From Amanita rubescens (Eukaryota > Basidiomycota > Agaricomycetes > Agaricales > Amanitaceae), in contig WION01000003.1 of assembly GCA_015039365.1 (NCBI GenBank), forward strand, positions 1,116,001-1,180,000: 64,000 nucleotides of DNA, in the 5' to 3' direction. The translations under genes were made by a program, and so were the position numbers. How positions within the stretch are numbered: the stretch's first letter is position 1; each line of letters starts with the position of its first letter. The notes beneath the pieces are model-generated. The model had not been told where the DNA came from. It searched no databases and was given only the letters and a program-made list of their open reading frames with translations. Of this stretch, positions 1 to 64,000 are shown one piece after another.

Positions 1-797
1 CAAACACCAACGTCGGACATGCGACTAGTTGATTGTACAATGCCGTAAACGATCTGGGATTTTGCGTCCCAGAAGAAAACCCGAGTACCTGCCTACCAGT
101 ACGCTGTCAAACGTTTGAAAACGAGCGTAGACATGTAAAACTCACAGGAAAGGCGTTCATCCTTGCAAGAACGATAGCCTGGTAATAGATCAGTGAGGCA
201 AGACTTACTCGTCAAACCCTTATATACTGGGGTCGCTTCTTGCAGACTTGGAAAGTTATATCATAATGGCTACCGCATAATGACAACAGCACGCTTGCGT
301 GCAGTAAGGAGAACACTGCTCTCGCAGTACGAAGACCATAATTAGAACCGTGGCACTCTTCTTGACTATAGGTTTGATCGTAGGTTCAATCGGAAATAAA
401 GCCAGTAGCGAGATGGATCAGATGTAGGTAGGTTCTATAACACGCGTCCATCAAGAAATGCACGTAATCACGCAAGATGCACAGCAAGGAAAATCTGCAG
501 CCGCCTTTCCGGTATTGCGAACACAACGTGGGCTGTAGGGACTCACCTTCTCTGCTTGGCAATTACGCCAGGGTTTGATGCATGAGGTATATGAGAGATG
601 TAATTTCTCCAGGCCTTGAACGGGATATCGATCGATGCTTTGGGTTCAGTGTTGATCTAGTAGAACCCGCAAGTAATTCCACGACTTCACTAATATTGAC
701 CCTTGATTGGAGGGAAGAGAAATAGCCAAGAAGCGGCCGCGGGGCGTTGCTCGACGCTCATTATTTGGTGTTGTTTATATACCTGCTATTCAACACC
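1..797. other. Upstream region, no gene recognised
   Basis: No reading frame here has recognisable family motifs or consistent intron structure. It probably holds the LST8 promoter and the edge of a gene outside the window. Nothing else could be supported. Confidence 0.4.
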
Positions 798-2302
798 ATG
801 CCAGCCCCGACAGCGCCTACCAGAGTTGCGCCTCCACGCCATGACATGTCTGTTGTACTTGTCACCGGTTCATACGACCATGAAATACGATTTTGGGAGG
901 CTTGGAGTGGCATTTGCTCGCGGACAATAACTCGAACCGGAGAGTCCGGCGTGAGTATTGCCCATTACCATTTATTACTACTGTGCTTAGGTGGCGTCGC
1001 AGCAGGTCAATAGATTAGCGATCTCTCCAGAGTAAGGAGTGCTCAGGTCCGAAAGACGATGATTCATACATCTTTCCACCTGCAGCAAAAGGTTACTGGC
1101 CGCTGCCATTCACAAGAAGGTGAACATCTACGAGATTAACTCCGCTTCATCCGATCCAGTAAGTACCTGTGAATTGTGCCCGAACGGTTTAGGCAAGAAG
1201 CGACTAGATCGCGACATTTGAAGGACATACAAACAATGTGACTTCGGTATCTTTCCATAGCGAAGGGAAATGGCTCGTAACAGGAAGCGAAGATGGTACC
1301 ATTAGGATATGGGACCTTCGGTATGTCGGCATCGAGTTGCCTTTGTGTCATGTGATGCTATCTATTTTTTTCTTTCCAGAAACACACATCCACATAGGAC
1401 CTATGATAATGCATCGCCAGGTCTTCAGCTTGATGATATCTCATTGATCAAACCTAACAGCTTGTATTATAGTGAACGACGTCTGCGTCCATCCCAATCA
1501 AGGGGAACTCATATCATGCGATCAAGCCGGTAGCATCAAGCAATGGGATCTTTCGGACAATACATGTTCGCATGAACTTGTGGGTGATAAATTGCCGTAT
1601 TAGCTATGAATTCTCATTGGGGCTGGGCCGATGAAGACACCCGCCGGCGATATTCCAATTCGCTTCGGTAACAATTGCCTCTGATGGGTCCTGCCTTGTC
1701 GCCGGAAATAACAAGGTTATATCTTCATTGCCACCATGATCTTTTCATGATAAATTTTGTAGGGTCAATGTTACGTATGGAGGATCAATGATGAAAGTTC
1801 GGGATTACCGCGCTTCCAGGCTGTAACGCGCTTCTTGGCTCATAACAAATATTTGACGCGATGCTTGCTAAGCCCAGATGTTAGGTCAGTTTCGTAAGAG
1901 TAATGAAGCGTACGTCCTAACAGATGACTAGGTTCCTAGCGACGTGTTCTGCAGATACCACCGTCAAAATCTGGTCACTATCGCCCAACTTTGAGATTAG
2001 ACAAGATAAAGTCTTGATAGGACATCAGCGCTGGGTATGGGACTGTGCATTCAGCGCAGATTCGGCATATTTAGTGACGGGTGAGGTTTTTATGATTGGC
2101 GTTTGCAGGGCTCAATATGTTAATCCGAGTATCAGCGTCTTCTGACCACACGGCTCGCCTGTGGGAGATGGCATCGGGTGAAACCGTTCGCCAATATAAT
2201 GGTCATCATAAAGGTTAGGTTTACGAGTCATTGACGAAGGTTTACAAGCCTAACTGACCCGAAGCTGCCGTTTGTTGCGCGCTACATGATGGAGCCGGGT
2301 AA
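798..2302 (+). CDS. LST8: LST8, WD40 subunit of TOR complexes
   Basis: WD40 beta-propeller subunit of TORC1 and TORC2 that binds the TOR kinase domain in nutrient signalling. Eleven exons are read: 798-950, 1003-1031, 1086-1158, 1208-1320, 1380-1420, 1473-1579, 1637-1715, 1763-1884, 1932-2080, 2136-2213, 2265-2302. They spell the family signature in order: [99 protein letters not shown] and [10 protein letters not shown]. Exon length is 982 nt, one more than a multiple of three. The excess lies in exon 7 at 1663-1664 (CGC plus T before TCG), where dropping either C or T keeps Arg. Corrected length is 326 codons, the usual LST8 size. The conserved core begins at Met 846; 798 is the first in-frame ATG. 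Transcribed toward GLT1. Confidence 0.93.
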
Positions 2303-2728
2303 CGTGATCCGCGACGGGCAGCCAGATAACGCTGTGTTGGCACTGTGAGTTGTTCATGATAGGTTACAAAAAAACATATTTCGTTGTACCCAAAAACTGT
2401 TTTTTCTGCCTAACGAGATGTGATATGTACATGGGTGATTGTGTGACGAGTTGAGCGTATGAATTCATTTTACAACATGAGGATGGCTCAGGGGCGTGAG
2501 GCGGACGTGTGTGTGTGAGCGCGAACATTGGTCGGCACTCGGATCGGGTGGCGGAAAGTGGAGCCGTCCGCGGAATACACGTCGATCAGAAGTCCGGTTT
2601 GATACGCGCCTGATTGATTAAGGTTCATTCGCACAATCGGCCGATCAGGGTATGACTAGATTATCTTTAACCCGCCCCTTGGCTGTGACCGCCACCATCT
2701 GGCCTCCCCTCTCTTCTCTCCCTGTGCC
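2303..2728. promoter_or_regulatory. LST8 3' end and GLT1 promoter/leader
   Basis: Intergenic stretch of 426 bp between two plus-strand genes. The 25-30 bases just before the GLT1 start codon are almost pure pyrimidine (CCTCCCCTCTCTTCTCTCCC), the CT-rich leader common at start sites of highly expressed fungal genes. No clear TATA box was identified. Confidence 0.45.
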
Positions 2729-5700
2729 ATGACCGACTTTGGCTTCCGTTTGCAGTCCGAATTACCTCTTGTATCCGACCATGTATCTGAAGAACAGATC
2801 GCTGGATTTCACGCAGTAGAGCGTGACCCGACTTCCTGGGCTGGTTCTTTACCTGCGAATCAAGGTCTATACCTCAACGAAAACGAGAAAGATTCTTGCG
2901 GTGTAGGCTTCATTTGCCATATTAAGGGTGAATATAGCCACAAAATCGTCTCAGATGCCCGCCAATTACTTTGCGCTATGACACACCGTGGCGCCGTAGG
3001 TGCTGATAGCCGTGATGGTGACGGCGCTGGCGTCATGACTGCCATCCCTCACTATTTCTTTAAGCGAGAGGCCGAGAGGGACATTAACTGTACACTTCCC
3101 GAACCTGGCGAATATGCCGTTGGAAATGTTTTCTTCAAGGCAAACGATCCCGTTCAGTTGCAAGCTCACCAAGCCGTGTTCACCAAACTTGCAGCAGATC
3201 TCGGCCTGCGTGTCCTAGGTTGGAGAGAAGTTCCAACAGACGGGACTATACTCGGCCCCGCTGCAAGAAGCAAAGAACCTGCCATATACCAGCCTTTCGT
3301 CGTTCTTCGGAGCCACTATGGTGACGGTAATGTCAGTCAAGGTGATACATTCGATGCGAAGCACTTTGAGCGTCAATTATATGTTCTCAGAAAGCACGCA
3401 ACGCATAGCATGTTTGTGTTTTCCATTCCTTCGGAAATTATTAAATAAGCTGAATGCTTTGGCTTCGGTACGAAAAGTACTCTTGCAAAAGGTTTCTATG
3501 TTTGTTCGCTGTCGCCCAAAAATATTGTGTACAAGGGTCAATTGACTCCTCCTCAAGTATACAATTACTATCACGATCTCAATCACGTCCTGTATCGTTC
3601 CCACTTCACATTGGTACACTCGCGATTTTCGACCAATACATTCCCGAGCTGGGACCGTGCGCAACCAATGAGATTAGCTGCACACAATGGTCAGTTCATC
3701 CATAATGCCTACGTGGCGGATGCCTAACTTCAATTCCGATGCTAGGCGAAATTAACACCGTCCGCGGAAATAAGAATTGGATGCGTGCCCGTGAAGGCGT
3801 CTTGTCATCCCAACACTTTGGTGAACAACTAGACCTGTTGTATCCCATTATCGAAACGGGAGGGTCAGATTCCGCCGCGTTTGACAATGTCCTAGAATTA
3901 CTCGTCGTGAATGGGGTTGTTACATTGCCTGAGGCCGTGATGATGATGATTCCCGAAGCATGGCAGGGGAACGAACAGATGGAACCTCAGAAACGCGCAT
4001 TTTACAACTGGGCCGCCTGCTTACAAGAGCCCTGGGACGGCCCTGCTCTCTTTACCTTCAGTGACGGTCGCTATTGTGGTGCGAACCTTGATCGTAATGG
4101 TCTTCGCCCTTGTCGTTTTATCGTCACCAGTGATGATATCATTGTTTGCGCTTCGGAAGTTGGTGCTTTATATATTGCACCAGAAAAAGTCGTTCAAAAA
4201 GGAAGACTCAATCCCGGCCGTATGCTTCTTGTTGATACCGTCGAAGGCAGAATCGTCGACGACAAAGAATTGAAACGCACGACAGCCGCCAAGCAAAACT
4301 TTGGGTCATGGATCGAAGCACATGTCTTGCACGTACCAAACATCATCAAGCGCGTAAGAAGAGGCAACATAAATCTGGAGCCTACGCTAGACGATCATCC
4401 TTTAAGCACTGATCCTAAACTACTCGCATTCGGATTTACAGCGGAACAGTTGACTTTGCTGATGCTTCCTATGGTAACGGATGGGAAAGAAGCACTTGGC
4501 TCGATGGGTAATGATGCACCTCTTGCTGCTATGGCCGTGCAGCCCCGCGTCATCTACGATTACTTCCGTCAACTCTTTGCCCAAGTAACAAATCCTCCGA
4601 TTGATCCAATTCGTGAAAGTATTGTCATGTCTCTTGAGGCTTATGTAGGCCCAGAGGGAAATCTACTAGAGATGAAACCGGAACAATGCCACCGTATTCT
4701 TCTTCCGTCGCCTTTGTTATCCATCGAAGAGATGAATGCGATGAAAAACTTGAAAGCTGCATATAGCACTTGGCCTTCCAGAACAATTGATATTACGTTC
4801 CCGAAGGAGGAAGGTCTCCCGGGGTACAAGCTTGCTCTCGAGCGTGTTTGCAGCGAAGCGACGCAAGCCATCGACGACGGAATCAAGGTCATTATATTGA
4901 GTGACCGTGCTATAGGTCCCCAACGTGTCCCCCTTTCGGCACTCGTCGTATGTGGTGGTGTACATCATCATTTAACTTTGCAGAAGAAGAGGTCACACGT
5001 GGCACTTATGATCGAGACTGGAGAAGCTAGGGAAGTCCATCATATAAGCGTTCTTGTAGGATATGGCGCGGACGCAGTGTGCCCCTGGCTTGTCATGGAA
5101 ACTATCCGCAAGCTTGAACGGGAGGGGCTGTAAGGATCCTTTCCACATTTCACGAGACACGTACTCATTTCATGAATTTGTATAGCGTGAAGAACGATAA
5201 GACTGAGGAGGAACTTCTGGAAAATTATCGCCACTCCATGGACAATGGCCTTCTGAAAGTCATGTCAAAAATGGGAATTTCGACGATCCAGTCGTACAAA
5301 GGAGCACAGATTTTCGAGATTTTGGGGCTACATAGCGAGGTCGTCGAACGTTGCTTCATCGGGAGTGCTAGTCGCGTTCAAGGCGCAACATTTGATCTCC
5401 TTGCCATGGACGCATTCGAATTGCATGAGCGTGGTTGGCCTACTAGGGAAACATTGCTGCCGCCAGGCATGCCGGAATCGGGCGAATATCATTGGCGAGA
5501 TGGCGGCGAGGCGCACATAAACGATCCTACAGGTATCGCCAATCTTCAGGATGCCGTCAGGGAAAAGAATCAAACAGCCTACGACGTGTACGCTAAAAAT
5601 GCGGATAAGCAAGCTGAAGCCGTGCATTTGAGAGGTCTCCTTGAATTCCGTTACGAAGCTACTACCCCAATTCCTATCGACCAAGTCGAGCCGTGGAACG

Positions 5701-8700
5701 AAATTGTGCGTCGCTTCGTCACCGGTGCCATGTCTTACGGTTCTATTTCCATGGAAGCCCACTCAACGCTAGCCATTGCCATGAATCGCCTCGGCGGTAA
5801 ATCGAACACAGGCGAGGGGGGAGAGGACGCTGAACGTTCTGTGGTTTTAAGTAATGGCGATACGATGAGGTCCGCTATCAAGCAGGTTGCTTCGGGTCGG
5901 TTCGGCGTTACTTCCAATTATCTGGCGGACGCGGACGAGCTCCAGATTAAAATGGCTCAAGGTGCTAAACCAGGAGAGGGAGGTGAACTCCCGGGTCACA
6001 AGGTCTCTCTGCCCATAGCTCGGACTCGACACTCGACGGCTGGCGTAGGCCTCATCTCTCCGCCGCCACACCACGACATATATTCGATTGAAGATCTGAA
6101 GCAACTCATTTATGATTTGAAGTGCGCCAATCCACGTTCAAGAGTTTCAGTCAAACTTGTGTCTGAGGTTGGAGTTGGGATAGTGGCGAGTGGCGTTGCA
6201 AAAGCCAAGGCTGATCATATTCTAATCTCTGGTCACGATGGCGGTACTGGAGCGTCGAGATGGACAGGCATCAAGAATGCTGGCCTTCCGTGGGAACTTG
6301 GTTTGGCAGAGACTCATCAAACACTTGTGCTGAATGATCTGCGCGGGCGAGTGACAGTGCAGACGGATGGCCAGCTTCGTACTGGGAGAGACATAGCCGT
6401 GGCGTGTTTGCTAGGAGCGGAAGAGTGGGGCTTTGCGACCACCCCGCTCATTGCGATGGGGTGCATAATGATGAGAAAGTGTCACTGTACGTTATCACCA
6501 TTTATCAAATAACGTAATGCTTACTCCGGCACATAGTAAACACTTGTCCTGTAGGAATCGCTACCCAGGACCCGCAGCTACGTGCGAAGTTCGCCGGACA
6601 GCCAGAGCAGGTCATCAATTTCTTCTACTACCTAGCCGAGGAGTTACGTGGATACATGGCCAAACTTGGGTTCCGTACAATCAACGAAATGGTTGGTCGG
6701 GCAGATATGCTCAAAGTCAATGAGAAGTTGCGCACACCAAAGACAGCGTATCTCGACTTGTCGCCGATTCTGAAGCCAGCCTGGCAGATGCGTCCAGGGG
6801 CAGCCACGTACCGCGTTCGACAACAGGACCACAAGCTATACGTCCGTCTTGACAACAAATTTATCGACGAGTCAGAACCGGCTTTGACTAAGGGATTGCC
6901 TGTCCACATTGAGTGCGATGTTACTAACATCGATCGCGCGTTGGCCGCGTCTTTATCTTATAAGGTATCGAAGCAATATGGAGAAGAAGGCCTGCCGAAA
7001 GATACTATTCACATTCGCATGAGGGGGTCAGCTGGACAGTCCTTGGGAGCCTTCCTTGCGCCAGGTATCACGATTGAATTGGAGGGCGATTCGAATGACT
7101 ACGTTGGAAAGGGGCTTTCCGGTGGCCGGATCATTGTATACCCTCCCAAATCCTCCCAGTTCAAGGCGGAAGAGAATATTATCATCGGGAACGTCTGCCT
7201 CTATGGTGCTACATCTGGCGAGGCCTTTATCCGTGGCATAGCTGCTGAGCGCTTTGCCGTTCGCAATTCAGGTGTTAACGCCGTGGTTGAGGGTTGCGGA
7301 GATCATGGATGTGAATACATGACTGGAGGTCGCATTGTGGTTCTTGGCGTTACGGGTCGCAACTTTGCGGCCGGCATGAGCGGTGGAATTGCCTATGTTC
7401 TCGACATGGCGCATACATTCGCATCTAAAGTGAACATGGGAATGGTAGAACTAGGAAAGGTAACCGATCCGCGCGAGATTGCTGCTTTGCGAAGCCTAAT
7501 CGAAGATCACCGCCACTACACCGGATCCGAAGTAGCTGACCGCGTCCTCCATGATTTCCACCACTTGCTGCCCCTCTTCGTCCGTGTCATGCCGCTGGAC
7601 TACAAACGGGTCTTGGAAGAGCAAGCAGCATGGGAAAAGGAAGAGAAGCTTCGACTCAATGTGATTGATTTGGTACCATCGCGCACCGCCAGTCAAGTCG
7701 ACCTAGCATCTGAGGCCCTGGAAGATATCCTCCTCTCCAAAAGCCCCGCCGCATCCTCGGCTAACGTCGCGAATTCCAAGGGCCGGAATGAGCCATCTGT
7801 CCCAGATGTCGAGGACTCGATGGTTGACGAAGCAACGACGAAACAAAGGCTCCACAAGTTAGACAAGACCCGTGGTTTCATGAAATATAAGCGACTGGGT
7901 GAAGGTTATCGCCCCCCTCGCAAGCGTGTCAAGGATTGGAAGGAGTTATCCAATAGGCTAACAGAAAGCGAACTCAAGTATCAGTCTGCGCGTTGCATGG
8001 ACTGCGGTGTGCCTTTCTGTCAATCAGACTCGGGGTGTCCTATCTCGAATATAATTCCAAAATGGAATGATCTTGTTTTCAAGGGACAGTGGAGGGACGC
8101 CCTCAATAGGCTCTTAATGACAAACAATTTCCCCGAGTTCACTGGTCGTGTATGCCCCGCGCCATGCGAGGGTGCGTGCGTGCTAGGTATCAACGAGGAA
8201 CCTGTCGGGATCAAGAGCATCGAATGTGCCATCATCGACAAAGTATGCGATCCTCGTTTTAACTGTGGTTACGTCTATGTTAATGATATATCAGGGATTT
8301 GAGATGGGTTGGATAACGCCATCTCCCCCGGCGTTCCGCACTGGAAAGAGAGTGGCAGTCATCGGTTCAGGACCGGCAGGTCTAGCCTGTGCTGACCAGC
8401 TTAACAAGGCCGGTCACTTTGTTACAGTGTATGACCGAAATGATAGAATGGGTGGACTTCTCATGTATGGTATCCCAAAGTACGTATGTTTTTTGGGCTC
8501 AAGAGCATATCTGACATTCCCCTAGTATGAAGTTAGACAAGGGTATCGTTCAAAGGCGGCTTGATCTCATGGCAGCAGAGGGAATTGTAAGCATCTTTCA
8601 CAAAAAAAAAACTCGCAACAGACTTGTAATAATTATTGATCAGACTTTTGTCCCAAATGCCAACGTCGGAGTTGATGTTGACGTCGCTCAGGATAAAGGC

Positions 8701-9927
8701 GGAGAATGACGCAATTGCCATCTGCACTGGTGCCACATGGCCTCGCGATCTCAAGATCCCTGGCCGCAATGCAGCTGGTATTCATTTTGCGATGGAATAC
8801 CTACAGGTACGAGAGACACGTTCTGCGAAGGAGGGGGAAAACGGCTGATATGTTACCTGTTTAGCTAAACACCAAGTCGCTTATGGACACTGGTCTCCAA
8901 GACGGTGCCTATATCAATGCCAGAGGCAAAGACGTCATTGTCATCGGCGGTGGTGACACCGGTAATGATTGTATCGGGACTGCAATGCGTCATGGTGCCA
9001 AGTCTGTCACTAATTTTGAACTCTTGCCTAAGCCTCCCGCTTCTCGCGGCCGCGACAACCCTTGGCCACAATGGCCTAGGTACGTGTGCGAAAGGGATTT
9101 TGAAGCGATCTTACTTACTAATGTCCACTCTAGGATTTTCCGCACAGACTATGGCCATACAGAGGTCGCAGCGTATTTCGGTAACGGTGAGTCTAATCTT
9201 ATTTCTTCCCATACGAGTGCTAATAATTTAGATCCACGGGAATACTGCATATCAACGAAGGAGTTTTTGCTTAACGATGAAGGGAACCTCGAGGGTTTGA
9301 ACACTGGTGGGTAACCAAAGTTAATATCCATGTTCCCCTCTAACGAGTTTTTTTTCTAGTTCGGGTTGAATGGACCAAAGATAGTGGAGGCCGATGGAAA
9401 ATGGAAGAAGTGCCTGGGTCTGAAAAGTTCTTCCCTGCTCAACTTGTATTCCTCGCGCTCGGCTTTTTGGGACCCGAATCTGAAGTCGTTAAATCTCTTG
9501 GAGTGAAGCAAGACGCAAGGTCCAATATTCAAACTCCATCAAAGGCATGTGATCAAGTTATCTACTTTTGCACTTGTGCTGAGGCGCTCTACAGCGATAT
9601 TCTACGAATGTTGATGGTGTCTTTGCCGCAGGAGATTGCCGCCGCGGGCAATCGCTTATCGTATGGGGCATCAAGTGAGTATACTCAGTTTGGGATTGGC
9701 AACATTTCTAAACTTTATTGTCAGCGAGGGACGAGGGGCAGCTGCCGAAGTCGATGCATGGCTTGCAGGATCTACGAGGTTACCATCTGCAGGTGGCATC
9801 AAACCCCGGGTATGTGGAGATATTGATTGTCGGGACCAAACGGGAACTGACTTTGTTGAACTAGACTTTCGTCCCTCCCCCTAGCAATGTGAACAACGGC
9901 CTGAAGGCGGTTGAAGTTGAGGCGTAA
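2729..9927 (+). CDS. GLT1: Glutamate synthase (NADH), fused GltB-GltD (GOGAT)
   Basis: Makes two glutamates from glutamine and 2-oxoglutarate using NADH. Fifteen exons: 2729-3411, 3478-3689, 3746-5129, 5186-6486, 6537-8242, 8295-8479, 8526-8586, 8644-8806, 8865-9079, 9134-9186, 9232-9306, 9360-9544, 9595-9674, 9725-9809, 9865-9927. The class II amidotransferase nucleophile is Cys57 (KDSCGVGF) after a propeptide. The 3Fe-4S motif CHLNTCPVG is formed across the intron ending at 6536 (about residue 1190). The GltD-like part starts near residue 1640 with the 4Fe-4S cysteines ([18 protein letters not shown]), an FAD fold ([11 protein letters not shown]) and a pyridine-nucleotide fold ([11 protein letters not shown]). 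Exons sum to 6,451 nt, one over 3 x 2,150. The excess is at 8687-8689 (GTC GCTC AGG), where removing T or C leaves Val-Ala-Arg in frame. Intron 9545-9594 uses a GC donor. Confidence 0.95.
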
Positions 9928-10004
9928 GGCGCGAAATTCTATGTTTACCGTATATATATGTATGATATTATGAGCGACCATTATATATGTGCTTGGATTA
10001 GTGT

Positions 10005-11638
10005 TCAAGAAAAGAGGCTAAATATTTTGCTCTTCTCCTGAATGTCCCGACTCTTTCCTCTAATAGCCCATATACCCCAATTCGTTTTAACCATCACTCT
10101 TGGGTCGAAGTCGGCAATTTCCCATTTTTCGCTCCCAAACGTATTTGGTCCAGGTGTGATAACCCACTCGAATTCGCCCGCAACGCCTGGCGCAGACGAC
10201 AAAGACCGAACATCCCGTTCCACGTCTGCTGGTGAGAAACCCGTCACGAAGATGGAGCATTTACTGGCGAGTAGCATCGGAAGTACAGGTCCCCATTCAG
10301 TCGGCGACGCGATTTGGAGCAAGGGTTGACCATTTTCATCGGTGGATTCTGGCGAAGGGAAGCCAAGTCCGGGTGAACACATGAAGAAGAGGTCACTGTA
10401 GGGGTCAAGAGTATACTGGAATTGAGCGTGAACATCAGCATAGTTTGCCTGCATGCCTGTGATGGTTAGTTGGGGCGTGTAGGGGACGGTGTACGAGGGT
10501 ACTCCGTAACGTTCAATAGAGGACCTCGTTCGCTGATGTCGTTCTATAGGAGCAGGGGTAGGGGGTTGATATACGTTCGGCACATACACGGGTTTCTCTT
10601 CTTTCACATTGTCCATTTGAGAGTCGGACGCGCGGGGTTTTTCCTCACCCGAGGTCTTTGATTCGGAAGCAGTACTTTTCTGAGGGACACCTGGAGGTTT
10701 TGGTAGAGAAATCTGGGGGCCAATGAAGAATAGGTGGAAATGCGTCGAGGGAAAAAGCATGGGGAGTTGTTCCCAGACATGCGGTGGCAGGGACGATTCA
10801 GCCCGCGCTCCGAGAATAAATATCCGGACTTGGGGCTTTCCCGTAGCGGCTTCTTCCGTCTCTGGTGCTCCCGGATCGACGTGTAAAGTAGACCTAAGTG
10901 CTAAGGACGAGACGGTTGAGAAGGATGGTGCAATGCTCTTCATATCTGCGCTTACCTGACAGCGAACGACTACCTTCGGGGGTGACGCGTTGATTGCTCA
11001 GAGTCAAACCGCTATACTGGTGAAGTGCTCCGCCGATGGTGATGGGATATGTAAGAAGTTTGCTCGCGTGCCTTCTTGAACGTTCAGTGTCCATGGACTG
11101 AAAACCACGGGTGTACCAAAAGACATCCCAATTTGAAAAAGAAATGGCTTCTTCGTATCCCTGTGGTCCTGCGCCAGCTGGGGCATTGGTTGCTTTCAGG
11201 ACAAGGAGGACACGCACCTGGTAGGTCGAATTCGGGCAAGGGCCTGCCGCTTCGCAAGTCGTGCTCGTCTTCGTTTGCCTCCTTGAGCCGCTTGCAGTAT
11301 TTTTGGTGTTCCTCGTCTTCCTTCCAATGCTCCTCGGAACAGTGGGTAGGCCAACCGCAATCTGGGCATTCGAATCGAACTAGAGGCGGTTGGGAATTTG
11401 TGTGGACGTGGAAAATGTCATGGGAAGTAGCGCAAACGGGACATGGAGCGAGAGATTGGACGGCCTCGCCTCTAGCGCGTATGGCTGGATGGGGTGATTT
11501 TGAAAAGGGATGGAACAAGTTGTCATCCAGGTGGGAGTTCTGGGGAGATTTACGGCGAAAGAATTGAAAAAAATGGCGGGATCGGAGGGGCGGGGCAGCT
11601 CTAAGCAAACGCGGTTGTGGGCGGAGTCTGAGGAGCAT
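10005..11638 (-). CDS. MSS51: MSS51-like mitochondrial translation activator
   Basis: In yeast MSS51 activates translation of COX1 mRNA and couples it to cytochrome oxidase assembly. Three minus-strand exons (11638-11218, 11168-10956, 10900-10005) sum to 1,530 nt, giving 509 residues with no frame defect. The N-terminus (MLLRLRPQPRLLRAAPPLRS) is arginine-rich and lacks acidic residues, as expected for a mitochondrial presequence. A zinc-binding segment (CPVCATSH ... FECPDCGWPTHCSEEHW ... HQKYC) is followed by the family blocks NEDEHDLRSGR, NWDVFWYTRGF, DTERSRRHASKLLTYPIT and LHQYSGLTLSNQR. The middle contains a Pro/Ser/Lys-rich linker. The start is the first ATG, only 15 bp from the divergent HIS3 start. 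It converges on GLT1, with 77 bp between stops. Confidence 0.88.
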
Positions 11639-11653
11639 CACGGGATTACAATC
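11639..11653. promoter_or_regulatory. 15-bp divergent start-to-start interval (MSS51/HIS3)
   Basis: The two ATGs face away from each other with only 15 bp between. Each promoter and 5' UTR must therefore overlap the other gene's first exon, or one of the true starts lies further in. Confidence 0.6.
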
Positions 11654-12448
11654 ATGTCAAGGCAGGCCACCATCTCCCGTAAAACCGCTGAAACTAAAAT
11701 TGAAGTCTTCCTCGCTCTCGATCCTCCCACCGCTGCCGATCATGTTATCACAGTTTCCACTGGCATAGGCTTTCTCGATCACGCAAGTCCTACTTATCTT
11801 TTCTCTTATCCCGAGCTAATCTTCCCCTAGATGTACACTGCCCTTGCAAAACATAGCGGCATGGCCCTCAGTATGAAATGCGAGGGCGATCTCTGGATAG
11901 ACGATCATCATACTGCAGATATGTTCGATATCCTCCCCAGCTGCACTCTTACCGACTTCTCAAATTACAGGATAGCGCCATAGCCCTGGGCACCGCATTT
12001 AAGCAAGCCCTTGGCGAAGTGCGCGGCATCCGTAGATACGGAACGGGATATGCCCCACTGGATGAGGTTCGCTCGGACTAATACACCACCTGATCCCACC
12101 TAACACACTATTACAAGGCATTATCTCGAGCTGTGATTGATATCTGCTCGCGTCCCTACTGCTTCACCGATCTTGGTCTCAAGCGAGAAAAAATAGGCGA
12201 TTTGTCCACAGAAATGATACCACATATCTTTTACTCGTTTGCCATAGCATCAGGGTGCACGCTGCACGTTGATGTCCTGCGTGGCGAGAATGACCATCAT
12301 CGGTAAGTTTGTTATCAAGGAACGTTCTGAGATTCCTAACAATTGTGCCAGTGCCGAATCTGCATTTAAAGCACTGGCACTGGCTATACGCCAAGCAATA
12401 GAGAAGACTGGTCGCAACGACGTCCCGAGCACAAAAGGAGTCCTATAG
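11654..12448 (+). CDS. HIS3: Imidazoleglycerol-phosphate dehydratase (histidine biosynthesis)
   Basis: Converts imidazole-glycerol phosphate to imidazole-acetol phosphate in histidine synthesis; a Mn-dependent enzyme. Exons 11654-11782, 11831-11918, 11969-12066, 12118-12302 and 12352-12448 sum to 597 nt (198 residues), the usual length of the monofunctional fungal enzyme. Metal-ligand signatures are intact: [15 protein letters not shown] across intron 1, DDHHTAEDSAIALG across intron 2, and [15 protein letters not shown] across intron 4. Intron 1 (11783-11830) has a GC donor (CAC|GCAAGT). Intron 2 only restores the HHTAED motif if read as an AT-AC intron. Stops of HIS3 and the M13 peptidase are 64 bp apart. 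Confidence 0.93.
11919..11968 (+). other. Probable U2-type AT-AC intron in HIS3
   Basis: The intron begins ATATGTTCG and ends TCAAATTAC. Splicing GCA G|AG GAT AGC yields His-His-Thr-Ala-Glu-Asp, the invariant dehydratase motif. No GT-AG choice nearby gives both the motif and an open frame. The donor resembles GTATGT with G1 changed to A, not the U12 consensus ATATCC, and a CTTAC branch-like site sits near the 3' end. Confidence 0.7.
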
Positions 12449-12512
12449 CATAGTTTATAGAATACATCAGTATGTATGTCATCGTAAGTTATGCCATGCA
12501 TATGCGCCGTGC

Positions 12513-15500
12513 TCATGACCAGAAGATGCATTGTTTCTCTCGAGGTGGATTCAACTGCATTAGATAGGTTAGCCATCTCATGAACATGACCTGGATCAAC
12601 AAACCTTGGCATTCTCTGGGCATTTAAATGCATCTGCGAATTCATGGATGTTGTACACCGTTCCCTCTACACGATAAGCGTGTCGGCGAGTGAGGATCCG
12701 TTCGAATCCGCTGAACCTTTTTTGGGGGGCCACGTCAACGAAAGTAAACCATCGTATATATCCATACTCACCGCCTTCCTCTGGTTTCATATTCCTAGCC
12801 CAAATCCGGGCGAATGAAATGAAAAACAGTTGCTCACTAAACATCAGTTCAATCCATACATCTCACAACATCTGAACTTACATACCGAGTGTAATTGAGA
12901 CCAGGTAGCAGATATTCGTTACCAGCATCATACGAATCTTGATATTGTGCCTGCCATGCACGGTAAGCTTGGATTAGCCCTGAATCACCGATGTTCTCTC
13001 CTGATGTCCTGTCAAGAGGTAAACATGTCGTCAGAATCTGAATGAAATAAGGCACGGACAAATTTCCCTAGGTAAAACTTATCAGCCTTGAGCACAAATC
13101 ATTATCATCGAGAGACATACATTGACGTGTATTTTGCCTCCCTTTCCGTCAGTCTATAGTGTACTCTGCACGGGAATATAGCATTAGAAATTGTAAAAAA
13201 AGTACGGGATATCTGCGTACCAGAAAACTGCTTTCACAATGCAATCTTGTTTCTTCTTGAATCCTTTGCTCGTCGCCTCCGTCCACCATTCTTCTAGTTT
13301 TCCTTGCGGATTATAAAGCCTTCCAGGCAGAGTCAAATGCATGCTACTCCCGTTTATCAGCTGCCAATCTCAGAGAACGCGATGCAGAAAATCTGACCGT
13401 CAGCTCATGAGCGGCAACGTGACCAAAGGCTCCGTATTTTAAATACGACTGGCCTACAAATAGGACGTCAGGAAAAAATGATGCTTCCGATTGTGTTCAT
13501 GTATACCAATTCACGGCAAAGAACGGGGGTTGGAGTATTCCAGCAGGGAATACAATCTGTTGTGATGTCAGATACAACGTAGGCATGGTGATAGCGATTA
13601 AAGGCTACCTCGTTGGCCGGGGGATTGTAATAAGCATTCACCGTTGGTGGATACATCTCCCATGCTTCGCGGTCTCGACGTTTGCCTAACCGGTGCCATT
13701 GCTTGATCTGTTCACTCCCCCTTGTGAAGAAACATGTCCAGTCAATGTCACCAGTATGAAGCCAACACTTACTCGGCTTGCAACACATTCCCAAAGAAAT
13801 CATATCTATCGACGTGGACTTCTTGATAATATCGGGCGATTGCTTTCGGATCTCTTGTATCTGGGGAAAGTGGATATCCTACTTTGATCTGGACCTCCGA
13901 AGCCTGTACGTGATCGTTAATTCTATACCTCATAGGAACCAAAAAAAAGTTGACCTTGTCCGCAGCCGCATTCGCCGACTTTTCGTCCATCCAGTCAATG
14001 TGTGGAAGCGACTTCTTGAAAGCTTTCACGATATCTGAAAAGCCATCAGCCACTTCCACCGATAAAGAGGCATTGTTAGACCTTTAATAACTGCAGTCCC
14101 TTTTTCTCTCGACTCTCCTCCGAACGTCTCGTTGACAAAGTAGCGGCCAGCAGCAAAGCCCAATCTCTCCTCAACTTGTCCAACACAGTATTCGGCGCGA
14201 TCACCCACTGCTCCTTTCTTGATACCAGTTAATGCCTCCGTCAGGCTCCTCTGGGCTTTCCAAGCTTCGGTATCCATGCCTAAGTAAGGTGACAGATTAA
14301 GTGCAGCTTGAGTGACAAGATACGCTTCAATAATTTCGGATTCCGTTTCGTCCAGTATGTCAGACAACGATTGGGAGTATGGAGGATATGTCAATATAAC
14401 TTTGCTAGGATAGTGAAGAACGTCGAACTTGGCGAAATAAGAAGGGAAGTGGAACTGTGTTAAAGTATCCGTCAAATTGGATATGTGCACAGGATTGTAA
14501 GTGGCGATAGGATCTTGCACTAGAACCTCTCTGTTGGAACTGTCAGTAAGGTCGGTAGGTTCGAGAGGATGTACTTACAGGTCCAAGCTTGCTTCAGCCA
14601 ACCTCCGTTCGAATTTGACTGCACCCCGAGCTAACTTGCGTGCCTTTTGTGTCCAGTTTCCAGGCTTGTCATCATCGCCATCATGGTCATGATCATCTCC
14701 ACCCCATGGCGGCCAGGGCCAAGGCGGCCAAACAGTCTCGTCTCCATCTTGAACCGCAAGGGCATCTCCACTTTCCTGGTGCTTGGAACCTTCTTCAGGA
14801 AGGCTCAAAAGCAACCTTTCTACAACATCGGTGTATATCTCTCTGATGACATCTTCCTCGTAATACTCCTGAAAACTGTGTCAAGGACAAGTTCGTTATC
14901 AACATCTCGGGCACTGACCTTGGATGGTAAGCCAAGAGAAGGTTGATTGAACCACAAGGACATGAGATTTGGATCATCACCAACATCGCCTTCCACGCTG
15001 AAAGAGAACAATCCAGGAATACCTTTGCCTCCGCGTTAGTAGCAATGACACGAAAATAGACAGTGTGATTTACCCTTGGAGTGCAAATAGGCAACAGCGG
15101 CCGTTAATCCGCCTACTTTCACATCACCTTTTAATAATGACTCTTTGTCCTTACTTCTGTACAGCCGCCTGATAGTCTTTACAAACTTTACAAGGGGACC
15201 GGCACCAATGTCATTCAGTTCGCTTTCGCCCAGACAAGATGAGTAGAAATCGCGCAGCTTGCGGAGAAGTTCTTCGTCGTACGAAGTTTTGAAAGACGAA
15301 AGGGATGATTTGGACTCTAAAATCTGTCTAATTACTTGCTTGTTTTCTTGAGACAAGGCCTCAAAAACCCCGAATGTGCCCTTGTCGGCAGGCAAAGGAT
15401 GCGCCTTGAGCCAACCTCCAGCTAACCAAATTAATGCGATAGCTACCAAAGCGAATAGTAACGTACTGGCAAAGTCAGTAGAAGTTTTCACAAGGGATCC

Positions 15501-16198
15501 TGAGACGTGTCCAGAGAGGATAGAATTGAAGCAGACAGAACGATGCATTGTGGAGTATTGCAGGTATCCTAAGATGAATGCATCAAACTAACGTTCTCAC
15601 GAATAGAGCTTTTACCTACCTTGCCTGGAGGCAAATTCGTTGGGACAGGAGCACCTGTAGACGTGGTCGGCACTTGTGTCGCTGTGACAGTGGCGGTAGA
15701 GGTTGTGATGAAAGTGATAGTCGTTGCAGAGAGAGTTGTACTGGTGGCCGTGGCCGTTGCAGTGGCAGTAGTGATGGCAGTAGTGATGGCAGTAGTGGTG
15801 ACGGTGGCAGTGGCGGTATGAGTTTCAGTAGGTTCGGTGCCACCTCCACCATCCCCATGCTTCCCGCGTTCTAAATTGAGCCTATGTTGTGTACCCGCGT
15901 ATAGACCGACAAAGACCTGGGATGTATTACTATAAGCGCGTCTGAGAAGCCCGTAATATGATAGAGAGGCGTACGGAACAAAGAAGCAAAAGAAAAAGTG
16001 TGATAACGAGAAGAATCTTCGTCAAAGATGTCAGAGGTTCATGAGCTATGGAGCTGATTCCTGTGCCTCTAGGCTGTTGGTCTTCTTGCTCGTGTGAATT
16101 TGGAAGCAGAGGAGCCGACTCTGGGTAGGAATTAGCAAGAATAAGAGGGAACGGAAGAACTGACCATGGTCCGCATTTGGCGGCTCCGGAGCCTCCAT
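12513..16198 (-). CDS. M13-family (neprilysin/ECE-like) membrane metallopeptidase
   Basis: Type II membrane zinc endopeptidase. Twenty exons are read on the minus strand: 16198-16165, 16120-15975, 15916-15620, 15568-15467, 15421-15074, 15022-14919, 14868-14579, 14530-14082, 14034-13955, 13903-13773, 13720-13609, 13556-13507, 13453-13398, 13343-13221, 13165-13121, 13067-13060, 13008-12886, 12836-12772, 12710-12605, 12554-12513. A transmembrane helix (TKILLVITLFLLLL...) follows a short cytosolic tail, then a Thr/Ala-rich stalk and the catalytic domain with VNAYYNPPANE, HELTHAFDSA, SGENIGDSG and KCPENAK...CIFW. Exons total 2,711 nt; eight sites each carry one extra base beside a transition partner, and 2,703 nt gives exactly 901 codons. 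Extracellular substrate unknown. Confidence 0.9.
13060..13067 (-). other. 8-nt micro-exon of the M13 peptidase
   Basis: Splitting a 112-nt gap into introns 13068-13120 (53 nt) and 13009-13059 (51 nt) leaves the 8-nt exon GGAAATTT. It supplies Gly-Asn-Leu and makes HVNGNLTSGENIGD, matching the family at this point. Skipping it breaks the reading frame. Confidence 0.75.
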
Positions 16199-16412
16199 GT
16201 TGCAGGAGATATTGCAATGGGGAGAGCAAGGTATAAGTAAAGGTGCTCGGCCTCGATGTCGCCTTGTGTTCACTAAGCTATTTTAGTCATTCATTACTTG
16301 GCCCTGTTTGTCCAAGAATAGTCTCTCTCTCACACCGCATCGCCAAATGCTTCCTTGCAGAATAAAATCTCACTGATAACGACCCTTGTGCGCTTTTTTC
16401 CTCTCAGCATCG
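16199..16412. promoter_or_regulatory. Divergent promoter of the M13 peptidase and MFS transporter
   Basis: 214 bp separate the two divergent start codons. No TATA box or recognised factor site was identified. Confidence 0.4.
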
Positions 16413-18352
16413 ATGTCCACTGCCAGCCATTCTTCTTCTACACTCAGAGATGAATCATGCCCTCTTCTGCGCGACCAGTCTGATTCTGAACTTGAGGCCC
16501 AGAAAGCCTTTCGTGTTACCCCTCTCCCTAAATTTCAGTTGGCCACTCTGTGCATAAGTAGAATGATAGACCCAATAGCGTTCACACAGGTATGGGATAC
16601 AACATATTGACTCTATTTGCAAATTCATTGCTCGAGTACAGGTTTTTCCATATATCAACGAGTTTCTAGCTTCCCTACATGTGGCCGATAACGACCCATC
16701 CCGGATTGGTTTTTATAGCGGCATTGTGGTATGCGTGGAGTCTGAATCATAGTTTTCGAATCCCTGAAAAGCGTCTAGGAATCCAGCTACGCTGTCGTTC
16801 AGCTTTGCTGGATCTACCAATGGGCGAAACTGTCCGGTAAGCATTCCGTGGTTTCTTTTGATGGATTCTCATACTTCGTTTCCAGACATTATTGGTCGGC
16901 GTCCCATTATTATAGGCGCGCCGCTGGGCATAGCACTAACTACTCTGTCGCTTGGCTTATCTACAACTTATGGCCAGATTTTAGCTTCACGCTGCTTGGG
17001 TCAGTGGTATTTGTCAGTTCTAGGACGTGCATTGATGGATGTGCGTTCATCAGCTGGTATCTTCTCCGCCAATTCTGCTGTCATTGTGTCCGCTATCGGT
17101 GAGGTGACGGACTCGACGAATCAAATATTGGCTTTCCCCATATTTGGCTTGTGCTGGCCATTAGGAGGCATCATAGGGTCTATACAAATCCTTCTCCCTT
17201 CATTTGTTTTCTCATGTGTTTTGCAGCCCTCTCATAGGTGGCTTGTTTTCAAAACCCGCGGAGCGCTTTCCAGAGCTGTTTGACTGGCCGTTCATGAGAC
17301 GACACCCGTACTTCTTACCCTGCCTTGTCTCCGCCTCTATTTCACTCATGGCAGCTATATCAGCCTTCCTGTTTCTTGATGAGGTATGTTAAAATGTACT
17401 GCTACAAACCTTCACTGATATTCACTTGACCTCATAGACCTTGCCGAAGAAATGTGCCAAGAAGCTGCAGCCTTCATATGGAACAAGCCAAGAATCTACG
17501 GAGCCAGAACTTGATCGCGTATTCACCATGCGTGATTTGCTTTCCATTCCTAGTATCAGAGCTTTATGCGCATCTAGCTGCGCATTGAGTTTCATTGCAA
17601 CGGGATTTGACGTCCTTTTCGTTCTTTTCTGTTACACTCCTATCAGCTCTGGCGGTCTGGGTTTTTCTGTGAGCATGATGCTAGATTCTCGTAATCCTCC
17701 ACCTTACCGCGATACTAGACCTCGCAGATCGGTTATTCACTTGCCATCGCGGGCGTCATATCCGTACTCATTCAGATCCTCATTCTCCCATCTCTGCTAA
17801 GCAGGTTTAATAATGCCAAACTGTACAATTTTTTCATGTTGCTCTGGCCATTTGCATTCGCCGTCTTGCCTTTCCTTAACAGCATAGCGGTCAATAATAT
17901 AGGTCCATCAACGGGTACCATAGGCTCATATGTTTCGACCCCTCTGTGGATAGGGATAGCCATCGTACTTTCTCTAGCGCGGACTAGCTGCCTAGCATTC
18001 TCGTAGGTTACTCTCCCTTCTTAACAACTCCCGACTCACGTTTGTAGTGTCAACATGATTTTGGTGAAAGATAATGTACCCAATCCTTCATCACTGGGTG
18101 CGACGAACGGGCTTGTTCAATTCTTCATGTGTTTATCGCGTGCGCTCAGCCCTGCATTCGTGAGGTGAGTTACAGTAAGTTCTACGGCTATCATCGTAGT
18201 TAAATCATTGCAGCACCGCCTTCTCTTGGTCGTTGAAAAAGGATATTTTAGGTGGCCACATGTGGGTGGTGGTGATGATACTAATATCTATACTAGGCTA
18301 CACCACTTCAAAAAGGATCCCATGTTACAGCCTTACGCACCAGAATATATAA
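16413..18352 (+). CDS. MFS transporter (fungal ZIF1/TetA-like drug-type)
   Basis: Membrane transporter of the major facilitator superfamily; substrate not predictable. Ten exons (16413-16589, 16642-16728, 16779-16836, 16886-16999, 17054-17177, 17227-17383, 17438-17668, 17728-18002, 18048-18164, 18214-18352) sum to 1,479 nt, 492 residues, with no frame defect. An acidic N-terminal tail (CPLLRDQSDSELEAQ) precedes the first helix. The signature loop between helices 2 and 3 reads SDIIGRRPIIIGAPLG, a DRxGRRP-type motif. Further hydrophobic segments include IFGLCWPLGGIIGPLIGGLF and the C-terminal MWVVVMILISILGYT. A central hydrophilic loop (TLPKKCAKKLQPSYG...) separates the two six-helix halves. 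It converges with the acyl-CoA synthetase, 82 bp between stops. Confidence 0.85.
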
Positions 18353-18434
18353 GGGTGCTGGGTATTACTGTAGTGATGTATATCAATATCTTCAGTCTAT
18401 ACATTACTCCACACAAGGTTATTGCTAAAATGGT

Positions 18435-21250
18435 CTAGTTTATAGGCTCTCCCATTCGATAGAGGTTCTCAATCGCAGCTTTGTGCATTTTATAGGCGTC
18501 TTTACGCTTTATCTTCATCGTTGGCGTAAGTGTCCCGTTCTCGACGGAGAAAGCCTCAAGAGTCAGATGGATGCGTTTGACGGTCTCGAAACTTGCACAT
18601 TGTTAGTGGAAGCTGTCTGGGATGCGACGGGCCACTTACCCTTTAAGACCATTACGCCTAGCCTCGCGAGATAAAATCGACAGTATTTGGTCCTGGATGC
18701 TTTGATCGGAAATTGCCCGGAAGAGTTCTTGCTGATTGTCTTGCGCAACTTTCTTTCTAAACACCTTGGAAGCAAGGATAGCGAGTTGTACAGGATCCAG
18801 GACGACTATGGCCACGAGGTACGATTGCAAGGAATCACCGTGCACGTAGATTTGAGACACGATGGGGACACTGCTGTATAGATTCTCGACCCTTTCAAGA
18901 GCAACATATTCCCCTTGCGCTAATTTCATGATATTCTAATGGATGAGTGTCACATGTAAACTATTCAGGTTCGAGGCAAAATAACGAACTTTGATACGGT
19001 CGATAATCTTGACCCGGCCACAGGAATCGATTTCCGCGACGTCACCAGTGTGAAGCCAGCCCTCGTTGTCGAGAGTGTTTTCGTGTGTTCTTCTCGTCTG
19101 CGGCAGTGTTAGCATATCTCCTTCCTCAATTCATCAACATACCTTTATAATACTCTGTGAAACAATTGACACCACGGATACACAACTCTCCCCGAGGATT
19201 GGGCTTATCTTCAGATGTATACCCCATAGATGGCACGTCAACGAGTTTGACCTCGTTAACAGGCTGTGGGGGACCAACAGTCCCACTGCAAGTCGGGTCA
19301 AAGGGCAACGACCTAGTACATGGTACCGCACGTTTCGGTCATACCATAACTGAAAAAACTGAGTTTCATAATAGCTTGTACGGGAGAAGACTGCTATCTC
19401 TCACCCTGGAAAAAAGTGAAGGCCGAATGATCAACAAACTTCGTACAAAACATACCTTCAACAACCTCGCAGGCAAAAGCAATCTTCAAGAAATCTAAAA
19501 CATCCGGGCTGATAGGCGCAGAGCCGCTAGTGAGAAGCGATATTTGGATTTCCGAGGACAGCTTGAATCTACACAAGTTAGTTCTACGTTTCAAGTCCTT
19601 AGTAGTCACATACCTTGCGGAAAACTAACTTGTCCCAGAATACGTGCGTCGGGTCACCCGTTCTACTACAACTTCTCCATCTTCGCTGCCATAGCCGCTC
19701 TGAAAATATTGCCACGCAAGCCCGGAACATTTCCGCCAGCCATCGCAGCTTGGATAGACTCGGTTTAAAACACGAGGAACGGAGGGGAAGAACTGAGGCT
19801 TCAAAATCTGTGCGTCTTCAAGCAATCTCAAGGGATCGCCAGTAAAATATCCTATTTTGGCTCCTACGGCCATGGTACATAACTCCAAAAGTCGCTGTGA
19901 AAATAATGGACTGAGTAATAATAATGTGGAATTATGGCTCACATACCCCGTAAATATGAGCTAGGGGTAGATATGATAACATACTGCCATTATCCGGGAG
20001 TGAAAGTCCATAAAGATTGGATTGCACAGCAAGAGCCAAATTCTTGTGCTTCAACACAGCGCCTGTCAACATATGTCAGGATCCAGAAGTGGGGCCAAAT
20101 ACTATTGATTACCTTTAGGATTACCGGTGGTGCCCTATTGCATCTAGAATGAGTGCCAAGATAGACGTGAGCAGACCCCAAAACGCACAGAGGTATAGCA
20201 GATGGAAGACACCAGGTCGGGTGTGGCTGGAATTGGATCTATCAGATTAGCTTTGCCAAATGTCTCAACTAAGGAGAGTTGTCATCTGAAGCAAAGCTTA
20301 ATATTGGGGATATGCAACGTACGCTCCAGCAGATCCATAACCTTTATGCCAACCTTGCCCCCCATTGCACAAGGACGTTCTTCATCTCAGGTGTCAGTTC
20401 GTCCATGGAAACAAGAAGCTTGACTTGCGGTATCTTGTCCGACAACTTGAGCAGAGCAGGAAGATGATCACAAGTACTGAAAACTACTGTTATATGCGCA
20501 TGATTGATGCTTTCGATGCGTCAGTAAGGAGCTATTATTGAGACTGAAAGTCGCACATGTATTCTGACAAGATATTAGGATCCATGTTGAGTAAATATTG
20601 CATGCTACTTACCAACAGAATCCTGGCCTAGTGTATCATATAGGCTGACTTCAACCTTCTGATAGCTTTGAAGTGCTAGGTCGACTATTTGCCATTCTAC
20701 GCCATGTCAAGTACACTCTGCGTCCTTCATGTTGCGATGCCACTTACCTGGCCTATTCTGAGACCATATGCCTACCGTATCGTAGTCTCCGCCACCAACC
20801 TCACCCCTCGTGAACAGTGCATGAAGTGCACTGCCGATGCAACGCCTTCTTTCATCTACTTCACCATACGTTTGCCAGGTGTACTCAGCAGCGAAGCGCA
20901 GGGGATTCTTCGAAATGACTTGACGGTGTCCCAAGAAGGCCCGGTCGCGCCCGACTTTTAACCCAGTGAGGAATATCTCGTCCACCGTTAGGAGTGAATT
21001 GGGAGTCTCCTCAGTTAATAAACCGAAGATGGCTAAAGCTAGTGTCAAGGACAAATGGATAAAGGAACGAGCTAACTGTACCATTTCGGTAATGGGCTAC
21101 ACATATAGTAGGTGAATAAAGAATTTGCATGTTCAACATAAGTGACAGACCTGTCTGGCCTGGACGCTTAGTACCAGGTACTTGGACTGACTGTTTGTCG
21201 TATGGCAGAACTGGTGGCCATGGAATCGACTTCTCCCTGTTCAGAGCCAT
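18435..21250 (-). CDS. Long-chain fatty-acid-CoA ligase (FAA1/FAA4-like)
   Basis: ATP-dependent activation of fatty acids to acyl-CoA. Sixteen minus-strand exons: 21250-21151, 21097-21083, 21038-20748, 20696-20613, 20563-20557, 20509-20323, 20268-20189, 20134-20113, 20062-19947, 19894-19614, 19568-19456, 19405, 19349-19143, 19097-18990, 18935-18640, 18591-18435. Motifs in order: [24 protein letters not shown], the AMP-binding loop [57 protein letters not shown] and [15 protein letters not shown]. The exons total 2,065 nt. Phase bookkeeping needs seven surplus bases, leaving 2,058 nt (685 residues), the normal family size. Two clear surplus sites are 19754/19753 and 19316/19315, each T/C at a Tyr wobble. 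A 7-nt and a 1-nt exon are needed to restore conserved motifs. Confidence 0.88.
19405..19405 (-). other. Single-nucleotide exon (G) or nested intron pair
   Basis: Two abutting introns, 19455-19406 (GTATGT...TTCCAG, 50 nt) and 19404-19350 (GTGAGA...TTTCAG, 55 nt), leave one G between them. GAA G|G|T TAT GGT gives Glu-Gly-Tyr-Gly, the invariant EGYGMTE motif of AMP-binding enzymes. Splicing as one intron loses the G and breaks frame. An equivalent description is two consecutive splicing reactions, as in a stwintron. Confidence 0.75.
20557..20563 (-). other. 7-nt micro-exon of the acyl-CoA synthetase
   Basis: AATACAT between introns of 49 nt (20564-20612) and 47 nt (20510-20556) joins to give [15 protein letters not shown], matching the family. 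Confidence 0.7.
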
Positions 21251-22189
21251 ATACACGTAGACGAGGACTTGAGGAAAGCAGTGCTTAGTAGGGGTGCTCG
21301 TTCGGTCCGGTTATCACACTGAGCCGCAGCGGTACTACTAGTACTAGCATTGCATGTGAAAATTAAGGGAGCGTCGTCCCATTGAGGTTTAGCCCCGGTT
21401 CCCGGCCCCGGCTACTTTCAACTTCCGCTCCCTCCGTGTCGAAGCGCCCATACGCGAACTGCTAGAAACCTCGTTGGGTTAGTCTGGAGCTGTGGAATAC
21501 TCCGTGTCGAGAGGCAACGTGCCGCGCGAATTCTCTGCATACTACAAAATGAAATAACAATATCGACCGATGCTTTATATGTGATGGACCTATCGCTCTC
21601 CAGATTTGAGGAAAACATCACACTTTCACGAGTTCCCGTGGGCCGTTGGACAGGTTTGCAGGCAGTATTTCTGTCCCGGTTGGCCGTCTTTTGCTCAAGT
21701 TTATATCAACGGTTCTGTGATTGAGTCCATCACTTCGATCAACACTTCGATAGCTATGCAAAATAGCACATATCATTAGATACGAGCAACGAGTAGCGAG
21801 AACTCGGCTGCCACTTGTGCCTAGGTACATTTAGTTCAAAACTTTTTTTCCAATCTCAGAGTACGGTTACGAAGTGACCAAAGGGAGAAAAATGGGTCGT
21901 TATCGGTGAAAGCGTTGGATTTATAGCGAGTGATCATGTCACCTCTGTCTTAGACTCGCTAGCGACATCACCAAACTTCAATATAGGGCCGCTCGAGTCG
22001 TGCTGGATTGGTTTCAACGTTCCAAGGAAGCTGGAAGCTTTGATATTCTTATCATCCGAGTCATTATTATTATTAATTGCGCTCCAAGCCCTGTCCTCGT
22101 GCGAATTATCATACACTCGGGAATAGGAACAGAGACGGTACACAATCATCATGCATCAGGTAACAAGTAGCAGCGTGAAATTACGCTCG
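21251..22189. other. Intergenic, possible small ORF at 21934-22152 (-)
   Basis: Contains the acyl-CoA synthetase promoter and 3' flank of the EF-hand gene. A 72-codon minus-strand frame beginning MMIVYRLCSYSR lies at 22152-21934; no family is recognised and it may be chance. Confidence 0.3.
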
Positions 22190-23190
22190 TTATGGTGCGT
22201 TCAGTATCAGCTGTGCATTGTCTTCGTCAAGTTGGTCGAACGTGAAATAATCAAACTCACGGTCATGAATTGCTCAAAATTCATCCGCACCCATCCATCT
22301 CTGTCCGAGTCAAGTCTGCGAGTAGTCCAGCGCTCAGCAATTAAAAGGACGCAAGATTACATACTGTTTGAACGAGTCCGTCAGTGTCTTTATGGTGACG
22401 CAAGCCCTGATAAACCGATCAAATGTGATCGTCGGAGGTGGTCCAATTTCAGTGGCCGGTCCAGAGGCTTCATTCATCATCGCACCTTTCAAAGGATATA
22501 CGACAGATCATTGTGAGCTCACCATATTTTCGTTCAATCAGAGTTAAGAGTGTTTGGGAGAAATTGTACCCGAAGCTTCGGAGGGCTTCAGTCAGCTCCC
22601 TCCCGTCAATCGACCCTGACCGGTCTCGGTCAAAATGACGGAAGACATTCTGCCAGTCAACAATGTACTTCCATAATGCGGTAAATTCTAGATTGATCGT
22701 CAATCACATCAGAGAGCGAGTTGAAAATAGGAGACCTTGGAATCCGATGGAACCGTTGCGATCCGTGTCCTATTATTAAAGATGCATAGTCTTAGACCGA
22801 GTAGTACGATGACGACATATGAGGCATACAAAAATGTTCATTAACATTTTCAGGGTATCAATATCGAATCCTGTGTCAACGGAATCAGTTGCCTGGGACT
22901 GCCAAAAAGAAAGCTAACTGTTACTGGTTCCATTTCCTACGGGTCATTCAGTACAAGATACCGGGATCATGATGGAATAACATGCCATTAACCAAGGCAG
23001 TTTGCAGTTCATCCGCAGTTATGTACCCAGACCGGTCAGTATCTACGGCTTTAAACCAATGCCACACTTGGGGATCCACGCCAGGCAGGGGACCTGAAGA
23101 ATTGTGGTGGTGACCATCATGCTTACGAGGCTTGTCGCTGCTTGAGCGTGAAGCTGCTGAAGGTCGGTGCTCGCGATGACTCGAGTACAT
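22190..23190 (-). CDS. Penta-EF-hand calcium-binding protein (PEF1/ALG-2 family)
   Basis: Small calcium sensor of the penta-EF-hand group. Readable exons, 3' to 5': 22190-22210, 22261-22315, 22365-22467, 22523-22687, then short exons up to about 22910, and the 5' exon from about 22975 to 23190. EF loops seen are DTDRSGYITADE, DTDRNGSIGFQE, DRDRSGSIDGRE and DSDRDGWVRMNF, with the linking helix LWKYIVDWQNVFRHF typical of the family. The N-terminal region is Ser/His-rich (MYSSHREHRPSAAS...HDGHHHNSS), as in other PEF proteins. The start at 23190 is the first ATG of the open exon; an upstream exon cannot be excluded. The junction after LQTALVNG (about 22975) was not resolved with a standard donor. 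Ends ...MTLILNAP at 22190. Confidence 0.8.
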
Positions 23191-23369
23191 GGATGTGGCT
23201 TCTCGAAACTGACTGCTTTTGGCAAAGACGCTATTTATATCAGACAACCAGTGCCCAATAAGGTACTCATATCCAAGTTGGTGTAGGTGGTGCCCAGTGA
23301 TATGTTGGTGAATGAGAAACGCCAGCGGGTTCGGCTCAAACTTGCCCAGGCGTGGGAGCCCGAATCATC

Positions 23370-24655
23370 ATGACTTTGCCACCTACTAGTACCATCAAAG
23401 CAGTCATTTTCGATGTGGGACTTACTTTTGGGATCCGAATTTTAACTAAATTAACCTACGTTAAGATTGGTGGCGTCGTACTGAAAAGTCCATTCATTGA
23501 AATTGCTGCATACGAGAAGGAATTACGACTGCCTCCAAACTATCTAAATTGCTTGATGTAAGAATTTCACTGGTTCGTAGATAATAAAAAACTGAATATG
23601 CATCAGTGTAGGACGAGGTCCGCAGGGCGCTTGGCAAAAATTCGAGCGTGGAGAGATCGGAATTTTTGAATTCTACGATGCTTTCAGTCGCGATCTGTCA
23701 GACGCCCAGGTTGGCAATGAATTGTACTTCAATGGCTCAATATGTGGTCAGTCATGATGACGAACGTTCCTTCTCAGGTACATGCGCTATTGCGATCGCA
23801 AAGGCATAGGTATACGTATAACAGGCGCTCCAACGTCAGCATGTAGAGCTTACCTGTCGACAATAGAATTGTCCATTGCTACCCAAGACCCTAGTCGTCA
23901 ACGGTAGAGAGGTAATGTCTATCATTAAATATCCCGTTCTCATATCGCTAAGCAGCTACCTTGCTAAAAGCTATTTGGCAGGATGATGCGTGAATCCCAG
24001 CAATACAACCCTCACATCCGTGAAGCTATCATCCGTATTAAAGGTGAATGAAATTATAGGTGATCTGGAACCCATAATGATCGGTACGAAGATGCTGGCA
24101 AATACAGGGTGATTGCTTTAACAAACAATTACTCCGTCATCAATGCACCTCCTTCAGAGCTTGCTTTTTTGGGCTGGGATGTCAACGGGGCTGTGCCGCA
24201 ACATCTCAGGGAGTTGTTCGATGACTTTTGTGACAGTAGCACTCTCGGTATGCGGTTAGTCTACAGGAGATTTTCTAACATATGCATGAAAATAATAATG
24301 TCCCAGCAAGCCAGAGCCAGAGTTTTATCTACTTGCTTGCAGCAGAAATGAAATCAAGCCGCAGGAAGCAGTGTTTCTTGATGATATAGGAATGTACGTG
24401 CTGGAATTTTCGGTGTCAACACTGAGGTGACAGATACAGCGCTCATAGAAACCTCAAAACAGCACGAGAACTTGGAATGAAGACCATTCGTGAGTTAGCC
24501 TTGCGCTGATTCATTCGACCAGAGTTGATATCAATACAGGAGTATCAATCGGACAAACACTCGATGCAGTCACGGAGTTGGAGGAACTTCTGGGACTTGA
24601 CCTCACAGGACATGGTTGTGCTAAAGGACTGCTCGACAAAGCTTTAGTGCGATGA
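23370..24655 (+). CDS. HAD-like hydrolase (epoxide hydrolase N-terminal/ACAD10 type)
   Basis: Haloacid dehalogenase superfamily protein. Exon 1 (23370-23414) joins exon 2 (23466-23557) to give KAVIFDIGGVVLKSP, the nucleophile motif; the second acidic position is Gly, as in the subgroup fused to acyl-CoA dehydrogenase in ACAD10. Later blocks are GPQGAWQKFERGEI, MMRESQQYNPHIREAIIRIK, ALTNNYS (motif II), LGMRKPEPEFY (motif III Lys) and EAVFLDDIGIAHRNLKTARELGM (motif IV acidic pair). The C-terminus is TLDAVTELEELLGLDLTGHG...ALVR. Exons between about 23710 and 23900 were not resolved. It is divergent from the EF-hand gene, with 179 bp between starts. Confidence 0.8.
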
Positions 24656-25403
24656 GGATATGGAATATGTATGGCTAGACACGTAAAGGGAGTGACTGGC
24701 AAAAACGTGGAAAATTGCTCCACATCTATGTTCATGTAACGCCAATGTTTATCTTCAGAATGGCTTATCAGATGCTGGTGTTTTGTCTGTATAGTATTCA
24801 CCCAGCTTCGCAGGAAATCAGTATCAGGGAATACGAGTAGTCAGAGACTTACAACAGGTAATTTCGACAAAAACTCTCGTTTCACCAAGGGCGTTACAGA
24901 AAGAAGCTAGCCATGACGTATATATGTATATTCAGCCCCACGAAGGTGAAGGGACGTACAAAAAGGACAGCAGTGCCGGCCCCAGCACCCCAGATGGTCG
25001 CAGACGGTAACCAGCGCTTTGCTACCTAGATAAGGGATGGATAGTCATTCATGTCAAACTGGAAGTAGTATACCATAGTGGTAGCGCTGAGGGGGGGTTG
25101 GGGGTGGTAGGCAAGTCGGGCCATTCTGGAAAAGTTGATTGTTGACTGACGGGAGACAGCGGAGGGCGCGTCACACGGTACCGTGTGTGGGGAGGGGCAA
25201 CCACGGTCAGAAAAGCGTGATGATTATGTAAGCTAATATAAGCGAGGAACAGCAGGCCCGATGGCAAATGTTATAACACACCAGAACTGGGCTTCGTGCC
25301 GCTGGAACGAAGGCCCTAATGTGATGTGGGAGGTATGGAGAAGGTATACAGAGTGTTGTTGTAGCCCAGGGGTACAGGACGAGCGAGGAATTTGAGAATT
25401 CTA
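24656..25403. other. Intergenic between HAD gene and repeat ORF
   Basis: About 750 bp with no supportable gene. It may include the 3' end of the repeat-family element whose ORF stops at 25404; no terminal repeat was recognised here. Confidence 0.3.
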
Positions 25404-27793
25404 TTAATATAATTCCTCCTCACTATCTCCATTGTCTCCCACACGTCCAATGCTCGCTTCAGCTTTGTTCGCCGACTCGCCTGGCACTGCCTCACCACGC
25501 AGATAACGCTCTACTGCGCTCTTCAGCACCAGGACCTTTTCCGCCTTCAATTTGGGCATATCCTTGGATGGGGGAACTTGACTATCGAATTGACGATGCC
25601 ACCGAAGTTGGAGATTGATTTCGGCAACTTTCATGCTCTCTATCGCTTCGGGAGTGGTGCGAGGGCTGACGGATTCCAGTTTTGCAAGGATGGCTTCCTT
25701 CCTTTCTTTTTTGCGTACGTCTAATTCCTTGTTTTTGTGAGCCAATTGTTTATCGTACTCCGCTTGAGCCTCTCGTCGAACTCGCTCATCTCCACGGCGA
25801 TCATTCTCCCGTGCTTTCTTTCGCAACCTTTTCTGCTCCTCTGGGCCCAGGAACTTGGATACATATGAACTAGTGTTGTTTTTCTTGTACATGAGGCGTG
25901 AGTTGAAATGTGATAATGACATGCTGGGAGCACGACGCAAAGAGGTGCGTACAGTTCCCAATGCGCCTTCATTGTCGTCGTTCGTGGTTTTCATGAATGC
26001 TGACCAGCGTTGAGTAGCCGTTGCTCCGTCAATCTTGCCTCCACTCGCAAACTCTCGTGAAAAGCGGATCCAGGTCTCCATTGCACCATCAAGAAATGAA
26101 GCGAGGAGTCGACGGATGTGAGGATATGTCACGGTATCACTGGAAATCCGCTGAATGACATACACAGCTTCCGGTCGAGTGAATGGAGTTCCATCCATAG
26201 TAGCTGTCTTGTACGTCGCAGACGGTCCAACTACCAGGTCAACGTCATTGCGCAGCTTTTGGATATGAGCTATTAGGCTAGTATGCACCAAACCGAGATC
26301 TAAAATGTTTGATTCATTGTTACGCACTGTTCGCAGGTACGGGTGCGTGATACATTGATTATACGCTGCAAAGCAAACAATTTCTTCCTTCGTTTTAGGG
26401 CAAGAGAAGCCACGCAAAACATTTTCTTCGATATTCGTGAGTGTCCGACTATCCTTCTTCAAACGGATTTGTTCTAGGTATGCAACGTACAATGGCTCGT
26501 GGACAAGGAATTCGCAAGCGGCATCCCCATGGCTGTGGTAGCGGGTGTTGCTGGTATTGGGCCACTGGACTTTGAAGCCAAGTACGTTTTCCATGTGGTA
26601 ACGAAGGGAATCATGTTGACCTTTCTTGCTGTCTTTGTGTCGAAAGATGGCCCCAGCTAGGTCAAGAACCTTTTGCGCACCTCCTGCAGAGACGTTGACG
26701 GCGCGGTCCTTCACTTTTGAGTTATCGGAAGTGGCAGCGGCAGCAGCGGTATTATCTTTATTCATCAAAAGTACTGGGCCTTCGATAGCATTTTGTCCCC
26801 ACCATGCTCGAATTCGTGCGTTTCCTCCTTTCATAGCATTAAGTTCCTTATGCATGCAGCAACCAGCCCATACGAAAAAATCAACCGCGTTCTTCTCCGC
26901 ATCTGACAGTTGACCAAAAGCGATCTCGCCAACATTAATTCGTAATTGCCGTAACGCTTCGTCCCCAAGAACTTTCTTCTTCTCAACTGGAAGCGTATCC
27001 CAGCCGGCTGGACCTCCCGCTGCCACCATTAGATTGTCCATCATTACGGTAAGGTGAGGAAACAGCTCGCTTGGGGGTAACACTGATAGAGCTTGCTCTC
27101 CCCGTAGCTCACGCTCGGAGAGATGCTTCCAGTCCTCAACGCAACGGGCCAGCTTCTTCTGGTCTTCGGCGTGATCGGTAAGCATTCCTTTTACTTTGGC
27201 AGTGAAAGTCCGTGGATCAGCCTTATTCTGACAAGACTTTATGTCATTGAAGGATGCATATAAGGATGAAATGCGAGATTGCCAGCCATAAAGCTGGGTC
27301 TCGCTTGTGTGGTTAACTTCATGTAATGCTCCTGCAAATCGGGTAACTGGCTGACTGCCGGGAAGCGCATACGTTATATGGTGCGACTGGTAGTTGACGT
27401 TTTTGTGAGTCGTTCCATCTCCACTTAGTGTTACCCCTAACTCATTATTAACCAGGAAACAAACAAAGTGACTCGAGGCGTACCTTCTGCCTGACGGATT
27501 TCATCTACAAGTTGGACCTCAGCCGCAACGCCTGCCTCCCCAATAATCCGGCGAATACTGCGACTACTGGCACACCCTTCGACCCTGACTCCTAATGCGG
27601 AAGCCACAACATTTACGGCACCATTAACACTTGCGACTGGTACATCCAACTTGGCAACCAGGTCCCGCACCATGCTTCGAGAAGCATCGGTGATGATACC
27701 GTCTTCTTTGAAATTGAATGTGGGTTCCTCCATTGATGCCTCCTTGGCCTTGTCGTTAGCAAGCTTCTTGGCAGCAATAGCATGTCTGACACG
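25404..27793 (-). pseudogene. C-terminal part of interrupted repeat-family ORF (transposase-like)
   Basis: Large ORF of a family I recognise as highly repeated in mushroom genomes; function not established. Exons are 27793-27484 and 27436-25404, joined by a 47-nt intron, giving AEGVTLSGDGTTHKNVNYQS. Features suggesting an RNase-H-like transposase are the isolated Asp in GDGTTHK, FFVWAGCCMHKELN with Cys and His, and a basic coiled-coil tail (KARENDRRGDERVRREAQ). Its 5' continuation is at 55085-55514 on the same strand. Taking the two parts with one TA gives 430+2+310+2033 = 2,775 nt, exactly 925 codons without a stop, so the coding sequence was intact when the 27-kb element inserted. Confidence 0.75.
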
Positions 27794-27795
27794 TA
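27794..27795. repeat. Left TA target-site duplication
   Basis: TA immediately before the left terminal repeat, matched by TA at 55083-55084 after the right one. A single TA in the joined ORF preserves the frame (AAA CTA CGT). Confidence 0.75.
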
Positions 27796-27817
27796 TGACG
27801 GTCCGTATCGGACAAAA
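27796..27817 (+). repeat. Left terminal inverted repeat (22 bp)
   Basis: Begins TGACGGTCCG and ends CGGACAAAA. Identical to the reverse complement of 55061-55082; similarity ends abruptly afterwards. Confidence 0.85.
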
Positions 27818-28221
27818 CCTAATTACATGACTCGGCCATCCCGGTCAGCCGTGATCCGTCATGATTTTCCGTGATTGGTAGTGAATTGGCGTGATCCGTC
27901 ATGAACCATGGTGTACCGCGGTGGACGACCCCTCTGCATGCATTCCATGACACATAGTGAATCTCTTCCCATTATGTACCTCTAATCCATTAGTACCATG
28001 TATTTTTGCTCGCCCACAATGAACGACTGTTCCATTATCACCCTGAGATCTTCTTCATGTAGCTGTTCACGGTGTTCACCATGAGCCATCCCAGGAAAAA
28101 ATACCAAAACATGCCTTAGCAACCACCACCTGACATACGGCCCCATGTGCGGCTGGCAAAATATGGTCCCTAATGCCGCTGTAAACAGTTAATTTTCCTT
28201 CCTTCTCATCGTACTACCATC
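27818..28221. repeat. Left subterminal region with short CGTGA-type repeats
   Basis: Words such as CCGTGATCCGTCATGA, CCGTGATTGG and GGCGTGATCCGTCATGA recur within about 90 bp of the left end. Related words (GTGAACCATCGTGATC, GTGTACCGGCGTGAATC) fill the last kilobase of the right end. Such subterminal arrays often bind transposases. The rest holds the presumed promoter of the HECT-like gene. Confidence 0.5.
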
Positions 28222-31200
28222 ATGCCTCTCAACGCCCAAATTACCCAGTTGTTTCCTCTAGTCCCTCGTGATCGTTGCACACAAGAAGAATGTATGTCAG
28301 GCTGTAAAGGCACTGTCTTTGGAAGCGTAAGTGTTTATCATCGGCCTAAAGTTAAGTGGCCATTTACTTCCCTTCAGTTCCTTGCACAACGCGTCAAACC
28401 CAATGATGCGTCCGAGAGTTGCGCGTGCGGCCATCTTTATTGGCAACACTACCTGACCAGAGATGCACTGCGGCGCACCCCTGACATGTTGAATTTGTCA
28501 AGCGTTGTTCGTGCTTACTGTGCTGAAACTGGTTGTGGAGGCTTTTTGCCCCAGGTATCTATCATTAGAACATCAACATTTTTCCAGCTAAGCGATGGAC
28601 GCTCACAGGAGTCTACAACTAATATGAACTTGCACATGACCTGCATCTGCGGCGCACCGTACCTGCAGCACGTCCAGGATATTCCAGAGTAGGTCATAAT
28701 TCTCACTTACAATAGAGTTGTTCCCGACTCTTTTCTCTATCCAGTACCCCTCCTACCGCATCTGCTCCAATGCCGTCAACAGCTGTCATTCAACAGAGCC
28801 AAAACCCTCCAGCGCCAGTTCAAATACCCTCAGCCAGTTTTGGTCCGACCCGACCCGAGACACCACTAGCTGCAGTGCGCACCGTCAACACTAGATTTCC
28901 TTTTGTCCCACCTGTTGCTTCTTCCCTTTCGGCTTCACAGCAACGTCAGCTGGCTGCTGTTAGGCACCGCACAAGTAGTTTCGCTCGTGGCCAAAGTAAT
29001 GACGGAACAACTGCCCCATCCACTCCAAAGTCATCCTGGAAGATGACAGCGGCAACCTTGCCATTCAGACTAAAATGTGCCATTATCCCTTTTGCTGTAT
29101 GTCATTGCTTCTTAATAGTTATTGTCCATCCTACTTACCAAGCAGCACTTCCAGAACAAGACGGAAAAAAAGACTGATTCAGACTCTTCTCCCCATCCCA
29201 GCAACATGTTCCGATTCTCGGTTACCCAACGTAATGAACTGCTTTATCATCTTGCCAAGCAGGACTTGGTAATTGAAGTTAACCGACCAAATGAATCAGA
29301 AACTGCCTGGAGCGCCCTGGACAATCAGATCACTCGCCATCTCCAGGCGAACAATATAGCTATTCAAACCCCAAAGGAGGTGACTGACTGTCCTTATCTC
29401 AATATATGGTGGTGCCTTTGCCATCCTAGTCGCACCAACAAACCTGGAATGAGCAATTATCTACCGCACATTCCATCGGAGTATGATTTTACCTTTGATT
29501 ATTTACAAACCAAAGTAGCATGGCCAGACCCTATTCAGCAAGGCTATGGCGTCTTCTTTGTTGGTCAGTCAATCCATTACTCATCCTACCTCTCACTGAA
29601 TCAAAGCGCCAACTATCAGCTCCGGTTAAAACTAACCTGCAAGGTCCTTCCCCAGATTCAAACGATCCTAAACCGCACCCTTGTTGGCCGTGGCGTGTTG
29701 TGACACCTCTTCATGACTGGCTGGAAATAGATGAGGATTATCAACCCAATCCATGCATAGCGGAATGCTCAGATGACCTGGAAAACCAGGCGAGTGAGGT
29801 CTCAATTTCCCATGGTGATGACGACGATGTAAGTTTTGTTTGACCTTCTGTGACCCTCCATTGTGTCCTGACGTTAAATTATCAGTATATTCCTATGGAA
29901 CCCACTAGCCTACGCAAGCGACATTTACCTGTGACTGTCAATCCCCGCCCTCAACAGCGACTTCACATTAAAAGCCCTGGTCCATCTCAACCTCCTATTC
30001 CATCGTCTTCTAGTATGGTCCGCTCACAACGCGCTGTTCCCCTTCAACCTCCTATCCCATCGTCCTCTCGCCTGCCCCTAACCCAACGCTCTGGGCCCTC
30101 TCAACCTCCTATTCCTTCAACCTCTCGCGCATCACAAACGCTCTTCCTTCCTGATGAATCTTCGTCTGAAGACTCGGATGATCCTTCCACACCTCCTTCT
30201 ATAACTTCCCTGCCCCAACTTTCTGACTCCCTACAAGAACGTCAGATCAATCAATGGCAATTATGCGTTCAAACAGAAACCCACATACTGCGGGCAAGCA
30301 CTCCCCATATAACGGGTCCAAATTTCCATGCAGTTGCTACGGTTATTATTAATGCTCTCAAGTCGCTTGCAGAGGAAACCCCATTGCCAGACACATTAGA
30401 AGTGACAGTCAGCCACATTAACAATCTTTACTCACTATTTGTATCGCACCCGACGTTCCGCGTGTAGGTTCCTTCTTAATCTGGTTCGTTTTCATCGTTC
30501 TGACCACACCTGCCTATTTCTTTAGCGGCAAAACCTCAGGGGTTGGGCTCACACGTACCGTATATCGTGAAGCATTACAAATGTCTGTGGAGTCAGACAG
30601 ATGGATCCCAAGCACTAACAAGGGATACCATATCCTTCATTTGCCTGCCAACGTCTACCTTGATAACCGTGACCAAACAAAAGATTTTCAGGTTGAAGGC
30701 AATTTGGCCGCGCTCTATCTCTTGCACCTCGCAGTTGGTCCTGATCCGATTTCCCCCTTTGTTATCTTTGCCGCCTCCATCAACTCCTTAGACGAGTTCA
30801 ACTTCGATATCAACTTTGCAAGGGCTACCATACATGATCAGGAGACGCTCAACAAAATTGAATGCATTATGAACTTACGTCCTGATCAATCAGTTAATGG
30901 CGATTGGTTAGTTCAACTGGCCGAGGACGTTCAAGTCCAAGTACGCATTATCGGACTAGATCCATGAAATAACCCTTATTGATCTCTTCCAGTATCCACA
31001 TATCACCGGTCAACGCCCGTTTCATGTGCACCAGAAGATGCAAAAACAGATGCTTGCCACGATCCTTGTCGGCCATCGGGACCCTTGGGCCCATCCCTAC
31101 TTCAAAGCGTTCAAGGATGGTTTCAATTGTCTCGCATGGCGGCCCTTTCTGAAGGCCAGTTTGTTTAACCAAACCTATCAGCCCAGCTCACATGATAATC

Positions 31201-31812
31201 AGCATCCATACTTACCCTGGGATGAAGATCGATACCTGCAACGATTTCTCTCCACTGTCTATAATCGTCGCATTGATGATCCTGAAGTCATTGTTCCTTT
31301 AATTCATTGGCATGTTGCAAACCATAAACATCCGCTCACATCGACCCTTTGTAATTTGTTCATCATGCGCTTTAGACGATGGCTTAGCGGAATCGGGCAC
31401 CCTCGCGCTATGAAGAATGCGCAGATTACTTCAAAGCAATACTCGCAGGGACAATCTGACCGTGGTCTCCGAGCAAGGTTATTTCATCAGACAGTTACCG
31501 GATCCAAGTTGAGGTTATTAGGACGAGATGTGGACCGCATTATCCATGTATGCAGCATAAGTTATCTTTTCAGTGTTATTCATGACATAATAGGTTCAAT
31601 TGACCTACGAGCCGTGATGCGCAGCGGAAGAAGAAGTGCAATTCTCCGTTTGTACGAACACCCTCACTATCAAGATCAACAAAGCCGTTGCGAATCTTCT
31701 AGTGCAACCTGGAACTTTGGATCTTACTGTCGATGACAAGGAAGTTTGTACCGACTTTGATAAGTGGTGGCACACGCAAATGATTATTTCTGAAGATTTC
31801 AATGATTACTAG
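28222..31812 (+). CDS. HECT-like, Cys-rich multi-exon protein (element cargo)
   Basis: Multi-exon gene filling the left 4 kb of the element. The N-terminal exons (28222-28326 and from 28378) encode Cys-rich segments (CTQEECMSGCKG, CACGHLYWQHY, CAETGCGG, CICGAPYLQH), likely zinc-binding. A Pro/Ser-rich linker with four SQPPIPS-type repeats follows (29970-30130). The C-terminal part has GVGLTRTVYREALQM, resembling the start of a HECT ubiquitin-ligase N-lobe, then DPWAHPYFKAFKDGFNCL, and ends with FSVCTNTLTIKINKAV...FNDY, placing a Cys where HECT C-lobes carry the catalytic one. The HECT assignment rests on this spacing only. Internal junctions around 29100-29850 and 31540-31620 are not fully resolved, so intactness is unknown. 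Confidence 0.45.
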
Positions 31813-31929
31813 AATACACGATATTAGAGTGTAGTGTACGCACAATTCAATTGATTGACTTAGGTCTCAAAGAGAATAAGGTCGCACAAGCCACTAAAGC
31901 CACGGTCTTGCTTTGAAACATGCGCGTAG

Positions 31930-32570
31930 ACGTCGATTGTACAAGTAGTATTCTATCGTACCGTCACGAAGAACAATGTAGTGCAGGTGGAAGGTCTACC
32001 CACAGTCTTTTTCTTGATGCCAGGGCAATCATCATCGCCCGACAAGCAAACATACAAGTAGCAGTCTATTGTATAGTCATGAGCATGGATGTAGGGCAAG
32101 TCCAATGTCTACCCACAGTCTTGATACCATAGCAGTACTTTTGAACACCCTCGGCCGATGTACGAACATGCAAGTAGCAGTCTATCGTACAGTCATAAAG
32201 CCAAAACATCATCATCGCGGACGTTAGCCTATTGTACGGTCATGGGGTTGATGCCGTACGAACGTGTAAGTAGCAGTCTATTGTATTGTCATGAGCATTG
32301 ATGAAGGGCGAGTGAAAGCTCTACCTCACAGTCTTAGATAGTACCCCACTGCTTTGAAACACCCTCGGCCGACGTACGAACGTGCAAGTAGCATTCTATC
32401 GCACAGCCATGAAAGCCAGAGGATGCATCTAGCACGAAATGGGCGACGTGCGGCCTATCTACCCTCAGTCTTGAAACCACATCAGTGCTTTGAAACACCC
32501 TCGGCCGACGTACGAACGTGCAAGTAGCATTCTATCGCACAGCCATAAAAGCCAGAGGATGCATCTAGCA
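31930..32570. repeat. Six degenerate tandem copies, about 100-140 bp apart
   Basis: The core CAAGTAGCAGTCTATYGTA..GTCAT recurs near 31942, 32057, 32170, 32268, 32383 and 32520, each accompanied by CGTACGAACGTGCAAG and TACCCACAGTCTTGATACC blocks. The last two copies share GAAAGCCAGAGGATGCATCT. The array ends about 220 bp before the TET/JBP start codon. Confidence 0.7.
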
Positions 32571-32791
32571 CGAAATGGGCGACGCGCGGTCTAGCCCACC
32601 AGAGTGACATACTGTCGAACTCGCTAGTCGCTGCCAGCGGAGATCTAACGGCAGGATACTCAGTAGTGTCTGACAATGACGAAACTTGCCACCAACTCTG
32701 CGCACTAGATTTTAGCGGATTTAGCAGCCCAAGGTTGTTGAATAGGGTCTGAACTCTTTCTGAAACTTTTCGAGATGAGGCTTTGGACGCA

Positions 32792-34164
32792 ATGTCTGAC
32801 AGACCTGTGGAGTGGGAAGTATGTCAGATGATGGACTTCAGTCGAATTGCACCTCCATTGACATCGTCTGCTCCCTCTTCAAGACTTCATATCGTCCTAA
32901 TGGTCTATACTCCACCCAGCCAGAAGACCGTTCCTAAGAAGAAGAGACACAGATGCGGTGAGTACTTCTGAGACATAGAAGTTGTTGTCTCAAACTAGTT
33001 CCAGGCAGGAAATGGTGAGCAGCAAAGGAACGCCAAAAAATGGTCGAGGAAGGGTATTCGAAAAATTCGCGAAAAACTGGATTAAAGCACGGGAAACCAA
33101 GCAAAGAATCCATACGAAAGAGGCGATCGAAGGATTCCCTCAGGATCAAGGCAGCACGAGAAGCAGCGGAGCGTTACTGGGGTACGTCATCACATTCGAT
33201 CAGACATAAATTATAATAAATCTCTTCAGAAACGTTTGTGGTTGCCGCGGCCCCAGGAGAACTGGTGAAATGCCGAAATACTCGAGAGGCCATGAGGGCG
33301 AAAATAATCAAATATGACCTGGATTATACGAAATACATCACCCAGACGGGAAGCGTGCACCTCCCATGCCCTCCTATATTTTTTAACTCCAATTCCGAAA
33401 AGGGTTACCTCCAATACATCGAAAAAAAATCGATTTTCTGTGGACTCGAACCCCATTTCTTGATCCACAAATTTGTAAATGTACTGAGCGATGGCCAAGC
33501 CCTGCGTTTGCGAAGGCAGTGGGAAAGTTTCATGGCGACGAACCCCGTGGCACATAAAACGTCCGGCACCCGGTCTAGCGGGACACCCTCGTACCACCTA
33601 GGGCTCTGGCGCCGAAGCAGCAACGTAGCATCTACTACATCGGACTTGAAAGGCAACATCCATCAGCGTACACAGTGCAAAAACTTCTTGCGATCGGTAA
33701 AGGGTTATGTAGCGCCTGCCTTAAACCGCTTGATGTCGCGTTATGCCAAGGAGGAATGGATGAAGAGGCAAACGTATGAGATCTTTGTATTGGGTTGCGG
33801 ACACGACTGACAACAGCATGGTAGTATGGCGAAATATATAAAGGATCAAGAGTTTATCAATGATTACCAGGAGATGGATTTCAACGGCGCGTTTACAATG
33901 GTCTCTGTGACGAACGGCGTCAGCGATATAATGCATACTGATAGGAATGACGGGGGACTAACATGGGTCCTGCCAATCGGGGAATGGGAGGGGGGGGACC
34001 TCTGTTTCCCCCAGTTCGGGATTACAATTCCAATCAAGCAGGGCAAAGCGATCGCATTCCAGGCGAATTTCCTGGCGCATATGAGTTCGCTCCTCGTCAG
34101 CGGTGATCACCTCGCTCTCACATGCTTCACCGACCGGTATATCCTGTTGGACTCGCAGGAGTGA
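32792..34164 (+). CDS. TET/JBP-family 2OG-Fe(II) dioxygenase
   Basis: Members of this family oxidise 5-methylcytosine or thymine in DNA using 2-oxoglutarate and Fe(II). Exons 32792-32957, 33020-33181, 33230-33773 and 33825-34164 sum to 1,212 nt (403 residues) with an open frame. A basic N-terminal region (KKKRHRC, ESIRKRRSKDSLRIKAAREA) could contact DNA. The core shows the iron motif HxD in DIMHTDRNDGG, then GEWEGGDLCFPQFGI, the distal His in FQANFLAHMS and a downstream Arg (CFTDRYI) for 2-oxoglutarate, the order expected of the double-stranded beta-helix. Fungal TET/JBP genes have been reported as expanded in mushrooms and linked to DNA transposons. Introns are 48-62 nt. This is one of three clearly intact genes of the element. 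Confidence 0.85.
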
Positions 34165-35290
34165 ACTTTTCATCATATATTCTGTTGTTTTGTATGCATA
34201 TAAATTGCCACAATGGAGCTTCTAAAGAGTAGAGGACTAGACAACCCATTAGCGTTCGAACGACAAAAAACAAGTGAAAAACCTACTCTGGGGAAAAACG
34301 TTCCCGTAAAGGAGAAGAAGAATGAATCGATACTAGCTTAGGTACATCCACCATAGAGGTTCGGTAGATCCTCTCTATTGTCTTGTACTGCGATTCTCCA
34401 TGGTTGGTCGGGAGTTGTTGACTACAAAGGGATTCCACATACATTTCATACCAGATTTCATCTCCCTCTCCATCTGCAACCGAGATAAACCCTAGTAAAC
34501 CGGGTGAACATAAGGGTGACGCGAGGTCTAACCCTCTGAGAGCGACGAATGTCCAGCTCTGAAAGTCGAGAAGTGTTGAAAACGAGTGGACGACTCGAGG
34601 TCTAATCCACGTGAGCGACAGTTGTCCAGCTCAAATCAACCAGGCCAGAATTCATCTTCCTCTCTGGGTGAACATGAGGTTGACGCAATACCCAAAGCTG
34701 TTGTCGACGGCGCTATGACTTCACTGAAGCAGAGGTAGAAGTAGAGAACGCTCAGCCTCCAAAGCGAACAAGTAAGTTGCCGAATTGGGTTCAAGTTTGT
34801 AGACCACTACTTACACGGCCAGACCTCCAGGCCCAAAGCTGTAGTCGACGGCGCTATCAGTTCAGCGAAGCAGAGCGAGAAGTAGAGGACAAGCATCAAG
34901 TTACGGCGAAACTGGCAGTAAGTTGCCGAAATCGGTTGTTTTTCCGAAGTCCGACTATGGCGCGCCCACTTCAACGTTTTCAACGTCCAGTGTTCTGGAG
35001 CTTGACATTCGTCGCTCTCTGACGGTTAGACCTCGCGTCACCCTCATATACACCCTGTAAATGGAAACTGGAGCTTGACATTCGTCGCTCTCCGAGGGTT
35101 AGACCTCGTGTCATCCTCCTCCGTCACAGGCCTCTCGTGCTTGATTACAAGAGATGGACGCTCTGTCTCTCTTCTTAGACATGCTGTCTCAGCCCTGTTC
35201 CTCGGCTGTTTACTCTAAGGTCTAGGATCCATGTTCGGGTAAGCAAATACCATTTATTCATTTATTCCCGTTTTCTAACAAGTTGGACAT
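34165..35290. repeat. Non-coding spacer with dispersed and tandem repeats
   Basis: Holds a tandem duplication of about 95 bp (34691-34783 and 34832-34930, shared CCCAAAGCTG, GTCGACGGCGCTAT, AGTAAGTTGCCGAA). It also holds four copies of a roughly 45-bp unit with GTTAGACCTCG: near 34515-34560 and 34588-34635 in one orientation, and 34998-35048 and 35072-35120 in the other. A further copy lies at 41413-41465. No coding frame here was convincing. Confidence 0.6.
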
Positions 35291-36895
35291 TCAATAGTCG
35301 TCCTCTCTTGCCTCCTCCTCTTTCGGCGTTACCAACTCATGCTTAATCGACAACGCTTTGACTTTGAGCTCGAAATCCTTGATTTTCCCGTACCGACCCG
35401 CATTCAATTTCACAGCATCTGTGAGAGGGGTTTCCAACAACTGCCTTGCTCGCTCCACGTATCGGTTATCTGGTTCTTTACATTCATTCTCCATATAATC
35501 CAACAAGGCCTCCGCATTCAATTTGATGGTGCGGTAGTTTCCGAATGTATAGGGACTTCTGTAAGGTTTCGAACCGTGTTTGAAACCCTCGACGACGTCT
35601 GCAATGCTAATGCGTCCATTCCCATGTCCTGCGGCGTGTTTCACGTGGACTGCGATGCCCCGTCTGCATGGAATATGCAATTCGTCGCAAATTTCGCTTA
35701 CGATACGAGGGCTACTTTGTGTCAAAACCTGGAAGACAGCATGGCTGTACCTTCCATCCAGGCACTGGACACCAACCATCAAGACAGACAGTTGGTGCGA
35801 CCCGCTGTTCTCCATGGGATAGTCAAAGGCCGAGGAAGATACGGCTGCTTTGCCTTTGAAGGTTATAGGGACGGATTCTTCTTCGTTCGCGGCCATCGCC
35901 AACGATCTGGATTGTACCTCTTTTTCTTTGCCTTTAGGGGAAGCATAGATGACTCCTCTATCATTCGCAGCGGCTATTAGTTTCTGAAATTGGTCGTCGG
36001 TCTGGTCTGGCAAGGTGACCTTGCTGTACAACGTATCGTATTGTGCAATATCCGTCGATTCTTGTCCCATTGATTCGTTCGGATGCGAATGTAAAATAGC
36101 GGATTCTTCTCCTGTGGACCCTGGCATGTCTGAGTCTATACCTGCCGGATACGGATTGGCCTCTGTGGTGGCGAGAACGTAACATCACGCACCTCCGCAC
36201 TGGGGTCCGTCAAAGTCAGTGGCGGTGAGGTCGATAACGTCTAAAACATATACGGTAAGTTCCCCGGCTTATGTAGAGAATGAAGAAATCTCAACCAGGT
36301 GCAGGTCCTCTGACAGTGTTGCCCGCGACCGAATCTGCCGCCAAAGGATTGCCTATATTTACGGTATTCAGTACATCATGGCCTTGCGGTAGAAAGCACC
36401 CACCACCTGACAAAGCCGATTCCATTGATCGCGTATCTGTCCTGTGTTCTATTGTGGTAGAGTCACATACCGCAATCTGCATATGTTTCAGTCACCTACC
36501 GCTTTCACGTATGGCGTTCGACGATGCCGCCGATTCCGGATTCAACGCGTTGCCTATTGCGAAATTAAGTTATAGCCATCTGGGAGTGGATCTCTGGCCC
36601 ACCATTTTCGATGGGCACACCCACTGATAATGATTCCGGGTTCGACGCGTTGCCTATAGCGAAATCAAGTGACAACCATCTTGGAGAGGATCTATAGCCT
36701 ACCATTTTCAATGGACGCACCCATTGACGACTCTGAACGCGCGTTTGTCGCGCTAACTCTCCGCGGTTGCGTGATAGGTTCCATAGGTTCATCCAGATTG
36801 AAATTCTCTTCTTGCCTTTGTGTAATCGGCACAATCGCTTGATCCCTGTTGAGTGGAGGTCTACGAGAGCGCCTGGATCGCGTAATGGTTGACAT
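35291..36895 (-). CDS. Intact hypothetical cargo protein, 445 aa
   Basis: No family recognised. Exons 36895-36703, 36653-36603, 36553-36500, 36448-36296, 36240-36193 and 36129-35291 sum to 1,338 nt and stay open for 445 residues, supporting a real gene. The N-terminus is Arg-rich (MSTITRSRRSRRPPLN). Exons 2 and 3 both begin GNA(S/L)NPES and are a tandem exon-plus-intron duplication of about 100 bp. The C-terminal two thirds contain a compact predicted domain (SPRIVSEICDELHIPCRRGI, VHVKHAAGHGNGR, YTFGNYRTIKLNAEALLDY) and end with an acidic tail EEEAREDDY. It is divergent from the integrase gene with 144 bp between start codons, so the two may share a promoter. Confidence 0.65.
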
Positions 36896-37039
36896 TCAAG
36901 GGTCGGCAAAGAGCGGAAATTGGGGTGGGCCAGAGTGGCTCAGGATTCAGGAACGTCGGGTGAATCTTTTTGCCTGTATTGTATTGCGTCCGCAGCGCAC
37001 CGTCACACCTGGTAATTCCCTATTCCGCTTTCAACGCCC

Positions 37040-38815
37040 ATGGACCCCATCGAGAATCTGGAGCAGGACTTCTTACGCTTAGCGGAGAGGGTCCGATTGC
37101 ATCTACAGATACATGTGGGCGATGCTACACGATATCGACATTTGCACAATGAGGTGTTAGAATTCTTGAACAATGCTCGCCAGGTCAGTAGCTGATCATC
37201 ATTTTCATATCACGGCGTCTGACCTGCTGCAGTACCAGAACCAGCTTCCGGTAGATGACTATACAGCGCTGCAAGAGTCTCTGTCCACTATGATAGAATG
37301 TCTCCTTACTGCAGAGAACGAGGCGATGGACCCCCCTGCCCCCGGTTTGCAAGTTAGCCACAGGGTAAAAGGAAGGGTCGGACAACCGCGGGTCGAAATC
37401 GACAGGAACTTTTTGGAGAGCGCCTTGCAAGTTCGGGGTCCACACCAATTAGGGATGGTCATGAAGTGTAGCCCTAGGACAATCAGAAGGCGAGCGCTGG
37501 AATACGGTCTCAGAGAGGAAGCACCACCTGTGTTTCAGACAGTTCCTAACCCTGATGGAACCGTGTCTCAGACGTGGTTCTCATCGTCCACACCTACACG
37601 CTCTGCCGTCTCCGAAGACCCTGATGCGCTGGATGAGTTGGTCAGGTCTGTACTACATACATTTCCGAATTTCGGGCGACAAAAACTCGACGGTATGCTA
37701 AAAGCGAGAGGCTACCGCGTCACGAGGGAGCGACTCCGAGAGTCCTACGTCTGTGTACGTGGCGCGCCCGCACGCTTTGGAAGACCGCAGATTGAGAGGC
37801 GAAGCTATTACGTGCCAGCTCCGAACAGTCTTTGGCACCATGACGGGAACCACAGTAAGTGATAGACACACGCTTTCGTTTGGATACTCAGATGGTCGCA
37901 GAATTAATTTGGTGGGGAATAGTATGCCATGCATTCGTAGATGGAAAAACACGCCTTATCACTGCGGCTCAATTCAATGACAATAATCGGGCAGACACTG
38001 TGTTAGATGTATTTGAACGAGCCGTGAGATTACACGGTTTGCCAAGTCGAGTTTGTGGTGATCATGGGACTGAGAATGTAAGGGTGGCTGAACGTATGCT
38101 GGAACTACGAGGGAACGGGAGAGGCTCATATCTGTGGGGCCGGTAAGTGGTATCGGCATCTTCTTGCACAATCTGACACAGGCCTCCTCTCAGGTCTGTA
38201 CATAACACTAGATCCGAACGATTATGGGTGGATCTGGTCACCGATCTGTCCGATAAGTGGAGAAGATTCTTTCAGGACCTGGAAACTCACCACGGCATGA
38301 ACGCCGAAGATGGATATCACACATGGCTGCTCCAGCATCTGTTTTTGGATGAACTGAACCGGGAACTGCAGGAATGGGTCCAAAGTTGGAATCATCACAA
38401 GATGCAACTGAAAGGACAGTTAAACCAATTGCCAATAGAGATGTTCATGATGGGCATGGTTGAACGTGAAACTCCGGGCGTCCGTGAATGGATCGAACAA
38501 CAAGAAGAGGATGTCGATGACTTGCCCAACTACGGAGTGGCATGGGAAAATCTCGAAGATGAAGTTGCCCATAATTTGGAGAACGAGGGGGAGAATCAGG
38601 GGCCTTTCGAAATAGACAACCGACCTGAACAGCTTCACGACGTGGCGTGCGATCCTCCAGATTGCCCTCTGTCGGCGGTCGAGAAAGAGACGCTTGATGT
38701 GACGGTTGTTCATGAGTTTGGTGAAAACAAATTTCGAAGTATGCCGGAACGCATGCTGATCTGGAACAGAGCGTTTGATTTGTGCCGTGCGTTGATCCAG
38801 CAACGTGAAGGCTAG
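37040..38815 (+). CDS. DDE/rve integrase-core protein (candidate transposase)
   Basis: Exons 37040-37183, 37233-37854, 37902-38142 and 38194-38815 sum to 1,629 nt (542 residues), fully open. An N-terminal helical region is followed by a helix-turn-helix-like segment ([25 protein letters not shown]). The retroviral-integrase-like core has Asp in [28 protein letters not shown], a second Asp in [12 protein letters not shown] and Glu in [12 protein letters not shown], i.e. D, D, E. The C-terminus is acidic. Related integrase-core proteins are widespread in agaricomycete genomes, usually without known function. It is the only intact protein in the element with an obvious strand-transfer fold outside the nested retrotransposon. 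Confidence 0.8.
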
Positions 38816-40603
38816 AGGGGTCCCGACAAATGTTGGTTAGTCAATACGTTTTTTGGCAGGACTTTTGCTCATGTATTCCTCAGATTCAAGTGGAAGTGCA
38901 GTGGGAGACGGCATTGGTCAGATCTTCGAGTATGAACAATACTAGGATATCGTAGACTCACGTATTTCGTTACAAGTTCTGTTAGAATCTCCTGCGGCGG
39001 AGAAAACTCACTTGACTGGTACCCTCTACGAGTACGCCCACCGGAGAAAGGTGTACCAAAGAACGTTATTAGCCATGTTTCCTAGTATCCCCCACCCATT
39101 GCCGAGGATGAGTCTGAAGGTGCCCATGTTTCAGTCCAAAGCCCGCATATAAAGTTCGCTGGTCTCCCCCCCGAATTCACATCGTGGTATTCAACTTGTA
39201 CGACGGACTGGCAAAATGCTCCGTGCCCTTGACCTCTGTCTCGATCGATAGATGTCGACAATGTTGAGCGAAAGGCAAGGTTTTGTGTTATCTTCTTTGA
39301 TTATCGTTTCCTCATATACTATCCAGGCAACCCTAATGGTTTCGTGAAGAACATATTGAAATAAATAAGCCCAACTTATTGAAAGAGTCTCGATGAAGCA
39401 GAGCTATGAGCCATATATAGGCGGGTTCAGTCTCATTCTCCTTGTTTTACTAGAGGAATTGAAGCAACGATTACGATGAACTCGAGGTGATGGGCGCAAG
39501 ATGCAGTGACATTGACGGGTGACGGGTCGGCTCCGGAGCAGAGGAAGTCCAAGCACAGGAGTGGTAGCGGTACATTATGCACCTTCAATTCTCCCATTTC
39601 AACCCCAAGATAGTTGCGAACCTACTGATCTCTCTGAAGTTGTAGATCCGTCCTAGAATTCAGATGCATACTTCGAGGAGGGCGAGGTGGACAACACGGG
39701 GGACTCTAAGCCCTCCGCACTACTGTCATTTCAATAATCACAACGGTCGTTGTACTCGCGTTCAATCGCGAGTACGGCTCTATTTGGGCGGTGAAACAAT
39801 AAAGAGAAGGCCGACGTGGAACAGTGTTCGGCCAAAGGGGCTACGGAGGTCTGACCGATGTGCTTAAGTGCGATAGAGTGCCGAGAGCGAAGGAGAAGGA
39901 ACGGAACGGTGACCGAGTCACCGAGCGAGAAGGAGAACGGAAATCGGACGCAAGGGAACGAGAAAGAGAGCGGAAGTGAGACCGGCTGTATATTCGATGT
40001 CCAACTACTACAGACAATGCCGTATATATACTACGAGGACATGAGGCTTACCTGCGACGAGCCTTCCTCCGAGTCCGTTGGTCCGTGCGCATCTAGGTGC
40101 CCCGTTGCGTTCGAATATCGCTCAAGTTGCGGGAATGGCCCTGTCGGAATGTGGCCGAATCGTTGGCGCGAAGGTTTGACTTCGGAAGCTTCCGTGATGC
40201 GTGATGTGATGCCGAGAATCGGAATGCGGTGCGCTTCGGTGTTCGGTTCCAACGTAGCCGGAACCGGCTCGTTACAGCGGGAACTATCGCTTAGTACACC
40301 ACAAAACGCGAAGACCTTTATATTTGCGCACCCAGCAAGAGAATTAACACTCACTTAGCACTTTACCTCGTAAACGTTCATAAGCAGGGCTTTCAAAAGT
40401 GAATAAGGTTGCACTGACTGCGAGAATTAATTCTCACCATCACTTAGGACTTTAATCCTACCATCCAGTGTAATCCTTCGCAGCCACTGCGTACAAAGGT
40501 GAGTGCATTTCTGTGTGCTTCACTGACAGCGAGAACCTTCAACCGACCGTGATTTCGTACTTGATTTCAGGTCTCACTAGAAATCTGTCTGACGAAATTC
40601 GTA
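38816..40603. other. Long spacer without convincing gene
   Basis: An overlapping pair of frames at 39858-40358 (+) and 40031-40354 (-) is open but matches no known protein; the plus frame is Arg/Glu-rich low complexity. From about 40413 the sequence contains two leader-type repeats (CTGACTGCGAGAAT at 40414, CTGACAGCGAGAAC at 40523) that precede the acidic-repeat gene. Confidence 0.35.
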
Positions 40604-41037
40604 ATGTCGTACAGCGCTGAAATTGAAAAGTGAGTATCCGGCTTGACTTCCTGATTATTGACGTTATTATAGTTGCAGATCGTGGATAGTGGAAAAGAGC
40701 AACAGGTCCTTGGTGCGTAGTATATTTATTACATTCTTGCTCGTCGTACTAATAGAAGTTAGCTCGTATTCAATCCGTAGAACAACCAGAAACCGTGTGT
40801 GGTTGGCGTTCTCCAGACGTCATCGTCTCTACAATGAGTAGGCAAGGATCGAGAGTGATGGAGACGATGGGTACGGTGCCGACATTGTTGACCACACTTT
40901 GAATGCGCCGAGTTTCAGTTGGGATAAGTACAGTCGCGGAGGAAGATAACGCTACTGCGGCTAATCCGCCACTTTTCGGTGACAAAAACAACCCTGGCTA
41001 TGACGCAGATGAGGAAGATAACGTTGAAAGACTCTAG
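40604..41037 (+). pseudogene. Acidic GYDADEEDN-repeat gene, frame-broken copy
   Basis: Paralogue of the gene at 53150-53631. It starts ATGTCGTACAGC, has short first exons separated by introns at 40630-40672 or slightly longer and 40713-40758, and ends DKNNPGYDADEEDNVERL at 41037. A second motif copy, DDGYGADIVDH, lies at about 40865. The last exon is not in one frame. One break at 40934-40935 (AG[TC] GCG GAG) again looks like both alleles of a Ser wobble. Function unknown. Confidence 0.5.
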
Positions 41038-41703
41038 ATGGTTCGTTAAGCGCGTTTCGTATTTGCTTTCTTGAAAGTCCGTGTAGTTTTCTTGCTATCG
41101 AAAATTTACACACTTGGAAACTCAAATATTCTTGGCACTTTACACGTTATACATACATTGTAATTGTAGCTATGCAAATAATGTGAAAGTTATTGTTATG
41201 TATCCCCAAATGGGCAAGGTTGGTCAGTGCGCGTGCGCACTGCCACTGTATCTGCTGATCAGCACTTGTTCCAAGGGCGCCGAGGCTTATTTGGCTCAGC
41301 TTGACCGATCTCCGAACTGACTCCTCGCTTTCTCATTCCGTGCCAGCGCTCGTCTTCTAGTTCTCTGACATCATACCGGCATCGAATAGGGTGGTGCCTG
41401 TTGTAATTGGCGTTCTTGAGCTGGACAACTGTCGCTCACATGGATTAGACCTCGAGTCGTCCCATCAAGCGTTCCCAGACAAACAGACACCAAGCCTGAG
41501 AAGACTGTACGGCTGGAGTCCTTAACCCCTTGCCTCGCACTATTTTCATCTGGTGGTCGCTTAGCAGTACGATCTATGGCTCTTCTCCTTCCTCTCTTAA
41601 AGAACAAAGGTAGCTTGATCCATGTACGGGTTGAAATCCATCTGATATCAAGTTTTAAGATATGCATCAAGCAACTGTGCATCAAAAAACAGCTTTATCA
41701 AGC
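41038..41703. other. Spacer; contains one dispersed 45-bp repeat
   Basis: No gene supported. The stretch 41413-41465 (GAGCTGGACAACTGTCGCTC ... ATTAGACCTCGAGTCGTC) matches the inverted unit at 34588-34635. Confidence 0.4.
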
Positions 41704-43760
41704 ATGAACCAGGACCTTCTGCGTAACCGGAATGTCAACTGTGAGCATTTCGACATGATTCATAATCAATCGCTGCTAATATGCTTTTAGCACCCTTAGG
41801 GCCGTTCGACGGTCGTGTTGCTGCCATTGATCCCTCTCGCCCGAATTGGTACATTTCATCCCCTAACTGTGACTACATACCCTTGCCTCCTGGAACTCGA
41901 TGCAATGTTTATGCCCGCTATGATGGTCGATTTGGGCCAGACGACCATACTCAGTGGCCGCAGCCATTTTTACCGAAGTTTCCGCATCTGTGCTGCATAC
42001 CGAAAAAGAAGGAGGCCCCTCGTGAACATTCAGTGATGTGGCAAGACCCTGTCAGAGCGGAGTTTATATGAATTGAGAGTAATGTACCAGGATTTGGGAG
42101 GTGGTCGGAATGGTGGCTTGAGGAGTTTTGCAAGAGTTGCAAATGGCTGTTAGAAGAGCTGGCTCGCCGTCGCGCAAATAACAAAAACCTAGATTCTCAT
42201 CCGGAAGTTGCGCCATTGTCCACCAATCTTGAACGTGCATTGTCTCGGTTGCATGCCGTTCCAATGGGCTATCGAGGGGCAATGATCAGTCTACGTCTCG
42301 TCCAGCAACTATGGCTGGAGTTGTATGCCCTGATAGAGTACGTGGATAGATATCTGCCATCCATGGAAGGCCGGGCTCCTTGTGCTACGCAGGTTGCTGA
42401 TGTGATTGGTTGTTTTGTTCATACGGCATATAGTGCTGAACAGCTATTTGCGGTGGGGATACCGTACTGGTTCGTACGCGAGGTCCATAGGTTCGACAAG
42501 GAAAACATCCTCTCTATCGATACCGTTGTCATACCCGGAGATCTGTTGGTTACTGAAGACCACGCCGGATACGCTCCACGCATTTATCAAGGCGATCCTA
42601 ACGTCAACCGATATCTGGCCATCTGCAATTACTCACTCAAACACATGCGCTATGCGGACCCATTCGCCGGGGGACTACCGAATGGCATTTCTCCCGCTGA
42701 TTTCGCTCAGAGCATCTCTCAGGCTGGGCCACACAGGGCGGGCTCTGTTCGCACCCACGCCAATTCATTTCAACCATGTACATTGATTTTCGACCATAAA
42801 TGGACATGAACTGACATCTGCAATCAGATCAGAAATCTTCAGGAGGGAATAGCGGGCGGAACAAATTCGAGATGATACATAAACAGTCCCTACATGCCCT
42901 TTTGCCTCGACGCGTGGAGAGATGCATTACGCGCAGTCGACATCAGGAAAGTGAGACTTTACTTCCACGGGAAGTTAAACGTCAATGACGGGAGATATGC
43001 ATTCCCGGAACCGGGAATTTTCTGTTCCGGCGACAACGATGCTCGACGCAACAAGTACTTGACCGTTTGGGAAATTTTACGACCCGTCTTCATCAGTCGC
43101 ATGAGTTCAGGCTTGGGCAGTGTGACCCTGTTATCCAACGAACAATGGCGCATTCTCCTGGCTGGACGCGAAGGAAATTCCAGAACCAAAAGAGGTTCGG
43201 CACGTATATCCATCAACGAACTGTTATCTCCAGATGCTATCGATGTGGGAGTGGAGTTATCCGAGATTCAAAGCGCAAAGGCCCGTGAATATTCGATACC
43301 GGAGGCGCAGAAGCTGTTATGGGAACTTTCGGAACTGTCTTTCAGGTTCGACTTGATCATGTTGGACAGGAAAGCACTAGCTGCTCAGCAATTGGAGAAC
43401 AACTCACACAACCAACGTCTGTTATCTCCTCTGTCTTGAGAGGCTTTGATCTTAGCATGCTTCCCGTTCACCCCTTCTCATCCTCGTCATCTAGCATTTG
43501 TTCATCCCGAACATGCCCGGTGTGGTTTAGCGTCACGAGCCCTCCGAGATCGATTGCCGTATCTCAATTCATTGCGAAGAGTCATGGGCGAATGGGATGG
43601 ATTCGAGACACATCAAATTGGCCGCTTGGAAATACCGAGAGAAGGTTATCCAGAGGTTGAATTGATTCACTATGAAAAGGCTATCACACATTTTTACACC
43701 CAGTCGTACTTCCGTTTCTTTGGCCGCGCAGCGATAGTACCAATGTACCTTGAACAATGA
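41704..43760 (+). pseudogene. Degenerate hypothetical cargo gene (mushroom repeat-associated family)
   Basis: Family of unknown function that I recognise only as frequent in agaricomycete genomes. A first exon 41704-41740 (MNQDLLRNRNVN) joins 41790 onward. Blocks include GPFDGRVAAIDPSRPNWYI, PHLCCIPKKKEAPREHSVMW, SEWWLEEFCKSCKWLLEEL, LVQQLWLELYALIEYVD, DAWRDALRAVDIRKV and, at the C-terminus, ASRALRDRLPYLNSLRRVM ... FYTQSYFRFFGRAAIVPM. Two in-frame TGA codons (42069-42071 and 43437-43439) interrupt otherwise matching frames; both would derive from CGA by a C-to-T change. A frame shift near 42890-42900 (TCC[CT]AC) may be another merged C/T site. Not expected to make a full protein. Confidence 0.6.
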
Positions 43761-44530
43761 CGTTTCCTTTTATGATCAAGTTTTTGGACGAGAATGCAGT
43801 TCTGAATAAATTGTACATCATTGAGTCTAGTGATGGCGGAAGATGACTTCGGCAAGTTTTTCTTACGGTTTTCTTTGATTCAATCAGCATTGGGTGCCAT
43901 CCATCTGGGTTTGGAAAAACGAACCTTTGGTGACTTTTCGTGAGTGTTGATCGTTTTTCGCTTCTGATGTTGTTGAAATGTACCGACAGTGGGGATATAT
44001 GTGATCGGACTTGATGATGGATTGCGGCAACGGATCACAAGGGTGGCAGTGCAGATTCGGATCAAGATTCGGATTCGTAAGTTGTGGTCCGCGTCTTTTA
44101 AACAATTCACTGATAAAGTACAGCGAAGTCGGCAACTTGTGGTAATATTTACCAATTGAAAAACAAGCATGTAGATTACTTTGGAGCAAATACGGGACGG
44201 CGTCCATGATGAGTTGTGATCATATCCGACGTGTTCTAAAAATAAAAGGAACGTCTAAATACACCGAACTCTAATCCAGCGTCTGCTCGGCGCAAAAAAT
44301 TCACTCGCAATAGTTATCACTCTGCTCCTGGCCCTATCTCCGGTCTCAATCCTTACATACGTGAGTACGGGTTTATCTACCTGGTCAACCGGGAGAAATT
44401 GTAACACTCAGTCTGTCCATATCCACGGCAAGTACAATACGGGTGAGTGCCGTTCAATCTACTCTATTGACCGCGAGAACTAACATTTACCATTAATTTA
44501 CTTCTACCACAATTCACCATCACAAGTAGC
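43761..44530. other. Spacer and leader-type repeats upstream of LTR insertion
   Basis: No coding frame supported up to about 44270. From 44340 two leader-type units follow, each with GTGAGT and an (A)CCG(C/G)GAGAA block (44385-44400, 44468-44480). The GTGAG just before the LTR was part of such a unit, so the retrotransposon split this leader. Confidence 0.45.
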
Positions 44531-44535
44531 GTGAG
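44531..44535. repeat. GTGAG target duplication, left
   Basis: Direct repeat with 52812-52816 flanking the LTR retrotransposon. Confidence 0.9.
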
Positions 44536-45046
44536 TGTTACAAACACGGTACGGACTCCTACATTATGAATACATGACACGTCGGACATGCTTACTTTTT
44601 CGCATATGCCTACCCCTTCGTCACATTCCCATTATGTTCATCAAACGGACTACTTCGTTCTCTTATCAATCCCCATTCCGTTTACCCCATGCCCAATCCC
44701 TTGTTCATACGCGTACCATCCCTTATGCCCCTTGTTTTACCTATACTTGCTATCGCCCTTGTTCTACTTACGATACGGCTGTGTTTCTGTACATGTATAT
44801 AAACCGATGTACTGTAACGTCGAACCTTAAGTTCGACTTAACTGTCTTTATCAATATCACTTCATCTCAAAGAACGTCGTTTCTACTCCGTTCATTATCG
44901 CTCTCAAGGATAAGACTTCTTCTAGTCGTCTTATCACTTAGCTTATTCGTTCACCTATTGTTTGACTTGTCCGTTGGACTTAGTCTACTTTGTCAAGCGC
45001 TCTTAGCGTGGACACATCGTAGGTGGAGATTGACGTGATCATAACA
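44536..45046 (+). repeat. 5' LTR (511 bp)
   Basis: Begins TGTTACAAACACGG and ends GATCATAACA (TGTTA...TAACA). Holds a TATA box at 44796-44803 and predicted R start near 44829. A 167-codon frame inside both LTRs is not considered a gene. Confidence 0.93.
44796..44803 (+). promoter_or_regulatory. TATA box of the LTR promoter
   Basis: TATATAAA, 33 bp before the AAGTTCGAC that is complementary to the primer-binding site. Confidence 0.65.
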
Positions 45047-45047
45047 A

Positions 45048-45061
45048 TTAAGTCGAACTTA
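45048..45061 (+). other. Self-priming primer-binding site
   Basis: TTAAGTCGAACTTA, one base after the LTR, is the reverse complement of 44828-44841 at the predicted mRNA 5' end. This is the Tf1/sushi-type self-priming arrangement, in which the RNA 5' end primes reverse transcription instead of a tRNA. Confidence 0.75.
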
Positions 45062-45877
45062 TCAAAAAACGATACCCGAGTATTACCTCGTTGGTGAAAC
45101 ACAAGATAACTATCGAACTTCCGGAGAACCGGCCCGTAGGTTACCGGTCAGCTTGCAACAATTTCGGATCAACAGAGGACACCGCCTAACCGTGCTACAA
45201 GAGGAACAAGAGGACATTATTATCTAGATCACATTGCTATCTACAACGACCCTAAGGACCACCTTTGGAAATACTCGAAAGACCACAGTCTTGTACCAAC
45301 ATCAGAGTTTTGGATACCACAGAGAGCCAACAGACCACCCAACAACGCATTCTATCATCAATTCAACGACAAATACTATCTCCTAGGATTTGAAGTCGAA
45401 TTCGACGAAAATACCAAACGTTGGGGAGGATATAACCCAGGCTCTGAATCAGAACTCACATACGAATTTGTACCAGACGATTTCTTCAAAGGACCAAAGT
45501 GGATAGAAGGAAACCCAGATAACCTACCCGAAAACCTACAGCACAAAAGCGCAGTCTCTACACCGAAAGCAACAGTCAAGGATACACCAAAAGGTAAAAC
45601 TTTTGGAGTAACAGAAGAAAGCGAATCAGGAACCGAATCAAGTGACGAAAACCCCGATCAGCAATTCGAAAGTTCCAGTGACCTTTCCGAGTCGGAAGAT
45701 AAAACTGTTCCAGACTTACTTAGCCCAATCGATTTCAACCCGTTTGAAACAGAACAGGAGAAACCGAATTCCCCAGGACTTCAATACATAGAAGTCGATC
45801 CTAAACCCGATCCTAGTCCAGGACCACCAGTACCACCAAAACTGCCTACACCACCTCCAGAACCACCAACAGTTACA

Positions 45878-46882
45878 ATGACGACGCCAGCAATACAGCC
45901 AATTCCTAGTCTCTTAGGAGAAATCCCTACCTTCACAGGAAAGCGATCTCAAGCACAGGATTTCATAGATCGAATGGAGCTATTCCTAGATCTCAATCCA
46001 GGTCGCATCAACACAGATAGACTTAAAATCGGACTGACGTTATCTATGATAACCGATAAAGCTGAGAACTGGAGACGTAATCAAAACGACGATCTTAACA
46101 ATGCAGCAAAGACGGAGATAACGTGGAACGACTGGACAGGATTCAAAACCAGATTCCTCAACAATTGGCAAGAAATAGATTCACCCGGAAACGCGTACAC
46201 AGAATTAGTACAGCTTCAAAAACGCAAAGACAAGAAAGGAAAACGAATCTCAATCCCAAAATACGTTGGTTTATTCAAAGAACTTATAAAGAAAGCCGGA
46301 ATCACAGGCAGTGCCGCTACCCACATGTTCGGACAAGGACTCGACGCCAACACGTACAGAGCAGTCGTAATGAGAGACCCCAAAACCTTGGACGAATGGT
46401 ACGAAGGAGCACTCAGAGCGTACAACGCCGAAGCACGCATTGGCATTCTAGCAACCAACAGAGGAGGGACATCTTCGCACAAACCCCCTCGAAACGAATG
46501 GGATATGGATCTCGACGCAATAATTCTTGGCGCGTTATCAAAGGATGAACGAACCCGACATATCCGTGATGGACTTTGTTTCATATGTCATAAACCAGAT
46601 CACATGTCAGGACAATGCCCCATGAGGAAGGATAAAGGATCTTACAAAGGGAAGAAGAAGTTTAATGGAAAGAAAGGAAAGAAATTCGCACACGGTCGTC
46701 ATATTCGAGCAACCGAAAGGGATGACGATGGCAGTAACTATGAAGACGTCGAAGAGTCTAGCCAGCAAGAACAAGAAGAAGAAGAAGACACTAGCGACAG
46801 AACGATACGCGCTATGTTAAAGAAACTCTCTCCAGATCAACGTATCAACCTCCTTATCAACGCAGATAAACCGGATTTTTGA
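45878..46882 (+). CDS. Gag-like polyprotein with CCHC zinc knuckle
   Basis: 334 codons from the first ATG after the predicted transcription start. It contains the Ty3-type capsid region (PSLLGEIPTFTGKRSQAQDF, WNDWTGFKTRFLNNW, VGLFKELIKKAGI, FGQGLDANTYRAVV) and a C-x2-C-x4-H-x4-C knuckle (CFICHKPDHMSGQC) followed by a Lys-rich and then an acidic tail. The same frame is open without stop upstream to 45140 (246 codons, acidic and Pro-rich) but has no ATG, so an N-terminal extension from a non-AUG start or spliced leader is possible. Overlaps pol by a few bases. Confidence 0.88.
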   Translation: MTTPAIQPIPSLLGEIPTFTGKRSQAQDFIDRMELFLDLNPGRINTDRLKIGLTLSMITDKAENWRRNQNDDLNNAAKTEITWNDWTGFKTRFLNNWQEIDSPGNAYTELVQLQKRKDKKGKRISIPKYVGLFKELIKKAGITGSAATHMFGQGLDANTYRAVVMRDPKTLDEWYEGALRAYNAEARIGILATNRGGTSSHKPPRNEWDMDLDAIILGALSKDERTRHIRDGLCFICHKPDHMSGQCPMRKDKGSYKGKKKFNGKKGKKFAHGRHIRATERDDDGSNYEDVEESSQQEQEEEEDTSDRTIRAMLKKLSPDQRINLLINADKPDF

Positions 46883-49800
46883 CAGTGGGACACATGTCAG
46901 TGGATGCATGTCCCATAACTTCGGATTCAACTCCAAAGGACGATCTTTCGATATCACCTGTAATAGTACGTTCTATTTCAAGCAATCGATTATCTATTCC
47001 CCTCGAAGTTGAAACCGAAGACAACACTGAATCAATGACTGCACTGGTCGACAGCGGTGCAGAAGGTTTATTTATCAATTCATCAATCGCGCATAAATGG
47101 AGAAGAAAGAAACTCGCAAAACCAATCCGAGTCAAGAACATTGACGGCACATACAATACAAATGGAGAAATTTCCGACAAGTGTTTGATCACCATCGATA
47201 TCAATGGAAAGAAGATGACCGAATGGTTCTTGGTCACTTCGCTTGGCGATCAAAACTTGATACTGGGGCTTCCGTGGCTCGAGAAGCATGACCCAATCAT
47301 AAGCTGGAGGAATAGAACTCTGGAGTTCCGTAACTCCAAAGAAGACGAATGGAAGGCATCAATACGGAGCATCTTGCATCGACTCGATGAAGAAGCAATG
47401 CCTAAATGGGAAGAAGACGTCGTAATTCGGTATTTGTTGTCACACAAAGGACCAGAAGAGAAGAGTCTACATTGGAAACCACCATTTGAAGACATAGGAA
47501 GATGGACTGAAGAAGATTATGACAAGATCACGATTAATCGCTACTCACCAGCTCAACAAATGGAACATAAGTACAACACCGATCAGAAGGAAATCACGCT
47601 ACCTCCTGAGTATCTCGAATGGAAAGAGATATTTGAAAAACAAGCGTCAGAACGATTCCCAGACCGCAGATCATGGGATCACGCAATTGAACTTCGCGAA
47701 GATTTTATACCAAAGAAAGGGAAGATCTACCCAATATCACCATTACAACAAAATACGCTTGACGAATGGATCAAAGAACAACTAGCTAAAGGATATATAC
47801 GACCATCCAAATCTCCGCAGGCAGCGCCATTCTTTTATGTCGAAAAGAAGGATAGCAAAACACTCAGACCCTGCCAAGACTACCGATACTTGAACGAACA
47901 CACGAAACCAAACTCTTACCCCTTACCACTCATATCCGATCTGATGCTACAACTTAAAGGATCGCAATACTTTACGAAACTAGACATCAGATGGGGATAC
48001 AACAATGTTCGCATCAAAGAAGGAGACGAATGGAAAGCCGCATTTATCACGAATAAAGGACTATTCGAACCGACAGTTATGTTCTTTGGATTACGCAATT
48101 CACCAGCAACATTTCAAGCAATGATGGACGATTACTTCAGGGACTTCATGAACGAAGGATGGATCGCCATTTACATGGATGACATCTTGATACACGCGCG
48201 CAACAAACAAGAACTCGAGAAAAGAACAAAGCTAGTACTCGCAAAACTGAAAGAACACGATCTTTACCTAAAACTTGAAAAATGCAAATTTGCCGCCGAA
48301 GAAGTGGACTTCTTAGGCATGATAATCACAAAAGACACAATAAAAATGGATCCAATAAAACTCGCTGGAATCAGAGACTGGCCCCCTCCGACAACAGTTA
48401 AACAAGTACGCTCGTTTCTTGGATTTGGAAATTACTACAGACGTTTCATATCCGGATTCGCGCACCTCGCACGACCCCTTCACGACTTAACGAAGAAAAA
48501 CAAGATATGGGAATGGACACTAGAATGTAGAGTCGCCTTCGACTCATTAAAGGAAAGTTTCGTAACGGCACCAGTACTAAAGATGCCAGATGTCAATCAA
48601 CCCTTCATACTCGAAACGGACGCATCTAAATGGGCTGTCGGAGCCGCCTTAATGCAGAAAGACGAAAACGGAGACTTACACCCTTGTGGATATCTCTCAC
48701 ACGCACTTACGCCTACTGAACGAAATTGGCAAATCTACGACCGAGAGCTTTTTGCCATAATTTACGCCCTTGACGAATGGAAATATCTACTGCTTGGAGC
48801 AGAACACACACTCACTATACACTGCGATCACAAGAACTTAACCTATTACCGCGCACCACAACGTCTCACAGCTAGACAAGCAAGATGGTGGAATAATCTC
48901 TCAAGATATAATTATCAACTAATTCACGTTCCTGGAGCAAAACTAACTCAAGCGGACGCCTTATCCCGCCGACCTGATCACACTAATGGAGAAGAAGATG
49001 ACGAAACAGTCACGATGCTCCCTGACTCACTATTTATCCAAGTCATCGCCGAAGATCTCCGAGATCAAGTAAAGAACGCAACTCAAACCGACGAGTTTGC
49101 TGAAACCATTAGAAGATGCTTAAAGGAGAAAGGAACAGCACCCCTTCGCACAGCAATCACCGATTGGACCGAAGATAACGGAATCATCCTATTCAAAAAT
49201 AAGGCATACGTTCCATTAGACTCCGATCTTCGCCGATCTATTATCAAAGAATACCATGAAGCACCGAGTGCAGGACACCCTGGATTCTTCAAAACACTTA
49301 GCCTACTAAGGGAACACTACTGGTGGCCTAGAATGACAACACTTGTCAAAAGTTTTATCGACGGATGTCTTACCTGTCAACAGATGAAACCTAATACGCA
49401 TCCCACCGCCGCACCCCTAATGCCGATTAAATCCCACGCACACCGACCATTTCAACAGATTACCATGGATTTCATCACCGATCTACCGCCTAGTGACGGT
49501 TTTGATTCTATCTTTGTCGTGGTCGACCAAGGACTTTCAAAGGGAGTAATTCTATGTCCCTGTAATAAAACTATTACATCAGCTGAAACCGCCGACCTCT
49601 ACATCAAAGAAGTTTTCAAGAACTTCGGATTACCAGACATTATGATATCTGACAGAGGACCGCAATTCGCAGCAAAAGTCTTCAAAGGGATAACCAGCGC
49701 ACTTCAGATCAAACACAAAATGAGCACCGCCTTTCACCCTCAAACAGATGGACAAACGGAACGCTATAACGCCGTACTTGAAGTATACCTCCGCATATTC

Positions 49801-50496
49801 TGCGCCTATGAACCAGACAAATGGAATAAGATACTTCCTATCGCGCAATTCGCTCATAATTCTAGAACGCATGAAGAACTGAAACAATCACCGTTCTATC
49901 TCATGTATGGATCTAACCCTGTGGCACTACCCCAGGTTACAGAACAGTCAGCTACCCCCGTAGCAGACGAACGCATCAGACTCCTGATCAAAGCAAGAGA
50001 AGAAGCTCTGGCAGCACACGACCTTGCACGTCTCAAAATGGCACAACGAACGATGAAACACTCTAAACCGTTCAAAGAAGGAGAAAAGGTTTGGCTAGAT
50101 TCAAAAAACCTACGCATTCCTTATCAATCACGTAAACTCGCACCTAAACGAGAAGGACCCTTCAAAATAAAGAAAGTCTTAGGACCTGTCACCTATCAAT
50201 TAGACTTACCTAAACAATGGAAGATACACAGCGTTTTCCACGCATGTCTACTGTCACCATTTAAAGAAACAGAATTCCATGGACCTAATGACACACGTCC
50301 ACCACCCGATCTAATAGAAGGATCAGAAGAATACGAAATAGAAGCTATTCTCGCACACCGAAAGATCGGACGTCAATTACAGTTTCTCGTCAAATGGAAA
50401 GGTTATGATACAAGCGAAAACACTTGGGAACCCCAAAGGAACTTGTCAAACGCCGAGGATATCCTTGACGAATATAAGAAACGTAGGAAACTCTGA
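46883..50496 (+). CDS. Pol: protease, RT, RNase H, integrase, chromodomain
   Basis: Open in the -1 frame relative to gag from 46879, the first ATG being at 46894. In order: aspartic protease ALVDSGAEGLFINSS; reverse transcriptase with FFYVEKKDSKTLRPCQDYR and the YMDD active site; RNase H beginning ETDASKWAVGAALMQ; integrase with HHCC zinc finger (HPGFFKTLSLLREHYWW ... CLTCQQMK) and DDE residues in MDFITDLP, SDRGPQFA and QTDGQTERYN; a C-terminal chromodomain (YEIEAILAHRKIG ... FLVKWKGYDTSENTWEP). The chromodomain places it among the chromoviruses. About 1,200 residues with no frame break. Confidence 0.94.
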
Positions 50497-50542
50497 ACAA
50501 GCAAAGATTACACCTACAACGCCCAGAAAATACCTATGAATC

Positions 50543-51250
50543 ATGAAATCAACAAGAACCTCACCCACGATCTCGCCAACAACGACGAGAGCACCATCAC
50601 CGGAACCGCCCATATACTCAGTCTTTACCCAGACAACGACGACAACACCACCACCACCGCCGAATCCCCCAATACATCCAGTAATCAGGATGCTAGCGGA
50701 AGGACAACGATCGCCGAACCCAATAGGCCACGTCTCGTTCCTTATCACAGCGCTTCAGATTCTGACAAAGAGAATCGATCTGATGATTCACCCAGAACAA
50801 GCCGAGCTACGAGTACTCACGATACCACAGAAGATCAAGGTAACGGAAGACATAATGAAGATACAAGGAGAGCTAGGAAAATACTTGATAACATGCGAAA
50901 GGTATATCATAACCCCGACTCTTTTGCCGAATTCGACAAGGAACCAACTGGCAATCTTCGCAACAGAAGCGATGATAACAACCCAGCTAGCCCTAGCAGT
51001 CATCGAATCATGGCAGACATCACTCCCTCTGAACCTCAGACGATCTTTACGACATTCGCAGACTATAACAGCTCAGCTCTTATGCGAAAGACTATTGACG
51101 ACATTAAAAGACTTTCCAGCCTGCCAATCAATTCTCAGGAACTGGAACGACTTACCAGACTCTGGCGTATTCTCTCAGACGCAAGACTCGCCAAGGCAAT
51201 CATCGTCAACGCCCGAGAACGATACAACTATCACTGCGCAGATCTTATAG
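50543..51250 (+). CDS. Accessory ORF A of the retrotransposon
   Basis: 235 codons starting 46 bp after the pol stop. The N-terminus is Pro/Thr-rich (SPTTTRAPSPEPPIYSVF), then helical and Leu-rich (NPIGHVSFLITALQILTKRIDLMIHPEQ). No family recognised. It overlaps ORF B in another frame; amino-acid composition looks more protein-like here than in the competing frame. Confidence 0.5.
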   Translation: MKSTRTSPTISPTTTRAPSPEPPIYSVFTQTTTTTPPPPPNPPIHPVIRMLAEGQRSPNPIGHVSFLITALQILTKRIDLMIHPEQAELRVLTIPQKIKVTEDIMKIQGELGKYLITCERYIITPTLLPNSTRNQLAIFATEAMITTQLALAVIESWQTSLPLNLRRSLRHSQTITAQLLCERLLTTLKDFPACQSILRNWNDLPDSGVFSQTQDSPRQSSSTPENDTTITAQIL

Positions 51251-52251
51251 AGATCTGGACCAACTTAGATCGTATGGAATGGTACACCAAACTCTCTCAT
51301 GGATGCACCATCCACCAATTCGGAATCGACCTTTTACGCCGAATCCTCGCTGCTGACGTAGAACGCTTCTACGAACAAGCCATCTTAGACGTCAGGAATG
51401 AAGCACACCCTCCATTCATCCTTAATGACGACCCCAACGATCTCGTCGCCATCCATCATAGCTTTGACTCTCACAGGATCGCACCAGACGCACAGCATGT
51501 CTTAGAACTCACGAACCGAACCGAAATCGGAGCAATCGCTTTAGTAGATCTAGCAGATCGAATCAAGGAGATCGCCGAATCTTCTAGATGGACTACCGCA
51601 TGGACAGAAGACCTGTTTACCAAAGGAGCTAAACCGCAGCAACTCTCTCACAATGCCTATGAAGAAGTTGCTCACGTCATGATGGAATTAGATCTCCATC
51701 AGAATCTTATACCTTCTACGCCCGTCACTCAGACCGCTGAAAGATTTAAGAACCTCGGACGCTCGCTCATTCCCCAACACAACCTTTACCGACTATGGAA
51801 GGGAACGCAGAACAGACCCAACAGGCCCCAACCATCTCCAACGCTGCGTCGGCTTCCACCCCAACCGCCTTTAGCATCGGCGCCTTCGACGGACGAGAAC
51901 GCCTCGCCCGCATTCACCAGGAAATCTCGGATTTCCTCCACTACCAGTCTCACGTCCGGCTTTTCGCCGCCACATCCCTACCGCCAACAGTCCCTCGTCC
52001 CGACGACGAATCAAAGGAGCGCATCATCAAGCTCCTCAAAGAAGAGAACCGACGTCTCAAGGTTCTCCACAAACTCCTCAACTCGCTTGAGGCCAACAAC
52101 GAAGAACTCGTCCAAACGTATACGGACACACCCACCGACTGGAACGCAGGAGGATGGAACCAAGACGAATGACTTCGACGTCTTCGTCGACAGCTCAGCC
52201 GGCTATCATCCCTACGACGATGAAAACGCCCGCCACAACCTCGATACCTAG
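51010..52251 (+). CDS. Accessory ORF B of the retrotransposon
   Basis: The frame is open from 50536; ATG 51010 is the first after ORF A's likely core. It encodes a helical protein (FADYNSSALMRKTIDDIKRL, LERLTRLWRILSDARLAKAI, MEWYTKLSHGCTIHQFGIDL). The part after about 51790 is Ser/Thr/Pro low complexity and overlaps ORF C, so the true end may be earlier. Function unknown. Confidence 0.45.
   Translation: MADITPSEPQTIFTTFADYNSSALMRKTIDDIKRLSSLPINSQELERLTRLWRILSDARLAKAIIVNARERYNYHCADLIEIWTNLDRMEWYTKLSHGCTIHQFGIDLLRRILAADVERFYEQAILDVRNEAHPPFILNDDPNDLVAIHHSFDSHRIAPDAQHVLELTNRTEIGAIALVDLADRIKEIAESSRWTTAWTEDLFTKGAKPQQLSHNAYEEVAHVMMELDLHQNLIPSTPVTQTAERFKNLGRSLIPQHNLYRLWKGTQNRPNRPQPSPTLRRLPPQPPLASAPSTDENASPAFTRKSRISSTTSLTSGFSPPHPYRQQSLVPTTNQRSASSSSSKKRTDVSRFSTNSSTRLRPTTKNSSKRIRTHPPTGTQEDGTKTNDFDVFVDSSAGYHPYDDENARHNLDT
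51795..52172 (+). CDS. Accessory ORF C of the retrotransposon (coiled coil)
   Basis: 125 codons: ISDFLHYQSHVRLF, then a coiled-coil-like stretch (RIIKLLKEENRRLKVLHKLL). Ends 128 bp before the 3' LTR. No homologue recognised. Confidence 0.5.
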   Translation: MEGNAEQTQQAPTISNAASASTPTAFSIGAFDGRERLARIHQEISDFLHYQSHVRLFAATSLPPTVPRPDDESKERIIKLLKEENRRLKVLHKLLNSLEANNEELVQTYTDTPTDWNAGGWNQDE

Positions 52252-52287
52252 AGGATACCCGCATATTGTTGTTGCGGTCAACAACGT

Positions 52288-52296
52288 AGAGGAGAG
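52288..52296 (+). other. Polypurine tract
   Basis: AGAGGAGAG just before the 3' LTR, the expected plus-strand primer site. Confidence 0.55.
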
Positions 52297-52300
52297 CTAG

Positions 52301-52811
52301 TGTTACAAACACGGTACGGACTCCTACATTATGAATACATGACACGTCGGACATGCTTACTTTTTCGCATATGCCTACCCCTTCGTCACATTCCCATTAT
52401 GTTCATCAAACGGACTACTTCGTTCTCTTATCAATCCCCATTCCGTTTACCCCATGCCCAATCCCTTGTTCATACGCGTACCATCCCTTATGCCCCTTGT
52501 TTTACCTATACTTGCTATCGCCCTTGTTCTACTTACGATACGGCTGTGTTTCTGTACATGTATATAAACCGATGTACTGTAACGTCGAACCTTAAGTTCG
52601 ACTTAACTGTCTTTATCAATATCACTTCATCTCAAAGAACGTCGTTTCTACTCCGTTCATTATCGCTCTCAAGGATAAGACTTCTTCTAGTCGTCTTATC
52701 ACTTAGCTTATTCGTTCACCTATTGTTTGACTTGTCCGTTGGACTTAGTCTACTTTGTCAAGCGCTCTTAGCGTGGACACATCGTAGGTGGAGATTGACG
52801 TGATCATAACA
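52301..52811 (+). repeat. 3' LTR (511 bp)
   Basis: Reads the same as the 5' LTR along its whole length by eye; followed by GTGAG at 52812-52816. Confidence 0.93.
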
Positions 52812-53149
52812 GTGAGTAGAGAGCTCTCGTGACCGCATTGACCGCGAGAACTGATATAAATTAGTACTCTCCTTCTACAACCACCATCACCACATCCGAA
52901 CGAGAGTAGGGCCTTATTTTCTTCAACCGCGAGAACTTCGAACACTCACTCGGCACTCCACCTGTACTACAACCACAAAACACGCGAGGAGCGTTTGATC
53001 TGTTTCACCGACCGCGAGAATTGAGCCTCAACCAGCCATCTCCAATTCAAAAGATCCGAAGGTGAGTACGGGCTTAAATTACTCATCGAGTGCAAAAACT
53101 GACGGCGATTAGTAACTACCACTACAAAAGCGACCCTAAAAGATCTTCA
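52812..53149. repeat. Repeated leader units of the acidic-repeat gene
   Basis: GACCGCGAGAAC-type blocks occur at 52838-52851, 52923-52936 and 53007-53021, separated by AC-rich stretches with CCACCATCACC-like words and GTGAGT. They match units at 44340-44530 and 40410-40540. They may be non-coding exons/introns of a long 5' leader. Confidence 0.5.
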
Positions 53150-53631
53150 ATGTCGGAAATGTGAGTATTCATTTTATTTTATTGACTATCGGTTTGATTA
53201 TCGCAGCAGGTCTGGATCGCCGACACTGGAGGGAGGAATAGAGGCGGAGAACAACGGCGGTCATGGTAACGGTTCTTCGGTGCGTGCTAGAAGTAATTTT
53301 ACTGCTTGTCATCGTGCTAACAATGCATTACTACTAGGTTCCATCTACATCCTATTCTCTGGACACCATTACCAACCTTGGCGGCGAACACACCACTGGC
53401 CTGAGCCTCGAGAACGACGACGGTTATGATGCTGACACGGAGGACAACGGCATAGATGCGTCGTGCTTCGGTGATCAGTACACCACCAGCGCCGAGCACA
53501 ACGACGGTTACGATGCCGACGAAGAAGACAATGCCAACTCGTCGGGCCAGTATGATAGCCTCATCAACCAAGTGGAGCGCGACGACGAGGGTTACGACGC
53601 CGACGACGAGAACGCCAGAGACGGGCTGTAG
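53150..53631 (+). CDS. Small acidic (N)DDGYDAD-repeat protein, 125 aa
   Basis: Exons 53150-53160, 53207-53279 and 53338-53631 sum to 378 nt and remain open. The protein is mostly acidic and carries three repeats: NDDGYDADTEDNG, HNDGYDADEEDNA and DDEGYDADDENAR. No signal peptide or membrane segment. Same architecture as the broken copy at 40604-41037 (ATGTCG start, short first exons, GTGAGT and GTGCGT donors). Function unknown; presence of two copies within one element suggests element-specific cargo. Confidence 0.6.
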
Positions 53632-54215
53632 ACAGTTCGGCCGCAATCCCGCTTTCACTTTCTTGCACCCTCTCTACATTTATACTTGCTCTGTTATCCT
53701 GCTATCAAGACCGGCACTCATTGTAAAGTATTATACTGTACATATATGTGATTATTAATTGTTGATGTGATCTAATTCTAACTTCTCAATCATTATAGCA
53801 CATTAGTAGCCTAGAGGCTGTCCTGCCGCGGTCAAGGTTGTTGCGGCAAGACGTCATCAGGAACAATGAAGCGGATTATCTAACATAGCAACCCGGATCT
53901 GTGGCCGGCTTTTCATTTCGCCACAGATGTAGAGATTAATTCACAATGACTTAGAACTTGTGCTAATGTATGGAAGATTTTGCGTATTTGGAAAGAGGGA
54001 GTGGATGACAGTGGGCGAATTTGGTATGGTTACGATGGTTTGAAATGGGCTGGAGGCGCATGGCTCACGCGGACTCACGCTTAACATGCATTTATCATGC
54101 CCACAATGGCCCACGGCCAATCACGGCCAATCACGTCAGTCCACGTTGCTTCACGCCGGTCCATGGTGGTTCACGGTGAAACATGATGAATTTGTGAAAA
54201 AGCATGGGTTTTGTA
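53632..54215. other. Spacer toward right end, CGTGA/CACG word repeats
   Basis: No gene seen. From about 54050 short words such as GGCTCACGCGGACTCACGC, CCACGGCCAATCACGG and GGTTCACGGTGAAAC recur, related to the left subterminal repeats. Confidence 0.4.
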
Positions 54216-55082
54216 TGAGTGTCCATATCGGACAAAATTCAGTTGTATGTTGACAATAGATAGTGATCACGACTGTTCATCGACGTTCATCGTGAACTGC
54301 CGTGTACCAGTGTGAATTGCAGTGTACCGGCGTGAATCGTCCTTCGCATGCCAAACGTGAACGTGAACCATCGTGATCACGATCAGCTGACATAATATTC
54401 CCACAATTCGCCAATTCGCCAATTCAAACTTTCTATCATATGTAGGGCACAAAAATAGATTAGTTGAATCCGTGTAGGCAGGGCTGGTCGCGTACTAGAG
54501 CAATGCGACGCGAAACAAGAAAGAAAGTGAGGCTTTGCAGGTTTTGGCGCGGTTTTTTCGAGTGCGATTCTGTGCGAAGTGCGACTAGGGACGCGATGAG
54601 CTCAGCGTTCCGAGTCTCCATGGTCAACGGAGACAACATCGACTACGACACATCTAAATCATCCCGTCCATCTTTTTCTCCACTCAACCTCGCAATCTCC
54701 GAAATCAATCTCCACAAATACACCGTCATATCTTCCTTTCTCCAAAACCTCTTACTCCATTCCCGTCCGGCCCTACCAATTTCCCTCACCAGCTCATCTT
54801 CACCATCTCGTCCGGAGATAGCCTTCGCTCTCTGCTTGGGTACCTGGTCATCAACGGGTTCTAGCAAGGCGAAAGTTTCATCCAAGGCGTGCAGGACTTT
54901 CGTTTGAGCTGAATCGTGGGAATCTTATGTCAGCTGATCGTGATCACGATGGTTCACAGCAATTCACGCTGGTACACTGCGATTCACGCTGATTCACGCC
55001 GGTACACGGCGGTTCATAATGAACAGTCGTGATCACTCCTTATTTTCAACCTGCAACAATTTTTGTCCGATACGGACCGTCA
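54216..55082. mobile_element. 867-bp inverted-repeat segment at the right end (MITE-like)
   Basis: 54216-54237 matches the element TIR in 19 of 22 positions, in inverted orientation to the right TIR. The similarity of the two arms continues for more than 200 bp (AGTGATCACGACTGTTCAT, ATCGTGATCACGATCAGCTG, GTGTACC.G.GTGAAT). The middle (54643-54885, minus strand) holds a captured coding-like stretch (DETFALLEPVDDQVPKQRAKA ...). It may be an internal end duplicate or a short non-autonomous relative sharing the right terminus. Confidence 0.5.
55061..55082 (-). repeat. Right terminal inverted repeat (22 bp)
   Basis: TTTTGTCCGATACGGACCGT plus CA; exact reverse complement of 27796-27817, followed by TA. 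Confidence 0.85.
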
Positions 55083-55084
55083 TA
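55083..55084. repeat. Right TA target-site duplication
   Basis: Pairs with 27794-27795. Confidence 0.75.
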
Positions 55085-55514
55085 GTTTTGACCCATATTG
55101 TAAGTCATAGACACGCATGACAAGTGCGTGATTTTGCTTGGTGAGTTTTCCGTGATGAGAATGCAGGTGCTGTAGCTGATCCTGATAATCCTTGTGCTCC
55201 GTGGATAGGCTGCTATATTGATTTTTCAGGGACATGAGTGCCATTTCCTTCCGGGCATTTCTTTTTCGTTCATTGCGGTATTTTCGCTCGTAAGTAATTG
55301 CTCTATCCTTCAGAACATCAAGTTGATTTGCCAGAGCATCTACACCCCCTGTATGGCTGCTGTTCGAGGGTGTGGTGGGTAGCTCTTGAGGGGGAGGGAT
55401 GTTTTCGTCATTGGGGTGATGTTTTGCATGCAGGTTGGCTAACTGATTCTTCTGCTTTGCTGTACGACGCTTAGAGGACTTCCAGCGCTCGCTTTTCAAT
55501 GGCCGCCATTGCAT
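55085..55514 (-). pseudogene. N-terminal part of interrupted repeat-family ORF
   Basis: Starts MQWRPLKSERWKSSKRRTA, basic, followed by LANLHAKHHPNDENIPPP and a long coiled coil (LDVLKDRAITYERKYRNERK, HSHHGKLTKQNHALVMRVYD). It runs into the right TIR within codon 144. The sequence continues in frame at 27793 on the same strand (see 25404-27793). Disrupted by the giant element, not by point decay. Confidence 0.75.
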
Positions 55515-56078
55515 TTTGCCTTGCCGTAAGTGGACGGCGCGTCAAGCGCGTCTTGGTCTCATTTGCTTAGTAAGCAGATGGCCCCTGACACTGCGGATGT
55601 ACCACTGGACGTCCACCATGTCCACAGGTCAGCCATATGACCAACCAAATATTTATTTTTGACCTTGCCAAATGTAATCTCCATGAAATATTGGCCAATA
55701 TCACGGCCTATGCCGGAGATCCAGTGACCAAATTAGTATTGAACCCCCCCATCTTACATATTCAATGAAGAATACATGTATAATATAATTATGAGCCTAT
55801 GTCTATTAATACATCTAATGCCATCTTGGATGCTCAGGTTCTAGATAACATGACAGACGTGAGACAATGCGCCTCTGCCATGGCGCGTCACGTCGGACTT
55901 TCAAAAATAGCAGTCCATTGCCCCTGCCCACCGTGTGATTTTATTGGCGTGTTACCGGTTACCAAAGTTGTTACTAAACAATGTCCGACGAACGATTTCG
56001 GCTTGACCTTTTTTGAGTCAAATTGCATAGCCATAACAAGTACATTTCGCCTGTCAACCTTATCCACACTCACACCAA
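55515..56078. other. Intergenic between repeat ORF and NOP16
   Basis: No gene supported. Contains the NOP16 promoter; the left part likely belongs to the outer repeat. Confidence 0.35.
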
Positions 56079-57141
56079 ATGGCCAATCCCCGTCAACGCC
56101 GCAAGGCTCGTTCCTCGTCGCACAGACCAGTTTCGTTATCCCGACGCGCCAAGAAAAATCTGAAAAAAACACCTCGTGAGCGACATCAGACTCAATTGGT
56201 TGATATCCACCTCAACGTTGTGCAGCCATACGGGGTCCCAAGACGCTCCAAGACGCGTGGGATAAGAAAAAAACAGTTAGACAAAAGTGTGTCCCTTCTC
56301 TAGCACTTCCAGCTCGTTCTAAATAGCGAAAGCTATGCTGCGCTCGGTCTTGTGCATACGCTCAATCCTACGGCGTCCGGCGGCTTAGAGCAGCTATCTC
56401 ATGGAATAACGTCGGCAACCTCTGTGGAATCGCGTAATATCACTGATACACCGGATATCTTCTCTGCGACCCGGAAGGGCTTCGGAAGAATTATACGAGA
56501 TGAAGCCGGGAATGTGGTGCAAGTCACACTAAGTCCAGAAGACACCGGAGACCAGTTCAAAGATAATTCTGAAGTTATGAGAGAACCTGAAATTAGTCAG
56601 GACGCGAGGGAAAAATGGGTCACAAATCTAGGAAGACAGCATGATGGACCGTTAATATTGGAAAAATCAGTTACGGTAGAAGGTGCGTTATGGTCTCACT
56701 ACATTGAAGGGGTGCACGCTGCCAGTTGGGCCGCATCAATAGGCGCGAAGTCCTTAGCACCGCCGTGGGCTCTTAGTGCATGAAAAAGAAAAAGTTCATT
56801 TGAAATGTTTAACCAAGAACGCTTATGCGTGAGAGCGGGACACCCGCTTTTGATTTGGTGCCAATATAATTTCTATTGATCTAAAATGTGATGTGGTGCG
56901 CTTCGCTGTGCTAATCTCGATCAATGGGACAGCTCTGGAACGCGTATCGGTCGCCGATACGAGGGCGAAGATAGCACGACATCCGTCGCAAGGAGAGATC
57001 AAGTATTTGGAAAGGTTAGTTGACAAGTATGGAGAGGATGTGGAACGAATGGCTAGAGACAGAAAGCTGAACGCGGAGCAACGGACCGCTGGTCAGCTGC
57101 GACGAGCATTGAAGAGGGCAGGACTGAGGGAAGTAGGGTGA
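56079..57141 (+). CDS. NOP16: NOP16, nucleolar 60S ribosome-biogenesis protein
   Basis: Nucleolar factor for large-subunit assembly. Exon 1 (56079-56175) encodes a basic N-terminus MANPRQRRKARSSSHRPVSL...RRAKKNLKKTP. Exon 2 (about 56224-56287) gives PIRGPKTLQDAWDKKKTVRQN, the family hallmark; exon 3 begins near 56330 with ESYAALGLVHTLNPTASGG. After an intron of about 240 nt (56692-56934 by the best reading) the last exon encodes YLERLVDKYGEDVERMARDRK and LNAEQRTAGQLRRALKRAG, the conserved C-terminal block. The 56352-56783 frame runs past the donor into the intron, so its LWSHYIEGV... tail is not coding. Confidence 0.88.
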
Positions 57142-57484
57142 GGTGCCGAAAGCGGAGTAATAATCACGTCACGCAATGGGAGAGAGAAAAAGGTTGGGTG
57201 CAAGTTAAGATTAGGTTTGATTTGATGATAGAGTGCAGGACTTAGTCCGGGCTTCATGAGAAAACGCGGAAGGTTGACGTCAAGAATTCAGGAAGATCGT
57301 GATGGGATAGTGGCGGGATACTCCGTCCACTGCCACCGGATCTGGCTCCGGCGACTAATCCTCGAAGGCATTATTCCATGTCGCCGAACCAGTGCATTCT
57401 GTACGCCGCAGATCTTCATCCTCCAGATCTTCTTATGTTCGTCTTATAAAAACATTACTTCACCTCCCCTTCCCCTTGTACCCC

Positions 57485-60410
57485 ATGTCTCCCCGCTCTA
57501 TCCTCTCCCACTCTCGCAATGTTTCTTCTCCCTATTCGCGGTGCCCCAGCTCACAGCCAAAGTCTTCACGCCAACAATTCTCCGCTTGCGGGGCATGTCG
57601 CATGAGGCGGTTGGTTATCCCTCTTTTTTGCCTTCCCTCTCTTCTAATCATTTTACAGAGTGCGTTGTGACCTCAAGGACTTGCCTTCTTCCTCAGGACC
57701 TCATCCGTGCTCCAATTGCAAAGAACGAGGCCTCAACTGCGTGTTTGTACTTTTCCCATGCACGTCCCCCATTTACTAATCACCCACGTTGTAGCGATGA
57801 GTACGCCGACATAAAGGCTGTCAAACTCCTTCGGCGTGGTCGCCGATTGCAACAGGTCGAGCAAGTAGAATTTTCTTGACGCTCCATTTTCGAAGAGCTT
57901 ACTCTCGACCTCACAGAGCTATCTACGGGAAAGTCAAGAGCGCCAATAACGGCATTCTTGCGGCTCGGGCGTCGAGCCAAATACCCACCCTCAGCCCTGA
58001 TTTCTTTTCTTCGCCCTTTTGGACATGGTTTTGCGTCCAACGTGAGTTTTTTTTTTTGATGCTGTGGTACTTGAGTCCACCTATACCCGTATCAGGTCCA
58101 ATCCTTGATCCCAACGAGTTCTGTAGGAGGTATGTCGCCCATGTTGAGGGAACTCGGTCCCTTGGGCACGAAGGTGGCATACTAGCCATGTTACTGGTCC
58201 TTTGGGCCGCTACATTCGGAGTCAACGAATTTGGCTCTGAGATCAAAGATGATCGCGATGACAGCGCAACATTCCATAATCCCATACCATCGAGTGCGGG
58301 TCGCCCTTCACGAAAAGCAAATTTTACTTTGTCCGCCGATCCAAAATGTACAGAAGAAACTTTCAAATATGTTGGCACGAGATTTTCCGAGAAGACGAGT
58401 TGTATGTTACGGGAAATATTGGAACTCATCGACTTCCACGGCATAATGCGTATACCGACATATGACGGCGTGCGCATTTTGCTTCTAACATTGCCGCTGA
58501 TGGAGGGTGTGACCTTTTTTTACGTTATTTCGGTCATGAGATTGATCAACAACAGATGCTCCTCATCTCGAAAAGACGGCTATGTATGAAGTAGCCCTCT
58601 CCCAAGCGCGAGCTCTATGTGCTCCTATTACAAGGTCTAGTATGCCATCCCCTTCCTTACCACCTTTTGCGGCGGAGGAGAGTCTCCTGCGCGCTCGCAT
58701 TTACCTCTACTCTCACATTCAAGAAGGCGTGTTGGCATCAATAAAAGGTGGTCACCTTGTGTAGTAAGTCTTCCGAGGAATCAACACATTCCTACGGTAA
58801 CGCTGAATATTGATTAGCCACCACGATGATGTGGACATTCTGCGTCGGACAATTTATCCGCCCACGGAACGGCCAGATTCATCCCCGGTTTCCCAATGCC
58901 TCGTCCAAAATTCTCTGAACGGGGACTATCTGAATAACGAACGGATGCCTGATATAAAAGATGTTCAACTCGGATACCTATCTGCTATGCCGTTTCGACT
59001 GAGCTGCGTCTGCCGCCGAGTGCACGATGTCTTGACTGGCTTGAAGGCAGCACGGCGAGTCGAGGAACATGGCCTGATAGATGCAAGCGGGATGAGCGAG
59101 ATTTGGTACGAATTAGACCAATGTTGGCAAGGGTTCTCTGCCATGAAAAACAATCTTACCATTAATTTGGGGAAAGTTAGCACAGAAAACTTTGTCGACG
59201 CTTGGCTGGTGAGTTTTCTGTCGGTTCACATCGAGTCCTTGTTCACCATGTATGATAGATCTTTATCTTCGAGTGTCGTAAGTGACATAAGTCAGACTGC
59301 TTCTCCAGCGACTGACTCCCGAAAGATAACATCATTTTAGAATCTCTGAAGCATACCGCGCTTGCCTCAAGGTCCTCAGGCAACCCAGATGACACGCTCT
59401 CGCCACACACAACATCACGGCCTTCGTCAAGTTCATCACCTTATCTATCGCCGCATCAGCTATATCTGGAAGCTAGGGCGCGATGCACCCGACTTCTGCC
59501 TAGTGTCATACGAATTATTCGTTATCATCTCTTGAAGAAAACGAGCGGCGACGACCTGAACCCACTCCAATGGGATACAGGCCTAGTACGCGATGGCTGC
59601 TTCTCTGCTGCAATGTTATGCGTCAGCTTGTGCGAGGATAACCACTGCCTTGATGCTCATGAAATCAAGGTGGAAGAAAACGATGATTGTATCACTCCCG
59701 AGGAGGGCGTTAATCTCTGTGTCTCGGCCTTAACAGAAATGCGCTGGGTCTTCTCCAAGTCCGAAGAGCGGATTGAAACGATTCGCTCAGGGCTGCAAAA
59801 TACAAAGGAAAGACACGAAAACAGGCCTCTGAAATCCCCACCTCGATCTCCAAGTGCTTTTCAAGGAACGAACTCGACCATTGACCACAGCTCGCCTTAC
59901 GCCGATGAATCTATACACTATTTTGACATCGAAATCATGGCAACTACTCATGACCGACGACCAAGTTTGCCTCTCAGTATAGTAACAACAACCACTCACC
60001 GACAGGTGGAATCAGCGCCCAACACAGGTCGCACGTCAGGCGGACCGGGTCCTAACGAATGGCCTACATACACGCCGCCGATAACGGCCAGTACCCTCAA
60101 TAACAACAGATCTCCTATCCACACGGTGGCGAGCCCCGGGTCATACAAAAGCAGTCCTGACGACTCTATCTTTTATTATGTTCCGGAAGCACTGGATCAC
60201 TTTGGCTACTCAGTGGTTATGCCGACCAACATTCCAGCCGTTGCACAAGCCATGTATCATCCACCTAATGCATTTTTCGATCCGCACGACCTGCATGCTG
60301 TAGTCCAGGATGCTCCAGAGGGTCTAGACCCCTGCCTATTCACGCGTACAGAGGCATCGCTACATGCAGCCTCTGAAATTGGGAGCTACGTGGATAATTT
60401 CCATTCCTAG
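57485..60410 (+). CDS. Zn(II)2Cys6 transcription factor (fungal-specific TF domain)
   Basis: DNA-binding regulator. The Ser-rich N-terminus leads into a split zinc cluster: CGACRMRR (exon 1) joined to VRCDLKD...HPCSNCKERGLNC (exon 2), spacing C-2-C-6-C-13-C-2-C-6-C. A basic linker LLRRGRRLQQVE follows. The regulatory middle-homology region is recognisable as SSPFWTWFCVQ, RPILDPNEFCRRYVAHVEG, GILAMLLVLWAATFGVNEFG, EVALSQARALC and MPFRLSCVCRRVHDVL. The C-terminus is Ser/Thr/Pro-rich. Near 59310-59318 the frame needs two fewer bases: GC[GA] CTG AC[TC] CCG restores Ala-Leu-Thr-Pro-Lys and the following ILESLKHTALASR, both sites being synonymous transition pairs. Some exon borders (58060-58130, 58500-58590, 58760-58815) are approximate. 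Target genes unknown. Confidence 0.82.
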
Positions 60411-61634
60411 CTACCTTCCACGATTACTGCCTCTGCGCAGCCTCCACGATGTGCCGCCGTGTAATTGCTACCAAGTACTGTAATATTACGACCGTGCATG
60501 TATCTCCTTGCTTTAACTAGAATTGTGTTATTATCTCGAAAAGCTGGAACGTTGCACAGCACTCTGGGGGCCAACAAATCGGTTCGCTCCTCAGGGCAAA
60601 TATAGTGGAGCCTGACACATGTACATGGGCTAGGGCTAATCGTACTGAATATTAACGTTATCATGGTTCTTTCTGTGCCACATGTGAGAATGCGCGGTTT
60701 CTCCCATCACCGTGTCAGGCCAGGGTTCCGTGATGAACCGTAAAAGGATTCGTCGCCGAAACAGCTCACCTCCATATATATTTTCAATGCAAGTATCTCG
60801 ACGCACCTCAGCAACAGATTCCTGCGCCGGCGAAGGCGGCGCTCCAACAATCCAAAAGCCCTAGCGTGGAACGTGGTCATTCAATCTATGTGAGAGCCAC
60901 AGCACAACAAGTCTAACCTGTTAAGGTTCTTCGTTAATCATTCGCGGACTCAGTAAGTGTGAATATTTGAATCCCGGACCGTTGGATGGCCGGCATGACG
61001 AAACCTTGCACCGGTATCAGGAACGAAGGACCCGGGTCGATGGACGTGTGTGCATTATTAACATATCATTTATGCGAATGTGACACGTGAGAGTAAGAAT
61101 GCCTTCAAACAAAGTATAGTGCTAAGCTGAGCAAGGTACATGCCCTCACGGAACTAAAATCGGAGTTCTGAACGATTATGAGAGGAATTCGCGGCGTTCT
61201 AGCGGATAGGGGGACAATGCACAGTGGACATAGAGTTGACCCTGTCCCACGGGGCTATTCACAGTGGGATAAGTAGTATATAGTATTGACGGGATTTTAC
61301 TTCGCCTTAAGGGGTTAACAAGTACAAAAGGTGTTCCGCTGCCAAAGGAGCCCTGCGCTAGGCTATTCAATCCGCACTTCGGCAGGTACGGCAAGTTAAA
61401 GTGGAGGGAATCAAAGCTGAAGAGTGGTGGGAAAGATAGTGGTAACATAAGAAGAAAGCGAAAACCGGTGGAAGTCATTTCGTGGGCGTGGATTGAACGA
61501 GGACTTGTTCGCGCCACCGGCCTGGAAGATAAGATAAGACTCCGATCATCGATCACCTCAATATAAAAGCGTGAGAAAATGGACCTGGCGCAGCGGCAGC
61601 CTATTAACCTTGTCTCGGACAGCGACCTTCACCC
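60411..61634. other. Intergenic, no gene supported
   Basis: About 1.2 kb. A 126-codon minus frame at 61176-61556 lacks conserved features and is probably chance. Presumably terminator of the TF gene and promoter of the zinc-ribbon gene. Confidence 0.35.
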
Positions 61635-62181
61635 ATGTTTTGTCAGTTCGTTCATCTTTTCTACCTGCCTTTTGACGCTAATTTGATTTACATCAGTGTT
61701 CATTCCCATTATCGGTCAGTTTCATGCTCGCAGGTGGCATATGGACTGAAACTGTAAATGATAGTTGGTTGTCCAACGAAATTCAAGCCTACCAGTGATC
61801 AGCAGCTCCCACGAGTGTGCCCCCATTGCCACAATGGTTGGTAGCGTCACTTGTGCAACGCACCATGTCTGCCATTAATGACAATAGGTTCACTGATTTC
61901 TGCAAAAAAGACGACCTGGTTTGAGTTTTTCTTCATTCCACTCGTGCCTATTTCGAAACAGCGCGTGTGGATTTGCCATATCTGCCGCTGGACTGCGCCT
62001 TTCGTTGCAGGGTACGTCGATCTGTCTTCATCCTGATTTCATTGATTCACATCAATGCAGCGAGGAACATCCGCTAGCTGCGTATACTGGGCACCATGGC
62101 TACGCTGTCCATGGTCAAGAACCTGCAGCGCCCAGCTATGAACCGTCACCATCATACACGCACAATGCTAAGCGCAACTAA
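61635..62181 (+). CDS. Small zinc-ribbon protein (fungal zinc-ribbon_15 type)
   Basis: The first exon is only 7 nt (61635-61641, ATGTTTT). Joining through short introns gives LFIPIIVGCPTKFKPTSDQ, QLPRVCPHCHNGSLISAKKT, TWFEFFFIPLVPISKQRVW and ICHICRWTAPFVAG, then EEHPLAAYTGHHGYAVHGQE and a Pro/Ser-rich tail, stop at 62181. The paired CPHC and CHIC motifs form the zinc ribbon flanking a hydrophobic stretch, typical of small fungal membrane-associated zinc-ribbon proteins of unknown role. The first short exons were placed because they yield the conserved IPII.G.PTKFKP start. Confidence 0.75.
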
Positions 62182-62427
62182 CTTGAGTATATATGGACAG
62201 CTCCTTCACTTCTCTCTCTGGCTTGCTAGCCTCTCTCGTTATCGTAGGACTCAAGTATTATGTACTGTACAATAAAAGGCTTTCAAGCAATTTGTGGCGC
62301 TGGCCGGGCTCAGCCGAGCACGTGGCTTTCAGCACGGCCACCGTTGACGCAGCCCTCGCCCCCTCCTTCACTTCAACTGCGCTTGTTGTAGAGCACCCTT
62401 CCTCATACTTCCTCAGTTGCTTCCAAT

Positions 62428-63444
62428 ATGCACACCAGCGAATACGACTACCTTTTCAAGCTCCTTCTTATCGGTGATTCGGGAGTTGGCAAGGTTTGTT
62501 TTTTTCCGCTGCCTTGCTTTTGTGGTCAGTAACATGTACCATTTCCATAGTCTTGCCTACTTCTCCGGTTTGCCGACGACACATACACCGAGAGCTACAT
62601 CAGCACTATCGGAGTCGACTTTAAGATTCGTACAATTGAGCTGGAAGGCAAGACGGTAAAGCTACAAATCGTGAGTACATGTTCTTCTTTTGCAGCACAA
62701 AGTTACCGCGCGGACGGCGATTCTGCGTATCTTATATGGATGAAACTGCCGTGCGCTGCTACTGCTATGTTCTCTTTCGTATCTCAATCCCGACACTAAT
62801 ATGATTGTTTGTAGTGGGACACTGCAGGTAACTACATTTGGCTTCTCTGTTCAGGAAGTGGCCGAGATGATTGGGAAAGGCCAGGAACGGTTCAGGACTA
62901 TAACTTCATCGTATTATCGTGGAGCTCACGGTATCATCGTTGTATATGATGTCACAGACAATGGTGGGTTTGAAGTTTGGTTCAAATCATTCCGCTAACG
63001 TATATTGTCACAGACACATTTACAAACGTCAAACAATGGCTGCAAGAGATTGATAGATATGCATCAGAAGGCGTCAATAAGTTGCTCGTAGGAAATAAGT
63101 CTGATCTGACGAACAAGAAAGTGGTAGAATATAGTGTTGCCAAGGTACATTTGCGAACCGGTTATGGTCGTATCTGGTCTAACGTCCGGACAGGAATTCG
63201 CAGATCAGCTCGGCATTCCGTTCCTTGAGACATCTGCAAAGAGTGCTACGAATGTTGAACAGGCCTTCCTGACTATGGCTAAACAGATCAAAGACAGGTA
63301 GGTATTAAGCCTCCTCCGAGTGGCGGCTGATATATGGTCTTAAATTTCAGGATGGGCACTACAGCATCCTCGGGGGCCGCAAAGTCCTCCACCGTCACGC
63401 CTGGCCAGTCGGTCCAATCACAGCAGTCAGGAAGCTGCTGTTGA
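62428..63444 (+). CDS. YPT1: YPT1/RAB1 small GTPase
   Basis: Rab GTPase controlling ER-to-Golgi vesicle transport. Exons 62428-62493, 62551-62670, 62815-62827 (13 nt), 62880-62963, 63014-63144, 63194-63297 and 63351-63444 sum to 612 nt, 203 residues. All G motifs are intact: P-loop GDSGVGKSC, switch [16 protein letters not shown] (effector region), [12 protein letters not shown] (switch II), VGNKSDL and ETSAK. The C-terminus QSQQSGSCC carries the double-Cys geranylgeranylation signal. No frame defect. Confidence 0.96.
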
Positions 63445-64000
63445 AAGCGCCTGTGGCGCTTGTCTTTTGCTATGTTTGCTATGCTACTTGTGTGCTCGGT
63501 AGCTAGTCTGGTGTTTCTCTTTACACGTATTCTCTCCTTATTCAATTCTTGCTACGCAACGGACCTGACTAGGCTTACTGTCAGAATCGTCTCAGTGACT
63601 TTTTCTTTTACATTCATCGCAGTTACTGCTCTACTTAAGAGTTCCCTTTTCTGTTGGGCATTACACGATTTAGTTTCTGTGAATGTAGCACATTCCTTTG
63701 TCTAAGTCCTTGATTCAATCGGCATCAAATTAACTGAGGTTGTCCTAAGTCTAAGTAAAACGCAGGCTAGCTCATTCCGCGGAACAAGAAATTCTCCCAC
63801 TACTAACTAAGAAGATACGTTTCTTTCACTTTGGCACATCCATATATTGCTTCTAGAATGTCCAAAGCGCAGAGACGATGCTAAGTTGGGAAATTAGTTC
63901 ATCTTATCGTGAGACGAAAAGTATGGCGCTACCTGTGATAGGGCCGGGTCATGAGAACAATGTAGCAATGTAAGCGAGCGTAAGCGGTTCCGTAATCGGA
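63445..64000. other. YPT1 3' flank, no further gene
   Basis: Pyrimidine-rich 3' UTR-like sequence, then unannotated DNA to the window end. No supported coding region. Confidence 0.35.

Follow-up and report, generated by a model that had tools for sequence, protein, structure and literature searches.

A probable IS3EU/GingerRoot-type transposon with TET/JBP and HECT-like genes, enlarged by nested insertions, in the mushroom Amanita rubescens

What kind of element occupies some 27 kb of a disrupted repeat in Amanita rubescens? In the 64,000-nt stretch of DNA analysed here (the window; contig WION01000003.1, positions 1,116,001 to 1,180,000), the original prediction recognized a 27.3-kb transposon with terminal inverted repeats (TIRs), a TA target duplication and a set of genes that fitted no named group. 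We assign it, with a probability of roughly 0.87, to the cut-and-paste DNA transposons of the IS3EU/GingerRoot type, with a core of about 17.7 kb; its giant appearance is partly due to other elements that have landed inside it.

As it stands, the element spans 27794..55109 on the forward strand (27,316 bp), which corresponds to C223:1143794-1171109, starting with TATGACGG and finishing with GTCATA, and its ends and duplications can be read in two copies. It has inserted in a repeat gene, duplicating the 6-bp target GACACG at 27788..27793 and 55110..55115, an assignment that draws in part on uninterrupted paralogues of the target (L032-L034). A genome search for a second copy with both ends, which the original prediction had called for, found one on contig C76, spanning C76:9849-28062, that is 99.5% identical, is flanked by a different duplication (GTATTC) and carries an insertion of about 0.55 kb at the position of the gene G3. 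The C76 copy is free of three insertions that inflate the window copy: an 8,276-bp Ty3/Gypsy chromovirus (44536..52811, forward strand) with 511-bp long terminal repeats (LTRs) showing zero differences and a 5-bp duplication, GTGAG; a 485-bp, solo-LTR-like piece (39792..40276; boundaries set by eye) with TG..CA ends and a 4-bp duplication, GCGG; and an 871-bp element of the same end family (54214..55084). The predicted 27.3 kb therefore describes the stretch but not the unit, which comes to about 17.67 kb once these are discounted.

The two copies differ almost only by the loss of CpG sites, with 76 CpG-type losses in the window copy against 4 in C76. Only 10 non-CpG differences are found in 17,665 positions, and the copies therefore separated recently. 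Comparison with a sister family (B) assigns the decay to the window copy. No bias from neighbouring bases is seen among the CpG changes (chi-square p 0.69), and they are balanced between strands (38/38), which disfavours RIP-like or TCG-type hypermutation; plain CpG deamination is therefore preferred. Judged from the sequence, the pattern is as would be expected of a methylated copy. An origin other than methylation in place, with decay elsewhere before the element moved or chance protection of the C76 lineage, is unlikely but keeps a substantial minority share of the probability: the CpG changes are undatable, and the target flanks show only about 3 changes of the C-to-T type in the roughly 2.6 kb compared with each paralogue, whereas the recent split and the assignment of the decay to the window side by family B speak against it.

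The first 21 bases (TATGACGGTCCGTATCGGACA) of the left terminus (TATGACGGTCCGTATCGGACAAAACC; 27794..27819, forward strand) recur at 127 genome sites with at most 3 mismatches, and a reversed control at 0, an occurrence that is not due to chance. A 22-bp perfect inverted repeat at 27796-27817 and 55061-55082, with TA outside both arms, is present in the sequence as described. Its right arm, however, which had been taken for the element's own, is supplied by the nested 871-bp element, which has no transposase, is bounded by its own duplication, GTTTTG, and is identical to a copy on C520. The native right end lies in the last 25 bp (55085..55109, forward strand; ...TTGTAAGTCATA), which the 871-bp insertion has severed from the rest of the element, and the first 6 bases of this segment are the duplication of the nested element. 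The true end is thus at 55109, 25 bp beyond the predicted 55084, and the right end in C76 agrees. It is improbable that the 27.3-kb stretch is now mobile as a composite using its own left end and the right end of the nested element. Those two ends do match better (24 of 26 bases identical, TA included) than the element's own pair (18 of 26), but no copy with such a combination was seen, the only complete inner right arms found in a search were those of the window and C76, and C76 bears the native right end.

The state of the target repeat bears on whether TA was duplicated. The interrupted frame lies on the reverse strand, with its left part at 27439..27793 and its right part at 55116..55541. 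Joining the flanks through the 6-bp duplication gives 260 codons from stop to stop, whereas a TA join gives 271. Three further copies of the repeat (on C104, C198 and C396), which lack the insertion and are paralogues of the target rather than an empty allele of this locus, carry 260-codon frames and display the junction that the 6-bp join predicts and the TA join does not. Because the 33 nucleotides left over by the TA join are divisible by three, that join also looked in frame. The expected insertion into another repeat, its exactness, the rejoining of the frame and the joined flanks at uninterrupted sites are thus all borne out, but with GACACG as the duplication in place of TA. TA is the terminus of the element and not its target. 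The predicted 925 codons were not reproduced as one uninterrupted frame: read across the junction, the frame meets a stop at about 27439, while 25404-27185 holds a separate frame of 593 codons, and an intron is therefore likely. That the whole 27.3 kb is one element with 22-bp TIRs and a TA duplication, as the perfect TIRs, the TA on both sides and the in-frame join would suggest, is accordingly very improbable: its right TIR is the end of a separately duplicated element, C76 shares the right end that lies 25 bp further out, and the paralogues match the other join. An assembly artefact or a chance join of repeats has just as slender a probability. Exchanged flanks do occur in sister family B, in which C771, C103 and C201 have one left flank and three different right flanks, and C27 and C223:281806 a common right flank, but each of the two copies, in the window and on C76, is bounded by a matching 6-bp pair of its own, and the joined target is visible in three paralogues.

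The original prediction of TET/JBP and rve-type genes inside the element was upheld. The transposase gene (37040..38815, forward strand; 542 aa in four exons, D-D-E residues assigned by eye) encodes an integrase core matching rva_4 (E 2.7e-58), with matches to IS481 (E 7.5e-12) and IS3 (E 7.7e-6) that fall under the curated cut-offs. The TET/JBP dioxygenase gene (32900..34164, forward strand; N-terminal exons uncertain) has an HTD...H motif with invariant catalytic residues H217, D219 and H265. Tet_JBP matched six of six members of the alignment A6, with a best E of 8.3e-6 and a value for the window protein of 0.0021, under the cut-off; a Tet_JBP scan of P0003 gave no match. A single-sequence search of the TET protein against the PDB gave no match, CcTET is not among the four PDB hits of a separate search, and a structure model from six sequences was poor (mean pLDDT 35.2). 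The AG type of TET/JBP, one of those in a 2025 survey (PMC12730594), is marked by Gly/Ser and Asp at CcTET positions 331 and 337; by an ungapped count, made without alignment to CcTET, the window protein has D and V there. The PE type, in which HxE replaces HxD (PMC12730594, section 3.4), is ruled out because the window protein carries HxD (HTD).

The first gene, G1 (28222..31812, forward strand), is multi-exon, its exon structure set by hand, and encodes a divergent HECT-like protein. The C-lobe cysteine of HECT ubiquitin ligases sits in an HTC-like motif, and a corresponding cysteine motif occurs in G1-type proteins (SVC in A and B, HTC in C9, SVC in C12 and STC in C42), although none was found downstream of C153. 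Pfam scans, PDB profile searches and a profile comparison found no significant HECT sequence similarity, and none of 34 matches in a genome search with the HECT family lay at any G1 locus. The HECT-like reading put forward earlier is supported by a tentative resemblance in fold to the HECT N-lobe and by the cysteine motif, and not by sequence search. The element also carries G3 (35291..36127, reverse strand), with related DNA in sister family B; G5 (MLLAPLGPFDGR...; 41781..43760, forward strand), some relatives of which lie near KDZ transposases; and an acidic-repeat open frame with GYDAD repeats and no family (53338..53628, forward strand).

Across the genome, this transposase lineage appears usually to be accompanied by a HECT-like gene, which lies within 15 kb at at least 28 of 39 transposase loci, whereas a TET/JBP gene was found within that distance at 2 of the 39, the two copies of this element. 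Because the genome searches give scores to the best candidates alone, these counts are lower bounds. Rows were merged or dropped by hand, reducing 97 transposase rows to 39 loci, 50 TET rows to 32 and 88 G1 rows to 41; 126 KDZ rows were reduced to 64 places.

The TA..TA ends, the 6-bp duplications and the IS481/IS3-like rve transposase together make IS3EU/GingerRoot the probable group of the element, as opposed to no named group. TA..TA termini belong to the definition of IS3EU/GingerRoot (PMC10045372). Both copies read TATGAC...GTCATA, related elements that were read have TATGA ends, and the rva_4, IS481 and IS3 matches agree with an IS3/IS481-kind DDE transposase. Eight separate insertions have matching 6-bp duplications; in four copies of family B for which both ends were read the 6-bp flanks do not match, but the exchanged flanks mean that this family is no clean test. 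Polintons/Mavericks have a 6-bp duplication, an rve-fold integrase and a size class in common with this element, and the hallmark of Starships is a DUF3435 tyrosine recombinase. In agreement with the original prediction, Pfam scans that covered, whole or in part, the element's 18 frames of at least 150 aa found neither PolB, FtsK-type ATPase or capsid genes nor DUF3435.

The closest parallels are TET-bearing IS3EU transposons, which the main text of the 2025 survey reports from rusts and one truffle, Tuber indicum, and not from mushrooms (PMC12730594). They share with our element TA..TA ends, 6-bp duplications, an IS3EU-type transposase and a TET/JBP passenger. In contrast to them, it has an agaric host, a HECT-like partner, ends in TATGAC rather than TAYGG, short, imperfect TIRs of its own rather than ones exceeding 30 bp, and its TET between G1 and G3. 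In the rust elements the TET lies between transposase and alpha-kinase (PMC12730594); no alpha-kinase was found here by the same scans of the 18 frames of at least 150 aa. Styx of Zymoseptoria likewise has a fungal IS3EU-like transposase, extra genes and 6-bp duplications, but is 7.9 kb long with two extra genes bearing GATA and CCHC motifs and one unknown, and the available part of its description, unlike our element, mentions neither TET nor HECT (PMC10853768). Kyakuja (KDZ) elements of Agaricomycetes have a TET/JBP passenger too, but differ in their transposase, 7-bp duplications, lack of TIRs and CA..TG ends (PMC12730594, main text). It is hardly credible that ours is such a KDZ element, although in mushrooms TET is usually carried by these: a TET gene on C181 lies 2.8 kb from a KDZ transposase and G5 relatives lie near KDZ transposases in 6 of 56 rows (kept from 68 after dropping the 12 weakest short ones, with C784, C211, C79 and others counted repeatedly), but no KDZ transposase (PF18758) lies on contig C223 among the 126 matches listed, the transposase here is rva_4, and the 6-bp duplication differs from the 7 bp of Kyakuja and 8 bp of Dileera (PMC12730594, main text).

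For the IS3EU/GingerRoot element, the class suggests that the rve-fold transposase would act on the TATGAC... ends and insert with a 6-bp stagger. The HECT-like partner may be a ubiquitin ligase whose targets are the transposase or silencing factors of the host, and the TET/JBP protein may oxidize methylcytosine on the element. In a literature search at the level of listings, no description of IS3EU with a HECT-like partner appeared. We tentatively propose, at somewhat below even odds, an undescribed mushroom branch of IS3EU whose standing second gene would be a fast-evolving HECT-type ubiquitin ligase controlling transposase or silencing proteins, one branch having added a TET outside the three reported transposon types, perhaps from a KDZ element. 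If so, one transposon would attack host control on two fronts, ubiquitin and DNA methylation. The two recent copies in one genome, one CpG-decayed and one nearly intact, offer a direct test of whether a TET gene shields the transposon that carries it from methylation.

The large element, an IS3EU/GingerRoot-type transposon, occupies 27794-55109 and has a second copy on contig C76. There, GTATTC precedes the start of the element and the right end, ...TTGTAAGTCATA, is followed by GTATTC; in the window the corresponding end occupies 55098-55109, and GACACG stands both directly after it and directly before the left end. The original prediction had closed the element at 55084 on the basis of a 22-bp perfect inverted repeat (27796-27817 and 55061-55082) with TA on both sides. 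That repeat is present in the sequence. Its two arms nevertheless come from different elements, the left arm from the large element and the right arm from a small one nested inside it: an 871-bp element (54214-55084), with GTTTTG on both sides, separates the body of the large element from its final 25 bp. The small element shows zero differences from a copy on C520, and 6-bp flanks match in its relatives on C123, C77, C520 and C784. On C520 and C635 it adjoins partial copies of itself.

The target repeat is found uninterrupted in three paralogues (C104, C198 and C396; 99.5-99.75% identity over 800 bp around the junction), in which the junction matches the prediction from a 6-bp duplication and the frames are 260 codons. 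The proposed excision with a single TA also rejoins the target in frame, because its product is 33 nt, a multiple of 3, longer than the 6-bp join seen in the paralogues. The window, C223:1116001-1180000, belongs to a 75.7-Mb assembly of 786 contigs, on a contig (C223) of 1,503,971 bp. Glutamate synthase frames (GATase_2, Glu_synthase, GXGXG and Fer4_20) and an MSS51_C frame lie at 2729-8302 and 10005-10943, and by these predicted products the repeat cluster adjoins ordinary host genes. Past the right flank, four open frames of 176-292 amino acids on the + strand (57256-60410), without a Pfam match at E 0.01, are perhaps part of the target repeat.

Relative to C76, the window copy contains the 871-bp element, a Ty3/Gypsy chromovirus of 8,276 bp (44536-52811; Ty3 capsid, RT, RNase H, integrase and chromo domains) and a 485-bp TG..CA piece with a 4-bp duplication, GCGG, and boundaries set by eye. 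The 511-bp LTRs of the Gypsy element show zero differences, and its duplication is GTGAG. The C76 copy, in turn, carries roughly 0.55 kb inside gene G3 (35291..36127 in the window) that the window copy lacks, and at present measures 18,214 bp; the core length is about 17.67 kb.

The transposase (37040..38815; 542 amino acids, four exons) matches PF24764 rva_4 at E 2.7e-58, and also NCBIfam IS481 and IS3, below the cut-offs of those models. Like other DDE elements of its class, the large element would move by cut-and-paste. Searches of the open-access literature did not find a description of it; the word stem transpos- is absent from the text of PMC5913265.

The multi-exon gene G1 (28222..31812) adjoins the left end. 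In a genome search whose counts are lower bounds, at least 28 of the 39 transposase loci had a G1 relative within 15 kb. Among these are loci at 40-51% transposase identity, with 0.4-1.8 kb between the two genes; conversely, a transposase match lay within 15 kb of at least 27 of 41 G1 loci. Several of the 11 transposase loci without a G1 relative within 15 kb are single-piece matches. Sequence searches with G1 gave zero matches. One relative, P0008, was modelled without a template (mean pLDDT 59.5; 85-91 at residues 131-210). Of the first 14 Foldseek rows for this model, 13 were HECT domains, as were 45 of the 50 VIA rows listed, each match weak alone. At five of the six loci whose G1 C terminus was read, a cysteine occurs within SVC, HTC or STC and a similar stretch comes after it; at one locus the sequence is HTCF, the HECT signature. 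This HECT-like partner may act as a ubiquitin ligase.

Distant relatives carry transposase and G1. Both are present on C146, where neither G5 nor TET is matched within 15 kb; identity there is 73-85% for its three larger matches and 54% for the first exon. The sister family B (transposase identity 84% over one half and 77% over the other; C771 copy about 14.7 kb) has G1, G3-like DNA, transposase and G5 (41781..43760 in the window), with zero TET matches within 15 kb of its eight main transposase loci. The family of the large element, A, has all of these genes plus the TET/JBP gene (32900..34164). This distribution suggests that G5 and G3 were gained first and TET last; loss of TET in family B would be the alternative. 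Copies of B (C771:6075-20821, C103, C201, C27 and C223:281806-296549) have common flanks in exchanged combinations, through recombination or assembly chimerism; among the five with both ends read, 6-bp flanks match at C223:281806 only.

TET lies within 15 kb of 2 of 39 transposase loci only, the two A copies. Its relatives match Tet_JBP, and the best PDB matches of its profile are CMD1 and Tet-like dioxygenases. Its HxD rules out the PE type, by the hallmark (HxE) stated in PMC12730594. The nearest other TET relatives in the genome are 51-71% identical by piece, and one, on C181, has a KDZ transposase (the Kyakuja-type class) 2.8 kb away. A second TET group (C276, C67, C25, C24 and C640; L056-L058, L060 and L063), close copies among themselves, has the motif HIDANDHGITW and is about 31% identical to the TET protein of the window. 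For G5, 11 of 56 rows, hand-selected from 68, lay near the large element's transposase type and 6 of 56 near KDZ. On C64, C516, C638 and C85, TET and G5 are about 9.2-9.4 kb apart, with neither transposase type matched within 15 kb; the two genes may also travel jointly in another element. TET could have been captured from another transposon class.

Over 17,665 aligned positions the two A copies have 90 differences. Of these, 80 are C-to-T or G-to-A with the changed base in the window copy, and 6 are of this kind with the changed base in C76. Of the 80 changes, 76 fall at CpG sites, as do 4 of the 6; CpG makes up 24.4% of C/G (binomial p 1e-41 for the 76). Of the 31 window-side sites that can be aligned to B, 24 have the C76 base in B, 3 the window base and 4 neither. 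The CpG changes show no neighbour-base bias and are even between strands. The copies are 8 replacements apart in the transposase and 7 in the compared TET exons, and neither has an early stop in these. According to section 4.2 of PMC12730594, hypermutation is undetected in Agaricomycotina, and transposons hold almost all CG methylation in A. bisporus. The substitution pattern is most simply read as ordinary deamination at methylated CpG sites of the window copy. The TET protein may act on the element's own methylation, and the CpG decay speaks against its having protected the window copy completely.
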